Positions 1 to 64,000 of a DNA stretch of 64,000 bases are shown in pieces. A model generated the notes under the pieces. It did no database searches, was not told the DNA's origin, and saw nothing but the letters and a program-made list of their open reading frames with translations. Origin of the DNA: Williamsia sp. 1138 (GTDB lineage Bacteria > Actinomycetota > Actinomycetes > Mycobacteriales > Mycobacteriaceae); the NCBI RefSeq assembly GCF_002095435.2, contig NZ_MJEJ02000042.1, positions 124,001 through 188,000 of the forward strand, given 5' to 3'. Positions within the stretch are counted from its first letter, which is position 1, and each line of letters opens with the position of its first letter. A program made the position numbers and the translations under genes.

Positions 1-2
1 CG

Positions 3-158
3 TTGCGCCGCATCGGTGAACCGATCGAAGTAGCCCGAGTCACTGCCTTCATGGCCAGCGATGACGCGAGCTACGTGAGTGGCTCCGAGATCGCGGTCGA
101 CGGTGGGTGGACCGCCGGGCACTATCACGTTGGGCTGCCCGGCGGACCGGAGGCGTGA
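3..158 (+). CDS. Short-chain dehydrogenase/reductase, C-terminal end only (5' truncated)
   Basis: The frame is open from the window edge to TGA at 156-158. The visible ~51 residues show the end of a classical SDR: an 'RRIGEP' segment, '[12 protein letters not shown]', and 'AVDGGW', which is the usual C-terminal nucleotide-fold/tetramer segment of FabG-like SDRs. The active site lies outside the window, so the substrate cannot be judged. It ends 5 bp before the ketosteroid-isomerase homologue, which suggests one transcript. A hydroxysteroid or beta-hydroxyacyl dehydrogenase is likely from context only. Confidence 0.8.
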
Positions 159-163
159 CCGGT

Positions 164-541
164 ATGGCAAACCCCGATTCAATACTGGAAGTGGTCTACA
201 AATATCTCGCGACAGCGCCCATGGGGACGGGCGCGGAGATTGCCGCGCTGTATGCGCCGGGAGCGCGCGTCGAGGATCCGGTGGGTACCGCGGCGCATGT
301 GGGCACCGATGCCATCGCGGCGTTTTACGATTCCGTTCGAGGTGGAGAACGCACCATCGAGTTGCTGACGCTACGAGTGGCTGCCGATACGGCGGCGTTT
401 CACTTTCGAGTGACGACGGTCATCGAGAACACAACGATTGTTGTCGAACCCATCGATGTGATGACATTCGATGACCAGTCGCAAATCACGACAATGCGGG
501 CGATCTGGTCGCCCGCCGATGTGGTGACCTCTACCGCCTAG
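164..541 (+). CDS. Ketosteroid delta5-isomerase homologue (NTF2-like fold)
   Basis: A 125-residue cone-fold protein of the same length as bacterial delta5-3-ketosteroid isomerase, which moves the steroid double bond from delta5 to delta4. Aligned by eye to the Comamonas enzyme it keeps all three catalytic positions: Tyr14, Asp38 inside 'VEDPVG', and an Asp at residue 98 in 'EPIDVMTF' (Asp99 in the model enzyme). I chose the ATG at 164 because it gives exactly the family N-terminus; a longer open frame begins at 107 but would run back into the upstream SDR. A terminator follows at 604-635. A paralogue lies at 53672-54061. The isomerase role is well supported by residues; the actual substrate is inferred. 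Confidence 0.85.
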   Translation: MANPDSILEVVYKYLATAPMGTGAEIAALYAPGARVEDPVGTAAHVGTDAIAAFYDSVRGGERTIELLTLRVAADTAAFHFRVTTVIENTTIVVEPIDVMTFDDQSQITTMRAIWSPADVVTSTA

Positions 542-603
542 TTGGCGACGACGGAGCTCGACAGCACGAGCTGAATAGCTGGCGGCTCGACAGGCGGTGG
601 GCT

Positions 604-635
604 GAACCCGGGTGCTACGCACCCGGGTTCTTTCT
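604..635 (+). terminator. Rho-independent terminator after the isomerase gene
   Basis: A perfect 12-bp stem (GAACCCGGGTGC, loop TAC, and the exact complement) is followed by TTTCT. It closes the SDR-isomerase transcript and separates it from the transporter genes. Confidence 0.85.
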
Positions 636-740
636 ATTGTGTGAGAACTCAATTCGGTCGCTCCCTGGTGGGGTCTCCGGCCGGATAAGGGGCCAGTAGG
701 CCACCGCCCAACAGTTCGTCGAAGAAAGCTCACGGTGTTC

Positions 741-755
741 TCCCATTGGACGGGA
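741..755. promoter_or_regulatory. Shared operator-like motif upstream of the importer
   Basis: TCCCATTGGACGGGA, with inverted TCCC/GGGA arms around 7 bases, lies 140 bp before the binding-protein start. TATAAC, six bases on, could be a -10 box. It is one of a family of similar sites found before most operons here (see findings). The rest of 636-895 shows nothing else I can name. Confidence 0.5.
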
Positions 756-895
756 ACCTCTATAACGCACCGGTGTGATCGTCCGCCCATAATCAACCGC
801 CAGCATCCACAAGTGATGCCGGTCACGCGAGCGGCTCAATGTGTCGGGTAACCCATCCGACGTCGCCCTCGCTGTTCTCGCGAAGGAGTCATGAA

Positions 896-2140
896 ATGAA
901 ACTCGGCAGTATGGTTCGCGCTCGGCGAACCCTCGCAGGTGTCAGTGCGGTGCTGCTGGCCGCAACACTGGGAGCGACGGCGTGCAGTAACAGCGACGAG
1001 GACGGGGGCGGCGCGGCCACAAGCCCTACGACATCCCTGCCGGGCAACGCAGCTACCGGTTCGCCGGTCAAGATCGGCTTCATTTCTACCGAAGGCGGCG
1101 GTGTTGTCTCGATCCCTGAATGGCGGCAGGGCGCCGAGGCGGCTGTCGAATACGTCAATAACAATGGCGGCGGCTTCGCGGGCGGTCACTCGATCGACCT
1201 GGTGGTGTGCAAGCAGGCAGAAGAGCCGACCTCGGCGACCGCATGCGCCAACCAGATGGTGGAACAGAAGGTCGCAGCCGTCTTGACGGCCGGAACCTCA
1301 CAGGGAACGGCCATTGTTCCGATCGTCGGCGGCGCCGGAATCCCCTACATCACATTGAATGGTGTCTCCCAGCTCGACGTCGCGTCGCCTGACTCCTTCG
1401 CATTGGCATCGGGGCTCCCCGGAACCATGACTGCAACCGCCACGGCGGCCAAAGCAGAAGGTATGAAGTCGATGACGATCTTCGCAAGTGATGGCGGCGG
1501 CACTGCCGGAATCATCGAGCAGCTCGGTAAACCGATCTTCGAAGGTTTCGGCATCGATCTCAACGTGGTCGCGATAGCGCTCGGCGTGCCCGACCCCACA
1601 CCCCTGGTCGCGTCAGGCTTGGCCGACAATCCAGACGGCATCAGCATCATCGCTGACGCAGCGCTGTGCACGTCGGTGATGAAGGCGGTCCAGACCACAG
1701 AGCCGGACATCAACAAGGTTCTGAACACCGTGTGTCTAGACAAGAACGTTCTGGACGTCGTCGGGGTACAGGCCGTCGAAGGCAACATGGGAATCACGGC
1801 CACCGACGTGTTCTCGGACCGCCCGGACTCGGTTCTCTACCGGTCGGTCATGGGTCAGTATGCTCCTGACCTGTCGCTGACGGGCGCGGGTTCCTCGGGC
1901 TACCAGGTTCTGATGGCTATGGTCAATGCGACCGCAAGCGTCACCGGTGACGTCAATGCAGCGGCAGTGAAGCAAGCGATGCAGGCCACCGACAAGGTTG
2001 AAATGCCGGCCGGTGGAGGAATAACCTTCAGCTGCAACGGATCTGCTTTCCCCATGATGCCCTCGATCTGCTCTACGCAGTTGCTCTACGGTGTGGTCGA
2101 CGATCAAGGGATTCCGCGAGATCTCCAGTTGGCCGGATAG
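896..2140 (+). CDS. ABC transporter substrate-binding lipoprotein, branched-chain amino acid (Peripla_BP_6) type
   Basis: A 414-residue extracellular binding protein. The N-terminus has basic residues, a hydrophobic stretch and a lipobox-like 'GATAC' with Cys30 as the lipidation site; a Gly/Asp-rich linker follows. The mature part resembles LivJ-type proteins ('KIGFISTEGGG' then 'WRQGAEAAVEYVN'). The start at 896 has GAAGGAG about 8 bases upstream; an ATG at 891 reads into an immediate stop. The permease/ATPase fusion begins 37 bp downstream, so this is the specificity subunit of that importer. LivJ-type proteins in actinobacterial catabolic islands often bind aromatic or steroid acids rather than amino acids; that role here is inference. 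Confidence 0.88.
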   Translation: MKLGSMVRARRTLAGVSAVLLAATLGATACSNSDEDGGGAATSPTTSLPGNAATGSPVKIGFISTEGGGVVSIPEWRQGAEAAVEYVNNNGGGFAGGHSIDLVVCKQAEEPTSATACANQMVEQKVAAVLTAGTSQGTAIVPIVGGAGIPYITLNGVSQLDVASPDSFALASGLPGTMTATATAAKAEGMKSMTIFASDGGGTAGIIEQLGKPIFEGFGIDLNVVAIALGVPDPTPLVASGLADNPDGISIIADAALCTSVMKAVQTTEPDINKVLNTVCLDKNVLDVVGVQAVEGNMGITATDVFSDRPDSVLYRSVMGQYAPDLSLTGAGSSGYQVLMAMVNATASVTGDVNAAAVKQAMQATDKVEMPAGGGITFSCNGSAFPMMPSICSTQLLYGVVDDQGIPRDLQLAG

Positions 2141-2177
2141 TCGCGAAGGCTGACCAGGAACAGCAGAAGGAAACATC

Positions 2178-4970
2178 ATGACTGATCATCTCGCCTATCT
2201 CGTCCTCGGCCTGGGCAATGGCGCTGTCTACGCGGCAATCGGCCTCGCTCTTGTTCTGACATTCAAGAGTTCGGGTGTAGTCAACTTCGCCACGGGCGCT
2301 GTTGCTCTCTATGCCGCCTACACCTACGCATTGCTGCGGACGGGTGAGCTGATGATCCCCATCCCGGGGCTCCCCAAGACGGTTGACCTAGGTCAACCGC
2401 TTGGGGTGTTCCCCGCGATGGCAATCTCCCTGGCGATCTCTGCAGTTCTGGGAGTGCTTTTCTACGCTCTGATCTTTCGGCCGATGCGCAACGCATCGGT
2501 GGTGGCCAAAGCAGTTGCTTCTATCGGCCTGATGATCGTCCTGCAAGCCCTCATCGCTCAACGTGCCGGGACCAGCATCGTCCCGGTCGAACCGATCTTT
2601 GATCTCGAGACCATCAGCATCGGCTCCAGTACCGCACCGACGGACCGAATCTGGCTCGCGGCCACGATCGTGGTCATTGCTATCGCGGCGACTCTCATGT
2701 TCCGATTCTCGCGATTCGGGGTGGCCACGGAGGCTGCTGCGGAGTCCGAGAAGGGCGCATACCTGACAGGGTTGTCCCCAGACAAGATCGCCTTCAGCAA
2801 CTGGGCGTTGTCATCCGTCGTCGCGGGCCTCAGCGGTATTCTCATTGCCCCGCTGGTTGCGCTCAATCCGGTCGCGTACGCGCTGTTCATCGTCCCGGCC
2901 CTGGCGGCGACACTGGTTGGGAACTTCTCCTCGATCTGGCTCACCGTCGTTGCGGGTCTCGCGATCGGCTCACTGCAGTCCGAAACGATCAATCTCCAGG
3001 GAACCTACGATTGGCTTCCCAAAACGGGTATGTCGGAGGCAATTCCGCTGATCTTGATCATGGGATTCCTTGTGGTGAAGGGACGGCCACTGCCAGACCG
3101 CGGGACCATCGTGCGCCAAGCGCTGGGGAGGGCGCCCCGACCTGAACACATCTTGATCCCCACGGTTCTCGCTATCGCCGTCGCTGTTGTCGCACTTCTC
3201 GTGACATCGGGGAGCTATCGGGCCGCGATTGTCACGAGTGTCATCTTGGCGGTACTCGCACTGTCCCAAGTCGTGGTCACGGGGTATGCCGGCCAGGTCT
3301 CATTGGCGCAGCTCACGCTCGCTGGGGTCGGAGCATACGCGGTAAGCGTCCTGAACGTTCATCTCGGGATTCCGTTCCCGTATGCGCCGATCATCGCTGC
3401 CCTGTTCGCCACTGTCATAGGTGTGCTCGTCGGGTTGCCGGCGCTCCGCGTGCGTGGCCTTCCACTTACGGTGGTAACGCTTGCGCTTGCGGTGTTCTTG
3501 GAGGCGTTCTGGTTCCGGAATCCTTCCCTGAACGGTGGTGTGAACGGGGCGCCGATCGAAACCCCACGTTTGTTCGGCTTCGATCTCGGGATTGGCGCCG
3601 GGGAGGACTATCCCCGAATGGCTTTTGCCATTATGTGTTTGGCCGTTCTCGCCGTCGTCGGTTTGTGTGTGGCGTGGCTGCGGCGAAGCAGTCTTGGTAC
3701 CGACATGCTCGCGCTCCGCGCCAACGAACGTTCCGCTGCCGCAGCGGGCATCAACGTTCCACAGACGAAGCTGACCGCCTTTGCGATTGGCGCCTTCATA
3801 GCCGGTCTCGCCGGGGCGTTGCTCGGCTACCAACAGACACTTGCCACTCCCGAGCCTTATGCGGTATTCCTTGGGATCTCGCTGTTCGCAGTCATGTACA
3901 TCGCGGGGATCACCTCGATCACGGGCGCGGTCCTTGCTGGGATCATGGCACCCGGTGGCCTGCTCTACCTACTCATCGACAGATTCCTTCACATCGGTGA
4001 CTACTACGCAGTGATCAGCGGTATTTTGCTGATCGTCACGGTGATGGCCAACCCCGACGGCATAGCAAGTACTCTCCCACGGATTCGTTGGCCCAAACTG
4101 CGTTTCCTCCGCCCTACGACGGACACGGACGAGATGCCCGCTCCAGGCGTCGGTGCCACCACCATCCGCCAGTCAACAGACGACCCCCTTCTGGTGGTGC
4201 GAGGGGTAGGGGTGAAATACGGAGCTGTCCAAGCTGCGAAAGATGTGTCATTCGAGATTTTTCCTGGCGAAATCGTAGGACTGATCGGGCCGAATGGGGC
4301 TGGAAAAACAACCGTCATCGACGCCATCACCGGGTTTGCGCCCGCGACAGGGTCGGTCACGTTGAACGGTGGCGAGCTGTCTACCGCAGCGCCGCACAAA
4401 CGTAGTCGAGCAGGTCTGGGACGCAGTTTCCAGGACGTCGAACTGTACGACGATCTATCGGTTACCGAGAACGTGACCGTGGGTGCATCACGCTCACGAT
4501 CGAAGGACGACATCTCGAAACGCGTTCGCCGGGTTTTGGCGATGGTCGGGCTGATCGAGGCGGCCGATACGGAGGTCGCAACGTTGTCACAGGGACGGCG
4601 CCAACTTGTTTCAGTGGCGCGTGTTCTGGCGGCAGATCCGGTTGTTGCACTGCTCGATGAGCCGGCAGCCGGACTCGACAGCACCGAGAGCCGCTGGTTG
4701 GGTGGCCGACTCCGTGATGCCTGTGACGCGGGCACCTCCATCTTGTTGGTCGACCATGACATGGAGCTCGTGCTGACAATCTGCGACCGGATAATCGTGC
4801 TCGATCTGGGCGAAGTCATAGCCAGCGGTCCACCCGATCTGATCAGGACAGATGACAACGTGATTCGCGCGTACCTCGGGGTCCCGACGGCCGAGGACAT
4901 CGACATCGACCCGGCAGCCATCCCGGAGTTGCACATCCCGAAACAAGACCCGCAGGAGGTCATGCCGTGA
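2178..4970 (+). CDS. Fused ABC transporter: LivH-type permease, LivM-type permease and LivG-type ATPase in one chain
   Basis: A 930-residue polypeptide combining three normally separate subunits. Residues about 1-300 form a LivH-like permease ('[17 protein letters not shown]' near the start). Residues about 320-640 form a LivM-like permease ('[10 protein letters not shown]'). Residues about 665-905 form an ATPase with Walker A 'GPNGAGKTT' near residue 703, a signature 'LSQGRRQ' near 802 and Walker B 'VVALLDEP' near 822. The frame is unbroken through both junctions, so the fusion is not an assembly of separate ORFs. AGAAGGA precedes the ATG. The last four bases (GTGA) overlap the next ATPase gene, so translation is coupled. 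LivH-M fusions occur; a triple fusion is less usual. Confidence 0.9.
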
Positions 4971-5692
4971 GCGTGTTGGAATGCCGGAACTTTGCTACGG
5001 GCTACGTCAAAGCGCGACCGTGCGTTCGAGACGTCGACCTGACTGTTGAGCGCGGAGAGATCACCTGCTTGCTCGGGCCGAATGGTGCAGGCAAGACCAC
5101 TCTGCTGATGGCACTGGCGGGTTTGCTACCCAGGTTTGCCGGCGACGTCACCGTGGACGGACATGAGGTTCGCAGCGGCCGACCGCGAGATGCGGTCAGG
5201 TCCGGGATGGTCCTCGTGGCGGATGACCGCGCGCTCTTTCGGCAACTGACTGTCACGCAGAATCTACGACTCGCGGTTCGTGAGCGATCTCGACGCGCAA
5301 GTGCGATCGAAGAAGTCGTCGACTACTTTCCGTCCCTGGAGAAGCGACTCAAAATTGACGCCGGACGATTGTCAGGCGGAGAACAGCAGATGTTGGCGAT
5401 CGGTAGGGCAATCCTGCAGCGGCCGAAGGTCTTGTTGATCGATGAGCTGAGCATGGGGCTTGCGCCGGTGATCGTCGACGAGATCCTGGTTGTACTGAGA
5501 AAGCTCGCGAGGGAGAACGACATGGCTGTCGTCCTGGTTGAGCAGCATGTACACCTTGCGTTGGAGATCGCGGATCAGGCTGCTGTCTTGGTTCACGGCA
5601 AAATCGTGGTGAAGGAATCGGCAGCAACGCTGAAAGCAGATCCGTCGCGTATCGAGAGTGCCTACATGGGTGGAGATTCCGCGGCCGTCTAG
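4967..5692 (+). CDS. LivF-type ABC transporter ATPase
   Basis: A 241-residue cytoplasmic ATPase with Walker A 'GPNGAGKTT', signature 'LSGGEQQ' and Walker B 'VLLIDE' followed by 'LSMGLAP', the sequence typical of LivF. It pairs with the LivG-like domain at the end of the preceding fusion protein to power the importer. The GTG start at 4967 lies in a GTGA overlap with the previous stop. Its 3' end converges on the acyl-CoA dehydrogenase. Confidence 0.9.
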
Positions 5693-5756
5693 GCCGGGCG
5701 GAGAAGCCCTGATCCGCGCCGACGTGGCTGCGGGTCAGAGGTTCGCCCGTCCGGCC
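5692..5756. terminator. Possible bidirectional terminator between convergent genes
   Basis: GGCCGG at 5692-5697 pairs with CCGGCC at 5751-5756, and inside it CTGATCC pairs with GGGTCAG. No clear T tract is present, so the call rests on the paired arms and the convergent arrangement. Confidence 0.35.
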
Positions 5757-5779
5757 ACTCCGCACGTAGCGTGCCGGCG

Positions 5780-6925
5780 TCATAGAGCTCTGGCAATGAT
5801 GCTCCTCATGACTTCGTTGGCGCCGGCATAGATGCGTTGAACCCGTGCGTCCTCGTACATCCGAGCTATCAGATACTCGCGCATGTATCCATAGCCACCG
5901 TGGAGTTGCACCAGGCGGTCGACCACTTCGCATTGCTTGTCGGTGAGCCAGTACTTGACCATTGCGGCCTCTGCGGGATCGAGCTCTCCGCGTAGGTGTG
6001 ATTGGATGCAGTGGTCGAGGAAGATCTCACAGGTGCGGGCGATCGTCTGACACTCGGCGAGTTCGAAAGCGGTGTTCTGGAACTCGAAAAGGCTGTGGCC
6101 GAAAGCTTTTCGCGTCTTCGTGTAGGCGACGGTCTCTTCGACGGCTCGCTTCATGGCGCCGGCCGCCTGCGCGCCGATGATCAACCGCTCTTGGACGAGC
6201 TGGGTCATCATCTGGCCGAAACCCTGTCCGGGTTGGCCCAGGAGGTTCTCGGCGGGTACGACCACGTCAGCAAAGGACAGCTCGGAGGTGTCTGCCCCGT
6301 GTTGACCCACCTTGTCGAGGACCCGTCCCACCGAAAAGCCTTCGCTGTCCCGTAGATCGACGATCAGTAGTGAAACACCTCGCGCGCCCGCACGCGGGTC
6401 CGTCTTGACGGCGAGCAGGATCATATCCGCCGACGAGCCGTTGGTGATGAAGGTCTTTGAGCCATTGACGACGTAGTGGTTGTCACCTTTGATGGCCGTT
6501 GTCCTGATGGCTTTGAGATCCGATCCTGCGCCCGGCTCGGTCATACCGATCGCGGCAAGGATCTCGCCTGAGGCCATGCCGGGCAGCCATCGACGCTTCT
6601 GTTCCTCGGTTCCGTACGCGGACAAATAGTGCGCGACGATCCCGCTGTGTACAGCGATACCGAGTGCCAAATCGCCTGAGTAGCCCTGGGCTTCGAATAC
6701 GGCGAGATCATGGGCGAAGGTTCCACCCCCGCCGCCGTACTCCTCGGGGATCGAACACAGGAGCAACCCGAGACGCCCCGCCTCGAGCCAAACCTTGCGG
6801 TCGATGTGATGTTGTTCGTCCCATTTGGCGTTATCGGCTACCACTTCACGTTCGAAGAAGCCGACTGCGAGCTCGGACAAGGCTGTTACTTCGTCGTCGT
6901 GCCATGACGGAACATAAGACTTCAT
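5780..6925 (-). CDS. Acyl-CoA dehydrogenase, long-chain/isovaleryl (LCAD-like) active-site type
   Basis: A 381-residue FAD enzyme catalysing alpha,beta-dehydrogenation of an acyl-CoA. It shows 'IGMTEPGAGSDL', 'KTFITNG' and 'RKAFG'. At the position of the catalytic Glu of medium-chain enzymes ('IYEG') it has 'IYAG', so that base is absent. Instead Glu246 in 'QERLIIG' matches the helix-G catalytic Glu of LCAD and isovaleryl-CoA dehydrogenase, and the C-terminal 'GGYGYMREY' is also LCAD-like. It lies 73 bp downstream of an IclR regulator on the same strand. Likely substrates are CoA esters of side-chain or ring fragments; exact substrate unknown. Confidence 0.9.
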   Translation of the reverse strand: MKSYVPSWHDDEVTALSELAVGFFEREVVADNAKWDEQHHIDRKVWLEAGRLGLLLCSIPEEYGGGGGTFAHDLAVFEAQGYSGDLALGIAVHSGIVAHYLSAYGTEEQKRRWLPGMASGEILAAIGMTEPGAGSDLKAIRTTAIKGDNHYVVNGSKTFITNGSSADMILLAVKTDPRAGARGVSLLIVDLRDSEGFSVGRVLDKVGQHGADTSELSFADVVVPAENLLGQPGQGFGQMMTQLVQERLIIGAQAAGAMKRAVEETVAYTKTRKAFGHSLFEFQNTAFELAECQTIARTCEIFLDHCIQSHLRGELDPAEAAMVKYWLTDKQCEVVDRLVQLHGGYGYMREYLIARMYEDARVQRIYAGANEVMRSIIARAL

Positions 6926-6998
6926 GGGGCCCTTTTACGTAGGAGTGAGCGAGCGGCCTGCGCAGGCCGCGGAAACCAATGGAAAGCAATGGAGCGGG

Positions 6999-7820
6999 TC
7001 AGGCCGTTTGAAAGCCGTGCGATGGCGGACGCCAATTCTCGAACTGGTGGGTTGGCAGGTGGGATGCCACACATCGGTCCCAGATCTCGGCTGCGGCGAC
7101 CCGCACTGGTCCGGCAAGCTTCGAGAGCTCGATTTTATTGGAAGGGCCGAACACTGAGATCGCTGCGCGGTTGCCGTAATAGTGATCCGGTGGGCCGAGT
7201 GCTACGCCGACGCAGCTGATCCCGATGGCAAGCTCTTGGTGATCAAAGGCAACGCCATGCTGGCGGACGCCTGCAAGGTCGGCATCGAGTTGCCGACGTG
7301 ACCCGACGCTGTGTGCGGTGGCGCGCTGCAGCGGTGCTGAGTAGATGTCGGAGAGGCGCTCCTCCGAGTAATTGGCGATGATGGCTTTGCCGAGGGCGGT
7401 GAGATGGGCCGGGACGCGCGAACCGATTGCCGTCGCGGCCGAAGGTGAGCGGTGCCCGTGGACGCTGGCCATGTAGATGACGTCACCGTGGTCGACCACT
7501 CCCAAGTGCACCGTCAAGCCAACCGTATGGGCCAGCCGCCGCATGACGGGAGTTGCCTGCTGCAATAGCCGGTTCTGGTTGAAGGCCGACCGACCGATCT
7601 CATAAGCCTTCACGCCGAGCTCGTACGTCTGCTCCTCACGGGCCAGCCATCCGGTGGACGTGAGCTGGTCCAGAAGCCGGTGCACCGACGATCGCGGTAG
7701 GCCAGTTCGCCGTGTCACCTCGACGAGAGTGAGTGGTCCGGTCCCGTTGAAGGTCTCGAGAATGAGTGAGATCCGTTCGACAACCGAAATCGGCGCATCC
7801 GGTATACCTGCGGTGCTCAC
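6999..7820 (-). CDS. IclR-family transcriptional regulator
   Basis: A 273-residue regulator. The N-terminal winged helix-turn-helix spans about residues 10-75 ('RTGLPRSSVHRLLDQL' is the recognition helix), followed by an IclR effector domain ('HLTALGKAIIA'). The GTG at 7820 has GGGAGG four bases upstream. An in-frame ATG at 7982 also has a good GGGAGGA site and would add 54 residues, so two starts are possible. It is divergent from the KshB-like gene, with two motif copies in between (8052-8101), as expected for an autoregulated local regulator. Effector unknown, plausibly a pathway intermediate. Confidence 0.85.
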   Translation of the reverse strand: MSTAGIPDAPISVVERISLILETFNGTGPLTLVEVTRRTGLPRSSVHRLLDQLTSTGWLAREEQTYELGVKAYEIGRSAFNQNRLLQQATPVMRRLAHTVGLTVHLGVVDHGDVIYMASVHGHRSPSAATAIGSRVPAHLTALGKAIIANYSEERLSDIYSAPLQRATAHSVGSRRQLDADLAGVRQHGVAFDHQELAIGISCVGVALGPPDHYYGNRAAISVFGPSNKIELSKLAGPVRVAAAEIWDRCVASHLPTHQFENWRPPSHGFQTA

Positions 7821-8051
7821 AGAACCTCCCTGGACAGAGTGACCAGCCCTGGAAACTGTGATGGCAGTCACTGTCGCACCGATGTTACCGCTGGGAAGCG
7901 AAGGAAGCGATTGCCGCTGGTCACAAGCTTCGGCTCGGTCCTCGGCCGCGCGGATCGAGTCCTGGGTACGGCTGACCTGCATTGAATCCTCCCTAGCGTC
8001 GTCGAGCGTCAAATGCACGGTAGGCGGATCTGGGTCGAGGGACGACCAGTG

Positions 8052-8101
8052 CTCCCACGGAGCGGACGATCCGCACGAACCGATCTCCCGATCAGCGAGA
8101 G
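8052..8101. promoter_or_regulatory. Two degenerate operator-like motifs in the iclR-kshB divergent promoter
   Basis: TCCCACGGAGCGGAC (8053-8067) and TCCCGATCAGCGAGAG (8086-8101) resemble the island-wide motif and lie about 33 bp apart between the IclR gene and the KshB-like gene. Paired sites in a divergent promoter would suit an IclR dimer or tetramer. Both are imperfect matches. Confidence 0.35.
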
Positions 8102-8224
8102 ACGTTGTCGCCGGTCGATCGCCCGGCGCCTAGTCTTCGATCTCGTTGTTCCATGGCTGATTGTGAAGGGCGTGACATTGAATCCACAGCTGGTGCCGGG
8201 CTCGGAGATGCTTAGGCAGAGACC

Positions 8225-9319
8225 ATGCGGCCGTCGGGCACGTCGGGCAGTGTCATGAGCGCGATCCTTGCGGCCGGCGCGCGAAGAGTACGTGTGATCG
8301 ATGTGGTGGAGGAGACCCATGACGCGCGGTCGATCGTGGTGGAACCGCACCCCGATCACGCGGAGGACTTCGGCTACACCGCCGGTCAGTTCTTGACTGT
8401 GCGGATACCGGACTCAGGACGTGGCAGTGCGAGGTGCTATTCGCTGTCGAGTTCGCCCCACGCCGATGCAACGATGAAGTTCACCGTCAAGCGGGTCGCG
8501 GACGGTCACGGATCCAATTGGTTGTGCGAGCGGCTGTCCATCGGGGATGAGCTCGAGGTGCTTCCCCCCGCCGGCACGTTCAAGGCCCGTGAGCTCGACC
8601 GATCGGTGGTCATGGTCGCGGGCGGTAGCGGAATCACCCCGGTGATTTCGATCGCGAAGTCGATATTGTTCGGCGGTCACGGCAACGTGCTGTTGATCTA
8701 CGCCAATCGCGACGAGCGTTCGGTCATCTTCGCAGACGAATTGCGAGCGCTCGCGGAACGATTCGCTTCCCGTTTGACGGTCGTTCACATCCTGGAATCG
8801 GTCCAGGGGTACCTCACAGCTCCTGTCCTGTCGGCTCTGGTGGGTCCGGTCGCGGACCGCATGGTGTACGTCTGCGGGCCGGTGCCACTCATGTCGCTGA
8901 CTAAAGAGGTCTGTTCGGCTCTGGGGATCGAGAGCGCCCGTGTCATGGCGGAGCAGTTCATTTCGTTGTCCACCGACCCTTTCACAGTGCCCCCGGGCGT
9001 GGGAGACGGTGTGCCATCGGGTGCGGAGGACGGTCTTGTGCGAGGGCCCGATGGCACTGTGGAGGTGACACTCGACGGTGAAGTCAGGACTGTGCCGTGG
9101 GCACGAAACAAGCGACTACTCGACGCCCTCCTCGACGCGGATGTCGATGCTCCCTTCTCGTGTCGGGAGGGTGCTTGCAGCGCGTGCGTGTGCAGGCTGA
9201 CCGACGGGGAGGTTCGACTGGTCCGCAATGAGGTCCTGGAACCGGAGGATCTCGAGGGCGGCTACATTCTGGCGTGCCAGGCCGAGCCGGTCAGCGGCAC
9301 GGTCGCGATCGAATACTGA
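8225..9319 (+). CDS. kshB: Ferredoxin-NADH reductase component of 3-ketosteroid 9alpha-hydroxylase (KshB-like)
   Basis: A 364-residue electron-transfer protein with three modules in KshB order: FAD domain ('RCYSLSS'), NAD domain ('VAGGSGITPV', 'VYVCGPVP'), and a C-terminal plant-type 2Fe-2S domain with 'CREGACSACVC' (C-x4-C-x2-C) and a final Cys in 'LACQAE'. It should pass electrons from NADH to the Rieske oxygenase encoded 142 bp downstream. Starts at 8225 or 8255 are both possible; neither has a strong ribosome site. The family also includes phenylacetyl-CoA epoxidase and other oxygenase reductases, but the neighbouring KshA homologue favours KshB. Confidence 0.82.
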   Translation: MRPSGTSGSVMSAILAAGARRVRVIDVVEETHDARSIVVEPHPDHAEDFGYTAGQFLTVRIPDSGRGSARCYSLSSSPHADATMKFTVKRVADGHGSNWLCERLSIGDELEVLPPAGTFKARELDRSVVMVAGGSGITPVISIAKSILFGGHGNVLLIYANRDERSVIFADELRALAERFASRLTVVHILESVQGYLTAPVLSALVGPVADRMVYVCGPVPLMSLTKEVCSALGIESARVMAEQFISLSTDPFTVPPGVGDGVPSGAEDGLVRGPDGTVEVTLDGEVRTVPWARNKRLLDALLDADVDAPFSCREGACSACVCRLTDGEVRLVRNEVLEPEDLEGGYILACQAEPVSGTVAIEY

Positions 9320-9341
9320 GTGCGGCACCCAAAAACTGATC

Positions 9342-9356
9342 TCCCATTGTGCGGGA
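9342..9356. promoter_or_regulatory. Shared operator-like motif upstream of kshA
   Basis: TCCCATTGTGCGGGA has perfect TCCC/GGGA arms with a 7-base centre and shares TCCCATTG with the site at 741-755. It sits 104 bp before the KshA-like start in the 141-bp gap. Confidence 0.5.
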
Positions 9357-9460
9357 GACGCTGATCACACTGGTCGAGACCGGTTGAGACACTGGCAATA
9401 GCGCAACCGACTCTTGTCACAGCCCCGGGCCGGTTTAGCAGAAACGACTAGGAGGTCAGC

Positions 9461-10627
9461 ATGACAACAACGAACGACGCGGTCGACGAGGTCCGTGTGA
9501 TCGACACCGGCGCCCCGCCGACCCGTTTTGCCAGGGGTTGGCATTGCCTGGGTCTTGCTCGTGACTTCAGTGACGGTAAACCGCATCAGGTCGCGGCGTT
9601 CGGGACCGAGCTCGTCGTATTTGCCGGGGAAGACGGAAAGCTGAACGTCCTCAACGCATTTTGTCCCCACATGGGTGGCAACCTCGCAGACGGAACTGTC
9701 AAGGGCAACACCATTGCATGCCCGTTCCATGACTGGCGTTGGGGTGGCAACGGCAAGTGCGCCGACATTCCTTACGCTCGCCGGGTTCCGCCGTTGGCGC
9801 GCACGAAGTCGTGGACAACGCTCGAGCGCAACGGACAGCTCTATGTCTGGAACGATCCTCAGAATCGTAAACCGCCGGCGGACATCACTATTCCGGCGGT
9901 GGAAGGGTACGGAGAGGAGGGTTGGACAGATTGGGTCTGGAACAGCCTCGAGGTTGAAGGGTCACATTGTCGCGAGATCGTCGACAACATCGTTGACATG
10001 GCGCACTTCTTCTACGTGCATTACGGCATGCCGACGTTCTTCAAGAATGTGTTCGAGGGCCATGTAGCGACGCAGGTGATGAGGTCGAGGCCGCGGGCCG
10101 ACGCAGTCGATGCGAGTTTGGGTTCAAACTACGACTACGAAGGGCAGTCTGACGCATCATATTTCGGCCCGTCATACATGATCGACAGACTCTGGGTCGG
10201 CGTGCCACACGACGCTGAACCCAACGTCATGCTGATCAATTGCCATTACCCGATCTCGAACAACTCGTTCAAGCTGCAGTACGGCGCAATCGTGAAGAAG
10301 CCGGAAGGAATGTCGGACGACGAGGCCAACGCAATGGCGATGGCCGTCGCATCAGGGGTCGCGATCGGTTTCGAGCAGGACGTGGCGATCTGGAAGACAA
10401 AGTCCCGCATCGACAACCCGCTGTTGTCAGAGGAAGACGGCCCCGTCTACCAGCTGCGTCGCTGGTATGAGCAGTTCTATGTCGACGTCGAGGAGATCGA
10501 CCCCGACATGACGAACCGCTTCGAATTCGAGATCGACACCGAGCGAGCGTTGAAGAACTGGCAGGCCGAGGTGGATGCAAACGTGGCGGCGGGTCGCAGC
10601 GCTATTCCCACTCCGGTATCGAGCTGA
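9461..10627 (+). CDS. kshA: 3-ketosteroid 9alpha-hydroxylase, Rieske oxygenase component (KshA)
   Basis: A 388-residue Rieske non-heme iron oxygenase. The Rieske cluster ligands are Cys68/His70 ('FCPHMGG') and Cys87/His90 ('ACPFHDW'); the mononuclear iron site is Asp179-x2-His182-x4-His187 ('DMAHFFYVH'), with a late Asp in 'EQDVAIWK'. Long stretches resemble KshA of Mycobacterium and Rhodococcus ('RGWHCLG', 'YQLRRWYEQFYVDV'). With KshB it hydroxylates C9 of 1,4-diene-3-ketosteroids, opening ring B. AGGAGG lies upstream. It begins an apparent operon kshA-hsaA-hsaC. Several actinobacteria carry multiple KshA paralogues with different substrates; which one this matches cannot be told by eye. Confidence 0.92.
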   Translation: MTTTNDAVDEVRVIDTGAPPTRFARGWHCLGLARDFSDGKPHQVAAFGTELVVFAGEDGKLNVLNAFCPHMGGNLADGTVKGNTIACPFHDWRWGGNGKCADIPYARRVPPLARTKSWTTLERNGQLYVWNDPQNRKPPADITIPAVEGYGEEGWTDWVWNSLEVEGSHCREIVDNIVDMAHFFYVHYGMPTFFKNVFEGHVATQVMRSRPRADAVDASLGSNYDYEGQSDASYFGPSYMIDRLWVGVPHDAEPNVMLINCHYPISNNSFKLQYGAIVKKPEGMSDDEANAMAMAVASGVAIGFEQDVAIWKTKSRIDNPLLSEEDGPVYQLRRWYEQFYVDVEEIDPDMTNRFEFEIDTERALKNWQAEVDANVAAGRSAIPTPVSS

Positions 10628-10655
10628 CCACCAAGAACGAAGTTAAGGAAAAACC

Positions 10656-11837
10656 ATGAGCCACCAGGTCCTAGACAACATTGTTGCCATCGCTGACGAA
10701 ATCAGGGCGCAGGCAGATGAAGCTGAGTCACTCGGTCGTCTCCCTGATGAGATGGCCAAAGGGCTCAAGCACGCAGGAATCATTCGCATGCTTGCCCGCA
10801 AGAAGTACGACGGCTTCGAAGCGCACCCACGCGACTTCGCAGAGACCGTGATGAAGACCGCAAGCATTTATGGCTCGGCGGGATGGGTCGGCGGCATTGT
10901 AGGGGTACATCCGTGGCAACTCGCGATGGCTGACCCAAAGGTGCAGGACGAGGTTCTCGGTACAGACTCCGACACGTGGCAGGCGTCGCCGTATATGCCT
11001 GGCGGCGTCGCGGTCAAAGTCGATGGCGGCTACATCATGTCGGGGCGGTGGCAGTTCTCCTCGGGTACGGACCACTGCGACTGGATATTTTTGGGCGCCA
11101 TGGTAGGCGACAATGAGGGCAATCCTTTCATGCCGCCACAATCCCTGCACGTGATCCTGCCGCGCACAGACTACGAGATCGTAGCCGACAGCTGGGATGT
11201 CGTTGGTTTGCGAGGCACCGGCAGCAAAGACATCGTCGTGAAAGAGGCTTTCATCCCGGACTATCGGGTGATGGACGGCGCCGGTGTCATCGAGGGAACG
11301 GTCGCCAAGGAATACGGTGTCACCGAGACCCTTTACAAGATGCCGTGGTCGACGATGTTTCCCCTCGGAATCACCTCGGCGACCATTGGGATCGCCGAGG
11401 GGGTTCTCGCCGCAGGAATCGCCTATCAGCGGGAAAGGGTAGGGGCCACGGGGACTGCGATCAAGGACGACCCCTACACCCTGTACGCACTGGGGGAGGC
11501 CGCGGCGGAAATCGACGCCGCTCGCCAGCAGGTGCTCAGCAATGTAGACCGGATCTATGACATGGTCGACGCCGGTAAAGAAATCGACTTTGAGCAGCGG
11601 GCCCTAGGCCGTCGCAATCAGACGCGGGCAGCATGGCGCGCTGTGCGCGCCGCCGATGAAGTGTTCGATCGGTCCGGCGGCAACGCCCTGCGTATGGACA
11701 ACCCCCTCCAGCGGTTCTGGCGTGACGCACATGCAGGCCTTCACCACGCTATCCACGTCACCAACACGGTGTACCACGCGTCTGCTCTGAGCTCGCTGGG
11801 CGCCGATCCGCAGGGTCCTCTGCGAATCATGATCTGA
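10656..11837 (+). CDS. hsaA: Flavin-dependent monooxygenase, oxygenase component (HsaA-like)
   Basis: A 393-residue group D flavin monooxygenase with the acyl-CoA-dehydrogenase fold. It resembles HsaA in length and motifs: 'RLPDE' near the N-terminus, 'GSAGWV', 'VGLRGTGS', 'KMPWSTM' and 'QRFWRDAHAG' near the C-terminus. HsaA hydroxylates the aromatised steroid product 3-HSA to the catechol 3,4-DHSA, using reduced flavin from HsaB. The likely HsaB partner is far away at 54334. It starts 28 bp after kshA with AAGGAAA upstream and is followed by the extradiol dioxygenase that would use its product. Confidence 0.85.
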   Translation: MSHQVLDNIVAIADEIRAQADEAESLGRLPDEMAKGLKHAGIIRMLARKKYDGFEAHPRDFAETVMKTASIYGSAGWVGGIVGVHPWQLAMADPKVQDEVLGTDSDTWQASPYMPGGVAVKVDGGYIMSGRWQFSSGTDHCDWIFLGAMVGDNEGNPFMPPQSLHVILPRTDYEIVADSWDVVGLRGTGSKDIVVKEAFIPDYRVMDGAGVIEGTVAKEYGVTETLYKMPWSTMFPLGITSATIGIAEGVLAAGIAYQRERVGATGTAIKDDPYTLYALGEAAAEIDAARQQVLSNVDRIYDMVDAGKEIDFEQRALGRRNQTRAAWRAVRAADEVFDRSGGNALRMDNPLQRFWRDAHAGLHHAIHVTNTVYHASALSSLGADPQGPLRIMI

Positions 11838-11884
11838 CGCAGCAATAAACGGAAAATGCACAGCCTACCTAGGAGTGAGGGTTT

Positions 11885-12811
11885 ATGAGTGAGGTCCGCG
11901 GTCTCGGTTATGTACGGGTGGAGGCGACCGACATCGATCGGTGGCGGGAGTTGGCGTTCGAAGTATTGGGCTTCAATGAGGGGTCTGGTTCGGGGAGGGG
12001 CGCGCTACATCTGAGGATGGATGAGCGTGGGGCTCGGCTTGTGGTGGAGGCGAGTTCGCATGATCGGGTGACGGCTGTGGGTTGGGAAGTCCGTGATCAG
12101 CTGGCATTGGTGCAGTTGCGTGACCGGCTCGAGAAGGCCGGCCATGTGCTCAAGGTGATGTCGCAGGAGGAGGCTGATGCGCGGCAGGTCGAGGAAGCCT
12201 TCGCGATGGATGACCCCGGTGGGACGCCGTTGGAGTTCTTCCATGGGCCAGTGCTCGATCACAGCCCGGTGGTGACGAAGTATGCACAGAAGTTTGTGAC
12301 GGGTGATCAGGGGTTGGGTCATGTGGTGGTTCCGTCACCGAACTTTGATGAGACGTATCGCTTCTATACGGAGACTCTTGGTTTCTTGCCTCGTGGGGCG
12401 ATGCGGTTGCCGATGCCACCGGAGTTCGGTGTGCAGCGGATTCGCTTCTTGGGAGTGAATCAGCGTCATCACAGTTTGGCGTTGCTGCCGGTTCCTGAGG
12501 GCAAAGATCCAGGGTTGGTGCATGTGATGGTGGAGGTCGATGATCTCGATGCGGTGGGCAGGGCACTTGATGAAGTAGTCAAGCGTGATTTCCCGGTGTC
12601 GTCGACGTTGGGTCGGCACACCAATGACAAGATGATTTCGTTTTATGTACGGGTGCCCGGTGGTTGGGATATCGAATACGGCACTGAGGGTTCGCTGGTG
12701 GACGAGGCCTTTTACACATCTGAGGAGATCACGCAGGACAGTTACTGGGGCCATGAGTGGTTGTGGGCCAAGGAGATGGCAGAAGCTCAGAAAGCAGCGG
12801 ACGCGACCTAG
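11885..12811 (+). CDS. hsaC: Type I extradiol ring-cleavage dioxygenase (HsaC-like)
   Basis: A 308-residue two-domain vicinal-oxygen-chelate dioxygenase. The C-terminal domain carries the Fe(II) ligands His146 ('LGHVVV'), His213 ('LVHVMVEV') and Glu264 ('WDIEYG'), matching the spacing in BphC/HsaC. It should cleave the catechol made by HsaA next to a hydroxyl (meta cleavage). AGGAGTGAGGG precedes the ATG. Its codon use is visibly rich in G- and T-ending codons and poorer in C than neighbouring genes, which may mark separate ancestry. A strong terminator follows. Confidence 0.88.
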   Translation: MSEVRGLGYVRVEATDIDRWRELAFEVLGFNEGSGSGRGALHLRMDERGARLVVEASSHDRVTAVGWEVRDQLALVQLRDRLEKAGHVLKVMSQEEADARQVEEAFAMDDPGGTPLEFFHGPVLDHSPVVTKYAQKFVTGDQGLGHVVVPSPNFDETYRFYTETLGFLPRGAMRLPMPPEFGVQRIRFLGVNQRHHSLALLPVPEGKDPGLVHVMVEVDDLDAVGRALDEVVKRDFPVSSTLGRHTNDKMISFYVRVPGGWDIEYGTEGSLVDEAFYTSEEITQDSYWGHEWLWAKEMAEAQKAADAT

Positions 12812-12814
12812 GTG

Positions 12815-12874
12815 AACAGAGAAGAGCCCCTGCTCGGCAAGATTGACTTGCCGGGCAGGGGCTCTTCTCTGTTT
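12815..12874. terminator. Very long perfect hairpin, bidirectional terminator
   Basis: The outer 19-bp arms (AACAGAGAAGAGCCCCTGC and its exact complement) continue into CGGCAAG/CTTGCCG, interrupted only by one T-G pair, around a 4-5 base loop. It fills the gap between the convergent HsaC-like gene and the gene ending at 12897. A-rich and T-rich flanks suit termination on both strands. Confidence 0.88.
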
Positions 12875-12896
12875 CAAGGATACCCCTTGATCTCTG

Positions 12897-13955
12897 TCAA
12901 CGAGGGGTCGGAACGTCCAGGGGTGCCTCGACGGGGTACTCGGACGGGGCCATTGCGTACCGGGAACTCAGTGCCGCGATGAAGCCCGAATCATTCATCG
13001 GGTCGGACGACTCCGGAACCGGCTCGCCGCGTCGTTTGAGATCGTCCAGGATCATTCCCAGCGCCTTTTCGACGGTGAGATCATCGGTGTGTTCGACGTA
13101 ACGCTTCACGTCTGCGAGGTCGTCGAAGACATGTGCGCTGTAGTGGAACAAGAATCGCATTTCGTCATCCTCATAACGTGCGATCTCGGTTCCGTCATTG
13201 CGGATCACCCATTCGTTGTCGCCCTCACCGCTGATCAAGGAATTCAGTTGCAGGTCAGGGATGGTGCGTCGCCCGCGTGGTCCGCTGGCTTCACCGCGAT
13301 GGAACATCTTTTCGTTGTTGGTGAGAAAACCGTTGTTCCAGAATGGAGCGGGTACCCGCTTTGGCGGAAGGTCCGGTCCCTCGGGCCAGTAGGTGAATCC
13401 ACCATCGATGTCGGAATTGTAGTAGTAGGCGATGACCTGTCCCGACTTGACTTCCCACTCGTCGAACAGCCCCGATTTCGCCATGATGCTGATCAACCAG
13501 AGCGGCGAGTTGTTGGAGTTGATGCCGCGCCAGCTCGAGCCGTCGAAATGCCCGGCGTCGTAGCTATGAGCAGGAGCGCGGAGATTGAACAAGAAGGACT
13601 GAGGCGTCGCGTATTTTGCACCGTGGATCGACTTGATCATGTTCAGCATCTTGCGGCTGAAGTAGAGGTCGTGGACCTCATCCTCGTATGCAATCCCGAA
13701 GTTACCCAGATAGCTGCGGAACGTCGGCGTCAGTAGGTCTGAAAGAGTGAGTTTAGATTTGAGATCGGGGTTCTTCGGGCCCGATACGGCCAGGTACTCC
13801 TCCGCGGTCGCGAAGTGCTGCGCTGCGATGAGTCGCCATGGTCCTTTTCGTCGAACCACGTCGAAAAGAACGGCGATTTCGTCGGGTGAATAGATGTCGC
13901 TGATGACCTCAGGCGGTACCGTGGGGGTCATCGGATGTCGTGCTACCAATGTCAT
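12897..13955 (-). CDS. Unrecognised protein with a possible Fe(II)/2-oxoglutarate oxygenase-like metal site
   Basis: A 352-residue soluble protein with no signal peptide or membrane segment. I do not recognise the family. It contains 'HFDGSSW' (His136-x-Asp138), later 'FHRGEASGPRGRR' with His219 and, eleven residues on, Arg230; HxD...H-x10-R is the pattern of cupin-type Fe(II)/2-oxoglutarate oxygenases. Aromatic-rich stretches ('YYYNSDIDGGFTYWPEG') lie between them. I chose the ATG at 13955 (AAAGGAAG upstream), because a longer frame from 14057 would overlap the VOC gene. It follows that gene by 52 bp. An oxidative role in the pathway is inference; other metal or cofactor-free functions are possible. 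Confidence 0.7.
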   Translation of the reverse strand: MTLVARHPMTPTVPPEVISDIYSPDEIAVLFDVVRRKGPWRLIAAQHFATAEEYLAVSGPKNPDLKSKLTLSDLLTPTFRSYLGNFGIAYEDEVHDLYFSRKMLNMIKSIHGAKYATPQSFLFNLRAPAHSYDAGHFDGSSWRGINSNNSPLWLISIMAKSGLFDEWEVKSGQVIAYYYNSDIDGGFTYWPEGPDLPPKRVPAPFWNNGFLTNNEKMFHRGEASGPRGRRTIPDLQLNSLISGEGDNEWVIRNDGTEIARYEDDEMRFLFHYSAHVFDDLADVKRYVEHTDDLTVEKALGMILDDLKRRGEPVPESSDPMNDSGFIAALSSRYAMAPSEYPVEAPLDVPTPR

Positions 13956-14007
13956 TGGACTTCCTTTCTGTGACTTTACTGTGTCGGCTATTGCGGACAT
14001 CAATCGA

Positions 14008-14400
14008 TCAGAGGTACTGAACGATCTCGAGGACATGATTTTCTGGATCGGATACAAAGGCTACGGAGACACCGGCTTCGGGAACCGTTTTCGGTGGCTG
14101 AAGAATTGATCCCCCTGCGTTCTCTACCCGGCGAGCGATATCCTCGACATCTTCTACGGTGAACCCGAGCGTTGCCTCGCCTGGCAGCGGCGTCGGGCGT
14201 CGAAGGTAGCGCCAGAGAATAAAATTGGAGTCGTCTGACCTGGCAGTGCTGAGAATGATTTCCTCAAGCGCGTCGTCACCTTCCCCAAGGTTCAGTCGAG
14301 CCTTGACTGTCATGTCGAATACGGCGGTATAGAAGTCTGACTCCACCTCGAGGTCATCGACAAAGATCTTTGTGAATGCAAAGCGGGGTTGGTTGCTCAT
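14008..14400 (-). CDS. Vicinal-oxygen-chelate (glyoxalase/bleomycin-resistance fold) protein
   Basis: A 130-residue single VOC-fold protein with the paired beta-alpha-beta-beta-beta pattern: 'KIFVDDLEVESDFYTAVF' at the N-terminus and 'FVSDPENHVLEIVQ' at the end, where the Glu of 'LEIV' is a usual metal ligand. Such proteins act as isomerases, lyases or epimerases on small activated substrates, for example methylmalonyl-CoA epimerase. It leads a two-gene transcript with the unrecognised 352-residue protein. The substrate is unknown. Confidence 0.75.
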   Translation of the reverse strand: MSNQPRFAFTKIFVDDLEVESDFYTAVFDMTVKARLNLGEGDDALEEIILSTARSDDSNFILWRYLRRPTPLPGEATLGFTVEDVEDIARRVENAGGSILQPPKTVPEAGVSVAFVSDPENHVLEIVQYL

Positions 14401-14560
14401 ACAAGGGTCTCATTCCGGTGAGGCGCATATTGCGGTCAGGCGCCCCTGGGCGCTGAGCCCAGTAGCTCACTTGCGGTCGGTATGTGACAATTCCGGTTCC
14501 CGCTGAACGGACTTCAGGGGTGCGTCGAGTGGGCCGATCGGCGAGTCTGTGGACAAGACA

Positions 14561-14576
14561 GTTCCGCGTTGGGAAC
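14561..14576. promoter_or_regulatory. Palindrome GTTCCGCGTTGGGAAC before an SDR gene
   Basis: GTTCC and GGAAC arms flank six bases in the divergent region between the VOC gene and the SDR at 14606, ending 29 bp before the latter. The arms resemble those of the island motif but the spacing is two bases shorter, so it may be a different operator. Confidence 0.3.
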
Positions 14577-14605
14577 CGATTCCACACGACACGTACAGGA
14601 GATCC

Positions 14606-15493
14606 ATGAGCCAGGCGCTGGCCGGCAAGACGGCATTGGTGACAGGCAGCAGCCGGGGCATAGGGCGTGCGATCGCGCAGCGTCTTGCTGCCGAGGGTGC
14701 GACTGTCGCCGTTACGGCAAGGTCCCTGGCACCCTCTCCGTCGACGCGAGGTGGGCAGCAGGTTGTCGTGTCGGGGACGGTCGAGGAGACTGTGTCGCTG
14801 ATCGAAGGCGCCGGGGGAAAGGCCTTTGCGTTGGCGGCAGACCTCGAGGACCCGGCTGCTCGTGACGGACTGATCGAGGCGGTCGTCAACCGCAGCGGAG
14901 GGCTCGACATCCTGGTGAACAACGCCGGCTTCGCCGACTATTCGACCATCGATCAGATGGAGGTCGAGACGTTCGAGCGCACAGTCGACCACTACCTGCG
15001 GATACCCTTCCTACTGTCGAAGGCTGCGATTCCCTATCTACGGAAGCAGGGTGCAGGATGGATTGTGAACATCGGATCATCGACGGGCTTGAGCCCCATC
15101 CGGCCGTTTCGCGAATACAACAAGTCCTCGGGCGACGTGATCTACGCCGCGACGAAGGCCGCGCAACATAGGTTCACGCAGGGCCTGGCCGCTGAGCTGG
15201 TCGACGACAACATCGCGGTGAACGCAGTCGGTCCATCTACCGCGATCATGACTCCGGGCGCCGAAGCGCTCCTACCGGCCGGGTACGAGACAGAGCCTGT
15301 CGAGTATCTGGCTGCAACAGTTTTTGAGATGTGCCGATTGCCTGCGGCCGAACGTACCGGGTTGGTTGCGTTCAGTCTGCACTTCCCGTGGCACGAGAAG
15401 ATCACGGTGAAGAGTCTGGACGGAGTGATGGACCTGCCACCGCTGGAGCCGCCGGCCTGGGCAAACCCGAACATCCGAGCCGGTGGCCTCTGA
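14606..15493 (+). CDS. Short-chain dehydrogenase/reductase
   Basis: A 295-residue SDR. It has the nucleotide motif 'TGSSRGIG' (residues about 14-21), 'NNAG', and Tyr-x3-Lys as 'YAATK'. An insertion after the catalytic Ser ('PIRPFREYNKSSGDV') and a long C-terminal tail ('PPLEPPAWANPNI') distinguish it from FabG. AGGAG precedes the ATG at 14606; longer readings would extend through a divergent promoter region. It heads a run of four co-directional genes (SDR, NTF2-like, esterase, SDR). It probably oxidises or reduces a steroid or ring-alcohol carbonyl, but the substrate is unknown. Confidence 0.82.
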   Translation: MSQALAGKTALVTGSSRGIGRAIAQRLAAEGATVAVTARSLAPSPSTRGGQQVVVSGTVEETVSLIEGAGGKAFALAADLEDPAARDGLIEAVVNRSGGLDILVNNAGFADYSTIDQMEVETFERTVDHYLRIPFLLSKAAIPYLRKQGAGWIVNIGSSTGLSPIRPFREYNKSSGDVIYAATKAAQHRFTQGLAAELVDDNIAVNAVGPSTAIMTPGAEALLPAGYETEPVEYLAATVFEMCRLPAAERTGLVAFSLHFPWHEKITVKSLDGVMDLPPLEPPAWANPNIRAGGL

Positions 15494-15534
15494 CGTCTGT
15501 CCGCGATACACCTACCTCGGCGAAAGGCAGTCCG

Positions 15535-16035
15535 ATGACATCCCCACAACTCAACGAACACGCACTGCGGACCGCAGCCCTGGCAGGTCTCATCGGCGCT
15601 TGGTGGTTCAACTACGACCAGTGGAACCCAGAAGCCCTCCGGGCGCTGCTTGCCGACGACGTTTCCTTCAGCTGTAGCAGTGACAGTGGTACAACTGACT
15701 ACGAAGACTTCATCCGAGCCGATCTCCATGGGCTAGAAGAGGTCATGGCTTGGCAGTCCGACCACCGGACAAATAGTCCTTATCCATTGCGGCACAATGG
15801 TTCATGTCTTCACATTACTGGCGGGGATGATGAAGTGGTCGAGTTTTCCTCCTACATCTTCGTGACGAAGATCGTCGACGGGCGTCCGCTATCGTTGTCG
15901 AGTGGGACAGCCAATGGCGCGGCGCGAATCACAGACGCTGGAATGCGGTTGACACGACTTGGGATCGTGCTCGATACCTCAGATTCCGTTCCACTCGTCC
16001 AATCCACACACCGCCTGGCCGGGCAATCAACGTGA
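15535..16035 (+). CDS. SnoaL/NTF2-like domain protein
   Basis: A 166-residue protein with the NTF2-like pattern: N-terminal helices ('LAGLIGAWWFNYDQWNPEALRALLADDVSF') followed by strands. It lacks the 'VEDPVG' catalytic block of ketosteroid isomerases, so an isomerase role is not supported. Similar cone-fold proteins serve as ring-hydroxylating dioxygenase small subunits, cyclases or binding proteins. AAAGGCAG precedes the ATG. It sits 41 bp after an SDR and 62 bp before an esterase. Confidence 0.6.
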   Translation: MTSPQLNEHALRTAALAGLIGAWWFNYDQWNPEALRALLADDVSFSCSSDSGTTDYEDFIRADLHGLEEVMAWQSDHRTNSPYPLRHNGSCLHITGGDDEVVEFSSYIFVTKIVDGRPLSLSSGTANGAARITDAGMRLTRLGIVLDTSDSVPLVQSTHRLAGQST

Positions 16036-16097
16036 ACAGACAACCAGATCCAAACCTCTGATCTGCAGACGACGATTTCGATGAAATGAGGTGTGAC

Positions 16098-17036
16098 ATG
16101 GCCCTGTCGCCGGAAGCGCAACAAATAGTCGACCTGGCTGCCAGTCGGTTTCCGGGCTCCATGAGTGGAATGCCGGTCGCGGATCTGCGGGCGATGCTCG
16201 CGACCTCCGCGAGACCACCTACAACGCCGATCTATGAGCGCTTCGATCTGCGCGTGCCGTCTGACGCCGGTGGAGTCCCGGTCCGCGTCTACCGCCCGTC
16301 ACCCGAACCGGCCTTACCTCTTGTAATCTGGTTGCACAGCGGTGGTTTCGTGGTCGGTGGACTCGATCAGAACGACGAATACCTGCGGGTGCTGAGCATC
16401 ACAGCGGGTGTCGTCGTAGTGTCGGTCGACTATCGGCTAGCACCGGAGCACCGGTATCCGGCGGCACTCGACGACGCACGTGCGGTGTGGGATTGGCTGA
16501 AGGCTGGACCGGCTGAAGTAGCAGCCGACACCGGGTTGGTGGCTCTGGCTGGCGAAAGCGCTGGTGGAAGCTTGACGCTTGCTCTCAGTCAGCAACTCAA
16601 GGATCACGGTTTGCCGCTGCCTGATGCGCAAATCATATTTTATGGCACGGCGCAGACACGGGTGTCGAATCCGGAATGTTCGACGAGCCTGCTGACTCCG
16701 GAGGACTGCGAGTGGTTTTGGGACCAGTATGTCCCGGACACTGCTCAGCGATCCGACCCTTATGTCAGTCCGGCGCTGGCCCTCGACCTCACCGGGCTGC
16801 CTCCGACGCTCTTGGCCACCGCCGAGGTGGACCCGACGCGCGATTCGACGGAGGAGTACGGGCGTATGTTGCTTGCATCCGGTGTGCCTGTCGAGATGCA
16901 CCGATACGACGGCATGATGCACGGTTTCGCCACCATGACCGGCGCGTTGCGGCCGGCCGCTGACCTGTTCGACCGAACGGTTCAGTTCATCAATCGAGCC
17001 CTGGTTCATCCCCACACCGAAACAAGGAGTCTCTGA
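16098..17036 (+). CDS. Alpha/beta hydrolase of the hormone-sensitive-lipase (HSL) family
   Basis: A 312-residue esterase. The oxyanion motif reads 'HSGGF' instead of the usual HGGGF. The triad is Ser154 ('GESAGG'), Asp245 ('EVDPTRD') and His275 ('MMHGF'). 'VDYRLAPEHRYPAALDD' is a family hallmark. GAGGT lies five bases upstream of the ATG at 16098. The stop overlaps the next SDR start (TGATG). HSL esterases hydrolyse short-chain esters; in BVMO-containing pathways they commonly hydrolyse the ester product. A second paralogue follows the BVMO at 22839. Confidence 0.88.
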   Translation: MALSPEAQQIVDLAASRFPGSMSGMPVADLRAMLATSARPPTTPIYERFDLRVPSDAGGVPVRVYRPSPEPALPLVIWLHSGGFVVGGLDQNDEYLRVLSITAGVVVVSVDYRLAPEHRYPAALDDARAVWDWLKAGPAEVAADTGLVALAGESAGGSLTLALSQQLKDHGLPLPDAQIIFYGTAQTRVSNPECSTSLLTPEDCEWFWDQYVPDTAQRSDPYVSPALALDLTGLPPTLLATAEVDPTRDSTEEYGRMLLASGVPVEMHRYDGMMHGFATMTGALRPAADLFDRTVQFINRALVHPHTETRSL

Positions 17037-17899
17037 TGTCGATTGCGCGGGAACGTTTTTCGTCCGGGACGGCTTTGGTCACCGGTGGTGCGGCCGGGAT
17101 CGGTGAGGGTCTTGTACGGCATCTCGCGGACCTCGGTATGACCGTGGTTGTAGCTGATATAGACGGTGAACGGGCTGCCGAGGTCGCCGACCAGATCGGC
17201 GCAGCAGGGGGATCGGCGTATCCGTACGCCATTGACGTGACCGACCCTGAGGCGGTCGACGACATGGCTGAATCGGTGTTCGCACGTCACGGCGGCCTGG
17301 AACTTCTGATCAACAATGCGGGAATCGAGACTGCGGGACTGATCTGGGAGGTCGGCGTCGATCGCTGGAAGCGGTTGATGGACATCAATCTCAACGGCGT
17401 CTTCTACTGTGTTCGATCGTTTGTACCGCGCATGATCGAGGTGGGAAGTCCGGCATGCGTCGCCAACCTGTCATCGGTGGGCGGGCTCAACAGCGTTGCG
17501 GTACAAGCTCCCTACATCGTCAGCAAGCATGGGGTGCAAGCGCTGACCGAGAGTCTGTACCAAGATATTCTGCTGACCGGCGCGCCTATCCAGGTGTCGG
17601 TCATAGTTCCACATTCGATTCGTAGCCAGATCTTCCTATCGGCGCAGCGTGAGGCTCCGAGCGCGAATGACACCGCAAATGCTGTCTTTGCGGCGATGCA
17701 ACGCGACAACGTGGCGACGGGGCTCGATCCGCTCGACGCGGCCGAGTACATGGTCGAACGCCTGGCACGCGGAGACTTCTGGGTGCTGTCCGACGACGAG
17801 ATCTGTGCGCAGTCCGCGGGGCGGAGGGCAACTCAGCTGACCCAACTATCGCCCCCCGCGGATCCGCGGTTGATGCTCGCCCGTATGGGCGTCGACTAG
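17036..17899 (+). CDS. Short-chain dehydrogenase/reductase
   Basis: A 287-residue SDR with 'TGGAAGIG', 'NNAG', a Ser in 'NLSSVGG' and Tyr-x3-Lys as 'YIVSK'. An Asp after the second strand ('VVADIDG') points to NAD(H) rather than NADP(H). It is translationally coupled to the esterase by a one-base overlap, so the alcohol released by the esterase may be its substrate; that is inference. It ends the gene run. Confidence 0.85.
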   Translation: MSIARERFSSGTALVTGGAAGIGEGLVRHLADLGMTVVVADIDGERAAEVADQIGAAGGSAYPYAIDVTDPEAVDDMAESVFARHGGLELLINNAGIETAGLIWEVGVDRWKRLMDINLNGVFYCVRSFVPRMIEVGSPACVANLSSVGGLNSVAVQAPYIVSKHGVQALTESLYQDILLTGAPIQVSVIVPHSIRSQIFLSAQREAPSANDTANAVFAAMQRDNVATGLDPLDAAEYMVERLARGDFWVLSDDEICAQSAGRRATQLTQLSPPADPRLMLARMGVD

Positions 17900-18289
17900 C
17901 GCTGCGCTACTCGACGGACGCCAGGTGCAGCATGCTGCTGACGTGTTCCACCGCAAGTTGCACGGGGCGATGAGTCGAAGGCGCCGGAGAGAGATTTCTC
18001 GCGCGATTGCTGCCGCTTGTTGCCGCTGATGCTCTGAAAGTGAGGTGTCGACCCTCGATTTGACGCCTTGAGGTATGGGCAGGCGGCCAGGTCATGCACT
18101 GCAACAGGTCTGCGACAACGGGTGGGCCTTTCTCCTGGTCGATGCTCGCGGGGTCACCGAGGACTCCAAAGACGATCACTCGTAGCTGTGCCACCACGTT
18201 GCCCGATCAGCGGTGACCTGTCGATACGGCAACCGCGTGAACATGACCTGAGCTGGCTGCAGTGGTAGCTGGCGCTGGTGGTGTGACGA
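17900..18289. other. 390-bp gap between convergent genes, no gene recognised
   Basis: Short open frames on both strands here have no recognisable motifs, no ribosome sites and compositions typical of non-coding GC-rich sequence. No convincing terminator hairpin was found. Confidence 0.5.
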
Positions 18290-18955
18290 TCAGGCAGTCA
18301 TCTCCGTGACCAGGACGTCGATCACGTTGTGCTCGAGGTTGCAGAAGCTATGGCAGACGCGATCGCGGACGATGATCTCGGGGCACTCCGGGTCGAACCA
18401 CTTGTCGACGTACGCCCAATGCACCGGGTGCGCCAGATAGGGGCCCATCAGGCCGTCCAGGTCGGTGAACTCCTGTTCCCAGACATGGGTGTATCGGGTT
18501 GAGCCTCGCGTCGCGACGACCTCGCTTAACCGCCAGGCGGTAATCGTCTCGATGAACGCGGGCATCCGCATGAGCTCGGCTTCGAATCGGCGGATGGAAG
18601 CAGGTGCGGTGCCGTCTTCCACTCGAAGCAACAGCGTCCGGTAGACGGTGGCGGTCGCCGTCGATCCATGGCTCGACCGGCCTGGGACGTACTCGACCTC
18701 GTCGACGTGGTCGATAGCGGGGCCGTCGAGAATGTGATCGAACGAGGCGCGGATTGCCCGCCAGTGAGCCGCGTCCTCGACCTGCAGATGCATCAGGATG
18801 TCACCGCCGTTGCGTACTCCTGGAAGTGTGGGCTCGATCAGTGCCTGCACAGAGTTGAGTGATTTAGCAGTTTCTCGGAGGGCGCCCACCAGCTGAGACG
18901 TCGTCTCGGCGGGGGCGGTGCTGGCGGTGTGAATCAGACTGGTCACCTTATACAT
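18290..18955 (-). CDS. Two-domain alpha/beta-barrel (Dabb/NIPSNAP-like) protein
   Basis: A 221-residue protein that looks like two repeats of a ~100-residue ferredoxin-like barrel: 'DILMHLQVEDAAHWRAIRASF' in the first half and 'YTHVWEQEFTDLDGLMGPYLAHPVHWAYVDKWFD' in the second. The second is typical of stress-response A/B barrel (Dabb) proteins, where a His contacts small substrates. No enzymatic activity can be assigned. The ATG overlaps the preceding gene by 8 bp. Dabb proteins occur as cyclases or accessory proteins in catabolic and polyketide clusters. Confidence 0.6.
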   Translation of the reverse strand: MYKVTSLIHTASTAPAETTSQLVGALRETAKSLNSVQALIEPTLPGVRNGGDILMHLQVEDAAHWRAIRASFDHILDGPAIDHVDEVEYVPGRSSHGSTATATVYRTLLLRVEDGTAPASIRRFEAELMRMPAFIETITAWRLSEVVATRGSTRYTHVWEQEFTDLDGLMGPYLAHPVHWAYVDKWFDPECPEIIVRDRVCHSFCNLEHNVIDVLVTEMTA

Positions 18956-19295
18956 CGTTCAACCCATCTACGTCATCCGCCGAGGCAGCCATGGAACGAG
19001 AACGCTCGAGGATCATGGAATCCATCTTGGTCCACCACGCGGCGGGTTCAGGGTCGTGTCGGCCTTTGACTGCAGCCTTCCACCATTCCTCCTGCCCGTG
19101 CAGTGTCCACAGCGCGGTCACCGTGTTCGACTCGTCGTCGAACCAGATGGGCGGGCTGACGAGGACGCGATCGAGGGTCATCCCTCGCTCCCGCGCGGTG
19201 GGTGCGTACTCACGGTTGTAGGCCTCGATGAACTTTTTCGCACAACCGGATTTGAGTACAACCCGATCCACCACATAGATAGTCTGCCCGGTCAT
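18948..19295 (-). CDS. Small ferredoxin-fold (NIPSNAP/EthD-like) protein
   Basis: A 115-residue protein starting 'MTGQTIYVVDRVVLKSG', followed by a helix ('KFIEAYNREYAPTA') and a strand ('TVTALWTLHG'), which suggests a dimeric alpha/beta barrel. The family is not certain. It is the first gene of a two-gene unit with the Dabb-like protein, overlapping it by 8 bp, so the two probably work together. The shared motif at 19339 lies 43 bp upstream. Confidence 0.55.
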   Translation of the reverse strand: MTGQTIYVVDRVVLKSGCAKKFIEAYNREYAPTARERGMTLDRVLVSPPIWFDDESNTVTALWTLHGQEEWWKAAVKGRHDPEPAAWWTKMDSMILERSRSMAASADDVDGLNDV

Positions 19296-19338
19296 GGCGG
19301 CAGGTTAACACTGGCGAATCTTGCTGCAATGCAGCTTC

Positions 19339-19353
19339 TCCCGGTGGCCGGGA
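19339..19353. promoter_or_regulatory. Shared operator-like motif in a divergent promoter
   Basis: TCCCGGTGGCCGGGA has strict TCCC/GGGA arms and a 7-base centre. It lies between the Dabb-type unit (minus strand) and the PadR gene (plus strand). Confidence 0.42.
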
Positions 19354-19446
19354 CGTCCTCGGGTAATTGACGAACCACTGCCAATCGCAGGCAAAGGTTT
19401 TCCGCTAATGATGTGGTCAACCGATGTGCATTGTTAAGCTCGTTTG

Positions 19447-20118
19447 GTGCCTACATCTGACCTCAGCGACCAATACGATCTCCCGGCAACCAGTTGGGCT
19501 GTTTTGGGGATGCTTTCGTTTGGTGAGGAACTGACCGGCAACGATCTGAAGAAGTGGGCCGACTGGAGCATCGGGTTCTTTTATTGGAGCCCGTCGGTGA
19601 GCCAGGTCTATGCAGAGCTCAAAAAGCTCGAGAACCTGGGTCTCGTGAATTCTCGAACGGTCGCGGAGGCCGGCGCTCGTGGCCGCCGGCTCTATGCGAT
19701 CACCGACACAGGCACTGAGGCGCTTCGGGATTGGTCTCGTGATGCCAAGGTGGAAATGCCCGTCCTCAAACACGGCGTCATGCTCCGGTTATGGATGGGT
19801 CACCTCTTGGCGCCCGAGCGACTCAAGATGATCGTCAAAGATCACATCGCGAATCTCGAACACAACGCCAGTGAAGCAAGGCGTCACGCAGAGCACTCGA
19901 ATGATGAACCAGCGTGGGCTTTTTCGAGAATGAGTCTGAGGTGGGCAGACCGGCACTTTCAAGCTGAAATCCGTCTTGCGGAGCAATTGCTCGAAGACAT
20001 CGACGAGGCCTCGCGATGGTTTCGAGATGAATCCGAGACCGGCGAGAACGGCAGAGTGCGACCGCGTCATCCCGGAAGGTGGCGCGAGGCGGACGAGTCA
20101 GACAACGGTACCGCGTAG
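19447..20118 (+). CDS. PadR-family transcriptional regulator
   Basis: A 223-residue regulator. The N-terminal winged helix begins 'WAVLGMLSFGEELTGNDLKKW', with 'SVSQVYAELKKLENLGLV' as recognition helix and 'GRRLYAITDTG' as wing, the PadR pattern. A long C-terminal helical region (about 95-190) is the coiled-coil dimerisation domain. The start may be TTG at 19444 or GTG at 19447; no ribosome site is visible, so the message may be leaderless. It faces away from the Dabb-type genes, its likeliest target. Confidence 0.82.
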   Translation: MPTSDLSDQYDLPATSWAVLGMLSFGEELTGNDLKKWADWSIGFFYWSPSVSQVYAELKKLENLGLVNSRTVAEAGARGRRLYAITDTGTEALRDWSRDAKVEMPVLKHGVMLRLWMGHLLAPERLKMIVKDHIANLEHNASEARRHAEHSNDEPAWAFSRMSLRWADRHFQAEIRLAEQLLEDIDEASRWFRDESETGENGRVRPRHPGRWREADESDNGTA

Positions 20119-20149
20119 CCGTTGTCTGCGGCGTTGGGAGAGGCGCAGT

Positions 20150-20914
20150 CTACGCCGACGTCCTGACGTGTTCGTGCGAGTTCGGCATCATTCGAACAGA
20201 GCTACTGCGCTGCAGCACGGGCGCGACATGCTTGTCCAAGCCTCGCCAGATCGCCGCAGCCGTCATCCGGACCTGGCCACCGAACCGGTGATCGAACGAC
20301 ATCTGACCAACGGGCCCGCACAGGGAGACTGCGGCGACGGTGGATCTCAACGGGCCGACGGGCACTGCAATACAACCGATTCCGCAGACCGCTTCCTCGC
20401 GTTCGTAGGCAATTCCCTCTTCACGTATCGCGTCGTACTCGGCGCCCTGCTGACCGTTGAAGGCAAGTAGGGCCTTACCGATCGCGGTGTGGGTAGCCGG
20501 CCGTCGGGCACCAACTCGCGTCGGAACCAGTCCGCCGAATCGGCCACCCAGTTTCTCGCGATAGACGATGTCATCGCCATCGAGGGCAGCGAGGTGAACG
20601 ACCAGGCCAGTGCTGCGATGCAACTGCAGGAGATGCGGCAAGGCCACCGTGTGCAGCTGGTCTTGGTGGATGGCCAGGGATCCGAGTTCCATGAGGCGCA
20701 GGCCGAGGGTGTAATCGCGACCTTCCCGGTGCAGCCATCGCAACTGCACAAGGTGGTCCAGCATGCGATGAGCCGACGACCTCGGCAGGCCTGTCCGTCG
20801 GACGATCTGAGCCAGCGTGAGGCGCCCTGGCCCGTCGAACGTGTCGAGCAGAAGCGAAACACGATCCAGGAATGCGGTAGGCGCTGACTGATCAAAATCT
20901 ACCTGCATCGTCAT
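20150..20914 (-). CDS. IclR-family transcriptional regulator (second copy)
   Basis: A 254-residue regulator resembling the one at 6999 ('RTGLPRSSAHRMLDHLVQL' as recognition helix; 'THTAIGKALLAF' in the effector domain). The ATG at 20914 has GGAGG five bases upstream; a longer frame from 21013 lacks one. It is divergent from the BVMO/esterase operon and converges on the PadR gene. The motif at 21072 and an imperfect inverted repeat around TTTCTAATAGGAA (20965-20977) lie in the divergent region. Likely a local regulator of the BVMO operon. Confidence 0.88.
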   Translation of the reverse strand: MTMQVDFDQSAPTAFLDRVSLLLDTFDGPGRLTLAQIVRRTGLPRSSAHRMLDHLVQLRWLHREGRDYTLGLRLMELGSLAIHQDQLHTVALPHLLQLHRSTGLVVHLAALDGDDIVYREKLGGRFGGLVPTRVGARRPATHTAIGKALLAFNGQQGAEYDAIREEGIAYEREEAVCGIGCIAVPVGPLRSTVAAVSLCGPVGQMSFDHRFGGQVRMTAAAIWRGLDKHVAPVLQRSSSVRMMPNSHEHVRTSA

Positions 20915-21071
20915 GGGGACCTCCTCGTGGCTCGCACCCCTCTCAAGAGCTGCGACATGGCTATTTCTAATAGGAATGGTGCCACAGGATGTGCAGTTTG
21001 TGAAGCAGGTCACTGAAAGGGGGTGTCACCAGCGGAGTTGGCGGGCACCGCGCGTTCGGCATGGCCGCGGG

Positions 21072-21087
21072 GACCACTGGGTGGGAG
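21072..21087. promoter_or_regulatory. Shared operator-like motif upstream of the first BVMO
   Basis: On the minus strand the site reads CTCCCACCCAGTGGTC, matching the CCAGTGG core of the strong copies at 34786 and 54192. It lies 87 bp before the BVMO start and 157 bp before the IclR start. Confidence 0.4.
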
Positions 21088-21174
21088 GGCGCGTTTCGAT
21101 CTGCACATGGCTGCTTTAGCGTCACCGTCTACAGCCAGACAGGTGCGGGGTGAAACATGCGAAGGATCATTGCC

Positions 21175-22842
21175 ATGAGCAACAACGTCGAGCAATTGGA
21201 CGCAGTCGTCGTCGGTGGCGGTATCGCGGGAATGTATGCGGTGTACGCGCTACGGGAAAAGGGTGCCCGAGTCCGCGGCTTGGAGGCCGCCGCGGGTTTC
21301 GGTGGAACCTGGTACCACAACCGGTATCCCGGGGCCCGGTGTGACATCGAGAGTGTTGACTACTCGTTCTCTTTTTCTGATGAGCTCCAACAGGATTGGG
21401 ACTGGAGCGAACGTTTCGCGACGCAACCCGAGATCCTGGCCTACCTCGAGCACGTAGCGGAACGATTCGACCTCGCGCAGAACTTCACCTTCGGGGCCAA
21501 GGTGACGAGTGCTGCGTTCGACGAGGTCGGGCAGCGTTGGACCGTGACCACCGATGCAGGTGAGCAGTACGTTGCACGCTTCTGCATCTTCGCGACAGGT
21601 CCACTGTCGGCGACCAACCTTCCCGACATCCCGGGTCGGGATACCTTCGCGGGGGAGTCGTACCACACTGGAGCATGGCCGCACAGTGGAGTGGACTTCA
21701 AGGGCAAGCGGGTCGGCGTCATCGGGACGGGATCCTCGGGAATCCAGTCGATCCCTGAGATCGCCCCCCATGCCGAACAGCTCTATGTCTTTCAACGAAG
21801 CGCCAACTACACGATCCCGGCCGGCAACCGGCCCCTGAGTGACGAACTGAAGAAGGAGATCAAGGCAAACTACGCGGAACGTCGCCGGCAGGCTCGGGCC
21901 AGTGGTGGCGGATCACCCTTCACGCCCTATCCGAAAGGGGCGCTCGAAGTCGATGAGGGCGAACGCCGCCGGGTTTATGACGAGTGGTGGCAGCGCGGTG
22001 GCGTGCTCTTCTCCAAGGCCTTTCCAGATCAGCTCAGCAATCTCGCGGCGAACGATACGGCCCGCGTCTACACCGAAGAAAAGATCGCGAAACTGGTGGT
22101 CGATCGGGACGTCGCGAGTGCACTCACGCCTACGGATCATCCGATCGGTACCAAGCGGATCGTCACCGACAGCGGTTTCTACGAGTCGTTCAATCGTGAC
22201 AACGTGTCGCTAGTGAACTTGCGGAACACCCCGATCGAGCGGGTGACGGAAGCGGGTATCGAGACCACAGCGCAGGTCTACGACCTCGACATGATTGTCT
22301 ACGCCACGGGGTTCGATGCCATGACCGGCTCTCTCGACCGGATTGACATCCGCGGCAAAGGAAGCCGGACTCTAAAGGAGAAGTGGTCGTCCGGGCCGCG
22401 GACGTATTTAGGCCTCGAGGTAGACGGCTTCCCCAACATGTTCATCGTTAACGGGCCGGGGAGTCCGAGTGTTCTGGCAAACATGGTGCTGACCGCAGAA
22501 CAACACGTCAACTGGATCGTCGCATGTATCGACCACCTGGATGCGCGAGGCGCGTGGACCATCGAGGCCAGTGCCGAAGCCGTCGAGGGCTGGGTGGCGG
22601 AATGCAACGAGCGAGCGGCCAAAACGCTGTTCCTTCAGGCGAACTCTTGGTATTTGGGTGCGAACATCCCCGGGAAACCGCGGGTGTTCATGCCGTTCAT
22701 CGGCGGGTTCGCGGTCTACGGCGACATTATCGACGAGGTGGCGGCCGCCGGCTACAAGGGCTTTGTGATGAGCCCGGCCGGCGGCGACGCCGACAATTCC
22801 TACGTTGGAACCGGTCCGACGACGATCGGTGCGCAATCGTGA
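21175..22842 (+). CDS. Type I Baeyer-Villiger monooxygenase (cyclic/steroid ketone)
   Basis: A 555-residue FAD/NADPH enzyme inserting one oxygen next to a ketone to give an ester or lactone. It has an N-terminal GxGxxG ('VVGGGIAGM'), the family fingerprint 'FAGESYHTGAWP' at residues 158-169, and a second Rossmann motif ('GVIGTGSSG'). 'GGTWYHNRYPGARCD' matches cyclohexanone/cyclopentadecanone/steroid monooxygenases. The ATG at 21175 has GAAGGA upstream; 21157 is an alternative. The stop overlaps the next esterase gene by GTGA, so ester formation and hydrolysis are coupled in one operon, as in progesterone-type side-chain removal. Confidence 0.92.
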   Translation: MSNNVEQLDAVVVGGGIAGMYAVYALREKGARVRGLEAAAGFGGTWYHNRYPGARCDIESVDYSFSFSDELQQDWDWSERFATQPEILAYLEHVAERFDLAQNFTFGAKVTSAAFDEVGQRWTVTTDAGEQYVARFCIFATGPLSATNLPDIPGRDTFAGESYHTGAWPHSGVDFKGKRVGVIGTGSSGIQSIPEIAPHAEQLYVFQRSANYTIPAGNRPLSDELKKEIKANYAERRRQARASGGGSPFTPYPKGALEVDEGERRRVYDEWWQRGGVLFSKAFPDQLSNLAANDTARVYTEEKIAKLVVDRDVASALTPTDHPIGTKRIVTDSGFYESFNRDNVSLVNLRNTPIERVTEAGIETTAQVYDLDMIVYATGFDAMTGSLDRIDIRGKGSRTLKEKWSSGPRTYLGLEVDGFPNMFIVNGPGSPSVLANMVLTAEQHVNWIVACIDHLDARGAWTIEASAEAVEGWVAECNERAAKTLFLQANSWYLGANIPGKPRVFMPFIGGFAVYGDIIDEVAAAGYKGFVMSPAGGDADNSYVGTGPTTIGAQS

Positions 22843-23777
22843 CAACTCTTGAACCCGAAGTCGCGGCCATGCTGGAGGCCCTGGATAGGTCGTTCCCGGA
22901 TGTGACGACCATGGATCCGGTTGCGGTCCGAGAGATCATCCGGGACAGGCGGGCCCCACTGACCCGACAGCCAGACATGCGAACGGTGACAGACCTCGAG
23001 ATCGACGGTCCCGGCGGAGACCTCGCCTTGCGGATCTATCGCCCCCACCTTCCAGGGTCCGCGCTCCCGGTTGTCGTGTTCGCGCATGGTGGCGGGTTCG
23101 TGTTCTGTGATCTAGACAGCCACGATGAGTTCTGCAGGTCGATGGCAGACGGCGTCGGGGCCCTCGTGGTCTCCGTCGACTATCGACTCGCACCCGAGCA
23201 TCCCGGGCCTGCCGCATTCGATGACGTCTATGCAGCCCTTGTATGGAGCGCGGAGCACGTCAGCGAGTTCGGTGGAGACACTACGCAATTGATTCTGGCC
23301 GGCGACAGCGCGGGTGGCAACCTCGCTGCAACAGTGGCCATTGCGGCTCGAGATCGGGGCGGCCCGGCGATCGCAGGCCAAGCGCTCATCTACCCGGTGA
23401 TCGACGATGATTTCGACACCGAATCCTATCGGCGCTTCGGAGTGGGCTACTACAACACCACCGAATCCATGAAGTGGTACTGGCAGCAGTATGCCCCTCA
23501 GGGCACCGACGATGTTCGATTGGTGCCGACGCGGGCTGCGAGCCTGGCCGGACTACCTGCTGCGGTGGTTGTCACGGCAGAACTGGACCCGCCGTGCTCC
23601 GCCGGTGACGACTACGCTGCCCGACTCATAGCTGATGGGGTTTCGGTCGACCATCACTGTTTCGCGGGACTGTTTCACGGATTCCTGACCTTTCCATCAT
23701 TGCCGCAGACCGATCCGGCTCGGCGGAGAATCTGGGCGATGATGGAGCAGATGATCCACCAGTCTCTGCGTTACTGA
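22839..23777 (+). CDS. HSL-family esterase coupled to the BVMO
   Basis: A 312-residue alpha/beta hydrolase with a canonical oxyanion motif 'HGGGF' and triad Ser157 ('GDSAGG'), Asp250 ('AELDPP') and His280 ('LFHGF'). 'VDYRLAPEHPGPAAFDD' is diagnostic of the family. The GTG start is inside the BVMO stop (GTGA). It most likely hydrolyses the ester made by the BVMO, releasing an alcohol and an acid. Similar in length to the esterase at 16098 but with an intact HGGG motif. Confidence 0.9.
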   Translation: MTTLEPEVAAMLEALDRSFPDVTTMDPVAVREIIRDRRAPLTRQPDMRTVTDLEIDGPGGDLALRIYRPHLPGSALPVVVFAHGGGFVFCDLDSHDEFCRSMADGVGALVVSVDYRLAPEHPGPAAFDDVYAALVWSAEHVSEFGGDTTQLILAGDSAGGNLAATVAIAARDRGGPAIAGQALIYPVIDDDFDTESYRRFGVGYYNTTESMKWYWQQYAPQGTDDVRLVPTRAASLAGLPAAVVVTAELDPPCSAGDDYAARLIADGVSVDHHCFAGLFHGFLTFPSLPQTDPARRRIWAMMEQMIHQSLRY

Positions 23778-23788
23778 TCTTCAATTCC

Positions 23789-23804
23789 TTCCACCCCACG
23801 GGAA
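23789..23804. promoter_or_regulatory. Shared operator-like motif upstream of the KstD-like gene
   Basis: TTCCACCCCACGGGAA is an inverted TTCC/GGAA pair in the 98-bp gap, 71 bp before the KstD-like start. Confidence 0.45.
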
Positions 23805-23875
23805 CTCGTGGTGGATCCAGCTCAAACGTGACATACGTTACGACCAAGATTGTCCGACGCGAGAGTGATGAGAAC

Positions 23876-25600
23876 ATGGCGAAGAAACAAATTCCCCCTA
23901 CGGCCGTCGCCCACGACATGAATGTCGACCTACTGGTTGTCGGTTCTGGAACCGGTATGGCCGCAGCGCTCGCGGCGAATGAACTGGGGCTCTCGACGCT
24001 CATCATCGAGAAGACCTCTTATGTAGGTGGCTCCACCGCTCGATCGGGTGGCGCATTTTGGATCCCTGGGAGTTCGATACTGTCGAAGTTCGGTAAGCGA
24101 ACCGATCCGTTGCCGGCGGCCAGTGACTATATACGGTCGGTTGTCGGCGACACTGCCCCCGCCGATCGGGGGCAGGCCTTCCTGGAAAACGGCGCCGCCA
24201 CCGTAGAAATGCTGAGTCGCACAACACCTATGAAGTTCTTCTGGGCCAAGGGCTACTCGGACTATCATCCGGAGAAACCTGGTGGCCGCGCAGAGGGGCG
24301 GACATGCGAATGCCGCCCGTTCGACGCATCAGTCCTCGGTGATGAACGCGATCGCCTTCGTCCAGGTGTGATGGAAGCGCCGGTACCGATGCCGGTCACC
24401 GGTGCGGAGTACAAATGGATGAACCTGATGGCCAAGAAGCCTGTCAAGGCCGTGCCTCGCATTCTCCGGAGGGTCGTCCAGGGCCTCGGCGGCATGGTGA
24501 TCGGTCGTGAGTACATCGCGGGCGGGCAGGCGCTGGCCGCGGGGATGTTCGCAGGTGTCCTCCATGCCGATATCCCGGTGTGGACCGAGACGAGTCTGGT
24601 TGAGTTGCTGCAAGATTCGGACGGACGAGTGACCGGAGCCTTGATTGGTCAGGCCGGCCGTCAGTTCACGGTCACGGTGCGCTGTGGTGTGGTTCTGGCG
24701 GCCGGAGGTTTCGATCACAATGTGGAGTGGCGTCGCAAGTACCAGTCCGAGAACTTGGTGGACCACGCGAGCTTCGGAAGCGAAGGTGACACCGGAGATG
24801 CGATCGCGCTCTCGCAAGACCTTGGCGCCGGCCTTGAGTCGATGGATCAGGCCTGGTGGTTCCCGGCCTTCGCTGCTCTGCCCGGGGACAAACCGTTGGT
24901 CATGCTGGCCGAACGTTCGCTACCTGGATCCTTCATAGTTGACCAGTCCGGGCGCCGTTTCATCAATGAGTCCGTCGACTACATGTCGTTCGGTCAGGAA
25001 GTGTTGCGGCGTGAGCAGGCCGGGACACCCGTTGACGAGATGTGGATCATCTTCGATCAGGAGTACCGGAACAGCTACGTCATGGCGGGCGGGCTCTTTC
25101 CGCGTCAACCGATTCCGAAGGCATGGTATGACGCTGGTGTCGCTCAGAGTGCCGGCAGTCCCGCTGAACTCGCGAAACTGATCGATGTCCCTGTCGACGC
25201 TTTGGAAGACACCTTCCGGACGTTCAATCAATCCGCCGAGAACGGTTCGGACGCGGACTTCCACCGGGGCGAAAGTGCCTACGACCGCTATTATGGCGAC
25301 CCGACAGTGGCACCCAATCCCAACCTTCGGGCCCTTGAGGACGGGCCTTTCTTCGCGGTCAAGATGGTACTCAGCGACCTCGGGACCTGTGGTGGTGTCA
25401 CTGCGGATCGTAGCGCGCGTGTCGTTCGAGAAGACGGAAGCGTCATCAGGGGTCTCTATGCCATCGGTAATACCGCCGCCAACGCGTTCGGCCACACATA
25501 TCCAGGCGCCGGAGCGACCATCGGGCAGGGTTTGGTCTATGGGTACATCGCAGCGCATCATGCTGCGGCTGCGAAGAATGCCAATACGGTCGATGCCTGA
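23876..25600 (+). CDS. 3-ketosteroid delta1-dehydrogenase-like flavoprotein
   Basis: A 574-residue FAD enzyme of the succinate dehydrogenase/KstD superfamily. It shows the FAD motif 'VVGSGTGMAAALAA', 'EKTSYVGGSTARSGGAFWIP', and the KstD active-site block 'TYPGAGATIG', in which Tyr542 and Gly546 match Tyr487 and Gly491 of Rhodococcus KstD1. KstD introduces the 1,2 double bond that, with 9alpha-hydroxylation, triggers ring B opening. The ATG at 23876 gives the usual N-terminus; an in-frame GTG at 23828 is an alternative. It follows the BVMO-esterase pair. Two other flavoproteins of this superfamily lie at 47021 and 60240. Confidence 0.87.
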   Translation: MAKKQIPPTAVAHDMNVDLLVVGSGTGMAAALAANELGLSTLIIEKTSYVGGSTARSGGAFWIPGSSILSKFGKRTDPLPAASDYIRSVVGDTAPADRGQAFLENGAATVEMLSRTTPMKFFWAKGYSDYHPEKPGGRAEGRTCECRPFDASVLGDERDRLRPGVMEAPVPMPVTGAEYKWMNLMAKKPVKAVPRILRRVVQGLGGMVIGREYIAGGQALAAGMFAGVLHADIPVWTETSLVELLQDSDGRVTGALIGQAGRQFTVTVRCGVVLAAGGFDHNVEWRRKYQSENLVDHASFGSEGDTGDAIALSQDLGAGLESMDQAWWFPAFAALPGDKPLVMLAERSLPGSFIVDQSGRRFINESVDYMSFGQEVLRREQAGTPVDEMWIIFDQEYRNSYVMAGGLFPRQPIPKAWYDAGVAQSAGSPAELAKLIDVPVDALEDTFRTFNQSAENGSDADFHRGESAYDRYYGDPTVAPNPNLRALEDGPFFAVKMVLSDLGTCGGVTADRSARVVREDGSVIRGLYAIGNTAANAFGHTYPGAGATIGQGLVYGYIAAHHAAAAKNANTVDA

Positions 25601-25813
25601 TCAGTTCCTCGCCCCCGTGTTGTCAGGGCACTCGGTGCGCGATGCGGCGGCCACGTGGTTCAGGACGGCGGTCGCGCCGCACTATCCGCTTCGGGTCGGT
25701 CCAGGTCGGCATTCAGGGTGTACGAACCAAGTGTTCACCTTCGGCTACATCTGCCTGGTCGTGACCGAGTAGGGCTCACTACCGACTGTTCAGTTCGGAT
25801 CTCGTCGTAACAT

Positions 25814-25850
25814 CAGAAAGCCCGCAACCGATGGCGTTGTGGGCTTTCTG
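25814..25850. terminator. Bidirectional terminator between KstD-like and enoyl-CoA hydratase genes
   Basis: CAGAAAGCCCGCAAC pairs with GTTGTGGGCTTTCTG around a 7-base loop, with one G-T pair. It lies between convergent genes; the T-rich right arm suits termination of the plus-strand transcript. The rest of 25601-25886 shows no gene I can support. Confidence 0.8.
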
Positions 25851-25886
25851 GTGCTGGCGACGAAGAGTCGGTGATAGGTGCCGGAC

Positions 25887-26687
25887 TCAACGGCCAGTGA
25901 AGACAGGGCGCCGTTTCTCTCGGAAGGCAGTCAGGGCTTCGCGCATGTCCGATGTGCGTGTCGCCAACACCTGATTGCGGTTCTCGACCGCGATTGCTGC
26001 GTCTAGCGATGGCGCGTCGACGTTCTGCTGGATGACCTGTTTGGTCAAGGTCATACCGAATGGGCTGTTGGAAGCGATCATCTCGGCAATCTCGTAGGCC
26101 TTGTCCAACAGACTCTCGGACGAGGTCACATCGGTGACCAGCCCAATCTGGAGTGCTTCATGTGCAGTGACGAAACGACCAGTCAACAGTATCTCGGTTG
26201 CTCGGGCGAGCCCGACCAGTCGCGGCAGCGCCCAGGAGGTGCCGACGTCACCACCCGACAGTCCAACTTTGACGAAGGCCGCGTTGAAACGGGCACTCTC
26301 GGTGGCGATCCGAATATCGGCGGCGAGTGCGAGGCCCATTCCCGCACCCGCTGCAGGACCGTTCACCGCGGCAATGACCGGCGTGGACATATGTCGGAAG
26401 CCGGCAACCGCGGCCCCCCACTTCTGCTGTTCACGCATCATCTCCGTTGCGGTCATGTCGGGCAACTGAGCTGCGCAATCGAGGTCGAGTCCGGCGCAGA
26501 ATCCACGGCCGCCACCGGTGATCACCAATACCCGTGTCTCGGGGTCTCCATCGATCTGGCCTTGCAATTCGCCGAACTCGTCAAACATCTCGAAGGTGAT
26601 GGCATTGAGACGTTCGGGACGGTTGAGCGTGGCGAGTGCAATACCAGGACGGGGGTGGCTGAGTTCGAGCGTGCGGAACTGGGTCAT
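25887..26687 (-). CDS. Enoyl-CoA hydratase/isomerase (crotonase) family protein
   Basis: A 266-residue crotonase. The oxyanion-hole segments are 'GRGFCAGLDL' and 'NGPAAGAGMGLALAADI'. The position of the first hydratase Glu is occupied within 'FVKVGLSGGDVG' by non-acidic residues, while an Asp follows in 'GGDVG', so activity may be hydration, isomerisation or ring/C-C cleavage rather than classical hydration. 'ATEILLTGR' supplies the second Glu region. It is the last gene of a minus-strand run with an SDR 44 bp upstream. Crotonases of this kind act in beta-oxidation of steroid side chains and rings C/D. Confidence 0.82.
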   Translation of the reverse strand: MTQFRTLELSHPRPGIALATLNRPERLNAITFEMFDEFGELQGQIDGDPETRVLVITGGGRGFCAGLDLDCAAQLPDMTATEMMREQQKWGAAVAGFRHMSTPVIAAVNGPAAGAGMGLALAADIRIATESARFNAAFVKVGLSGGDVGTSWALPRLVGLARATEILLTGRFVTAHEALQIGLVTDVTSSESLLDKAYEIAEMIASNSPFGMTLTKQVIQQNVDAPSLDAAIAVENRNQVLATRTSDMREALTAFREKRRPVFTGR

Positions 26688-26731
26688 CGGAGTATCTTCC
26701 TACTGGAGGTTGAGCATTAGCAGCGCGAGCT

Positions 26732-27496
26732 TCAGCGGCCGGAGTACGCGCCGCCGTTGATGTGGATGGTCTGACCCGTCACGTATTCTGCGCCGTCAGA
26801 GGCCAACCACACTGCCGCAGCGCCTACATCGCTGCCGCGTCCCAGTCGGGGTATCAGGTTGAGAGCGAAAATATCTGGGAGCGGGGGATACTCGGCGTCC
26901 AAGGCGGCTTGCAGATTCTCCATGAGCCCGAGTGCAAGCGAATTGACTGTCACTCCGCGGTCACCCACCTCGGTGGCTATGTGTCGGAGCGCGCCCTCGA
27001 TCCCGGCTTTTCCGGCGCCGTACATGGCGGCTCCTAGGCCCTTGTTCGCCATAGACCCTGATCCCGAGGAGATCTGGATGACCCTCCCGAAGTTCCGCTC
27101 CAGCATCCCAGCCAGAACGCAGTGCGTGGTGTTCAGAGATCCGTAGAGATTGATGTCGATGTAGGGCGGCCAGCTTGCCGGCAACGAAGTTGCGAAGGGT
27201 TGCCGCTGCGCTTCTGCCGGGATCCCGGCATTGTTGACGAGGATGTCGACGGCCCCGAGTTCGGCTTCCGCGGCGCGTATTCCCTCTGCGACGGCGGTGT
27301 AGTCGGTGATGTCAAAGGGCGCACTGGTGGCTGTGCCCCCGCGAGCCCTGACGGCCTGCGCTCCGGCCTCAGCGCGATCCGCCGCGACGTCATTGATGAT
27401 CACCGATGCACCCGCCGCAGACAGTGCTTGAGCGATTCCCAAACCGGTATTTTGGCCGGCGCCCGTCACCAGGGCGACTCTTCCTTCGAGACTCAC
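26732..27496 (-). CDS. Short-chain dehydrogenase/reductase
   Basis: A 254-residue SDR with an unusual cofactor loop 'TGAGQNTGLG' in place of TGxxxGIG, 'NNAG', Ser in 'QISSGSG', Tyr-x3-Lys as 'YGAGK', and the usual 'INGGAYSGR' end. 'IINDVAAD' after strand 2 favours NAD(H). It uses a GTG start. It lies between the peptide-type importer operon and the crotonase, with an 85-bp gap upstream, and could be a hydroxyacyl-CoA or hydroxysteroid dehydrogenase. Confidence 0.83.
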   Translation of the reverse strand: MSLEGRVALVTGAGQNTGLGIAQALSAAGASVIINDVAADRAEAGAQAVRARGGTATSAPFDITDYTAVAEGIRAAEAELGAVDILVNNAGIPAEAQRQPFATSLPASWPPYIDINLYGSLNTTHCVLAGMLERNFGRVIQISSGSGSMANKGLGAAMYGAGKAGIEGALRHIATEVGDRGVTVNSLALGLMENLQAALDAEYPPLPDIFALNLIPRLGRGSDVGAAAVWLASDGAEYVTGQTIHINGGAYSGR

Positions 27497-27581
27497 TGTT
27501 CCTCAATTCATTGTGATTGCTTGTTCCGTCGGGTGCAAACGTTTGTCGCAGACGGTGATGGCGGTCGATCTGCTCAAAGAT

Positions 27582-28610
27582 CTATGTCGTCTCAGTGACA
27601 ATGATCGGACCAATCGTTTCGTCTGTGTTCGGGAAGTGGCAGGCCACAAAGTGATTGGGTGCCACTTCGCGAATGATCGGTTCTTTGGTCACACACACCT
27701 CCGCCGCTTTGGGGCACCGTGTCCGGAAGCGGCAACCGCTGGGAGGGTCGAGAGGGGAGGGTAGTTCGCCCTGCAGGCTGATCTCACCGGGATCGACCAG
27801 CGGATCTGGTTCGGGGATCGCTGAGAGTAGGGCTTCCGTGTAGGGGTGTAGGGGTGTGGCGTACATCCGATCGGGATCGGCAATCTCGCAGATCTTGCCC
27901 AGATACATGACGATGATGCGGTCGCTGACATTCTTGACCACGGCCAGGTCGTGTGCGATGAACAACAAGGTCAGGCTGTATCTGGCTTTCATGTCCTGGA
28001 GTAGATTCAGGATCTGTGCTTGCACCGACACATCAAGTGCCGAGACTGGTTCGTCGCACACCACAAGCTGCGGTTCTACAACGATCGCCCGGGCGATGGA
28101 GATGCGCTGACATTGACCTCCGGAGAACTCGTGAGGCTTCCTGTCGCCGGCGGTGTCGGGATCGAGACCGACGATTCGGAGCGTCTCATCGACAGCTGCA
28201 TCGCGTTGCACGCGAGTCTTCTCGCCGCTGATATCGAGCCCCTCCGCGACGATCTTCCGGACCTTTCGAAGCGGATTGAGGGAAGATATCGGATCCTGAA
28301 AGATCATCTGCAGGCTCCTGCGGATGGGTCGGAGCTCGCGCGGTGAGAGGCCTGCGAGATCCGTTCCTCCGAAGGTCACGGTGCCCGACGTCGGTGGAGG
28401 AAGTTGCATGATGGCTTTGGCAACGGTGGACTTCCCGCAACCCGACTCGCCGACGAGGCCGAGGGTTTCGCCACGGACGATGTCGAGGCTGATACCAGAA
28501 ACCGCGTGTACCTTTCCGCCGTGTCCGCCGTTGTACTCGACCACGAGGTCGCGCACGCTCAACAAGGTGTCCTTGTTGTCTCGTAGGTGTGCGGTTCCGG
28601 TTCCAGCCAT
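27582..28610 (-). CDS. Oligopeptide/dipeptide-type ABC transporter ATPase (OppF/DppF-like)
   Basis: A 342-residue ATPase with Walker A 'GESGCGKST', signature 'FSGGQCQR' and Walker B 'LVVCDEP', plus the C-terminal Cys-rich OppF/DppF extension ('PPSGCRFRTRCPKA', 'ACHFP') typical of peptide importers and possibly holding an Fe-S cluster. It is the last gene of a five-gene importer; its ATG shares one base with the stop of the partner ATPase (TGATG). Substrate uncertain: the family also imports sugars, metals and drug-like molecules. Confidence 0.9.
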   Translation of the reverse strand: MAGTGTAHLRDNKDTLLSVRDLVVEYNGGHGGKVHAVSGISLDIVRGETLGLVGESGCGKSTVAKAIMQLPPPTSGTVTFGGTDLAGLSPRELRPIRRSLQMIFQDPISSLNPLRKVRKIVAEGLDISGEKTRVQRDAAVDETLRIVGLDPDTAGDRKPHEFSGGQCQRISIARAIVVEPQLVVCDEPVSALDVSVQAQILNLLQDMKARYSLTLLFIAHDLAVVKNVSDRIIVMYLGKICEIADPDRMYATPLHPYTEALLSAIPEPDPLVDPGEISLQGELPSPLDPPSGCRFRTRCPKAAEVCVTKEPIIREVAPNHFVACHFPNTDETIGPIIVTETT

Positions 28611-29728
28611 CAGAGTTCCTTCGTTGTCATCGGCAGTCCGCCCGCCGTCTCGCCCAAGGTGAGGTTCTCGGACAGCGCCGCGGAGCCATCGGCAGTGCCG
28701 ACCGGATAAAAACAGGCGAATCGATGCTCGGCCGCGCTCCGGTGATCTGACGACAGTTCAGGCGTTTCGGTCAGGCAGCGTGGTCGGGAGTGGGGGCACC
28801 GCGGCGCGAAGGCGCATCCCGGTGGCGGATCGATCACTGTAGGAGGGCGCCCTGGAATTGCTTGCAGTCGTGTGTGACTCGGGTCGCTGAGCTTGGGGAT
28901 GGATTCGATGAGGGCTCGTGTGTAAGGGTGGCGCATCTCGCTGAACAAGGTGTGAGTGGGCGCGTGTTCCACAACGCGTCCGGCGTACATCACGGCGATC
29001 TCGTCAGTGCGGCCTGCTACGACCCCGAGGTCGTGGGTGATCAGAATCATCGCCATGCCTTGTTCGCGACGAAGACGGGCCAGCAGTGTCAGGACTTGGT
29101 GTTGGACGGTGACATCAAGGGCGGTGGTGGGTTCGTCAGCGATGAGGAGGTCGGGAGAACATGCGATGGCCAGGGCTATCACCACGCGCTGGCGCATACC
29201 GCCGGAGAGGTTGTGAGGATACTGGGATAGACGCTCGTGAGGTTCGGGAATCCCCACCCACTCCAAGAGCTCCTCTGCCCGGTTGAGCGCTTCCCTCTTG
29301 GACAGGTCGGTGTGTCGCCGTAGGGTTTCGGTCAGTTGACGCCCGATGGTGAGCACGGGCGTCAACGACGTCATCGGGTCTTGGAAGACCATGGCTACGC
29401 GTGAACCCCACAACGCGCGGGCTTCGGACTTGCTGAGTGACGCCGTATCGCGTCCCTCGATCTCCACCCGCGAACCAGGTTGGATGACCGCGCTTGGTGC
29501 GAGAATGTTCATGATCGCCCGTGAGAGCACGGACTTGCCCGAACCGGACTCGCCGACGATCCCGAGGGTTCGGCCGCGAGAGAGGTCGAATTCGACGCCA
29601 TCAACCGCACGCACCATGCCACGAGGAGTGTCAAACCACACTCGCAGGTTGTGCACGGTCAGGATCGGCCCGTCACGCTTCGGCAGTTCGTCCGCGGGAC
29701 TCACAGACTTGGGCGTTGAGACATTCAC
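28610..29728 (-). CDS. Oligopeptide/dipeptide-type ABC transporter ATPase (OppD/DppD-like)
   Basis: A 372-residue ATPase with Walker A 'GESGSGKSV', signature 'LSGGMRQR', Walker B 'LLIADEP' and the C-terminal Cys motif ('PPGCAFAPRCPHSRPRC'). The GTG at 29728 forms a GTGA overlap with the upstream permease stop, so I prefer it to the longer frame from 29764. It forms the heterodimeric motor with the OppF-like protein. Confidence 0.9.
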   Translation of the reverse strand: MNVSTPKSVSPADELPKRDGPILTVHNLRVWFDTPRGMVRAVDGVEFDLSRGRTLGIVGESGSGKSVLSRAIMNILAPSAVIQPGSRVEIEGRDTASLSKSEARALWGSRVAMVFQDPMTSLTPVLTIGRQLTETLRRHTDLSKREALNRAEELLEWVGIPEPHERLSQYPHNLSGGMRQRVVIALAIACSPDLLIADEPTTALDVTVQHQVLTLLARLRREQGMAMILITHDLGVVAGRTDEIAVMYAGRVVEHAPTHTLFSEMRHPYTRALIESIPKLSDPSHTRLQAIPGRPPTVIDPPPGCAFAPRCPHSRPRCLTETPELSSDHRSAAEHRFACFYPVGTADGSAALSENLTLGETAGGLPMTTKEL

Positions 29729-30699
29729 AATGACGATTCCCTTCCGACCCGTCCACGAGCCCAATCGCCCACGCGGTTCAACGAGAAGACCGTGAGGAAG
29801 AAGAACATTCCCGGAACCAATACCAAATAGGGTGCTTCGTAGAGGCTTTCGCGTCCCGCAGCGATCATCCCACCCCAGCTTGGCGCGGGCGGTGGGATGC
29901 CCAGACCGAGGAAGCTGAGGGATCCTTCTGCCACAACCAACCCGGCGGCGACGACCGTCGCAAACGAAAACACCGGCAGCAGAACGTTGGGCAGGATTTC
30001 ACGAAGGATGATTCGGATACTGCTGGCGCCCATCGACTTCGCGGCAGTGACGAACTCGCGATTCGCGAACGAGATCGTATTCGCTCGTGCTATTCGCACG
30101 AAAGTTGGTGCACCGACGATGCCGAGGCCCACTGCCAGTGTCGTTGCGCTGGGCTCCATCACGGCTACCAGCGCGATGAGAAGGATGAGCGGTGGAAATG
30201 CCAGAATCATGCTTGTTCCGATATCGAACGTGGTGTCCAGCGCACCTCTGAAGTAGCCCGCGACGATGCCGATCGCGGTCCCGGTGACAAGCGCTATCAG
30301 GGTGGCCCCGATGGCCACTGCCAACGAGACCCTGGCGCCGTAGATCACGCGGCTGAGTTGGTCTCGTCCGATCTCATCCGTGCCCAGAATATGTGCGGCG
30401 TTCTTGAAAGGCTCCAAAGAGTACGAATCGGTGATCTCCGACGGAGACGGCAGCGGGAGCAGGTCGGCGAACACTGCAGCGGAGACGATCAGTACCAGCC
30501 AGATCACCCCCACGGCAGCGCCGATATCTCGTTTGCGACGGTGTCTGCGTTTGGTGACCTGCACCTCTGCCGCGGCATGACCGGCTTTCACGTCGAGATC
30601 GACATTTCCGGCGTATCCGGGATCGATAGGCGTGGGTTTTGTCAGTAGCACTCGCGTCTCGTCGGGGGTTACTGATGCTCTCGTCTCGGGGTGACTCAT
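29725..30699 (-). CDS. Oligopeptide/dipeptide-type ABC permease (OppC/DppC-like)
   Basis: A 324-residue inner-membrane permease. After a ~55-residue cytoplasmic tail ending in a basic 'KRRHRRKR' it has about six hydrophobic segments and the DppC signature 'GTDEIGRDQLSRVIYGARVS'. The EAA-like loop 'AAKSMGASSIRIILREILPN' contacts the ATPases. Its start overlaps the upstream permease by ATGA and its stop overlaps the ATPase by GTGA. Confidence 0.9.
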   Translation of the reverse strand: MSHPETRASVTPDETRVLLTKPTPIDPGYAGNVDLDVKAGHAAAEVQVTKRRHRRKRDIGAAVGVIWLVLIVSAAVFADLLPLPSPSEITDSYSLEPFKNAAHILGTDEIGRDQLSRVIYGARVSLAVAIGATLIALVTGTAIGIVAGYFRGALDTTFDIGTSMILAFPPLILLIALVAVMEPSATTLAVGLGIVGAPTFVRIARANTISFANREFVTAAKSMGASSIRIILREILPNVLLPVFSFATVVAAGLVVAEGSLSFLGLGIPPPAPSWGGMIAAGRESLYEAPYLVLVPGMFFFLTVFSLNRVGDWARGRVGRESSL

Positions 30700-31643
30700 G
30701 CGGTCCTCACTCTCGGATCGAGTACGGGGTAGGCGAGGTCGACCAACGCGTTGAGCAGGACGTAGGCGACCGCCACGACAAGAACGATTCCCTGGATCAT
30801 CAGGAAGTCACGCCCGGTGATAGATGTGATGACCAACGAGCCGAGCCCGGGCAGAGAGAACAGAGTCTCGACGATGACCGTGCCTCCGATCAGCCGTCCG
30901 AGTGACACCCCCATCACCGTGATGAGAGAGAACGCCGACGGACGCAAGGCATGTGTGAACAGAATGCGCGGCGACGAGAGGCCCCGTGCCCGGGCCGAGA
31001 GGACAAAATCGTGCTGCAGTGTCGCCATCATGTCATTGCGGAGGACGCGAATGAATCCCACAGCCTCGATCGCCGAGAGCGTCACCACCGGTAAGATCAA
31101 ACTCTCGATGTGGGGACCAAGTCCCTCCGATATCGGTGTCCATCCGGTGACCGGCAGGGTACCGAGACTGACCGCGAAGACGAACACCAACAAAACCCCG
31201 AGAAGAAAACTGGGTATCGACAGAGTGACCGAGCAGATGAACGTGGCTACTCGATCGAAGATCCCACCCGCACGGTATGCCGACCAGACTCCGACCGGAA
31301 CTGCAATCAGAAGTGCCAACAGTATTGACAGTCCTGCCAATTCGATGGTGACAGGCAAACGTTCCAAAATCGCGTCGGTGACGGGAACCTGGGACTGCAT
31401 CGAGCGGCCGAGGTCCCCGTGGAGTGCATTGCCGAGCCATTCGAAATACCTGCCGACCAACGGACCGTCCAAGCCATACTGTGCGGTCGCGGCGGCCCGC
31501 ATCTCGGGGGTGGCTCCGGCCGGAAGCACGGAGTCAACCGGATCACCAGGTATGAGTTCGAGTAGGAGGAAGGTCGCGACGCTGACCAGCGAGAGGACAG
31601 CAACGAGCTTGGCGACATAGCGCACCGCACCATGTTTGATCAT
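30696..31643 (-). CDS. Oligopeptide/dipeptide-type ABC permease (OppB/DppB-like)
   Basis: A 315-residue permease beginning with a transmembrane helix and the DppB motif 'LELIPGDPVDSVLP', then about five more membrane segments and an EAA loop ('SARARGLSSPRILFTHALRPS'). The ATG at 31643 has GGGAAG upstream; a TTG two codons earlier is less likely. It pairs with the DppC-like permease encoded next. Confidence 0.9.
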   Translation of the reverse strand: MIKHGAVRYVAKLVAVLSLVSVATFLLLELIPGDPVDSVLPAGATPEMRAAATAQYGLDGPLVGRYFEWLGNALHGDLGRSMQSQVPVTDAILERLPVTIELAGLSILLALLIAVPVGVWSAYRAGGIFDRVATFICSVTLSIPSFLLGVLLVFVFAVSLGTLPVTGWTPISEGLGPHIESLILPVVTLSAIEAVGFIRVLRNDMMATLQHDFVLSARARGLSSPRILFTHALRPSAFSLITVMGVSLGRLIGGTVIVETLFSLPGLGSLVITSITGRDFLMIQGIVLVVAVAYVLLNALVDLAYPVLDPRVRTA

Positions 31644-31719
31644 GATCAACTTCCCGCATTTTTGGAGTGGATGCCGGGGAAACGATGGAGCACAGTATCG
31701 AAGGACGATGCGTTCGGTG

Positions 31720-33273
31720 TTACTGCTGCACCCATGCCAGGTCCGACCGGAACCAATAGGAATAGAGGTTTTCGATGCCGTTGACGTTGGAAGGCGAGAT
31801 CAGGTAGGTCTTCGCATGACGCCAGAATCGGTACGCGTTGGCATCCACGATTCCGGCGATCGCGTCCGCGTAAGCGTTGTTGACGGTGTCGGGATCGTTG
31901 GACGTATGGGTGAGCTCGAGGGCTTGGTCAACGCCCGGGTCGGAGAATCCCGAGGTGTTGCTGGGGCCGTCCGTGGTGAACACTTTGTACAGGTTCTCGG
32001 GATTCGCGCCACCCAGCGAGCTGATGATGAGGTCGTAGTTCCCGGATGTCAACGCGGAGTAAAACGCTCCGCCGTCGAGTGCGACGATCTTCAGGTTCAA
32101 TCCGTTCACCTTGGCGAACTGTGCCTGCAGCAGTTCTCCGACCTGTGTGAGCACCGGACTGCCTGCTGTGGTCGTGAACGTGAGTTCGACCTCGCGTCCG
32201 CCGGTCTGGGCACGATAGTCGTCGATCAGCTTCTGAGCGCCGGCGATATCTTGGGCGGTCCATTCTGATGACGGATCGTAGAAGGGGCTGTCGGCGGGTG
32301 TGAATCCGGTGGCGACGTCTTCGCCGGGATAGACCGCGTTCATGATCTGCTCGTTGTCGAAGACCTTCCCGACAGCGTCGCGCACACGCGGGTCTGCGAG
32401 TGGACCCCGATCGCTTATCTGGACACCCGTGCCACCCATCATCGTCGCTTCGCTGACGTTCATGCCTGCTGACTCGGCGCGATCGGCGTACTTCTTCAAT
32501 GTGACTGCCATGACGTTGATCTCGCCCGCCTGAAGAGCGTTGTAACGCTGGTCGTCGGCAGGAATCGTTTTGATCACCAGCCGATCTGCGTACGGCCTTG
32601 GTTGATCCCAATACTGGGGGTTGCGGTCGAGGGTCATCTGGGTGCCGCGGGCCCAATTCGTCATGATGAACGGTCCGGCTCCGACTGGTGCGTTACCGAA
32701 GTCTTTCCCCTTCTCCTTGATCGCGGTGGGTGAGCCAACGAACGCCAAATCTTCCGCGATGTAGTTCGGAAGCTGATAATCCACCTTCTTCGAGGTGACC
32801 AGTAGGGTCGTTGGATCGGAAACCTGCCAGGTGATCCCGGTCGCAGCAGCGGCGCTCGGTGACAGCAGTGCCGGATCCAGCGCACGGTTCCAGTTGAAAG
32901 CAACGGCATCTGCATCAAACGGTGTGCCGTCGGTGAATGTCAGATTGGGTCGGAGCTTGAGTGTCCATTCTTTGCCGTCTTGCGTCGTGAACGATTCCGC
33001 CATGCCGGGCTGAAACTCGCGGCTGTCGATGTTGTAGTACATGAGCGCACCGTAGATCGCCTGGCAGGGCCCCAGTCCGATCCCGAGCGCACAGGTCACC
33101 GGATCGACGGACTGGGCTTCGGTGTTGAAGGCGTAGGTCAGAGTGCCGCCTCGCGCTGGGTCGCCGGCAGGCTCGTTCTGTGCAGACTCCTTGCCCCCCG
33201 AGCACGCGGAGAGCATCAACGACAGCGCGGCCCCCGCGCTAAAGACTGCTAAAAGGCGACTTCTCTTTGGCAC
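31720..33273 (-). CDS. Peptide/nickel-type (SBP_bac_5) substrate-binding lipoprotein
   Basis: A 517-residue extracellular binding protein and first gene of the importer operon. The signal peptide ends in 'LSAC' with Cys24 as lipid anchor. Family features include 'RGGTLTYAFNTEAQSVDP', 'LRPNLTFTDGTPFDADAVAFNWNR' and 'NAPVGAGPFIMTNW'. It starts at GTG 33273 with AGGGAG upstream. Proteins of this class bind peptides but also many other solutes. Its presence in a steroid-type island and the shared motif in its promoter region suggest a pathway substrate; that is inference. Confidence 0.9.
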   Translation of the reverse strand: MPKRSRLLAVFSAGAALSLMLSACSGGKESAQNEPAGDPARGGTLTYAFNTEAQSVDPVTCALGIGLGPCQAIYGALMYYNIDSREFQPGMAESFTTQDGKEWTLKLRPNLTFTDGTPFDADAVAFNWNRALDPALLSPSAAAATGITWQVSDPTTLLVTSKKVDYQLPNYIAEDLAFVGSPTAIKEKGKDFGNAPVGAGPFIMTNWARGTQMTLDRNPQYWDQPRPYADRLVIKTIPADDQRYNALQAGEINVMAVTLKKYADRAESAGMNVSEATMMGGTGVQISDRGPLADPRVRDAVGKVFDNEQIMNAVYPGEDVATGFTPADSPFYDPSSEWTAQDIAGAQKLIDDYRAQTGGREVELTFTTTAGSPVLTQVGELLQAQFAKVNGLNLKIVALDGGAFYSALTSGNYDLIISSLGGANPENLYKVFTTDGPSNTSGFSDPGVDQALELTHTSNDPDTVNNAYADAIAGIVDANAYRFWRHAKTYLISPSNVNGIENLYSYWFRSDLAWVQQ

Positions 33274-33394
33274 TGCACGCTCCCTGTTCTGACGATGACG
33301 GCGGTCTTGGTTGCTGGATGATCAGCGGTGCGCCAGACCCCGGGCGACTTCACGTCGCATTAAGTCAGTGCGCGCGGACGTCGACAAGGGGACG

Positions 33395-33410
33395 TTCCAT
33401 CCAGTGGGCG
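33395..33410. promoter_or_regulatory. Shared operator-like motif between importer operon and kinase gene
   Basis: TTCCATCCAGTGGGCG is identical in its first 14 bases to the site at 34786. It lies in a 345-bp divergent gap, 121 bp from the binding-protein start and 208 bp from the kinase start. Nothing else recognisable was seen in 33274-33618. Confidence 0.48.
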
Positions 33411-33618
33411 AAAGTGGTTGCGAAGGGGGATGACCCGAGCTCTTTGCGCATCGACGCTTCACCACCTCCCACCGAGCGGTCTCAAGGCTTGTGACTGTCA
33501 GAGAGCCCGCGGACGCTTCTGTAGAGGCGAGTCATCTTCGAAGCTGGGCATGGTGAAGAGGCTTACGAGGACAGCGCCCAGATCAAGGACCGCCCGGAAC
33601 GCGAAATGGAGTGAATGA

Positions 33619-34637
33619 ATGGAGACCGTTGAGGTCGATCTCGACCTCCCGCGGCTTGCGGAATGGCTGAGAGCTGAACATTCGGACCTGGGCAAGCCGG
33701 TGAAGGCGTGGCTTCTGGCCGGCGGAAGATCCAACATCACGATCGGACTGGAGACTGAAGCGGGTGAACGTTACTGCCTGCGACGGCCACCCGGCGGGGA
33801 CGTCGCGCAGTCCCACAACATCGAGCGCGAGTACCGATTCTTGGAGCGGCTGCAGGCGTCTGAGGTTCCTGTCCCGGCGGTGCTCGCCTATTGCAACGAC
33901 CCGAGAGTGGTCGGAACGCCGTTCTTCATGATGCGCTTTGTCGAGGGAACGTTGTGCGGGGATGCTTCCGATGCCGCACAGCTCTCGGACGGAATGCGAT
34001 CGGCGACGGGCCACTCAATGGCTCCGACGCTCGCACGGCTACATGACATCGATCTGGTGGGGTCAGGAGTCGGCGACCTCGCGCGGCAGGAGGACTTCAT
34101 CGGGCGCCAACTCCGAGCAATGCGTCGGGGGCTACAGCCGAATGATCTCAAGCGGTGGCCCCAGTTCGTAGCGATTGAGACTGCACTGATGACCCGAAGA
34201 CCTGCGGAAACCGAGGTCACCCTCGTGCACGGTGATTTCAAGATGGGCAACTGCATTTTCGCCGACGACGGTTCGGTCGCCGCGGTTCTGGATTGGGAGT
34301 TGGCTACACTCGGTAGCCCTCTGGCCGATGTCGGTTGGCTGGTCGCGAGTTGGCGACCACCGGGCGACACCGAGCCGCGGATTCTGCAAGCGCCATCAAC
34401 GATGGAGGGGTTTCCGGGCGTCGATGAGGTATTGATCGCCTATCGGGATGCTGCCGGCCGAATTTGGCCGACCTTCCCTACTTCATTGCTCTCGCCGAAT
34501 GGAAATGGGCTTGTATCAACGTCGGTATCCATCGAAGATACAGTCAAAAACTAATGGGTTCTGCCACAGTAGATCTCACGCTTGTGGAAGGCGAGATCGA
34601 GAGCCGGTTGGCAACAGCCGGGAGGGCACTCCGCTGA
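33619..34637 (+). pseudogene. APH-type phosphotransferase (acyl-CoA-dehydrogenase-associated kinase family), frameshifted near its 3' end
   Basis: The first 281 residues are a normal aminoglycoside-phosphotransferase-fold protein: 'GGRSNITIGL' nucleotide loop, catalytic 'VHGDFKMGN' and 'LDWELATLGSP'. The frame then runs into a short unrelated tail ending at 34554. From 34461 the next frame encodes 'NLADLPYFIALAEWKWA' and 'VGIHRRYSQK', the usual C-terminus of this family, and stops at 34635-34637. A single missing base near 34460 explains it and would restore a protein of about 339 residues, the normal family length. It is either a real mutation or a sequence error. Such kinases often accompany acyl-CoA dehydrogenases; their substrate is unknown. 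Confidence 0.8.
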
Positions 34638-34785
34638 CAAGTACCGACGGCGAGACCGGATCGTGAACACGCAAGCGGTGTCGCGGTATCGATTCAGCCG
34701 AAGTGCACTGTCACCATGCTGTGCTTGACGCGCGGCCAGTTCTCGGTGCGCCCGATCAGACACTGGGGTGTTCCGAACATCGACC

Positions 34786-34801
34786 TTCCATCCAGTGGGA
34801 A
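34786..34801. promoter_or_regulatory. Shared operator-like motif, best copy, upstream of an SDR
   Basis: TTCCATCCAGTGGGAA has inverted TTCC/GGAA arms and is the fullest copy in the window. It lies 110 bp before the SDR start at 34912. No gene was recognised in 34638-34911. Confidence 0.55.
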
Positions 34802-34911
34802 CTGGATGACCTTTCAACCCTGTCGACCGGCATCATGGGCTTTTCAAGTGTGACCGGTGGCCCGAAATCGCACCGCCGTTTCGGGCAGTCATTGCAGGTG
34901 AGGAGCGAGAT

Positions 34912-35709
34912 ATGAATCGGTTCGAGGGTCGCCGGGTTCTGGTGACGGGCGCCGCTTCGGGAATCGGCAGGGCGTCGGTGTTGCGTTTGCTCGCCGAGGG
35001 AGCTGCAGTTGTAGCTGCGGACGTGGTGGAGGCCGGTCTGGTCGTGACCGATTCGGCTGCCGTCGAATCGGGGTACGGGGATCGATTGACGACTCACGTG
35101 ATCGATATCGGCGACGAAAGCTCGGTCAGCCAAGGTGTCGCTTTCGCGACGAACAGTCTTGGCGGGCTGGACGTTCTCGTGAACGCGGCGGGCATTCTAC
35201 GCAGCGCGCACACCGAAGCGATGCCGCTCGAGGACTGGGACAAGATCATTCGAATCAACCTCACTGGTACGTTCCTGATGATTCGCGAGTCCCTGCCGTC
35301 GCTCATTGAATCTGGGCACGGTGTGATCGTGAACTTCACCTCCACTTCGGCGACTTTCGCGCATCCCTACATGGCGGCCTACGCGGCCAGCAAGGGCGGA
35401 ATCTGGTCGCTCACCCACGCCGTCGCGCTCGAATATGCGAGCAAAGGAATTCGTGCTATTTCAGTCGCGCCAGGGAGCATCACCTCGGGAATGACTGCGG
35501 CGCCGGGTATTCCTGACGACGCCGACTTCTCGTTGTTCGCGAAACTGCAGCCGGTCCTGGTAGGTACACCTACTGGCGATGATGTAGATCAAGCGCCGGG
35601 TATGGCAGGCCCAGACAAGGTCGCAAGTGTGGTCGCGATGCTGGCGTCGGACGATGGTGCGTTCATCACCGGTACCGAGGTTCGGATCGACGGTGGTACC
35701 CACATGTGA
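34912..35709 (+). CDS. Short-chain dehydrogenase/reductase
   Basis: A 265-residue SDR with 'TGAASGIG', 'NAAG', Ser in 'NFTSTSA', Tyr-x3-Lys as 'YAASK' and a normal 'VRIDGGTHM' end. 'VAADVVEA' after strand 2 suggests NAD(H). A short insertion ('TPTGDDVDQAPGMAG') in the substrate loop may shape specificity. GAGCGAG lies upstream. The acyl-CoA synthetase starts 121 bp downstream. Confidence 0.85.
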   Translation: MNRFEGRRVLVTGAASGIGRASVLRLLAEGAAVVAADVVEAGLVVTDSAAVESGYGDRLTTHVIDIGDESSVSQGVAFATNSLGGLDVLVNAAGILRSAHTEAMPLEDWDKIIRINLTGTFLMIRESLPSLIESGHGVIVNFTSTSATFAHPYMAAYAASKGGIWSLTHAVALEYASKGIRAISVAPGSITSGMTAAPGIPDDADFSLFAKLQPVLVGTPTGDDVDQAPGMAGPDKVASVVAMLASDDGAFITGTEVRIDGGTHM

Positions 35710-35830
35710 GGCGCCCGATGCATAGCGGTCACTTGTGGGTGCCGCAACTGTGAGGTTCCGTCCGCCGAATCCATGCTTCTCGGAATCGCGGTGGTGCGAC
35801 ACGAGGAGACTGAACGTCGATAGAAGGAGC

Positions 35831-37414
35831 ATGATGACACCACCGGCGCACATTGATCAGGCGCGGGCACACTCGCTCGGTAGCCTGCCTCGCAGGGCCG
35901 CGCAGAGGTGCCCGGGCAAGGTTGCGATCGTAGACGGCAACGTCGAGTTGACGTACGACGACTTCGCCGACATGGTCGATCGGACAGCAGGCGCGATGCG
36001 CGAATCTGGTTTGGCACAGGGCGACCGATTGGCTCTACTGTCGCGCAATTGCTGGCAGTTCGCGATCGTGGCATTTGCGGCAGCGCGCGCCGGTGTGATC
36101 TTGGTGCCGATCAACTTTATGCTGCGTCCAAGCGAGATCGCGTTCATCATCGATTTCAGTTCGGCCAGGGCACTCATTGCCCAAGATGAGTTGGTCACAA
36201 CAGCCGTCCAAGCGCTTTCGCAGAGCGCCGGGTCAGTAACCAAACGGTGTGCTATCCGTTCGTCGTCTGATGCTGTCTCACTTGGGTGGGAAGATCTCCA
36301 GACCTGGATCGACAGAGACGCCGATGCACCCGAGGTGAGCATCGGCGACGACGATCCGATCAGGATGATGTTCACGTCCGGTACAGAGTCGAAGCCGAAA
36401 GGCGCGCTGCTCTCCAGTCGCGCCTTGATGTGGCAATACGTCTCATGTGCGATTGACGGTGGTATGTCAGGGGACGATGTCGAGCTGCACTCACTGCCGC
36501 TGTACCACTGCGCGCAACTGGACAGCTTCCTCGGGACCGACATCTACCTCGGCGCAACCAACATCATCGTGCCCGCGCCCGAGCCGGTCACTCTCCTCCG
36601 AACCATCGAAGCGCATGGCGTCACGAAGCTCTTCGCACCGCCGACTGTGTGGATAGGCCTGCTGCGCACGCCCGGGTTCGATGAATACGACCTGTCGTCG
36701 CTGCGCAAGGGATACTACGGCGCATCCGCGATGCCGGTCGAGATCCTGAAAGAGATCCAGGCACGCTTGCCAGACGTCCGCCTGTGGAACTTGTACGGTC
36801 AGACCGAAATGGCCCCAACAGCAACAATACTCGCCCCCGAATATCAGCTGTCCCATCCGGGAGCGGCAGGTCGGCCGGTGCTGAACGTCGAGACGCGCAT
36901 TCACGATCTCGATGACCTGCCCGTCGGCTCGGGCGAAGTGGGGGAGGTAGTTCATCGATCGCCGCAGACCATGCTCGGATACTTCAATGACGAAGCGAAA
37001 ACCGCCGAGGCTTTTCGTGGTGGGTGGTTCCACTCAGGCGACCTCGGGTACTTCGACGATGACGGCATGCTCTACATCGTCGATCGCAAGAAGGACATGA
37101 TCAAGACCGGTGGCGAAAATGTCGCGAGCCGTGAGGTCGAAGAGGCCATCTACCTGCTGGAAGGGGTATCCGAGGTTGCGGTGTTCGGAGTCACCCATCC
37201 GACGTGGGTCGAAGCAGTGGTGGCAGTGGTTGTGCCAAAGCCAGGAAGTCCGCTGACCGAAATGGAGGTCATCCAGCACACTCGAACATTGCTGGCAGGC
37301 TACAAGACACCCAAACGTGTGGTGATAGCGCAAGAACTACCAAAGAATCCATCCGGCAAAATATTGAAGCGATCGTTGCGTGAAACCTACGGGTTCGACT
37401 TCAGCGAGGCCTGA
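35831..37414 (+). CDS. Acyl-CoA synthetase (FadD-like, ANL superfamily)
   Basis: A 527-residue AMP-forming ligase activating a carboxylic acid to its CoA thioester. Motifs in order: P-loop 'FTSGTESKPKGAL', 'YGQTEM', 'GWFHSGDLG', 'DRKKDMIKTGGENV', and the C-terminal catalytic Lys in 'PKNPSGKILKR'. AGAAGGAG precedes the ATG. It would feed the acyl-CoA dehydrogenase, crotonase and MaoC-type genes of the island. Chain length or ring substrate cannot be read from sequence; steroid side-chain or ring C/D acids are plausible. Confidence 0.9.
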   Translation: MMTPPAHIDQARAHSLGSLPRRAAQRCPGKVAIVDGNVELTYDDFADMVDRTAGAMRESGLAQGDRLALLSRNCWQFAIVAFAAARAGVILVPINFMLRPSEIAFIIDFSSARALIAQDELVTTAVQALSQSAGSVTKRCAIRSSSDAVSLGWEDLQTWIDRDADAPEVSIGDDDPIRMMFTSGTESKPKGALLSSRALMWQYVSCAIDGGMSGDDVELHSLPLYHCAQLDSFLGTDIYLGATNIIVPAPEPVTLLRTIEAHGVTKLFAPPTVWIGLLRTPGFDEYDLSSLRKGYYGASAMPVEILKEIQARLPDVRLWNLYGQTEMAPTATILAPEYQLSHPGAAGRPVLNVETRIHDLDDLPVGSGEVGEVVHRSPQTMLGYFNDEAKTAEAFRGGWFHSGDLGYFDDDGMLYIVDRKKDMIKTGGENVASREVEEAIYLLEGVSEVAVFGVTHPTWVEAVVAVVVPKPGSPLTEMEVIQHTRTLLAGYKTPKRVVIAQELPKNPSGKILKRSLRETYGFDFSEA

Positions 37415-37419
37415 TCGCG

Positions 37420-37444
37420 GCCACCATAGGCACTCATTGGTGGC
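37420..37444 (+). terminator. Hairpin after the acyl-CoA synthetase, weak terminator candidate
   Basis: GCCACCA pairs with TGGTGGC around an 11-base loop, 6 bp after the stop. There is no T tract, so this is only suggestive. Confidence 0.3.
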
Positions 37445-37583
37445 GGACACGTTCGTTGAGCTGATCAGCAAGAACTAGCGGTGGCTACGCGACTTGTTGC
37501 GGGTTTGGCCTAGGCCGTTGGATGGACCAATGTTGTTCTGCAGCTGACCGCTTCGACATAACAAGTGCATTTCTCACGAAAAG

Positions 37584-37599
37584 TTCCGTCCAGTGGGCG
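37584..37599. promoter_or_regulatory. Shared operator-like motif upstream of an MFE2-like SDR
   Basis: TTCCGTCCAGTGGGCG keeps the TCCAGTGGG core and lies 69 bp before the TTG start at 37669. A frame that would start at 37522 would place this site inside coding sequence, which supports the later start. Confidence 0.48.
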
Positions 37600-37668
37600 G
37601 GTGGATGGCTCCAAGAAGCTCGCACCGCTAGATTCGCAGCAGACCACATCATTCAGAGGAGTGCAAAG

Positions 37669-38610
37669 TTGAGCGAGTGCAGGTTCGACGGTCAGGTCGC
37701 CATCGTCACGGGCGCGGGAAATGGTCTAGGGCGTGCCTATGCGCGGTTGCTTGCTGCTCGTGGAGCTCGGGTTTTGGTCAATGATCTCGGTGGCGACATG
37801 CACGGCGCGGGCGCTAGCAGGGGTCCTGCCGCTCGAACAGCACAGGAGATCGTGGCCGCCGGCGGCATAGCGGAAGCCAACTTCGACTCGGTGGCGACAG
37901 GCCCCGGTGGCAAATCCATTGTGGAACAGGCGATGGATACGTGGGGACAGGTGGACGTCGTCATCAACAACGCCGGTGCTGTCGTTGCTCGCGGACCGAT
38001 CGACGAGAACACCGACGATGACTTCCGCACAGACCTGATGGTGGCCGCGGGAGGGACCTTCTTCGTCACGAAGGCCGTGTGGCGACATATGTGGGATCGA
38101 AACTATGGACGCATTGTCAACGTTTCATCGTCCGCTTTTCTGGGAATGAACAGCTCCGCTGGATATCCGGCGGCCAAGGGTGCCACCTGGGGACTGACTC
38201 GAAACCTTTCGTACCGAGCGACTTCTCAGGACAAGGACATCAAGGTCAACTGCGTGATGCCAACGGCTGCGGCCAGGATGACCAAGCTGATGGGTGACGG
38301 GATTTCGGAGGGAATGGAGCGCTATTATCCACCAGAATCCGCAGCAGCGCCGGTCGGCTATCTCGCACATCGTGACGTGCCCGTGTCAGGCGAGATGTTC
38401 GCTACCGGGGGAGACATCATGCGCCGTGTCTTCGTCGCCGTCACACCAGGCTATGACGCGGGTGAGGGCCGGCTGACGCCAGAGCTTGTCGGAGAAAACT
38501 TCGGAACCGTCTTTGGAGAAGCTAACTACACTTTGGTCACGAACGCCTACGACAAAGTCGCCCTGGATCGTCGTGTTGATTGGGAGGCGGGGCGCGGAAG
38601 TGTCTTCTGA
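37669..38610 (+). CDS. SDR resembling the dehydrogenase domain of multifunctional enzyme 2 / 17beta-HSD type 4
   Basis: A 313-residue SDR with the MFE-2-type start 'VAIVTGAGNGLGRAYA' and 'VLVNDLGGDMHGAG', whose Asp favours NAD(H). The active site is Ser in 'NVSSSAF' with Tyr-x3-Lys as 'YPAAK'. The long C-terminus ('PGYDAGEGRLTPELVGENF') is typical of this group. The TTG at 37669 has GAGGAG upstream. MFE-2 enzymes oxidise (3R)-hydroxyacyl-CoAs, including steroid side-chain CoA esters, and need a MaoC-type hydratase such as the one at 61911. A 17beta-hydroxysteroid substrate is also possible. Confidence 0.85.
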   Translation: MSECRFDGQVAIVTGAGNGLGRAYARLLAARGARVLVNDLGGDMHGAGASRGPAARTAQEIVAAGGIAEANFDSVATGPGGKSIVEQAMDTWGQVDVVINNAGAVVARGPIDENTDDDFRTDLMVAAGGTFFVTKAVWRHMWDRNYGRIVNVSSSAFLGMNSSAGYPAAKGATWGLTRNLSYRATSQDKDIKVNCVMPTAAARMTKLMGDGISEGMERYYPPESAAAPVGYLAHRDVPVSGEMFATGGDIMRRVFVAVTPGYDAGEGRLTPELVGENFGTVFGEANYTLVTNAYDKVALDRRVDWEAGRGSVF

Positions 38611-38661
38611 CGCAGGCGGTCCTCACTTCGAGACAGATACAGCACCTATGGGGAGGGCCGC

Positions 38662-39477
38662 GTGAAGAACCTGAACGGGCGGGTAGCCGTGGTTACGGGT
38701 GGAGCAAATGGGATTGGCTACGGACTTGCCGAGCGGTTTCTGCGGGACGGTATGAAGGTTGTCATTGCTGACATCGATGCAGACGACCTGGACCGCGCGG
38801 CGAGCGAGCTGGCCGAGCACGGCGAGGTGCTCGCGGTTCACACTGACGTCGCCGATGAAGAATCGGTTCGCGCACTCCGGGATTCCGCAGTCGAGCGGTT
38901 TGGCGCCGTCCACGTGCTGTGCAACAACGCAGGAGTCGGAGGTATGCAGCGATTCGCCACGACAAGTCTGGTGACCTGGCGTTGGACTCTAGGTGTAAAC
39001 CTGTGGGGAGTGATCAACGGTTGCAACATATTCTTGCCTGTACTCGCCGGACAAGAGGAGGCATTCATAGTCAACACTGCCTCGATGGCGGGCTTTGTCA
39101 CGACGGCACCCCTTCATCCCTACGTCGCATCCAAGGCCGCGGTGGTAGCGCTGTCAGAGACAATGGCGAACGAGTTCGCAACGGAATATCCGCATGTCGG
39201 GGTTGCAGTACTCTGTCCGGCGTATACGGCCACCAGCATCAGGAACGACGAGCGCAACGCGCCTGCGGGGCATGTTCCACGGGCGCAAGCAGATCCTGAG
39301 CTGGAGTCGCTCCGTGATCAGGTCAACGCCGACATCGACTCCGGTATATCTACACAGCGAGTGGCCGATCTGGTCGTGCAGGGTATGGCCGAACGCAAAA
39401 CCCACATCTTCCCGGCGCCGGAGTGGCTCGACTACTGGCAGGATCGCGTCGATCGGGTGAAGAGGCAGATCGTCTGA
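38662..39477 (+). CDS. Short-chain dehydrogenase/reductase
   Basis: A 271-residue SDR with 'TGGANGIGYG', 'NNAG', Ser in 'NTASMAG' and Tyr-x3-Lys as 'YVASK'. The Asp in 'VIADID' suggests NAD(H). The C-terminus ('THIFPAPEWLDYWQDRVDRV') resembles SDRs with long-chain or steroid alcohol substrates. It starts at GTG with GGGGAGG upstream, 51 bp after the MFE2-like SDR and 44 bp before the LLM enzyme, so the three are probably cotranscribed. Confidence 0.85.
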   Translation: MKNLNGRVAVVTGGANGIGYGLAERFLRDGMKVVIADIDADDLDRAASELAEHGEVLAVHTDVADEESVRALRDSAVERFGAVHVLCNNAGVGGMQRFATTSLVTWRWTLGVNLWGVINGCNIFLPVLAGQEEAFIVNTASMAGFVTTAPLHPYVASKAAVVALSETMANEFATEYPHVGVAVLCPAYTATSIRNDERNAPAGHVPRAQADPELESLRDQVNADIDSGISTQRVADLVVQGMAERKTHIFPAPEWLDYWQDRVDRVKRQIV

Positions 39478-39521
39478 CCTTCGCGAAGCCAGCAACTGAA
39501 CGAGGAGAGTGGAACACAGTC

Positions 39522-40400
39522 ATGCGATTCACCTTTGCCGAGGCGATGACGGATCCCAATTTCTATTCACCGTTGGCGATAGCCGCGGAAGCCGCCGGTT
39601 ACGAAGGATTCGTCATCCCGGATTCCATCGCCTACCCCGAAGAATCAAATTCGACGTACCCATACACCGAAGATGGCAGCCGCGAATTTCTCGAGGACAA
39701 GGCGTTCATCGAGACGTTCGTGATGGCGGCAGCATTGGGTGCAGTAACCAAGATTATTCGATTCATTCCCTTCGTCCTCAAACTCCCTGTTCGCCCACCA
39801 GCTCTGGTGGCGAAACAGTCGATGTCGGTTGCGGTGATGACAGGAAATCGTTTCGCCCTCGGTGTCGGAACCAGTCCCTGGGTCGAGGACTACGACATCC
39901 TGGGCGTCGATTTCAAACGACGAGGCAAGCGCATGGACGAGTGTATGGATATCGTTCGGGGTCTCGGTACCGGTGAGTATTTCGAGTTCCATGGCGAGTT
40001 CTACGACATTCCCAGAATCAAGATGAACCCGGCGCCGAGCAGGCCGATTCCCTTGTTGGTCGGTGGACATGCCGACGCCGCACTGAAGCGAGCGGTTACT
40101 CGCGGTGATGGCTGGATGTACGGAGGAGGGCCTCCCGGAGAACTGGATTCGCTACTCGACAAGATCCACTGCATACGGAAGGCGGAGGGAAGACTTGATG
40201 ATCCATTCGAGATTCACGCCGGCTCGCCTGACGCGTACTCGCCCGATGGCTGTAAGCGGCTCGAAGACAAAGGTGTCACGGATGTGGTCGTTGGCTTCCG
40301 GACTCCCTACGTGGTCGGGAGCGATACCGAACCGCTATCGCAGAAGATCGACAGCCTCAACATGTTTGCAGAATCGGTGATTGGTAGAGTAAACCGCTGA
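39522..40400 (+). CDS. Luciferase-like monooxygenase (LLM), probably F420-dependent
   Basis: A 292-residue TIM-barrel oxidoreductase. 'RFALGVGTSPWVEDYDILGVDF' and 'RGKRMDECMDIVRGL' are typical of actinobacterial F420-dependent LLM proteins, which act as dehydrogenases or reductases; FMN-dependent oxygenases share the fold. 'IPLLVGGHADAALKRAV' marks the phosphate-binding end of the barrel. GAGGAG lies about 14 bases before the ATG. The role is unknown; it follows two SDRs and may carry out a low-potential reduction or oxidation of a ring ketone. Confidence 0.82.
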   Translation: MRFTFAEAMTDPNFYSPLAIAAEAAGYEGFVIPDSIAYPEESNSTYPYTEDGSREFLEDKAFIETFVMAAALGAVTKIIRFIPFVLKLPVRPPALVAKQSMSVAVMTGNRFALGVGTSPWVEDYDILGVDFKRRGKRMDECMDIVRGLGTGEYFEFHGEFYDIPRIKMNPAPSRPIPLLVGGHADAALKRAVTRGDGWMYGGGPPGELDSLLDKIHCIRKAEGRLDDPFEIHAGSPDAYSPDGCKRLEDKGVTDVVVGFRTPYVVGSDTEPLSQKIDSLNMFAESVIGRVNR

Positions 40401-41118
40401 AATAGACACGAATATGTCAGGGAACATTTTGATGGAGTAGCGTAGGCCCGTGGGATGAGAACATAGGTCACCGGACGCTGTTCGGTGCCGATGTTATTCT
40501 AATGAAGCTGCCGGCGGACTGTCGTAGTGAGTCGTCACTGCCACTCTGCTTGCCTGCGCAGCAATGCCCCAATCGGTGGTCGGCTGGATGATCTCTACTG
40601 TCGACGACCGAATTCTGCTGGTGTGCATCGCTGTGGCGTGAGTTGAATCGGCTATCTGTGCCTTGTATTTCGACCTCTGGCTTCTCCATTGCCTGGGAAG
40701 CGCTTCAGCGCATGCTCTCCGGGCTGGCGAAGTCTGAGATGCGGTCTCCATCGACGGCTGCATTGCTGTTGCCAGTTCCGTTGACGCCGATAACATTTGC
40801 AAATCATCATGGTACATGGGCCCCCGCTCCCGGGAATGCGCGAGCGGCTGGCTCGATGTCCTGATGATCGACGGATCCGGCTCCGAACGGCCGTGGACCT
40901 GCCTTACGTGGGAAAGGTGTTGAACGCTGCCGCTGTGGGCGGATATAGGCACTGGACTAGTTGACAATATGCATGCAATTGCTAGTGTGGTGTGCACCAC
41001 GTTTGCGTTGCCGACAACCGGCGGGGTCTGGACCGGCAGTTGCCTCATATCGGCCTGACGGTTCGTAAAGTTCTGTGCTGCAGTTAAATAACTTCGAGTC
41101 TGGCAAGGACAAAACACT
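40401..41118. other. 718-bp gap with a possible decayed minus-strand gene and a promoter
   Basis: No intact gene is supported. On the minus strand about 40690-40810 reads as protein-like 'NVIGVNGTGNSNAAVDGD' and then 'ISDFASPESM', bounded by in-frame stops, and another minus frame over 40497-40670 also looks protein-like; together these may be remains of a broken gene. A weak copy of the shared motif lies at 40446-40461. The right end holds the promoter for the next operon. Confidence 0.35.
40961..41000 (+). promoter_or_regulatory. Promoter with overlapping palindromic operator for the lactonase-P450 operon
   Basis: TTGACA (40961-40966) and TAGTGT (40983-40988) are 16 bp apart, a good -35/-10 pair. 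GTGGTG-TG-CACCAC (40987-41000) overlaps the -10 and start point, a repressor position. GntR-type operators often have this kind of arm. The operon start codon is about 120 bp downstream. Confidence 0.6.
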
Positions 41119-42051
41119 ATGATCACCGTCGCTGATGCTGTTGCAGACGCTCGCCGTGTCGATGCTCAGGAGATCGCCCAGGGATTCTCCTGGCCGGAAT
41201 GCCCGCGCTGGCACGATGGCCTCTTCTGGTTCTCGGACATGTACACCTCGACACTGAAAACCATCGACTCTGCTGGTGAGGTCAAGGTCGCCGTCGACGC
41301 GACCGGTCGCGCGAGGCATTCGACCGTACCGATCGTTCTCGGCGGCTTCGGCTGGCTACCGAGCGGAGAGATGGTCGTGACGTCGATGCACGAGAAGTTG
41401 GTACTCATTCACGACGGTTCCAGTCCGACTGCCCTCTCCGTCTATGCAGACCTCAGCGATCTCGCGCCCGGACCGATCAACGACATGGTCGTCGCCGCCG
41501 ACGGCTTCGTTTACGTGACGCAGCTGGGATTCGACGTGTTCAATGGGGCAGAGCCGTCGCCGTCGCCGATCGTCGTCGTTGATCCGACGGGTGCGCCGTC
41601 GACTGCAGATTCGATCGGTCCTCTGTTGGGTGCCAACGGAATCGCGATCACAGAGGACGGATCTCAGGTCTTCACGGCCGAGGCCTTCGCCAACCGAATT
41701 CTAGTGATGGACCGGGCCGCAGACGGCTCGCTGGCGAGTCAACGGGTGTTCGCCGAATGCCCCTTCCTTCCCGACGGGATGTGCCTGGACGCAGAAGGGG
41801 GAGTGTGGGTCGCGATGCCGGGCAGCGGGTATGTGGTGCGCTTCGTCGAGGGCGGCACGATCACCGACGCGATCCCGATCCCCTTGGCCAGCGGCGTCGG
41901 CTCGGCCTGCCTGCTGGGAGGGCCCGATCGCCGCACGCTCTACATCACCGTCGGGGTAGAGGTCTTCGACTTCGAAAAGTCGGCACGAGAGGCAAAGGCC
42001 AGCATTTGGACCGCCCAGGTCGAAGTTGGCGCCGGCCAGACCCGCCCCTGA
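41119..42051 (+). CDS. SMP-30/gluconolactonase-type lactonase
   Basis: A 310-residue six-bladed beta-propeller hydrolase. The metal-site motifs are 'WPECPRW' (Glu), 'GPINDM' (Asn), 'GANGIAIT' (Asn) and 'LPDGMCLDAEGGVWVA' (Asp), all in family order, so the divalent-metal lactonase site looks intact. It would open a lactone such as one produced by a Baeyer-Villiger enzyme. It begins a five-gene operon with an SDR, a P450, a ferredoxin and a ferredoxin reductase. No signal peptide, so cytoplasmic. Confidence 0.85.
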   Translation: MITVADAVADARRVDAQEIAQGFSWPECPRWHDGLFWFSDMYTSTLKTIDSAGEVKVAVDATGRARHSTVPIVLGGFGWLPSGEMVVTSMHEKLVLIHDGSSPTALSVYADLSDLAPGPINDMVVAADGFVYVTQLGFDVFNGAEPSPSPIVVVDPTGAPSTADSIGPLLGANGIAITEDGSQVFTAEAFANRILVMDRAADGSLASQRVFAECPFLPDGMCLDAEGGVWVAMPGSGYVVRFVEGGTITDAIPIPLASGVGSACLLGGPDRRTLYITVGVEVFDFEKSAREAKASIWTAQVEVGAGQTRP

Positions 42052-42077
42052 ACAGCTACGCAAACAAGGAGAACTCT

Positions 42078-42983
42078 ATGCAGGAATTGCGATTCGATGG
42101 TCGCTCGGTGATCGTCACCGGAGCAGGTCGAGGCATCGGCCGCGAATACGCCCTCTTGTTGGCCGCCCGGGGCGCGGCAGTCGTTGTAGGCGACCTGGGC
42201 GCTTCAACCGACGGATCCGGGGTGGACGGAGACGATCCGGCAAGCGCCGTGGCCTCGGAGATCACAGCCGCAGGTGGCCGGGCGGTTTCGTGCGGCGCCG
42301 ACGTGTCCAGAGAAGAAGGTGCGCGCGCACTTGTCGATTCTGCGCTGGATTCTTTCGGACACCTGGACGCGGTGATCAACAATGCCGGAATCGTGCGAAC
42401 TGCCGGATTCCTCGATGTTTCCGACGACGAGTACCAGCGGCACCTTGACGTTCACTACTTCGGTTCGCTTCGGGTCTGTCGCGCCGCATGGCCGCATCTG
42501 GTCGCCTCCGGCGAAGGCCGGATCGTGAACACGGTTTCTGCTGCGATGCTGGGCAATCCGATGATGACCCATTACGGGAGTTCCAAGGCGGCGGTTTTCG
42601 GGCTCACCAGGAACCTTGCGATCGAGGGCCTCGATGCCGGAATCAAGGTCAACGCCATCGCTCCGGGCGCAGGTACCCGGATGGCTGAAGCGTCGGCCGG
42701 AAGTCTGTCACCAGAGATCCTGGACTACCTGATGAACAGCTTGCGGCCCGAATTCGTGGCGCCGATGGGCGCCTACCTGGTTCACCCTTCTTCCACGGTC
42801 ACGGGCGAGGTGTTCACGGTGGCGGGCGGAGCCGTGAAGCGGCTGGCAATGCTCAACACGGTGGGCATCACGGACCCGGATCTGAGTGTGGAGTCCATTG
42901 CCTCGAGGTTCGACGAGATCATGTCGATCACACCCGATGCCGTAGCGCAAATCATTGAAACACAGCAGGTTCCGGCACCATGA
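42078..42983 (+). CDS. SDR, multifunctional-enzyme-2-like
   Basis: A 301-residue SDR with 'TGAGRGIGREYA', 'VVVGDLGAS', Ser in 'NTVSAAM' and Tyr-x3-Lys as 'YGSSK'. Like the SDR at 37669 it has an expanded cofactor loop and a long C-terminal extension ('SIASRFDEIMSITPDAVAQI'). AAGGAG precedes the ATG at 42078, 26 bp after the lactonase stop; longer frames overlap the lactonase. It may oxidise the alcohol made by the P450 encoded next. Confidence 0.85.
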   Translation: MQELRFDGRSVIVTGAGRGIGREYALLLAARGAAVVVGDLGASTDGSGVDGDDPASAVASEITAAGGRAVSCGADVSREEGARALVDSALDSFGHLDAVINNAGIVRTAGFLDVSDDEYQRHLDVHYFGSLRVCRAAWPHLVASGEGRIVNTVSAAMLGNPMMTHYGSSKAAVFGLTRNLAIEGLDAGIKVNAIAPGAGTRMAEASAGSLSPEILDYLMNSLRPEFVAPMGAYLVHPSSTVTGEVFTVAGGAVKRLAMLNTVGITDPDLSVESIASRFDEIMSITPDAVAQIIETQQVPAP

Positions 42984-43022
42984 TGACAATTTTGCGACCT
43001 GAACGATCTCGAGGAGACTCCT

Positions 43023-44255
43023 ATGACCAGTGTTGATGAACCATCAATCGACACGACCTACCCGTTCGCGCCGGTAGAGTCGACCGAGGCCGCGGCCCGT
43101 TTCAAGGCGATTGCCACGGAGCGTCCGATGACCAGGATGACGATGCCGTTTGGTGGGGATGTCTGGGTGATCCACCGTGAGCACATTGCGCGCATGATGC
43201 TCGCCGACCAGCGGTTCGTTCGGCAGCCGTTCCGAACGGGTGAACGCCAGGTGCCATACTTCGTGGAATTCCCGGACTTCCTTCGGTCGACCATCCAGTT
43301 CGAAGATCCGCCGCATCACACCAAGCTCCGGAAACTGGTGCAGCGCGCGATCTCTCCCAAACGCGTACGTGGAATGCGCGAGTCCGCCGTCGAGTTCGCC
43401 AACTCATTGATCGACACGATGTTAGACCGGGGTGGTCCGAGCAATCTTGTCGAGGACTATGCAGTGGCACTGCCGATCCAGATGCTCAGCAATCTGCTGG
43501 GTGTCCCCCCTGAGGATCGAGCGAAGTTCCAAAAGTGGAGTTCAGCGACGCTTTCTGTGGCCAACATGCCGCAGGAAGAAGTCGAAGCGAACATGATCGA
43601 GTTGGTTCAGTACATGCTTGCTCTCATAGAGGAGCGTCGGCGCGAACCCCGGGAAGACCTGCTCAGCGATCTGGCCAATGCGCGCGATCGCGACGAAACC
43701 CTGACCGATGCGGAGATCCTGCCTATCGCACTCATCCTCATTATCGGGGGATTTGACAACACCGCAAACTTCATCTGTTCCGGTGTGCTCTCACTCCTGC
43801 ACAACCCGGATCAGTTGAAGATTCTCCTCGACGACGTCGACAGCGTCGTCCCAACTGCAGTCGAAGAAGTGCTGCGACACGGACGATTCGAGCTTGGGCG
43901 ACCTGTTGCGGGCGCCGGTGGGCTGGTTCCCTTCGTCGCGACGGAAGACGTCGAGTTCGACGGCGTGCTGGTGGCACGCGGTGACGCAATTCTGGTCGAT
44001 CCAGGTTCTGCGGGACACGATCCTGCTGCAGTCGCTCATAGTGAGACGTTTGATGTGCTCCGCACAGAAAACCCTCATCTGACACTGAGTTACGGCTTGC
44101 ACCACTGTCTGGGCGCCCCCCTGGCGCGGATGGAGTTGCAGGTTGCCATCAGCGAGCTCTTCAAGCGACTGCCGGACCTGGAGCTGGCCGGAGAGGTCGT
44201 CGTTGACGAGACCAACTTGACGCAGCCGATCACTTCGCTTCCTGTGACCTGGTAG
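43023..44255 (+). CDS. Cytochrome P450 with Asn in place of the conserved I-helix Thr
   Basis: A 410-residue soluble bacterial P450. The heme thiolate is Cys362 in 'LSYGLHHCLGAPLAR'; the ExxR motif is in 'EEVLRHGR'; 'EDPPHHTKLRKLV' is the C-helix. The I helix reads 'GGFDNTANF': aligned to P450cam (GGLDTVVNF), Asp245 is kept but the proton-relay Thr is Asn246. P450cin (cineole hydroxylase) is a known case with Asn here, so the enzyme can still be active. GAGGAG precedes the ATG. The next two genes encode its electron donors. A terpenoid or steroid hydroxylation is likely. Confidence 0.92.
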   Translation: MTSVDEPSIDTTYPFAPVESTEAAARFKAIATERPMTRMTMPFGGDVWVIHREHIARMMLADQRFVRQPFRTGERQVPYFVEFPDFLRSTIQFEDPPHHTKLRKLVQRAISPKRVRGMRESAVEFANSLIDTMLDRGGPSNLVEDYAVALPIQMLSNLLGVPPEDRAKFQKWSSATLSVANMPQEEVEANMIELVQYMLALIEERRREPREDLLSDLANARDRDETLTDAEILPIALILIIGGFDNTANFICSGVLSLLHNPDQLKILLDDVDSVVPTAVEEVLRHGRFELGRPVAGAGGLVPFVATEDVEFDGVLVARGDAILVDPGSAGHDPAAVAHSETFDVLRTENPHLTLSYGLHHCLGAPLARMELQVAISELFKRLPDLELAGEVVVDETNLTQPITSLPVTW

Positions 44256-44263
44256 GGGGACTT

Positions 44264-44584
44264 GTGCCGCAAGTGTTTTACAAGCAGCCGAACGGTGCGG
44301 TGAAGGTCATCGAGGGCGCCGTCGGCGACTCGGTGATGCAGACCGCCGTCCGCAATGGGGTATCGGGCATCGTCGGTCAATGTGGAGGCGTGCTCTCCTG
44401 CGCCAGTTGCCATGTCTTCCTCGCTTCTGATGAACTCAGCAACTTCGAAGACCCTGTGGAGGACGAGGAGGACATGCTTGAATGCACCGCTACCGACCGC
44501 CAGGAGAATTCCAGGTTGTCGTGCCAGCTGATCTTGGCGAACGGTATCGATGTGCATGTGACACTTCCCGATGAACAGCTCTGA
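44264..44584 (+). CDS. 2Fe-2S ferredoxin, adrenodoxin/putidaredoxin type
   Basis: A 106-residue ferredoxin with cluster ligands Cys40, Cys46, Cys49 ('CGGVLSCASC') and Cys87 ('LSCQL'), the C-x5-C-x2-C-x37-C spacing of P450-partner ferredoxins. It starts at GTG eight bases after the P450 stop and overlaps the reductase gene by 14 bp. It carries electrons from the reductase to the P450. Confidence 0.93.
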   Translation: MPQVFYKQPNGAVKVIEGAVGDSVMQTAVRNGVSGIVGQCGGVLSCASCHVFLASDELSNFEDPVEDEEDMLECTATDRQENSRLSCQLILANGIDVHVTLPDEQL

Positions 44585-45902
44585 TGTGCCGAGCCTGGCC
44601 ACCGGCGGAGCCGCACCGTACGGGTCCCGCGTAGTGGTCGTGGGTGCCTCCCACGCCGCGGTTGCTGTGGCCGACCGGTTACGAGCAGGTGGCCATCACG
44701 GCCCGCTGACACTTATCGGTAGCGAGCGTCATTCGCCGTACCATCGTCCGCCACTGTCGAAGGCCTTTCTCAAAGGTGAAGTCGACATGCACGGTATCGC
44801 TCTTCGCGGCGAGGGCTATTTCCGTGACAACGACATCAATCTGAGGTCGGGAGAGCGGGTTGTCGATGTCGAGCGGAGGGCCGATGGGCGCGGTGTCGTG
44901 CGAACGCGAGCATCGCGGGGGCGAGATATCGTGGACAGTGCGAGGATCTCGGCCACGTACGAGTTCGACAGACTGGTTCTTGCGACCGGTGCGCGCCCCA
45001 GACGATTGTCGATCCCTGGAGCAGATCACCGGGACGTGTTGGTCCTTCGCGACCTCGAGGATGCGTTGAGGTTGAAGAAGCGACTGCGCAGCGGACCTGT
45101 GGTAGTGGTCGGAGGTGGTTTCGTCGGCCTGGAGGTCGCGGCGACGATGAAGGATCTTGGTGGTGATTGCACCGTGGTCGAGGTCGGGCCGGGACTGATG
45201 GGAAGGGCTGTCGGGTCCGAGACAGCTGCGTGGTTCGCGGCCGAGCACATGTCCAAGGGGATCGATATAGAACTGGGCCGCCGGCCTGAACAGATTGTGA
45301 CCGAGAATGATCGGATCGTCGGCGTGCGACTTGACGATGATCGTTTGATTCCCGCGGCGACAGTCGTGGTCGGGGTAGGGGTTATACCGCGCGACGAGTT
45401 GGCGCGAACCATGGGATTGCGCTGCGCGGCGACCGGAGGTGTCATCGTCGATCACCGATGTGTGACCTCGGACGGAGTGACCATTGCCATCGGGGATTGC
45501 ACCGTGCAACCCCATCCGACGTCCGGTGCGGCCGAGTTCGTCAGGCTCGAGTCGGTCGACAACTGCGACGAGCAGGCGGTCCTGGCTGCGGACACACTGC
45601 TCGGTGACGTGTCCTCGGAGCGCTCTGTCCCCTGGTTCTGGTCGGACCAAGGCGCGACCAAGTTGCAGATGGCAGGCGTGATCGGCGATCACGATGAAGT
45701 CGTCGTCAGGATGGACCCCAAACGCGCGGATCGACGCGCCGTCATCTATCTACGGTCCGGCACTATGATCGCAGTGGAATGTATCAATTCCCCGGCCGAC
45801 TTCTTGGTTCTACGCAAGGCTCTCGCGCGTCGGGTCGCGATCACTCGTGAGGCACTGGCGGACGTATCAACCCCGCTGCGAAAGTTGCTTGACGTGAGTT
45901 AG
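44571..45902 (+). CDS. Ferredoxin reductase, putidaredoxin-reductase type
   Basis: A 443-residue FAD/NADH enzyme with two Rossmann motifs ('VVVVGASHAAV' and 'VVVVGGGFVGLEVAA'), 'HSPYHRPPLSKAFL' near the FAD and 'IAIGDC' near the C-terminus. The residue pattern after the second GxGxxG supports NADH. It completes a class I three-component P450 system in the same operon. An insertion after residue 100 ('RADGRGVVRTRASRGRDIV') lengthens it slightly compared with PdR. It converges on the tandem MarR gene with only 7 bp between stops. Confidence 0.9.
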   Translation: MNSSDVPSLATGGAAPYGSRVVVVGASHAAVAVADRLRAGGHHGPLTLIGSERHSPYHRPPLSKAFLKGEVDMHGIALRGEGYFRDNDINLRSGERVVDVERRADGRGVVRTRASRGRDIVDSARISATYEFDRLVLATGARPRRLSIPGADHRDVLVLRDLEDALRLKKRLRSGPVVVVGGGFVGLEVAATMKDLGGDCTVVEVGPGLMGRAVGSETAAWFAAEHMSKGIDIELGRRPEQIVTENDRIVGVRLDDDRLIPAATVVVGVGVIPRDELARTMGLRCAATGGVIVDHRCVTSDGVTIAIGDCTVQPHPTSGAAEFVRLESVDNCDEQAVLAADTLLGDVSSERSVPWFWSDQGATKLQMAGVIGDHDEVVVRMDPKRADRRAVIYLRSGTMIAVECINSPADFLVLRKALARRVAITREALADVSTPLRKLLDVS

Positions 45903-45909
45903 GCCCTGG

Positions 45910-46902
45910 TCACAGGTAACGCCCGGCGGCGACGTCGGCAGTCCTGAGCACGTCATCGAGGTATCTTTCGGTCAGTTCCGCGTACCGGCGGCCGACCTGT
46001 CTTTTAATGTCAGAGAATAGCTTTCGGAGGTCATCGAGTCGGGCTGTCTGAGACCTGACGAGCAGATCAATCCCCGCCGGCGTCGCGGTGAGCTGTTTGC
46101 TTCGTCTATCGGCCCCATTCGGCTCACGTGTTATGAGACCCTGTTGGTCCAATGTGCTCACTGCCCTCGACGCCGCTGACTGTTCGAGGTCGAGTCGGCT
46201 GGCGAGATCGGAAATCGTAGTCGGGCTGAACCTTTGGATATCGGCAAGGGCAAAATACTGCGACGGCGTCAATGTGACCTCGACGGCCCGCAGCACATCC
46301 TCGAAATTGGCTCGACCCACCAGATACACGATTTCTGCAATTGATGCGGTACAACGGGCAGCCTCGCTCTTGGCGATAGGTGCTTGCCTCGGATATGGAG
46401 TCGCGTCGAGGTCGCTCGAATCGAAATCGACCAGATCGGGGCCGGCATGCGCCTCCATGACCGTTGTCAGCCGGGTGCTCGCGCACTGCAGCCACTCAGT
46501 GAGAGTTTCGACGTCCTCGTGATTCCAGGTATCCAGTGGTCGCTGCAATTCCGTCTTCCAGGACATCTGCCACTGATGCATCAGGGCGTCGCCGGAGTCG
46601 GAAAGCTTCAGGACGACCTGTCGGCGGTCGTCGGTGCCCCGTGCTTTGATGACGAAGCCTTGACGAACAAGGGCTGCTACAGTGCGACTCGATTGTGTCG
46701 AGTCCGTTCGTAGTGCCTTTGCAAGTTCGTTCGCCCCGCGCGGCCCCCGCGCAAGGACGTTAAGTGTCTCGATACCCGACCGCGGGAGCAGGAGACCGGT
46801 GGCTGTTTCGAACCGGCGGCGTGCGGCATTGCTGTGTGAGGAGTACATGAACAGGTTGATCATCCGCAACAGGGCGGCCTCGAGTGAAGTGTCATGCGGC
46901 AC
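45910..46902 (-). CDS. Single-chain regulator with two MarR-type domains
   Basis: A 330-residue protein, twice the usual MarR length. Domain 1 (about 10-150) has a winged helix with 'ANELAKALRTDSTQSSRTVAALVRQGFV' and the wing 'TDDRRQVVLKLSDSG'. Domain 2 (about 185-325) repeats the pattern with 'TISDLASRLDLEQSAASRAVSTLDQQGLI' and the wing 'GADRRSKQLTATPAG'. Both keep the DRR wing, so each can probably bind DNA. MarR proteins normally dimerise; this chain may be a built-in pseudo-dimer. An inverted repeat lies just upstream at 46912. Likely target: its own promoter and the neighbouring genes. Confidence 0.85.
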   Translation of the reverse strand: MPHDTSLEAALLRMINLFMYSSHSNAARRRFETATGLLLPRSGIETLNVLARGPRGANELAKALRTDSTQSSRTVAALVRQGFVIKARGTDDRRQVVLKLSDSGDALMHQWQMSWKTELQRPLDTWNHEDVETLTEWLQCASTRLTTVMEAHAGPDLVDFDSSDLDATPYPRQAPIAKSEAARCTASIAEIVYLVGRANFEDVLRAVEVTLTPSQYFALADIQRFSPTTISDLASRLDLEQSAASRAVSTLDQQGLITREPNGADRRSKQLTATPAGIDLLVRSQTARLDDLRKLFSDIKRQVGRRYAELTERYLDDVLRTADVAAGRYL

Positions 46903-46911
46903 GTGGTGATG

Positions 46912-46935
46912 TTACGTCGATCCAGCGACACGTAA
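46912..46935. promoter_or_regulatory. Inverted repeat upstream of the tandem MarR gene
   Basis: TTACGT at 46912-46917 and ACGTAA at 46930-46935 are exact inverted arms 12 bases apart, starting 10 bp before the MarR start codon. A second TACGT lies about 30 bp further on. Position suits autorepression. Confidence 0.45.
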
Positions 46936-47020
46936 GAACAGCGCTGTCGTCGGGTGACGGTACGTGATGATCTCAGGCAGACGTAGTACGTGTGGTCTGC
47001 AGTTCAACTCCGAGCACAGT

Positions 47021-48487
47021 TCATTGGGCGGCCGCATGCTTTCCGGCCCGGCGCCCGAAAAAGCTGCTGTCTCCCAAGCTGGCTCCGCTTGCGTACCCAC
47101 CCGCGCACACACCCGAGGTGCACCGTCCGGCTGCGAACAATCCTGGTATCGGTTCTCCCGACACGTGCAGGACCTCGGCATCCACTGTTGTTTTGAGGCC
47201 GCCGAGGGTGAAACCACCGGTCATAGCCCGCAGATCGTAGGCGGCGATCGGGGTGGTGATCGGGGTGAGCCACTCCGACTTCTTGGAAAACACCGGGTCG
47301 GAGCCCGATGCTGCGTGGTGGTTGAAAAGCTCAACTGTCGACTGGAGTGATCCTTTCGGTAAGCCGATTTCGTTCTCGAGCTCTTCTACGCTCTCACATA
47401 CCCACTTGGGAGTTCCTCGCATGATCGCGCTGGTCGACTCTGTCTGCAGGGCCTTTTCATACGACAATTCGTCGATGATCAGAAATGCGTCGCCGCCCTG
47501 GTGGAGTAGGGTTTCCTGTGCGATGCGCCCCGGGTAGGTGTCCTCGTTGATGTAGCGCTGGCCTCGTCCGTTGACGAGAATTCCTCTCGCCATCAGTTGC
47601 GGGTCGCAGAAGATGGCAACCTCGGTGGCATCCATGTGGGCTGTCGCGGCGCCGATCGCCTGGCTCATCAGAATTGCCCTGCCGTCATGGCTTTCGATCG
47701 ACGCCGCGGGACGACCTTCAATTCGGGGTGCATGGTCACGGAGCATGGTGTCGTCGTAGGCAAAACTCCCGGTGGCCAGAACTACGCCGCGTCGGGCCTT
47801 GATCGCAATACTCACCCCGTACTGGCGGACAGTCAGGCCGACGACGCGATTGTTCTCGTCGATGACCAGGGCTTGGACGCGAGAGTCGTATAGGGTTCGC
47901 GCGCCGAGGGCCTCCGCTGTCTCGATCAGCGGCTTCATCAACATGTAACCGCCGGCCTGCTCGCCGTCGTCAGATGCGGACTTGCGTGGGAGGTGGCCGC
48001 GTGGCGCGGGTGGGATCACCTTGTTGAAGGGTGCCGAGTTCTCGCCGCCTGAGTACATGAGACCTTCGCTGTGAGGAGGTTCCCATCCCGGCTCACCCCA
48101 GAACGATTCATCGAAGACCACGCCAGCGTCGATGAGCCAGTTGAAGTGGTCGACGCTGCCGTCGCAGTACGCGTCGATCTTGGCATCGTCGACACCTGGC
48201 CCGAGCGCGGCCTTCATGAACGCCTTCATGTTCTCCGCCGAATCGTCGAATCCCAGCGCATTCTGTAGGGGGGTGCCACCTCCGAGGTAGATGAAGCCAC
48301 CCGACATCGCCGCCGCGCCGCCTGCGCCGCCAAGACGTTCTAGTACCAGCACGTCAGCGCCGGCGCGAGCGGCCTCGATGGCGGCCGCGGCGCCCGCGAT
48401 GCCGAAACCTGCTACCAGTACGTCGGATTCATACGACCAGGTGTCGATCGATGACGCCTTGACCGGGATGAGCGTGGGATCTGGCAT
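47021..48487 (-). CDS. 3-ketosteroid delta4-(5alpha)-dehydrogenase-like flavoprotein
   Basis: A 488-residue FAD enzyme of the KstD/fumarate reductase superfamily. It has 'VAGFGIAGAAAAIEA', 'GGAAAMSGGFIYLGGG' and a C-terminal 'GRCTSGVCAGGYASGASLGD'. The block holding Tyr465 and Ser467 matches, in length and position, the Tyr466/Ser468 pair reported for the delta4-(5alpha)-KSTD of R. jostii (489 residues). That enzyme desaturates 5alpha-3-ketosteroids to 4-enes, opening the pathway to 5alpha-reduced substrates. GGAGGC precedes the ATG. The old yellow enzyme gene lies upstream on the same strand with a 98-bp gap holding a motif copy. Confidence 0.8.
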   Translation of the reverse strand: MPDPTLIPVKASSIDTWSYESDVLVAGFGIAGAAAAIEAARAGADVLVLERLGGAGGAAAMSGGFIYLGGGTPLQNALGFDDSAENMKAFMKAALGPGVDDAKIDAYCDGSVDHFNWLIDAGVVFDESFWGEPGWEPPHSEGLMYSGGENSAPFNKVIPPAPRGHLPRKSASDDGEQAGGYMLMKPLIETAEALGARTLYDSRVQALVIDENNRVVGLTVRQYGVSIAIKARRGVVLATGSFAYDDTMLRDHAPRIEGRPAASIESHDGRAILMSQAIGAATAHMDATEVAIFCDPQLMARGILVNGRGQRYINEDTYPGRIAQETLLHQGGDAFLIIDELSYEKALQTESTSAIMRGTPKWVCESVEELENEIGLPKGSLQSTVELFNHHAASGSDPVFSKKSEWLTPITTPIAAYDLRAMTGGFTLGGLKTTVDAEVLHVSGEPIPGLFAAGRCTSGVCAGGYASGASLGDSSFFGRRAGKHAAAQ

Positions 48488-48550
48488 GGGGGCCTCCTAG
48501 ACGTAGTTTCACAAGTAACGCATCGCAGTCACGGGACCGGCCACTGTTGA

Positions 48551-48565
48551 TCCCTGTCACCGGGA
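48551..48565. promoter_or_regulatory. Shared operator-like motif upstream of the delta4-KSTD-like gene
   Basis: TCCCTGTCACCGGGA has strict TCCC/GGGA arms with a 7-base centre but a diverged core. It lies 63 bp upstream of the start at 48487. Confidence 0.35.
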
Positions 48566-48585
48566 GGCCCGGTTTTCCGAACGCG

Positions 48586-49842
48586 CTAGCCGGCGAAACC
48601 GAGGGGGGTGGCCACGTCGGACGGCTCGGACGGCTCGGACGGCGCGTCCTGCGGGGTCAGTTGGTTCTCGGGTCGCAGCACGCATCTGGTATTGGTGAAA
48701 ATGGTGACCATGCACTTGTTGTTGTGATTGCACAACGACCGGGTACCGGAGTCTTCCGCGATCCGGTTGATCAGGTCGGGCTCGCGAAGCAAGGCTCGAC
48801 CCATGGCCACGAAGTCGAAACCGGCCGCCATGGCCTCGTCCATTGTCTGTCGATTGGTGACGCCGCCCAGCAGGATCATGGGCATCGATACAGCGGATCG
48901 GATCTGCTGGGCGTCGGCCATGAGGTAGCCATCCGCGTAGGGATATTCACGCAGAACGTGTTTGCCGATGAGCTTGACGCCGGTTCGGACCGGTTGCGGA
49001 AGCGCAGCCGCGAACTCGTTCACCGGCGAGTCGCCCTTGAAGAGATACATCGGGTTGAGCAGGGAGCTTCCCGCCGTCATCTCGAGCGCATCTGCGCTGC
49101 CGGCCTTTTCGATCCACTGTGCGACCTGCATTGCTTCGTCGATCCAGAAGCCACCGGGCACGCCGTCGTCCATGTTCAATTTCACGACGATCCCGAGTTG
49201 GTCCTGTGCAACGTCGCGGACGGCGTCGAGGATTCGTAGTCCGAACCGAGCGCGATTGTTGAGTGAGCCGCCGTAATCGTCTTTTCGGTGGTTGATGTTG
49301 GGGCTGAGGAATGAGCTGGCGAGATAGTTGTGGCCCAGGTGAACTTCAACTGCGTCGAATCCTGTTTCTATCGCCATGCGTGCAGCAGCGGCATGGGCCT
49401 TTATCACGCGCTCGATATCGTCTATGGAAGCCGCGGCCACGATCCGCAGGAATTGCATGTTGAAGTAGCGGCTCGGCGACAGTGGTTTCGTGCGGGTCGC
49501 CTTGCCGTTGTTCACCGGGCCGGAGTGACCGATCTGCGCCGAGATGGCGGCTCCTTCGGCGTGCACAGCGTCGGTCAGTCTCCGCAGGCCGGGTCTCGCC
49601 TCGGGCCGCCACAGGATCTGGTGCTGATCGATTCGTCCGTCAGGGGTGACGGCGCAATAGGCGACCGTCGTCATCCCGACGCCGCCGCGTGCGTGTTCTA
49701 CATGGAAGTCGATGAGTTGGTCGGTGACCAAGCCATTCCTGGCCATGTTCTCGTAGGTGGCTGCCTTGAGCGTGCGGTTTCGCAAGCGCACAGGACCAAG
49801 TGCGGCCGGCGCGAGCACGTCGGGGTGTTCAATGCGTGACAT
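48586..49842 (-). CDS. Old yellow enzyme family NADH:flavin oxidoreductase
   Basis: A 418-residue FMN TIM-barrel protein. 'VRLRNRTLKAATYENMA' is the N-terminal flavin-binding segment, 'AQIGHSG' and 'EVHLGHNYLASSFLSP' hold active-site residues, and 'GGSLNNRARF' and 'AMGRALLREPDL' bind FMN phosphate. A late 'CNHNNKC' plus a further Cys could hint at a metal or degenerate Fe-S site, but the full 2,4-dienoyl-CoA-reductase cluster motif is not present. The ATG at 49842 has AAGGAAG upstream. It would reduce activated C=C bonds in enones. Divergent from a TetR gene. Confidence 0.87.
   Translation of the reverse strand: MSRIEHPDVLAPAALGPVRLRNRTLKAATYENMARNGLVTDQLIDFHVEHARGGVGMTTVAYCAVTPDGRIDQHQILWRPEARPGLRRLTDAVHAEGAAISAQIGHSGPVNNGKATRTKPLSPSRYFNMQFLRIVAAASIDDIERVIKAHAAAARMAIETGFDAVEVHLGHNYLASSFLSPNINHRKDDYGGSLNNRARFGLRILDAVRDVAQDQLGIVVKLNMDDGVPGGFWIDEAMQVAQWIEKAGSADALEMTAGSSLLNPMYLFKGDSPVNEFAAALPQPVRTGVKLIGKHVLREYPYADGYLMADAQQIRSAVSMPMILLGGVTNRQTMDEAMAAGFDFVAMGRALLREPDLINRIAEDSGTRSLCNHNNKCMVTIFTNTRCVLRPENQLTPQDAPSEPSEPSDVATPLGFAG
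48617..48643. repeat. Three tandem copies of a 9-bp unit inside the old yellow enzyme gene
   Basis: TCGGACGGC is repeated three times and encodes the Ser-Glu-Pro/Asp repeat of the enzyme's C-terminal tail ('PSEPSEPSDV'). In-frame length variation by slippage would be tolerated. Confidence 0.8.
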
Positions 49843-49873
49843 GGGGACTTCCTTACGATCGGATTGAGCGGGC

Positions 49874-49888
49874 TGACACTCGGTGTCA
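49874..49888. promoter_or_regulatory. Palindromic operator between TetR and old yellow enzyme genes
   Basis: TGACAC-TCG-GTGTCA is a perfect 15-bp palindrome in the divergent promoter; a second imperfect inverted repeat (TGCC...GGCA) follows about 5 bp later. Typical of a TetR-family operator controlling both directions. Confidence 0.6.
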
Positions 49889-50001
49889 CATTGTGCCATG
49901 TAGGCATAGTGTGCCCGACGGGTTTCTGTGAACAGGGTTGGACTGAAGACGCGTCCGGGTGGCTATCCTCATGTGCTGCACATCGACTACCGGGAGCATC
50001 C

Positions 50002-50610
50002 ATGACACCTTCGCGACAAACGCTGACCGAGCGGCGCGCTGAAGAGCTCCGGCTGACGATCTCCGAGGCCGCTTTCTCCATGTTCGTCGCCGACGGGAAC
50101 ACCTCGGCGACGGTGGGGCAAATCTGCCGTGCGGTGGGAGTTGCGCCCAGAACGTTCTATCGCCACTTCGAGGTGAAAGAAGACGTCGTCCGACCGATCT
50201 TCGCGAAGAGTTCGAGCGCGATCGTGTCGGCGCTCGATGAGACCGGGCCGGAGGTCAGTCTGCTCGACGGGCTGGTCGATGCGTTCTTGTCCGAGATGGA
50301 CGGGTCCACGATGACGACCGAGCTGCGTACATTCCTGGGTCTGATGCTGACGACGCCGGCCTACAAGATGCGCTGGCTGGAGGTCGATCCACCGCTACGA
50401 ATGGCTGTCGTAGGTCTGCTTGCACGCCATCTCGATCTGAACTCAGATCCTTACCTCCACCTGCTGGCAGCGGACCTCATCGTGCACGCGGCCCGAGATG
50501 CCTACCAACACTGGGTCACTTCGCAAGAACGGGAAACCACCGAAGACCTACTTCACCGGAGTTTCGGCCTCGTGTTGGCCGGTCTCGAACATGCCCTGGC
50601 GACGGGGTAG
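50002..50610 (+). CDS. TetR-family transcriptional regulator
   Basis: A 202-residue regulator. The N-terminal helix-turn-helix (about 15-60) includes 'TVGQICRAVGVAPRTFYRHFEVKEDVV', the classic TetR recognition region; the rest is a helical ligand and dimer domain. GGGAG lies five bases before the ATG at 50002. Longer frames from 49864 would run across the operator region. It probably represses the divergent old yellow enzyme gene and perhaps the delta4-KSTD-like gene beyond it; ligand unknown. Confidence 0.88.
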   Translation: MTPSRQTLTERRAEELRLTISEAAFSMFVADGNTSATVGQICRAVGVAPRTFYRHFEVKEDVVRPIFAKSSSAIVSALDETGPEVSLLDGLVDAFLSEMDGSTMTTELRTFLGLMLTTPAYKMRWLEVDPPLRMAVVGLLARHLDLNSDPYLHLLAADLIVHAARDAYQHWVTSQERETTEDLLHRSFGLVLAGLEHALATG

Positions 50611-50635
50611 GCGCCGGTTTCGGCTCGCTGTCGGC

Positions 50636-51505
50636 TCAACCCTCGTGCGCTGCGGTCAGGTCGTACATGCGTGCAAGAACATCCAGTTGATCGCAATAGT
50701 GATTTGCTGATGACGCGATGATGCTCGCGCCGATCACTGTTGCCCCAGCTTCGTTTGACTGATCGATATGCCGCCTGCACCGGTCGGCATCGCCGATCGG
50801 GTCGAGTCCGCCTACGGACAGCACGACCTCAAAACCTGACGGAAGGTCCTTGGTGCCGAGAAGATGTACGAGTTCCTCGACGGACAGGCCGAATGGCACC
50901 CATCCATCTGCAAGCTCGACTGCCCTGCTCAACGAGCGTGCCGAACGGCCACCGATCCAGAAAGGAACGTGGGACTGCATCGCGTGCGGATCGAGAACAA
51001 CGTCGGAGAACTCAAAGAAGTCCCCACTGTACTGAGGTTCCGCGGTCGAGATGGCGGCGCGCAAGGCAGCCAGAGCGTCGTCGGCCCGCTTGCCGCGGTC
51101 GGCGAAAGGGACGGCCAGTAGCTCGAACTCCTCCTGAAGTGAACCGACGCCCAGACCGAGGATCAAGCGACCTGAGCTCACGACGTCCAGCGTCCCGTAG
51201 CGCTTGGCAATCTCCAACGGATGGTGATAGCCAAGGACGAGTACTTGAGTGGCGAGCCTGATGCGCTCGGTTCGTGCTGCCAGAAAGCCGAGCGTGGCCA
51301 ACGGATCCCAGTAGGTCCCGCCGCGCGCTACCGCGATCTCGACGGGAACAGCGACGTGCTCACTGCAGGTGAAATGATGAAACCCCAAGTGGTCTGCAGC
51401 CGAGGCGATCTGCGCGAGCTCGGTGATCCCCGCTTTCGTCTCCCATGTACTGTGAGCTCCCGGGAACCGGGTCACCACGGGAGCGGTGATCCCGATTCGC
51501 ATCAT
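50636..51505 (-). CDS. LLM-type oxidoreductase, probably F420-dependent, coupled to a BVMO gene
   Basis: A 289-residue luciferase-like barrel protein: 'MRIGITAPVV', 'GFHHFTCSEHVAVP', 'RLILGLGVGSLQEEFELL' and 'VPFWIGGRSARSLSRAV'. These fit the actinobacterial F420-dependent LLM group. The start lies in an ATGATG that overlaps the stop of the upstream BVMO by 4 bp (ATGA), so the two are translated together. It may act before or after the BVMO on the same ketone or alcohol, for example as an F420-dependent dehydrogenase. Confidence 0.83.
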   Translation of the reverse strand: MMRIGITAPVVTRFPGAHSTWETKAGITELAQIASAADHLGFHHFTCSEHVAVPVEIAVARGGTYWDPLATLGFLAARTERIRLATQVLVLGYHHPLEIAKRYGTLDVVSSGRLILGLGVGSLQEEFELLAVPFADRGKRADDALAALRAAISTAEPQYSGDFFEFSDVVLDPHAMQSHVPFWIGGRSARSLSRAVELADGWVPFGLSVEELVHLLGTKDLPSGFEVVLSVGGLDPIGDADRCRRHIDQSNEAGATVIGASIIASSANHYCDQLDVLARMYDLTAAHEG

Positions 51506-53505
51506 TCGGCGCGGCGGCTGGTGTACACCAGGTCGTCGGTGTTCGGTTCCCGCAGCATCGTCCAGTAGTCGACGAGTCGCCACGGGCAGGGAACGATAGG
51601 GCGGCCCTGCTGATTGCGGTAGTACCCGGTCACTCCTTCGCCCGGATGAGCCCAGACCGTCTTGTCGAGTGCTTCGTCGACCCGCTCGTTGTAAGCGGCA
51701 AGGGCTTCGGGTTTGACGTCGACCGATGACATGTTGTTCTCCACCAGGTACTGGAGGTTCTCGATAATGTAGTGGACGTGTTCCTCGCTGGTGATATTGT
51801 GCCCCGCACCATGATTCGGTGCAGCATTTGGTCCCGCAGTGACGAACAGGTTCGGGAAGCCCGCGACCTGGATGCCGAGATAGGCGCGCGGGTCGTTTCC
51901 GCCATCCCATCGGTCGCTCAGCTTTTCGCCGTTTCGCCCGGTGATGTCGATGAACGATGCATATTCGACCTTGAATCCGGTCGCAAGCACGATGATGTCG
52001 GCCTCCACGAACTCGCCGTCGCTCAAGGTCACCCCGTTGGGTTGCACCGAAGTCGGAGATGCGCGGTGTAGCGACACGTGGTCACGCTTGAGGGCCTCGA
52101 GAAAGCCTGGATCCTTCACGATGCGCTTGGCATATGGTCGGACGGTCGGCGTCATCTTCTCTTTGAGATCCGGGCGGTCGGGAAACGTCTGATCGAGATA
52201 CCGCAGAGACACCTGCATCACCCGGTCGTTGAGGGCGGAAACAGACAAATGCGTTGCTGCCCAATCCGGGTCGATGCGCGGCATCATGTATAAGTTGTCA
52301 GACGCCAGCCAGTAGGCCTTGAGCCGGAACCAGTTCTGGAAGTATGGAAGATGCTTCATCGCCCACCTTTCACCGGATGGAACATCGTTCACCACTGACT
52401 TCTCGGGCACGATCCAGTGCGGACTACGCACCACCGCGGCGAGGGCTGCCACGTCATCAACGATGTTGGCGACCAGTTGCACTGCAGTGCAACCGGTGCC
52501 GATCACCACTACTCGCTTATCGGTCAGATCGAGTTCTGGATCCCACTCCGCGGTGTGGATCACGGTGCCGTCGAAGGTATCGAGACCGGGGATGTCCGGA
52601 ACGTTGATGGAGTTAAGAACGCCCAGGGCGGTGACCACCGCGGCCGCGCGATGATGTTGAATTCGCCCGTCGGCACCTCTTGTGACCACTGTCCATTTCT
52701 GTTCCGCCTCATCCCAGTCGGCCGACAGCACCGACGTTGACAGTTCGATGTTCTTGATGAGGTCATATTTTTTGGCGACGGCATGCATGTACTCGAGGTA
52801 CTCCGGGCCGGTGGGGTAGTACTTCGACCAGTTCGGGTTCAACTCAAAGGAATACGAGTAGTAATGGCTGGGAGTGTCCACTGCCGCGCCGGGGTAGATA
52901 TTGCGCGACCAGGTACCACCGATATCGTCGCGGGCTTCGAACACCTTGTATCCGAACCCGGCCGCATCCAGTTTGACGGCTGCGTTGAGTCCGATCATTC
53001 CGGCGCCGATCACGATCACATCGAGGTCGGCAGGTGGAGTCTTGGTGACCGGTACGCGTCGCCGGCCCAGTTCGAAGCCACCCTGCTCCAGGAGGATCGG
53101 GATGAATTCGTCGTCCACCTCACTGACGGTGCACAGTGCCGCCATCCTACGAAAGAGGCCGGGTTCCGGAACTCCTAATCTTGGGGTCAGATCAGTGGTG
53201 AGCACCTCGTGAGCACGCTTGCGGATCGCTACGACGACGTCGGTCGGAAACTCTCCTGGCAGGACGACCGCGGCATCGCTGGAAGCACCGTAATGGGTCT
53301 TTGCGGTCTCGCCGGCGGAGGCGCTCCGAGAGTCGGCGAGTATGTCCTCGAACTCGTCGAGCAGGGCAAGGTTACCGGTGACGTGGACCATCGACATCAA
53401 CAATGCACCTGGCTCGGCCTGGTCGATGGCTGCTCTCAGGTCTTCGGCAGTCACCTCGACCTCCTCGTCGATGGTCGAGTCGGTGACGGTGGACAGCGTG
53501 CTCAT
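51502..53505 (-). CDS. Baeyer-Villiger monooxygenase with an N-terminal extension (HAPMO-like architecture)
   Basis: A 667-residue type I BVMO. The catalytic part begins near residue 158 with 'VIVIGAGMIGLNAA', carries the fingerprint 'FDGTVIHTAEWD' at residues 311-322 and a second Rossmann motif 'VVVIGTGCTAVQL'. About 155 residues precede it, mostly helical and acidic ('DEEVEVTAEDLRAAIDQAEP'), like the extension of 4-hydroxyacetophenone monooxygenase. GAAGGGAAGTC lies before the ATG. It differs clearly from the BVMO at 21175, so the two probably act on different ketones. A weak shared motif is 110 bp upstream. Confidence 0.9.
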   Translation of the reverse strand: MSTLSTVTDSTIDEEVEVTAEDLRAAIDQAEPGALLMSMVHVTGNLALLDEFEDILADSRSASAGETAKTHYGASSDAAVVLPGEFPTDVVVAIRKRAHEVLTTDLTPRLGVPEPGLFRRMAALCTVSEVDDEFIPILLEQGGFELGRRRVPVTKTPPADLDVIVIGAGMIGLNAAVKLDAAGFGYKVFEARDDIGGTWSRNIYPGAAVDTPSHYYSYSFELNPNWSKYYPTGPEYLEYMHAVAKKYDLIKNIELSTSVLSADWDEAEQKWTVVTRGADGRIQHHRAAAVVTALGVLNSINVPDIPGLDTFDGTVIHTAEWDPELDLTDKRVVVIGTGCTAVQLVANIVDDVAALAAVVRSPHWIVPEKSVVNDVPSGERWAMKHLPYFQNWFRLKAYWLASDNLYMMPRIDPDWAATHLSVSALNDRVMQVSLRYLDQTFPDRPDLKEKMTPTVRPYAKRIVKDPGFLEALKRDHVSLHRASPTSVQPNGVTLSDGEFVEADIIVLATGFKVEYASFIDITGRNGEKLSDRWDGGNDPRAYLGIQVAGFPNLFVTAGPNAAPNHGAGHNITSEEHVHYIIENLQYLVENNMSSVDVKPEALAAYNERVDEALDKTVWAHPGEGVTGYYRNQQGRPIVPCPWRLVDYWTMLREPNTDDLVYTSRRAE

Positions 53506-53613
53506 TGACTTCCCTTCTGAATGGCGGACAACGTCCGGGTCTCGAAACGCTGTCCGGTGCGATACGCGGATCCGTTCACCTCATCGAACCCGTCTAGTCG
53601 GGGATAGAGAGGT

Positions 53614-53629
53614 GCCCATTCAGTGGACC
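53614..53629. promoter_or_regulatory. Degenerate shared motif upstream of the second BVMO
   Basis: GCCCATTCAGTGGACC keeps CCATTCAGTGG of the stronger copies (CCATCCAGTGG). It lies 108 bp before the BVMO start in a 166-bp gap. Confidence 0.3.
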
Positions 53630-53671
53630 CTTCTCGCTGGTGGTCTTCGTGCGATCCGAGGTCGGTCGACC

Positions 53672-54061
53672 TCAATCCATGCGCACGTCCTCGGGTGACC
53701 AATATGCCTTGGCCGAGCTGATCAGGCCGTCCGTGGTGAAAGTCATGACATCCAGAGGCTCGATCTCCACGACGCCGTCGGGAGTGTGTGTCCGCACTCG
53801 GAAGTGGAAGGCTGCAGAGTCGCCACAGTGACGAAAGTTGAGAAGCTCGGTGTCCCGCTGGGATTGGGTGAGCGGAGCAAAGAACGCCGCGATCGCGTCT
53901 TTGCCGCGCACGGTTTCGGATCCCACAGGATCTTCGACGGTGGCGTCATCGGTGTACAGGGCCGCGATCTGAGATGGCGAGGTTGCCTCCGCGATTGCCT
54001 CGAGGTATCTGCTCACAGTCGAAAGCGCGGTGTCACGAGAGATCTGTGTGGACTGGGTCAT
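53672..54061 (-). CDS. Ketosteroid delta5-isomerase homologue (second copy)
   Basis: A 129-residue NTF2-like protein paralogous to the one at 164. It also keeps the three catalytic positions: Tyr19, Asp44 in 'VEDPVG' and Asp104 in 'EPLDVMTF'. The shared 'AALY' before and 'AIAAFF/Y' after the Asp show recent common ancestry. It is upstream of the second BVMO on the same strand with a 166-bp gap. Two isomerases in one island may serve substrates with different A-ring states. Confidence 0.84.
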   Translation of the reverse strand: MTQSTQISRDTALSTVSRYLEAIAEATSPSQIAALYTDDATVEDPVGSETVRGKDAIAAFFAPLTQSQRDTELLNFRHCGDSAAFHFRVRTHTPDGVVEIEPLDVMTFTTDGLISSAKAYWSPEDVRMD

Positions 54062-54191
54062 GAGCAGAAAGTACGAGTTCGTGACGATGCTGAAAACTGT
54101 GACTCCTACTCAGCGGACACTGGAGCCAAATCGAGCGTTGACGACGGAATGGGTATTGTCCTGCGCGTCGATGGCTTGATCTCACTTCGAC

Positions 54192-54207
54192 TCCCGTCCA
54201 GTGGGAA
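54192..54207. promoter_or_regulatory. Shared operator-like motif in the isomerase-flavin reductase divergent promoter
   Basis: TCCCGTCCAGTGGGAA is one of the best copies, 126 bp before the flavin reductase start and 130 bp from the isomerase start on the other strand. Nothing else recognisable in 54062-54333. Confidence 0.52.
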
Positions 54208-54333
54208 AGGGGACGCCGCCTCGCTGGCGCGCTGGATAGCCTCTATGTGGGCGACGAGAACTAGGTGGGCAATGTATGCGATCGCCTCGTGACCAATGAT
54301 CGGTACCGCTGAAGACGAGCGGCTGCGGAAGGT

Positions 54334-54888
54334 GTGAGTGAGATGCGAGACGCGATGACCAATGAAGTTGTCGACACGTTCGATTCCCGCGAAATGCGAG
54401 ATATTATGGGTCACTTCGCAACCGGGGTGGTGGCAATTACCGGAGTCGACCGTGAGACGGATGCTCCGGTGGGTCTTGCTGCGAACTCGTTCACGTCGGT
54501 GTCGCTGGATCCGCCACTCATAGCGTTCTGTGTTGCACGGACAAGTTCGTCGTGGCCGCGGATCCGCACCGCTGAAAGGTACGTCGTCAACATTCTCTCG
54601 GATGCACAGGAGGGGGTGTGTCATAGCCTCGCGGCGCGCGGCGGTGACAAGTTTGCAAATTTGTCCTGGTCGCCCTCACCGTCTGGTGCCCCAGTACTCG
54701 AGAATGGGCTCGCGTGGCTCGAGGTTGAACTCGATGCCGAACACGACGCCGGCGACCACATCATCGTGGTGTCCCGAGTACGGCACATCCATGTCAGTGA
54801 GCATTCGCCGCTGATCTTCTACAAGGGCAAGTACGGTCGGGTGGAGCATTTCCCTCTTGGCGACGACATCACGACGATCGGCGTGTGA
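54334..54888 (+). CDS. hsaB: Flavin reductase component of a two-component monooxygenase (HsaB-like)
   Basis: A 184-residue flavin reductase-fold protein: 'MRDIMGHFATGVVAITGV', 'GLAANSFTSVSLDPPLIAFCV' and 'GDHIIVV' match HsaB-type NADH:flavin reductases in order and length. It would supply reduced FMN or FAD to the HsaA-like oxygenase encoded at 10656. Start may be GTG 54334 or ATG 54343; GGAAGG lies upstream of both. A small Cys-containing protein follows after 4 bp. Confidence 0.85.
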   Translation: MSEMRDAMTNEVVDTFDSREMRDIMGHFATGVVAITGVDRETDAPVGLAANSFTSVSLDPPLIAFCVARTSSSWPRIRTAERYVVNILSDAQEGVCHSLAARGGDKFANLSWSPSPSGAPVLENGLAWLEVELDAEHDAGDHIIVVSRVRHIHVSEHSPLIFYKGKYGRVEHFPLGDDITTIGV

Positions 54889-54892
54889 AACG

Positions 54893-55165
54893 ATGACGAT
54901 GCAACCGCTCAACTGTGATTCGTGTGGGTTGGCCGTAACTGTGGAGAAGTTCAGCGACGCGCATACCTCGATCCAATGGCTGGCCGACGCCACCGCGTGC
55001 CCGTTCGCGGCCGCCCGAGGTCATGTCCTCGCCGGCGATCACAGCTGCCCCGAATTGCGTCGTAGCATCGATGTCGCGGTGCGCGAGAACACCCTCTCGG
55101 AGAGTCGGATCGAACTCCCCACCGGGGCCGCGATACCGAGGATGGCCCGCGGCGCAGGCTGCTGA
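54893..55165 (+). CDS. Small cysteine-containing protein, unrecognised
   Basis: A 90-residue protein starting at ATG 54893, four bases after the flavin reductase stop. Cysteines are at 8, 11, 36, 52 and 90 ('CDSCG', 'ATACPF', 'HSCPEL', C-terminal 'GAGC'), with His44 and His50 nearby; a zinc or Fe-S site is possible but unproven. It is probably cotranslated with the reductase. I do not recognise the family and give no function. Confidence 0.55.
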   Translation: MTMQPLNCDSCGLAVTVEKFSDAHTSIQWLADATACPFAAARGHVLAGDHSCPELRRSIDVAVRENTLSESRIELPTGAAIPRMARGAGC

Positions 55166-55190
55166 CGGCGCGATCTGGTCGGATAGTTCG

Positions 55191-55206
55191 GTCCGCTGGA
55201 TGGGAA
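55191..55206. promoter_or_regulatory. Shared operator-like motif upstream of the HsaD-like gene
   Basis: The minus strand reads TTCCCATCCAGCGGAC, close to the copy at 34786. It ends 41 bp before the start at 55248. The site before the hsaG-like gene has exactly the same 41-bp spacing. Confidence 0.48.
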
Positions 55207-55247
55207 TGACGGTGTGGCGCGGACCATCTCGATGCCAAGGTCAATCC

Positions 55248-56111
55248 ATGACCACAATCGAAACTGGAAAGCAGGCCCCCAAAGAGCTGCGCACACCATC
55301 GGGTGTGCTTCGTTACTACGAGCGCGGTGAGGGGCCTCCGTTGCTGTTGCTGCACGGCTCGGGTCCTGGTGTCACCGGTTGGCGCAATTTCGCCGGTAAC
55401 TTCGACGAGTTCGCCGCTCGTCACCGGACATTCATTCTGGAGTTCCCCGGGTTCGGTGTCAGTGATGATTTTGGTGGTCATCCGATGCTGACGGCCCAGC
55501 GGGCCGTGATCGAGTTTCTCGACGGACTGGGGCTGGACAAGGTGGCGGTCGTCGGTAACTCCATGGGGGGAGTCGTCGGTGTCTCACTGGCGATCAATCA
55601 TCCTGAGCGGGTCAGCAAACTGGTGACGATCGGTGGGATCGGTACAAGTCTGTTCAGCCCCGGCCCCGGCGAAGGTATCAAGCTGCTGATGGAATTCACC
55701 GACAATCCGACTCGGGAGAAACTGACCCAGTGGCTTCATTCGATGGTCTACGACCCCAACATGGTCACCGAGAACCTGATCGAGGACCGTTGGACGCAGG
55801 CAACTGAGCCGGCAACGTTGGAAAGTGCTCGAAAGATGTATGGTTCGGCGGCATTTGGTCAGATGATCAAAGCGGCGGCGGACTCGACGGAGCCGCCACT
55901 GTGGTCGAAGTTCAACCAGATCAAAGTTCCTGTGCTGGTGACATGGGGACGTGACGACCGTGTGAGCCCCCTCGACATGGCCATCATTCCGATGCGGACG
56001 CTGCCGCAGGGAGAATTGCATGTCTTTCCGAACTGCGGTCATTGGGTCATGATCGAGCAGAAGGCCGCGTTCGAATCTGCAGTCCTGGCGTTCCTCGGCC
56101 GGGAGAACTGA
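55248..56111 (+). CDS. hsaD: Meta-cleavage product hydrolase (HsaD/BphD-like)
   Basis: A 287-residue alpha/beta hydrolase cleaving the C-C bond of an extradiol ring-fission product. Oxyanion segment 'HGSGPGVTGW'; catalytic Ser105 ('GNSMGG'), Asp236 ('GRDDRV') and His265 ('NCGHW'), all as in BphD/HsaD. For a steroid substrate it would yield 2-hydroxyhexa-2,4-dienoate and the C/D-ring acid. The ATG at 55248 matches the usual N-terminus; longer frames overlap the small upstream gene. The products are handled by the genes that follow. Confidence 0.88.
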   Translation: MTTIETGKQAPKELRTPSGVLRYYERGEGPPLLLLHGSGPGVTGWRNFAGNFDEFAARHRTFILEFPGFGVSDDFGGHPMLTAQRAVIEFLDGLGLDKVAVVGNSMGGVVGVSLAINHPERVSKLVTIGGIGTSLFSPGPGEGIKLLMEFTDNPTREKLTQWLHSMVYDPNMVTENLIEDRWTQATEPATLESARKMYGSAAFGQMIKAAADSTEPPLWSKFNQIKVPVLVTWGRDDRVSPLDMAIIPMRTLPQGELHVFPNCGHWVMIEQKAAFESAVLAFLGREN

Positions 56112-56158
56112 CGGCTGACTTGAGGTACTCATGACTTGGCGGTTGGGCTCATCTCTGC

Positions 56159-56174
56159 TCCCGATGGATGGGAA
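56159..56174. promoter_or_regulatory. Shared operator-like motif upstream of the hsaG-like gene
   Basis: TCCCGATGGATGGGAA has strict TCCC/GGGA arms with a 7-base centre, ending 41 bp before the start at 56216, the same distance as the site before hsaD. Confidence 0.48.
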
Positions 56175-56215
56175 GTCATCTCGGACCCGGTGACGCATAC
56201 TGTCAGGCTTTGACC

Positions 56216-57115
56216 ATGGAACCCATCAACGCCGCGATTGTCGGACCGGGAAACATCGGAACCGACTTGTTGGCCAAACTCGAGAGACTTGATTCGATCT
56301 CTGTTCAATATGTCGTCGGGGTCGTCGAGTCCGACGGCCTGGAACGGGCACGAGCCAAGGGAGTCGCTGCCTCGGCCGGCGGAGTGGACTGGTTGCTACA
56401 GCAGAGCCCGCTTCCCGAGATCGTCTTCGAGGCGACGTCGGCGAAGGCGCATGTGCTGAATGCGCCGCGTTACGCGGAGTTGAACATTCAGGCGGTCGAC
56501 CTCACGCCTGCACACATCGGACCGATGGTCTGCCCACCGGTGAACCTTACCCAGCACATCGAGGCGCCCAATGTCTCTATGATCACCTGCGGTGGGCAGG
56601 CCACCATCCCGATGGTGCATGCGGTGTCCCGTGTGACTCCGGTGCCCTATGCCGAGATCGTCGCGTCGGTGGCCTCCCGCGGCGCAGGGCCGGGTACTCG
56701 CGCCAACATCGATGAGTTCACCCAGACGACCGGCAAGGCGGTATCCGAAGTCGGAGGCGCCGAGCGTGGACGGGCAATCATCATTCTGAACCCGATGGAG
56801 CCGCCGATGATCATGCGAGACACCGTTTACTGCATGATCAATGCTGATGCCGATCGCCAAGCGATCACAGAGTCGGTGCACCGCATGGTCGCCGAGGTGC
56901 AGTCCTACGTGCCCGGTTACGAACTGCGCGCCGACCCGCAGTTCGACGACCCGAAAGAAGGGTGGGACGGACACGGCCGCGTCGCCATCTTCCTGGAGGT
57001 CGAGGGCAACGGTGACTACCTGCCCAAGTACGCAGGAAACCTGGACATCATGACCGCGGCAGCAGCGCGGGTCAGCGACGCGATCGCCCGCAACCGGATC
57101 GGAGTATCAGCATGA
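56216..57115 (+). CDS. hsaG: Acylating acetaldehyde/propionaldehyde dehydrogenase (HsaG-like)
   Basis: A 299-residue CoA-dependent aldehyde dehydrogenase of the BphJ/DmpF/HsaG family. '[17 protein letters not shown]' is the nucleotide-binding start; Cys125 in '[11 protein letters not shown]' is the acylating thiol; '[15 protein letters not shown]' is a family hallmark. It converts the aldehyde released by the aldolase into acetyl- or propionyl-CoA. It overlaps the aldolase gene by ATGA, as expected for enzymes that form a channelling complex. Confidence 0.93.
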
Positions 57116-58188
57116 GCAAGCCGGCACTACGTGACGACGTTCGCATCGTCGACACCACACTGCGCGACGGAAGCCACGCACAATCACACCAGTTCACCGA
57201 AACGCAGGTACGCGACACCGTCCGCGCCCTCGACGGGGCGGGCGTGGAAATCATCGAGGTCACACACGGGGACGGGCTCGGCGGGTCGACCTTCAACTAC
57301 GGGTTCTCTCGAACCAGTGACCTGGAACTGGTCCAGGCCGCGGCCGAGACCGCCGGGCAGGCAAAGATTGCCGTCCTGCTGGTCCCCGGTATCGGTACCG
57401 CAGAGGATCTCCGGAAGGCGGCCGACCGCGGTGCCCAGGTCGTCCGGATCGCCACCCATTGCACCGAAGCCGACGTTTCGCTGCAGCACTTCGAGATTGC
57501 GCGCAAGCTGGGCATGGAGACGTGCGGCTTCCTGATGATGGCGCACCGGACCAGTCCGGAGAATCTCGCCAAACAGGCCCGCCTGATGGTCGATGCCGGC
57601 TGCCAGGTGCCGTACGTGACTGACTCGGCTGGTGCGTTGCTGATGCACGAGGCCAAAGATCGTTTCGACGCCTTGATCGCTGAAGTGGGGGACGAGGCCT
57701 GGGTGGGCTACCACGGCCACCAGAACATGAGCCTCGGAGTCGCGAACTCGGTCATTGCCTACCAGTCAGGGGTCCGCTACATCGACGGCTCGTTGTGCGC
57801 GCTCGGCGCCGGAGCCGGCAACACCCCGACCGAACTCGTTGCCGCAGTCTTCGATCGAATGAACATCACGACCGGGCTCGACGTGATGGCTGCGCTCGAC
57901 GCCGCTGAGACCGTTGTCAAGCCGTACCTCAACCGGTGGCCGAAAATTGATCGCAATGCGATAGTCCAGGGTTGGGTCGGCGTGTACTCGAGTTTTCTGC
58001 TCCACGCGGAAGCTGCTGGTGCCCGCTATGGAGTGCCGGTCCACGAGATCCTTCGCCGTTGCGGTGAGTTGGGCTACGTCGGTGGACAAGAGGACATGAT
58101 CATCGACGTCGCGATCCAACTCGCCAACACCACGGGCCCGGTGACCGAGCCGTCGACGGCCGCGGTCGCAGACCTCGTCGCCGGCTGA
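57112..58188 (+). CDS. hsaF: 4-hydroxy-2-oxoacid aldolase (HsaF-like)
   Basis: A 358-residue class II aldolase of the BphI/DmpG/HsaF family. '[13 protein letters not shown]' supplies a metal-binding Asp and the catalytic Arg; '[16 protein letters not shown]' holds the metal-binding His pair; the C-terminal communication domain includes 'YGVPVHEIL'. It splits 4-hydroxy-2-oxovalerate or -hexanoate into pyruvate and an aldehyde passed to HsaG. The ATGA overlap with hsaG supports a complex. Confidence 0.94.
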
Positions 58189-58205
58189 TCACGGAGAGGA
58201 AACGC

Positions 58206-59300
58206 ATGACGTCGACACCGCAGGGCCCGGCCTTGGCTGACTCCGGGCGGAACGAACTGCTGCTTTCGTTCCGCCAGAGTGGCATGGCCATCGTGATTGA
58301 CGGAGTTGGCGAGTCCTTCAGGGCGGATCTGGTGGCACCGGCAGAAACGGTCGACGGTCGCCAAGTGGCCAAGATGATCGAGTATTCGTCGGGCCTGGTG
58401 TGTGCGGCGGTAACCGACTCGCACGCCGCACGATTGGAGCTGCCGGACATACCGACGGCGTCGAACAAAGGTGACGCGAACCGACGGTTCAGTGTCGCGG
58501 TCGACGCCGCCGACGGGGTGACCACGGGAATATCGGCACGAGACCGAGCCCTTACACTCGGCGTGCTCGCGAGCACAGATTCGCGACCGGCGGACCTCAC
58601 CAGGCCCGGTCATGTGATGGTCCTGCGTGCCGATCCCGCGGGGCGCGGGCAGGCGGCCGCAGCCTTGCGGTTATGCCATCTGGCAAGTCTGCCACGGGTT
58701 GCTGCCATCGCGCCGCTGATGTTCGACGAAAACGATCAGATCGCGAATAGGGAACATACGCAGATGCTGGCCGCGATCCTTGAGGTACCGGTCATCGACA
58801 GCGCACACACCCGATGGAATGCGACGGCGCACGGCACCCAAGGTGAGTGGAAGCTTTCCGTATTCGATGCCGACTGCGATGTGGTGTGTGTGCGCGCATT
58901 CGGGCGGCTGGACGGTGACGCCGTTCCGCTGATCGGCATCCGTGGTCGTTGTCTGGACAGCGAGGTGGGCGGCTCAGCTGCGTGCCGGTGTGGACTCGAA
59001 GCCGCGGCGTGGACGCGTACGGTCGAGCAGCACGGTGCCGGAGCAATTCTGGTCTATCGCGACCGGTATCAGCGGTGCGTCGACAGGCCGGCGGCCGAGC
59101 TCGCCCGGATGCGGTTCGAGCAGACGAAAGTACTCGCGCGCATGCTGGGTATATATCGATATCGGATCCTTGGTCCTCTGGTCGGCGGGGGCACGCAACC
59201 GGCCGCCTACCGCGGCCCCAGGTCGGCGAACTCGACGGTGATGTCCGACCTCATGGACTTCACCGATGGATCTGATCCCTACATTCAGCGTGCGGTCTGA
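58206..59300 (+). CDS. RibBA-like protein with degenerate catalytic motifs, inside the hsa operon
   Basis: A 364-residue protein aligning with the DHBP synthase (RibB)-GTP cyclohydrolase II (RibA) fusion. The RibB half keeps 'GVTTGISARDRALT' (104-117) and 'RPGH' (133-136), but the catalytic acidic loop DRENEGD is 'GESFRAD' (35-41), and the GHTEA and later Glu positions are lost. The RibA half keeps Zn-type cysteines Cys249, Cys260 and Cys262 with exact C-x10-C-x-C spacing, but not the EGRGIGL-type segment. So neither riboflavin reaction is expected. It starts 17 bp after hsaF (GAGAGG upstream) and overlaps hsaE by 35 bp. Function unknown; a new reaction or a structural or regulatory role in the pathway is possible. 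Confidence 0.8.
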   Translation: MTSTPQGPALADSGRNELLLSFRQSGMAIVIDGVGESFRADLVAPAETVDGRQVAKMIEYSSGLVCAAVTDSHAARLELPDIPTASNKGDANRRFSVAVDAADGVTTGISARDRALTLGVLASTDSRPADLTRPGHVMVLRADPAGRGQAAAALRLCHLASLPRVAAIAPLMFDENDQIANREHTQMLAAILEVPVIDSAHTRWNATAHGTQGEWKLSVFDADCDVVCVRAFGRLDGDAVPLIGIRGRCLDSEVGGSAACRCGLEAAAWTRTVEQHGAGAILVYRDRYQRCVDRPAAELARMRFEQTKVLARMLGIYRYRILGPLVGGGTQPAAYRGPRSANSTVMSDLMDFTDGSDPYIQRAV

Positions 59301-60165
59301 TGCGGCCCGCGTCGCTGCACTAGGCATCACCCGACACCATTCAGAAAGTGAGCCGATCATCGACGATCAGCGTAGGCAACAAGTAGCAGAGCTGCTGGCG
59401 CATGCCGAACAGACTCGAAAGCCCATCGAACCGTTAGTGATCGGGTTTCCCGGAATCGACGTCGTGGACGCGTACGAGATCCAGTTGCTGGGCATCCGCC
59501 GGCGAGTGGCGGGTGGAGCAAGAGTTGTAGGGCACAAAGTCGGATTGTCCTCGAAAGTCATGCAAGACATGATGAATGTCGATGAGCCCGACTACGGGCA
59601 CTTGCTCGATGACATGATGCTCACCGAAGCCGACCCGATCCGATCGAGTGCATACTGTGCTCCACGAGTCGAATTCGAGGTGGCATTCATCTTGGGTGAA
59701 GACTTGCCTGGTGAAGGATGCACGGAAAACGATGTCGTTCGCGCGACGCGCGCGATTGTTCCGAGCATCGAGTTGATCGATAGCCGTATCAGGGACTGGC
59801 AGATCAAGATCGAGGACACCATAGCTGACAATGCGTCGTCAGCCGGAGTTGTTCTCGGCACGAAGCGAATTGACCCCAGCACCGTGGATTTGACCAACAT
59901 CGATGTACAGGTGCACGTCACCGGCGCGGGCGCCACGGCGCCACGGCGATTCCTCGCCGATGGGCGGTCTGATGCGGTGCTCGGAAACCCCGCGACCTCG
60001 GTCGCGTGGTTGGCGAACAAGGTGTCGGCATTCGGCGTCGCGCTGCGTGCCGGAGATGTTGTGCTGCCAGGATCGCTGACAAGGGCGATCGATGTCCATC
60101 CCGGAGAGACATTTACTGCGGTGTTCGGTCGCGGCCTGGGACAGGTCACCGCGACGTTCTCGTGA
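59266..60165 (+). CDS. hsaE: 2-hydroxypenta/hexa-2,4-dienoate hydratase (HsaE-like)
   Basis: A 299-residue hydratase of the BphH/MhpD/HsaE family. 'IDVVDAYEIQL', 'VVGHKVGLSSKVMQDMMNVDEPDYGHLL', 'SIELIDSRIRDWQIKIEDTIADNASSAG' and 'GVALRAGDVVLPGSLT' are near-diagnostic and include the metal-binding acidic residues. It hydrates the dienoate from HsaD to a 4-hydroxy-2-oxoacid for HsaF. The first ~35 residues exceed the family N-terminus; starts at ATG 59266 or GTG 59290 both overlap the RibBA-like gene, so translation is coupled to it. Confidence 0.92.
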   Translation: MDLIPTFSVRSDAARVAALGITRHHSESEPIIDDQRRQQVAELLAHAEQTRKPIEPLVIGFPGIDVVDAYEIQLLGIRRRVAGGARVVGHKVGLSSKVMQDMMNVDEPDYGHLLDDMMLTEADPIRSSAYCAPRVEFEVAFILGEDLPGEGCTENDVVRATRAIVPSIELIDSRIRDWQIKIEDTIADNASSAGVVLGTKRIDPSTVDLTNIDVQVHVTGAGATAPRRFLADGRSDAVLGNPATSVAWLANKVSAFGVALRAGDVVLPGSLTRAIDVHPGETFTAVFGRGLGQVTATFS

Positions 60166-60173
60166 AGTAGATA

Positions 60174-60192
60174 GTCCGCCCACCGTGCGGAC
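60174..60192. promoter_or_regulatory. Perfect inverted repeat upstream of the second KstD-like gene
   Basis: GTCCGC-CCACCGT-GCGGAC (6-bp arms, 7-base centre) lies 47 bp before the start at 60240. It resembles the shared motif in size and in TCC/GGA arm ends but is not a strict match; a short terminator after hsaE is an alternative reading. Confidence 0.4.
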
Positions 60193-60239
60193 AGGCCCGG
60201 TCTGTGCAGGGTTCGACAAGCAAACGAAGGAGCCAACCG

Positions 60240-61814
60240 GTGAATTGGAACGAAGAAGTCGATGTGATCATCGCGGGATCTGGGGGAGTACTGGCGGGCG
60301 CCTACACCGCAGCACGTGAGGGTCTCGACGTGGCGGTATTCGAAGCGAGCGACAAGTTCGGTGGTACCACGGCCTATTCTGGTGGAGGAATGTGGTTTCC
60401 GTGCAATCCTGTCTTGAAGCGTGCCGGCGTCGATGACACTGTCGAAGACGCGCTTACCTACTACCAGTCGGTAGTAGGAGACCGGACCCCGAAGGACATC
60501 CAGGAAGCGTTTGTGCGGGGCGGTGCTCCGCTCGTCGAGTACTTGGAGCAAGACGCGAACATCGAATTCGCGTTGCTCCCGTGGCCCGACTACTACGGGA
60601 AGGCACCAAAGGCGAAAATTGACGGTATGCGTCATATGACCGCTGCGCCCTTGACTGCGGAAGAGGTTGGTTCGCTGCGTGATCTTCTGCGACCGCCGCT
60701 GGACACTGACCGTCTGGGTGCTCCACTTCCCGAATCGCTTATCGGGGGCCAGGCTCTGATAGCACGTCTCGTCATGGCGATTTCGGCGTACCCGAACGCA
60801 TCGTTGCACCTGAACTCGACGCTCGTCGAACTGGTCGTCGAAGATGGTGCGGTCACTGGAGCGGTCGTTGAGCGCGACGGGCAGCGGATCGCGGTCCGTG
60901 CGCGTCGGGGTGTGGTGCTCGGTACCGGTGGATTCGAGGCAAACGAGGAGATGCGCAAGGAATTCGGCGTGCCCGGCTCAGCCGAGGACACCATGGGCGT
61001 CCCCACCAATATCGGACTGGGACTTCGGGCCGCCATTGCGGCGGGTGCAGACGTCGACCTTGTGGATCAGGCTTGGTGGTCGCCAGGGATCACTCATCCA
61101 GACGGACGTTCGACGTTCTCGTTGTGGATCACGGGCGGCATCTTCGTCGACAGCAATGGGGAGCGGTTCGTCAACGAGTCAGGACCTTACGATCGGATAG
61201 GCAGAACTGCGCTCGGCGCCCTTGAAGAAGGCAATCTGGGACTTCCCTACTGGATCATCTTCGATGATCGGGAGGGCGAAGTCCCTCCGATCAAGTCGAC
61301 AAGCGTAACCGTGGTCGAAGCAGAGGAGTTTGTCGCTGAAGGGTTGTGGCACTCAGCCGACACCCTGCAGGAACTGGCCGAGAAGATTGGCGTGCCCAGT
61401 AACAGTCTGGCGGCCACGGTCGCGCGATACAACGGGTTCGTGGCCGATGGAGTCGACCTCGATTACGGCCGTGGCGACGAGGCCTATGACCGTGCATTTT
61501 TCGGCGGACACTCACCGATGGTTCCGATCGAGAGTGGCCCCTTTCACGCTGCCGCGCTCGGCCTGTCTGACCTGGGCACCAAGGGCGGTATTCGAACCGA
61601 TGCTGTGGGCCGGGCGCTTGACCGGTCGGGCGCCCCGATCGCGGGTCTTTATGCGAGCGGCAATACGATGGCCGCGCCCAGCGGTGAAGCTTATCCCGCC
61701 GGTGGCAATCCGATCGCCACTTCGATGCTCTTCAGTCACCTGGCCGTACAAGACATTGCGAAAGCAGATCGCGCTCTGCGCGCGATCGACAATGACTCGG
61801 CTATCTCGAGCTGA
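60240..61814 (+). CDS. KstD-like FAD-dependent ketosteroid dehydrogenase (third copy of the superfamily)
   Basis: A 524-residue flavoprotein with 'VIIAGSGGVLAGAYTA', 'FGGTTAYSGGGMWFP' and a C-terminal 'SGEAYPAGGNPIA', where Tyr485 and Gly489 occupy the KstD active-site pair but the rest of the block (YPGxGxTIG) has changed. 'GIFVDSNGERFVNES' is typical of the superfamily. The GTG at 60240 has AAGGAG upstream. It follows hsaE and precedes the MaoC hydratase. It may dehydrogenate a different steroid position or a ring C/D intermediate; delta1 activity is possible but less certain than for the 23876 protein. Confidence 0.82.
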   Translation: MNWNEEVDVIIAGSGGVLAGAYTAAREGLDVAVFEASDKFGGTTAYSGGGMWFPCNPVLKRAGVDDTVEDALTYYQSVVGDRTPKDIQEAFVRGGAPLVEYLEQDANIEFALLPWPDYYGKAPKAKIDGMRHMTAAPLTAEEVGSLRDLLRPPLDTDRLGAPLPESLIGGQALIARLVMAISAYPNASLHLNSTLVELVVEDGAVTGAVVERDGQRIAVRARRGVVLGTGGFEANEEMRKEFGVPGSAEDTMGVPTNIGLGLRAAIAAGADVDLVDQAWWSPGITHPDGRSTFSLWITGGIFVDSNGERFVNESGPYDRIGRTALGALEEGNLGLPYWIIFDDREGEVPPIKSTSVTVVEAEEFVAEGLWHSADTLQELAEKIGVPSNSLAATVARYNGFVADGVDLDYGRGDEAYDRAFFGGHSPMVPIESGPFHAAALGLSDLGTKGGIRTDAVGRALDRSGAPIAGLYASGNTMAAPSGEAYPAGGNPIATSMLFSHLAVQDIAKADRALRAIDNDSAISS

Positions 61815-61910
61815 CCAAGGCCGAGTTGACGCGGTGACGGTGGCTGGTGAGCGAGTGCCTGGAGCGTCCCTCGCTCAGAAATGTGTGCCCACAATTCAAG
61901 GAAGGCGCTG

Positions 61911-62714
61911 ATGACCAGCTCAACGGCGGACACCTGGTTAGGCCGCGACCTGGGTTCGCGAGAAGTTTCATGGGACGAACGCGATGCAATCTTGTTCGCA
62001 CTCGCGGTGGGGGCGCGTCCGGATCAGCTGGACTTGGTCTTCGAGCGAGATCTTCGGGTGCTGCCGACCTTTGGTCTGAGCCTGGCGCAATGGGCACCGG
62101 ATGCGCTCGGTGAAACCGGCGCATTCGACGTACGTCAGGCACTTCACGGTTCGCAACGTCTGAAAGTCCATGCGCCGCTGGCTCCCGCAGGTGCTGCGAC
62201 GTTGGCGGCAACGGTTACGGGCGTATGGGACAAGGGGCGCGCCGCAGTCTTCGACGTCATGGTGAGTTGCGAATACTTCGACGCGACATGGTCGATCTTC
62301 GCGCCTGGTCGAGGTGGCTTCGGCGGGGATCGAGGCCCGGCCATGATTCCCCCCGCAGACTCCGAGCCAGTCACATCGCAGTCCGTTCTGATACCGGAAA
62401 ACGCCGCTCTACTCTACCGCCTGTCGGGGGATCGACATCTCATCCACGTCGATCCCGTGGCAGCACAAGCAATCGGGCAACCCCGTCCCATCCTGCACGG
62501 CCTGGCTACGTTGTCAGCTGCCACACTGGTGTTGGCCGAATTGGCAGGCAGTCACCCCGCAGATCTCGTGGAACTCGAGGGCCGCTTCAGCGCTGTTGTA
62601 TTTCCAGGCGAGGTCGTCCAAATCGCGAGTTCTTCCAATGGCAACTTCGAGGTCAGCACAGATCGGGGCATCGCGATAGACCGCGGTCGTGTTCATTTCG
62701 AAGACCGGACGTGA
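61911..62714 (+). CDS. MaoC-like enoyl-CoA hydratase (hydratase 2, double hot-dog)
   Basis: A 267-residue protein with an N-terminal degenerate hot-dog half ('WLGRDLGSREVSWDERDAIL') and a C-terminal hydratase-2 half. The motif 'YRLSGDRHLIHVDP' (169-182) keeps catalytic Asp174 and His179; the usual Asn-Pro after the Asp is replaced. Such enzymes make (3R)-hydroxyacyl-CoAs, the substrates of MFE2-like SDRs such as those at 37669 and 42078. AAGGAAGG precedes the ATG at 61911. Confidence 0.88.
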   Translation: MTSSTADTWLGRDLGSREVSWDERDAILFALAVGARPDQLDLVFERDLRVLPTFGLSLAQWAPDALGETGAFDVRQALHGSQRLKVHAPLAPAGAATLAATVTGVWDKGRAAVFDVMVSCEYFDATWSIFAPGRGGFGGDRGPAMIPPADSEPVTSQSVLIPENAALLYRLSGDRHLIHVDPVAAQAIGQPRPILHGLATLSAATLVLAELAGSHPADLVELEGRFSAVVFPGEVVQIASSSNGNFEVSTDRGIAIDRGRVHFEDRT

Positions 62715-62959
62715 ATCGGTTTTGAACTGATCCCGTCCCAACGCCCCCGACTGACCCAGTTCGCGGTAATTCATCCGGCGATGTCGCATCGGCGACAACA
62801 ACTGGTGTCTTCGTCGAGTCGACTCCTGAAAACGTTGCGTGAATACCTGTTGCCTCTGGAGTGGACCACAAGTCACGTCGTTCGATCGAGCTGATCCGCC
62901 TACGTACGACCACTTTGCGGCGTTCTGCTGCCGGATCGGAATCGACCGTTCGAGATGAT

Positions 62960-62974
62960 TCCCGCTTAGCGGGA
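62960..62974. promoter_or_regulatory. Shared operator-like motif upstream of the MFS transporter
   Basis: TCCCGCTTAGCGGGA is a perfect 15-bp palindrome with a single central base, 91 bp before the MFS start. No gene was recognised in 62715-63065; short frames there lack ribosome sites and family features. Confidence 0.5.
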
Positions 62975-63065
62975 GCGTAAGTAGCGGCATATCTTGCACG
63001 CGGTGTGTGGTGGGTCACCACAGTTTCTCGTGCCTTCCGAGGGTACGACTTGAAAGGAATGCCCA

Positions 63066-64000
63066 ATGAGTGTTGATTCGCCCAGCGCTCCGGCGCCGGA
63101 CGTGGACGAACGAGGTTGGTCGTTACGTCTGGTGTTGTCGCTGATCTCTTTTGTGCTGGTGCTCGAGGTTCTGTCGATGAGCTACATCATGGTGGCGACG
63201 ACGATCCCCTTGATTTCCGTCGAGTTCGGGACCACTCAGGGTGCGTGGATGCTCGCGTCGGTGCTGCTTGTCGGCTCAGTGATAAGCCCCGTTGTCGGCA
63301 AACTTGCTGACACACACGGCAAGCGCCGACTGCTGCTCGTCTGCATCGGTTTCACGATCGTCGGATCAGTGATCTCCGCGCTGGCGCCCAATTACACGGT
63401 GATGCTTGCGGGTCGCATTCTGTCTGGCTTTTTCATCGCCACGTTGTTCTTGAGCTACTCGCTCATCCGAGATGTGTTCCCTTCGAAAATCGTTCCGTTG
63501 GCCGTTGCCATCGCGACAAGCGGGATGGGGCTCATCACGGTTCCGCTGCCGTTTTTCTCCGGTTGGTTGATCGATTCGTTCGGATTCCGCAGTGTCTTCT
63601 GGGTCATTGGCGGAATTCTTGTCGTGTCTGCCGGTCTCATCGTCGTGACGACGCCGGAATCGCCCGTTCGTCTGCGCTCGCGTATCGATCCGATCGGTGC
63701 CGTGTTGCTCGGCGGTGGCGTTGGCGGCGTTCTCGTGGCAATCAGCTTTGGCGATACCTGGGGCTGGAGTGCCGGTTCTACGTTGGCCTACATGTTCGGT
63801 GGTATCGCGCTGTTGGTCGCCTGGGTGGCCTCCGCTCGCGTCATACGTGAACCTCTTGTCGATCTCGCTCTATTCGGCCAGCGACCGGTCATCTTCACCG
63901 CCATTTCTGCAGGCTTTTGCTACGCCACATCTGCGCTGGTCGCTGTGGTCCTTCCCACCATGGTGATGACACCCCTGATACCGGGAATGGATCTGGGCTA
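63066..64000 (+). CDS. MFS transporter, DHA2 drug/solute type (3' end outside window)
   Basis: At least 311 residues are visible, open to the window edge. A short acidic N-terminus leads into about nine hydrophobic helices. 'GKLADTHGKRRLLL' is the conserved loop 2-3 motif A and 'LAGRILSGFFIATLFLSYSLIRDVFP' the motif-B helix region; the pattern suits the 14-helix DHA2 group. AAAGGA precedes the ATG at 63066. Under a copy of the shared motif, it may export toxic intermediates or import substrate. Confidence 0.88.
   Translation, partial: MSVDSPSAPAPDVDERGWSLRLVLSLISFVLVLEVLSMSYIMVATTIPLISVEFGTTQGAWMLASVLLVGSVISPVVGKLADTHGKRRLLLVCIGFTIVGSVISALAPNYTVMLAGRILSGFFIATLFLSYSLIRDVFPSKIVPLAVAIATSGMGLITVPLPFFSGWLIDSFGFRSVFWVIGGILVVSAGLIVVTTPESPVRLRSRIDPIGAVLLGGGVGGVLVAISFGDTWGWSAGSTLAYMFGGIALLVAWVASARVIREPLVDLALFGQRPVIFTAISAGFCYATSALVAVVLPTMVMTPLIPGMDLG

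Follow-up and report, generated by a model that had tools for sequence, protein, structure and literature searches.

Described Regulators of Steroid Catabolism and Related Operators

The breakdown of steroids by actinobacteria, which involves the ksh, kstD and hsa genes, is described in a study of kshA in Rhodococcus ruber as being regulated through KstR and KstR2 (PMC8228715). Both are TetR repressors, and they bind TNNAACNNGTTNNA-type and AAGCAAGNNCTTGCTT sites (PMC8228715, PMC5348764). According to the same study, kshA1 and kshA2 of R. ruber must answer to other, unidentified steroid regulators (PMC8228715). In a steroid cluster of R. ruber Chol-4, an iclR gene and a padR gene are listed beside kstD, kshA, hsaC and chnB, and the available part of that report describes no operator or regulon for the cluster (PMC6498646). 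The steroid cluster on plasmid pRHL1 of R. jostii RHA1 is said to be of unknown function, and the available text describes no regulator of it (PMC4810484).

Operators of the IclR family have been compared by Suvorova and Gelfand (2021; PMC8222616), whose group-1 consensus is GKTYCRYW3-4RYGRAMC, an inverted repeat with the core TYCRY-N3-RYGRA. Group-1 regulons have adjacent IclR genes and catabolic targets, including Liv and Dpp-type transporters (PMC8222616). GenR of Corynebacterium glutamicum, an IclR regulator of gentisate genes, has the site ATTCC-N7(5)-GGAAT (PMC8222616). Within the available main text of that comparison, the word “steroid” does not occur.

The locus described here is a 64-kb stretch of DNA from Williamsia sp. 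1138 (the window). It holds an island of steroid genes in which a 15-bp motif precedes many of the gene groups. The motif resembles the group-1 operators in its inverted repeat and core and, in a hand alignment, agrees with their consensus at 12 of 15 positions; the differences are at −6 and +6, where the motif has C/G and the consensus T/A, and at position 0, where the motif has C/G (PMC8222616). It shares with the GenR site the N7 between the inner CC and GG, but has TCCC halves in place of TTCC. The island, like the group-1 regulons, has adjacent IclR genes and transporters of both types. Its predicted regulon covers about 15 promoters, and 98 of the 181 regulogs in that comparison hold at most 10 COGs (range 1–55). 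The pRHL1 cluster is a related island with the motif, and its proteins are 56% (IclR1), 77% (IclR2), 81% (PadR) and 90–92% (HsaFG) identical to those of the window. The genes of the window are of the kinds regulated by KstR and KstR2; the window contains no exact TNNAACNNGTTNNA or ANCAAGNNCTTGNT box (KstR/KstR2). The motif had been judged from the sequence to be unlike those operators, and the comparisons favour a regulon distinct from both. Elsewhere in the window's genome, two further hsa clusters have five KstR boxes in total and no intergenic motif match of at least 10.5 bits; by locus, the boxes number three in L137, two in L139 and none in L138.

The Motif and Its Sites

The pattern TYCC-N7-GGGA has 17 strand matches in the window (mean 5.59, largest 15, in 100 shuffles), whereas its 147 matches on each strand of the 6.08-Mb genome predict about three per 64 kb. 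The 17 strand matches make up 10 sites. Nine, those listed by the sequence-only reading, are intergenic by new gene calls and the tenth (15031) lies inside a coding gene, for a window that is 13.6% intergenic (binomial p 1.4e-7 for at least 9 of 10). Gene calls came from the authors' own script and starts are approximate. In a de novo ranking of 5,376 inverted 4-mers, TCCC-N7-GGGA ranks first in the window, and again when three diverged islands, those of Williamsia muralis, Nocardia carnea and Rhodococcus phenolicus, are pooled. In the N. carnea island alone it ranks only 476th, with one exact site; thus, N. carnea lends support only via the matrix and orthologous position.

A scoring matrix was built from the nine intergenic sites. 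The sites in the window, with bits from this matrix and distances from the motif centre (+) to the −10 box, are as follows.

741..755, 19.4 bits, before a branched-chain-type ABC transporter operon, 148 bp from the substrate-binding protein (SBP) gene
8086..8100, 12.4 bits, in the IclR1/kshB divergent gap, −10 TAGTCT at +38 towards kshB
8131..8136, plus strand, predicted kshB −10 box TAGTCT
9342..9356, 17.0 bits, before kshA-hsaA-hsaC
14498..14512, 12.0 bits, in the 14008/14606 divergent gap (SDR), missed earlier
19339..19353, 16.5 bits, between gene 18948 and the PadR gene
21072..21086, weak (7.5 bits only), before a steroid monooxygenase-like BVMO, −10 TAGCGT at +38
23789..23803, 13.1 bits, before KstD-type gene 23828, −10 TACGTT at +38
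33395..33409, 11.0 bits, before a dipeptide-type ABC transporter (SBP5) operon, without a full −10 box at +38
34786..34800, 16.6 bits, before SDR 34912
37584..37598, 10.9 bits, before SDR 37852, −10 TAGATT at +38
48551..48565, 15.6 bits, before KstD-type gene 47021–48487
53614..53628, weak (6.8 bits only), before a second BVMO (51502–53505), two of three −10 positions at +38
54192..54206, 18.5 bits, in the SnoaL/hsaB divergent gap, −10 TAGCCT at +38 towards hsaB
54237..54242, plus strand, predicted hsaB −10 box TAGCCT
55191..55205, 10.9 bits, before hsaD
56159..56173, 17.0 bits, before hsaG-hsaF
62960..62974, 16.9 bits, 165 bp before the called start of ORF 63132 (MFS-like, judged from reading its start)

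The seven near-matches proposed earlier all lie in gaps, and those at 8086, 33395, 37584 and 55191 score 10.9–12.4 bits; those at 8053, 21072 and 53614 reach only 6.8–8.0 bits. An asymmetric core, TCCAGTGGG, had been taken as a signature shared by several sites. This can be ruled out, as C and G each occupy the centre in 47% of 199 promoter rows. The motif is a symmetric pseudo-palindrome, TCCCRYYNRRYGGGA, whose inner bases differ from promoter to promoter.

The site has been kept at orthologous promoters in related genomes, in many cases at nearly the same distance from the gene. It stands before the SBP gene at 148 bp (window), 149 bp (W. muralis) and 144 bp (R. phenolicus); before gene 18948 at 51 bp (window), 52 bp (W. 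muralis), 50 bp (N. carnea) and 51 bp (R. phenolicus); before KstD-type gene 47021–48487 at 71 bp (window), 70 bp (W. muralis) and 63 bp (R. phenolicus); and before hsaD at 50 bp (window), 50 bp (W. muralis), 51 bp (N. carnea) and 50 bp (RHA1 pRHL1). The earlier observation that the hsaD and hsaG sites are equally far from their genes is borne out, the motif centre being 50 bp from the start of each when hsaG is measured from its likely ATG at 56216 (read from the sequence; the gene caller placed the start earlier); for hsaG, the distance is 50 bp in RHA1 pRHL1 also. Sites are likewise found in the orthologous IclR1/kshB gap of W. muralis and Nocardia loci, at 89 bp for the W. muralis orthologue of the 14498 site, upstream of the SBP5 operon in N. 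carnea and R. phenolicus, and upstream of the SDR 34912 orthologue in all three diverged islands. In these three islands the matrix gives 8.7 matches per 10 kb of gaps versus 0.2 in coding DNA (31 intergenic versus five coding matches at 12 bits or more). Thus, equal density in coding DNA, which would have spoken against an operator, was not found there. In a 400-kb sample of the window's genome the densities are equal (0.27 intergenic versus 0.25 coding per 10 kb), and the remainder of the window's contig has a mild intergenic excess (one intergenic versus two coding matches at 12 bits, eight versus 15 at 8 bits).

Promoter Geometry

In 45 promoters, a −10 box (TANNNT) tends to sit 38 bp below the motif centre. 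Outside the motif, T at +43 (0.70 bits) and A at +39 (0.46 bits) stand out as the two most informative columns, all others having at most 0.31 bits, and the spacing score was reached by none of 2,000 rotations. These rows, in which three sites appear once in each direction, were hand-picked from the matrix sites and the earlier near-matches. The offset was identical in 154 further rows picked by rule (12 bits, gene 40–400 bp away, divergent sites in both directions), which are not all independent because they take in related species of Nocardia and two additional strains of N. carnea. In 19 of the 45 promoters the box agrees at fewer than two of three positions, and in both transporter promoters of the window a TAAT near +40 to +42 takes the place of the +38 box. 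The TACGTT hexamer of KstD-type gene 23828 recurs at its N. carnea orthologue. No conserved −35 element was found in the motif-bearing promoters.

As the −10 box lies 38 bp below the motif centre, the site would be near −50, an activator-like position, and the spacing points more to activation than to a classical repressor operator. The printed upstream sequence of R. ruber kstD2 was found in a sequenced genome (G219), with the motif and, at +38, the TAGCCT that its authors had proposed as the −10 box (this site was placed by tblastn, the gene caller having put it inside a wrong-strand frame). From the motif centre to the mapped kstD2 5′ end the distance is 71 bp, versus about 50 bp predicted; the authors themselves call their −10 box “a bit far”.

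Candidate Regulators

Three regulator genes of the window have to be considered.

6999..7820, minus strand, IclR1, candidate binder (PF01614 and PF09339)
20150..20914, minus strand, IclR2, candidate binder (PF01614 and PF09339; start set by HMM alignment)
19510..20118, plus strand, PadR-family regulator, conserved neighbour and less likely binder (PF03551 for the longer frame 19444–20118)

Both IclR proteins have IclR_C and HTH_IclR domains and are encoded beside motif sites. Both have been kept in four islands, in separate clades. Their recognition helices are nearly identical; this helix is generic among IclR proteins. Orthologues of IclR1 are found in the islands of genomes G007, G004, G029 and G034 and in 24 named loci. 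The IclR2 clade includes the IclR of the R. ruber-type kshA-kstD2 locus and those beside hsa/ksh clusters that have one IclR in the stretch examined. PadR, at 42% identity or more, co-occurs in 16 of the 20 genomes picked, but is not present wherever the motif is: the only PadR hits in Williamsia species G003, G005, G006 and G008 are short (at most 40% identity), yet these genomes keep the motif at IclR-bearing steroid-gene clusters. The MarR (45910) and TetR (50080) regulators of the window were rejected as binders because blastp against the genes called in the islands of W. muralis, N. carnea and R. phenolicus gave neither of them a match at 1e-10. The resemblance to the group-1 consensus, and the retention of IclR with the motif in the PadR-less Williamsia species, make an IclR-type protein the most likely binder; the earlier nomination of the IclR proteins is thus favoured by comparative evidence.

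The IclR genes have upstream sites of their own, of the CRP/GlxR type (GTGA-N6-TCAC), and one such site is near the first motif.

7858..7871, CRP/GlxR-type site before IclR1
21000..21013, CRP/GlxR-type site before IclR2
813..826, CRP/GlxR-type site between the motif and the SBP gene

The last is also present in W. muralis (64382) and R. phenolicus (33314). Exact GTGA-N6-TCAC is found within 200 bp upstream of 26 of 53 IclR genes, versus 40 of 1,009 genes, which suggests a second regulatory tier.

Occurrence in Other Genomes

Among the 24 named loci, from four genera, 20 have a motif site at a called kshA, 93–97 bp upstream in 19. At 11 bits or more, the 24 IclR1 loci have 62 intergenic versus 24 coding matches. 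A set of 20 further regions has 58 versus 15 at 12 bits; gene calls are poor in two of these (L113 and L128). In a separate set of regions, L110, where calls put all matches in coding frames, was discounted. A plasmid search gave 265 records matching IclR1, two of which were examined; a 40.8-kb plasmid stretch (R138) has the motif and no called or annotated PadR-like gene. The putative regulon reaches beyond this island: IclR-bearing hsa/ksh/kstD clusters of further genera in the family have it as well.

Exact palindrome counts across 401 genomes of the family do not follow the island: in many genomes there are 0–5, the control counts being similar, and higher numbers occur in genera g10 and g18. 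In G017 (g10), one of eight stretches examined (L095) is an IclR-bearing hsa cluster. In G091 (g18), the exact palindrome occurs at 13 places, and a profile search of the genes called in the 11 regions that contain them found no IclR; other regulators may therefore use a similar site. Across genomes the site goes with an IclR gene, G091 excepted.

A Model and Its Alternatives

We consider it likely that the motif sites serve an IclR-family steroid regulon as operators, apart from the KstR and KstR2 systems, and that most likely they act in activation. An IclR dimer (IclR2, IclR1 or both) would bind the pseudo-palindrome, centred at many promoters 38 bp upstream of the −10 box and about −50 from the expected transcription start, and, in the presence of a steroid-ring metabolite, binding would most likely switch on transcription. 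The preference for activation comes from this position, the preferred −10 spacing and the absence of a conserved −35 element. The predicted targets are the uptake, BVMO, KstD, KshAB, SDR and Hsa-type operons, and one regulon over much of the island, as first supposed, is favoured by the comparisons. A CRP/GlxR-type site often stands before the IclR genes, so the amount of regulator produced probably depends on carbon status.

That IclR binds the same motif but represses, being released by a ligand, is unlikely. Purely blocking operators would be expected to lie across the core promoter and to vary in position, whereas this site lies upstream of the −35 region and keeps its preferred distance to the −10 box. 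Repressors do occur among IclR proteins (PMC8222616), the R. ruber study suggested that an unknown repressor acts on kshA1 and kshA2, and the mapped kstD2 5′ end is at odds with the predicted start. A division of the sites between IclR1 and IclR2, one activating and the other repressing, is possible though doubtful: it would suit the retention of both clades and the variable inner bases, but the same motif is found at clusters where the stretch examined holds one IclR.

Binding by PadR instead of IclR is very unlikely. The gene is shared by the four islands compared, occurs in most of the IclR-bearing clusters examined, and has the motif in its own gap; against this stand the motif-bearing Williamsia species and the plasmid stretch described above, and the usual PadR operator, which is ATGT-N-ACAT. 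As for chance pairing of TCCC and GGGA in GC-rich gaps, the looser pattern does occur 294 times per genome over the two strands, and the exact rank in N. carnea is low; intergenic bias, orthologous conservation, −10 spacing and recurrence in independent islands oppose it so strongly that its probability is practically negligible.

Significance for Steroid Catabolism

The motif at a preferred distance before many gene groups, and its recurrence before matching genes in other genera, probably mark a third steroid control system, using switch proteins of the IclR type. We lean, though only slightly, towards the wider reading that this is a third steroid regulon throughout the Mycobacteriaceae (in the GTDB sense), in which paired IclR paralogues under CRP/GlxR control activate KstR-independent steroid pathways from about −50. 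It would cover androstenedione, progestin-type and cholate-type clusters, the pRHL1 cluster and R. ruber kshA/kstD2. If true, it would name the regulator that the R. ruber authors require at kshA promoters without a KstR box, and the site, the regulator genes and the predicted promoter position make the question of the kshA regulator directly testable. The motif site could also find use in biosensors for steroids and in engineered steroid-producing strains.

A conserved motif in the promoters of the island

The 15-bp pseudo-palindrome TYCC-N7-GGGA is a real, conserved, promoter-linked site in the steroid-degradation island. It has 17 strand matches in the window (shuffled sequences: mean 5.59, maximum 15), which correspond to ten sites; genome-wide there are 147 + 147 strand hits in 6.08 Mb, an average of about 3 per 64 kb. 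The nine exact intergenic sites listed in the sequence-only reading were all recovered, each in a gap between genes according to the gene calls of this analysis, and an additional site, 15031, lies within a coding gene (binomial p 1.4e-7 for at least nine of ten being intergenic, with an intergenic share of the window of 13.6%). As a control for cherry-picking, all inverted 4-mers with spacers of 0–20 (5,376 patterns) were counted in gaps versus coding DNA. TCCC-N7-GGGA ranked first in the window, second in the Williamsia muralis island, first in that of Rhodococcus phenolicus, 476th in that of Nocardia carnea, first in the pool of these three, and 2,379th in 400 kb from other contigs of the window genome.

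The related islands were found by querying IclR1, one of the IclR-type proteins of the window, against 60 relatives, four of which gave a match above 50% identity: W. limnetica (100%), N. carnea (60%), W. muralis (58%), and R. phenolicus (52%). Their islands have many genes in common in rearranged order, that of W. limnetica being too close to the window to count as independent. The comparison of gaps with coding DNA, which had been proposed as a check, was made with a matrix derived from the nine exact intergenic sites. Matches of at least 12 bits numbered 14 intergenic and 2 coding in W. muralis, 8 and 1 in N. carnea, and 9 and 2 in R. phenolicus, i.e., about 8.7 versus 0.2 per 10 kb; a 400-kb sample of the window genome gave 2 intergenic and 8 coding matches, which are equal densities, and the remainder of the window's contig gave 1 and 2. 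Corresponding genes also had sites at similar distances upstream (window included): 51, 52, 50, and 51 bp before gene 18948 in four islands, 50, 50, and 51 bp before hsaD in three, and 148, 149, and 144 bp before the SBP gene in three. A survey of 24 named loci from the genera Williamsia, Nocardia, Gordonia, and Rhodococcus, four of which belong to islands already counted, showed a motif site before a called kshA in 20 (at 93–97 bp in 19), and overall there were 62 intergenic versus 24 coding matches at 11 bits or more. Twenty further regions, selected for holding IclR or PadR matches, gave 58 versus 15 at 12 bits or more.

The view that the motif is distinct from the KstR and KstR2 operators held: the window has no exact box of either kind. 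Two other hsaA-bearing hsa clusters of the same genome carry KstR boxes, three in the cluster on C17 (stretches L137 and L138) and two in that on C20 (L139). Neither cluster has an intergenic motif of at least 10.5 bits in these stretches; L137 and L138 have three coding matches.

Promoter geometry

When 45 hand-picked promoters were aligned on the motif and oriented towards the gene, the most informative columns outside it were T at +43 and A at +39 (0.70 and 0.46 bits, respectively), the rest reaching at most 0.31. These columns mark a TANNNT box beginning 38 bp from the motif centre, with all three letters in 10 of the 45 rows and two or more in 26. Offset 38 scored 1.53 (second-best offset 0.87), a value reached by none of 2,000 random rotations, and was best again in 154 rows drawn by rule from other loci (29 full boxes; 1.21 versus a null maximum of 0.81 in 1,000 rotations). 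Both transporter promoters are exceptions, having TAAT near +40 to +42. No conserved -35 hexamer was seen in the aligned rows. Placing the TANNNT box at -12 to -7 would put the motif at roughly -57 to -43, a location from which, given the positions of known IclR activators, IclR proteins could activate.

The published kstD2 promoter agrees in part with this geometry. For R. ruber Chol-4, one paper describes kshA1 and kshA2 as lacking KstR boxes, and its authors invoke another steroid regulator (PMC8228715); another proposes TAGCCT as the -10 box of the kstD2 promoter and maps the 5′ end to 48 bp before the ATG of kstD2 (PMC5348764). Of 401 genomes, one, G219, has an exact match to the printed 34-base kstD2 sequence; its kshA/kstD2 gap contains TCCCGGTGGGCGGGA, and TAGCCT starts exactly 38 bp from the centre of TCCCGGTGGGCGGGA. 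Homologues of IclR2 (62%), PadR (61%), hsaC, hsaA, and kshA adjoin this gap. Against the fit, the mapped 5′ end is 71 bp from the motif centre, 28 bp past the TAGCCT box.

Candidate regulators

IclR1, IclR2, and PadR are present in all four islands; the three diverged islands yielded no counterpart of the MarR and TetR proteins of the window. The proposal that IclR proteins are the best candidates for binding the motif gained support from four genomes (G003, G005, G006, and G008) that lack a PadR of the window kind and still have the motif, together with IclR, at steroid-type genes (the IclR of G005 was called in part). Aligned by hand with the consensus of IclR group-1 operators, GKTYCRYW3-4RYGRAMC (PMC8222616), the motif agrees at 12 of 15 positions and differs at -6, +6, and 0. 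IclR1 and IclR2 form separate clades and have the helix LPRSS[VA]HR[LM]L in common. In the fetched stretches of G219 and several other genomes, the motif is accompanied by an IclR2-type gene alone, and IclR2 would therefore be the better single candidate.

The window also has, at 45910–46902 (minus strand), a single open frame with two MarR-type stretches, i.e., a fused double MarR, for which no match was found in the three diverged islands. Separately, G091 (genus g18) has the exact palindrome at 13 places in stretches L099–L109, five of them 86–110 bp before called genes, mostly unlike island genes. No IclR was found near these palindromes, and a different regulator may use the palindrome there.

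A second tier of control may be marked by the CRP/GlxR-type GTGA-N6-TCAC, the pattern ranking second in the pooled islands by inverted 4-mer count, whose sites in the window are also found in other islands:

813–826, CRP/GlxR-type site before the SBP gene
7858–7871, CRP/GlxR-type site before IclR1
21000–21013, CRP/GlxR-type site before IclR2

The pattern is enriched before the IclR genes examined: an exact site lies within 200 bp upstream of 26 of 53 IclR genes (related species included) versus 40 of 1,009 genes overall (IclR genes included); with one mismatch, the counts are 43 and 177. The distance is 29–38 bp for most IclR1 genes and 81–92 bp for island-type IclR2 genes and that of G219.

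Gene content and the proposed regulon

The first BVMO of the island matches the steroid monooxygenase 4aos with 792 bits. Pfam supports KshA (PF19298), KshB-, HsaA-, HsaB-, HsaC-, HsaE-, HsaF-, and HsaG-type proteins, FAD-binding KstD-type proteins, and two ABC transporters; HsaD, at 55248, is named from its sequence only. A DHBP-synthase (RibB-type) gene at 58206–59300 (plus strand), between the hsaF- and hsaE-like genes, has a product above the Pfam cut-off and below the curated NCBIfam RibB/RibBA cut-offs; it may serve in flavin supply or encode an enzyme that has diverged. The 344-amino-acid protein encoded at 12897–13931 (minus strand) has two homologues on pRHL1 of R. jostii RHA1 and a further two in the island of R. 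phenolicus, with no Pfam match (longer frame) and no NCBIfam match. The stretch has a relative in the pRHL1 cluster of RHA1, the function of which is termed unknown in PMC4810484. The island may have a role in C17-side-chain steroids.

The most likely role of the motif is that of operator in a large steroid regulon of the IclR type. Judged by the literature examined, the regulon itself is new, and its mechanism is of a known kind.
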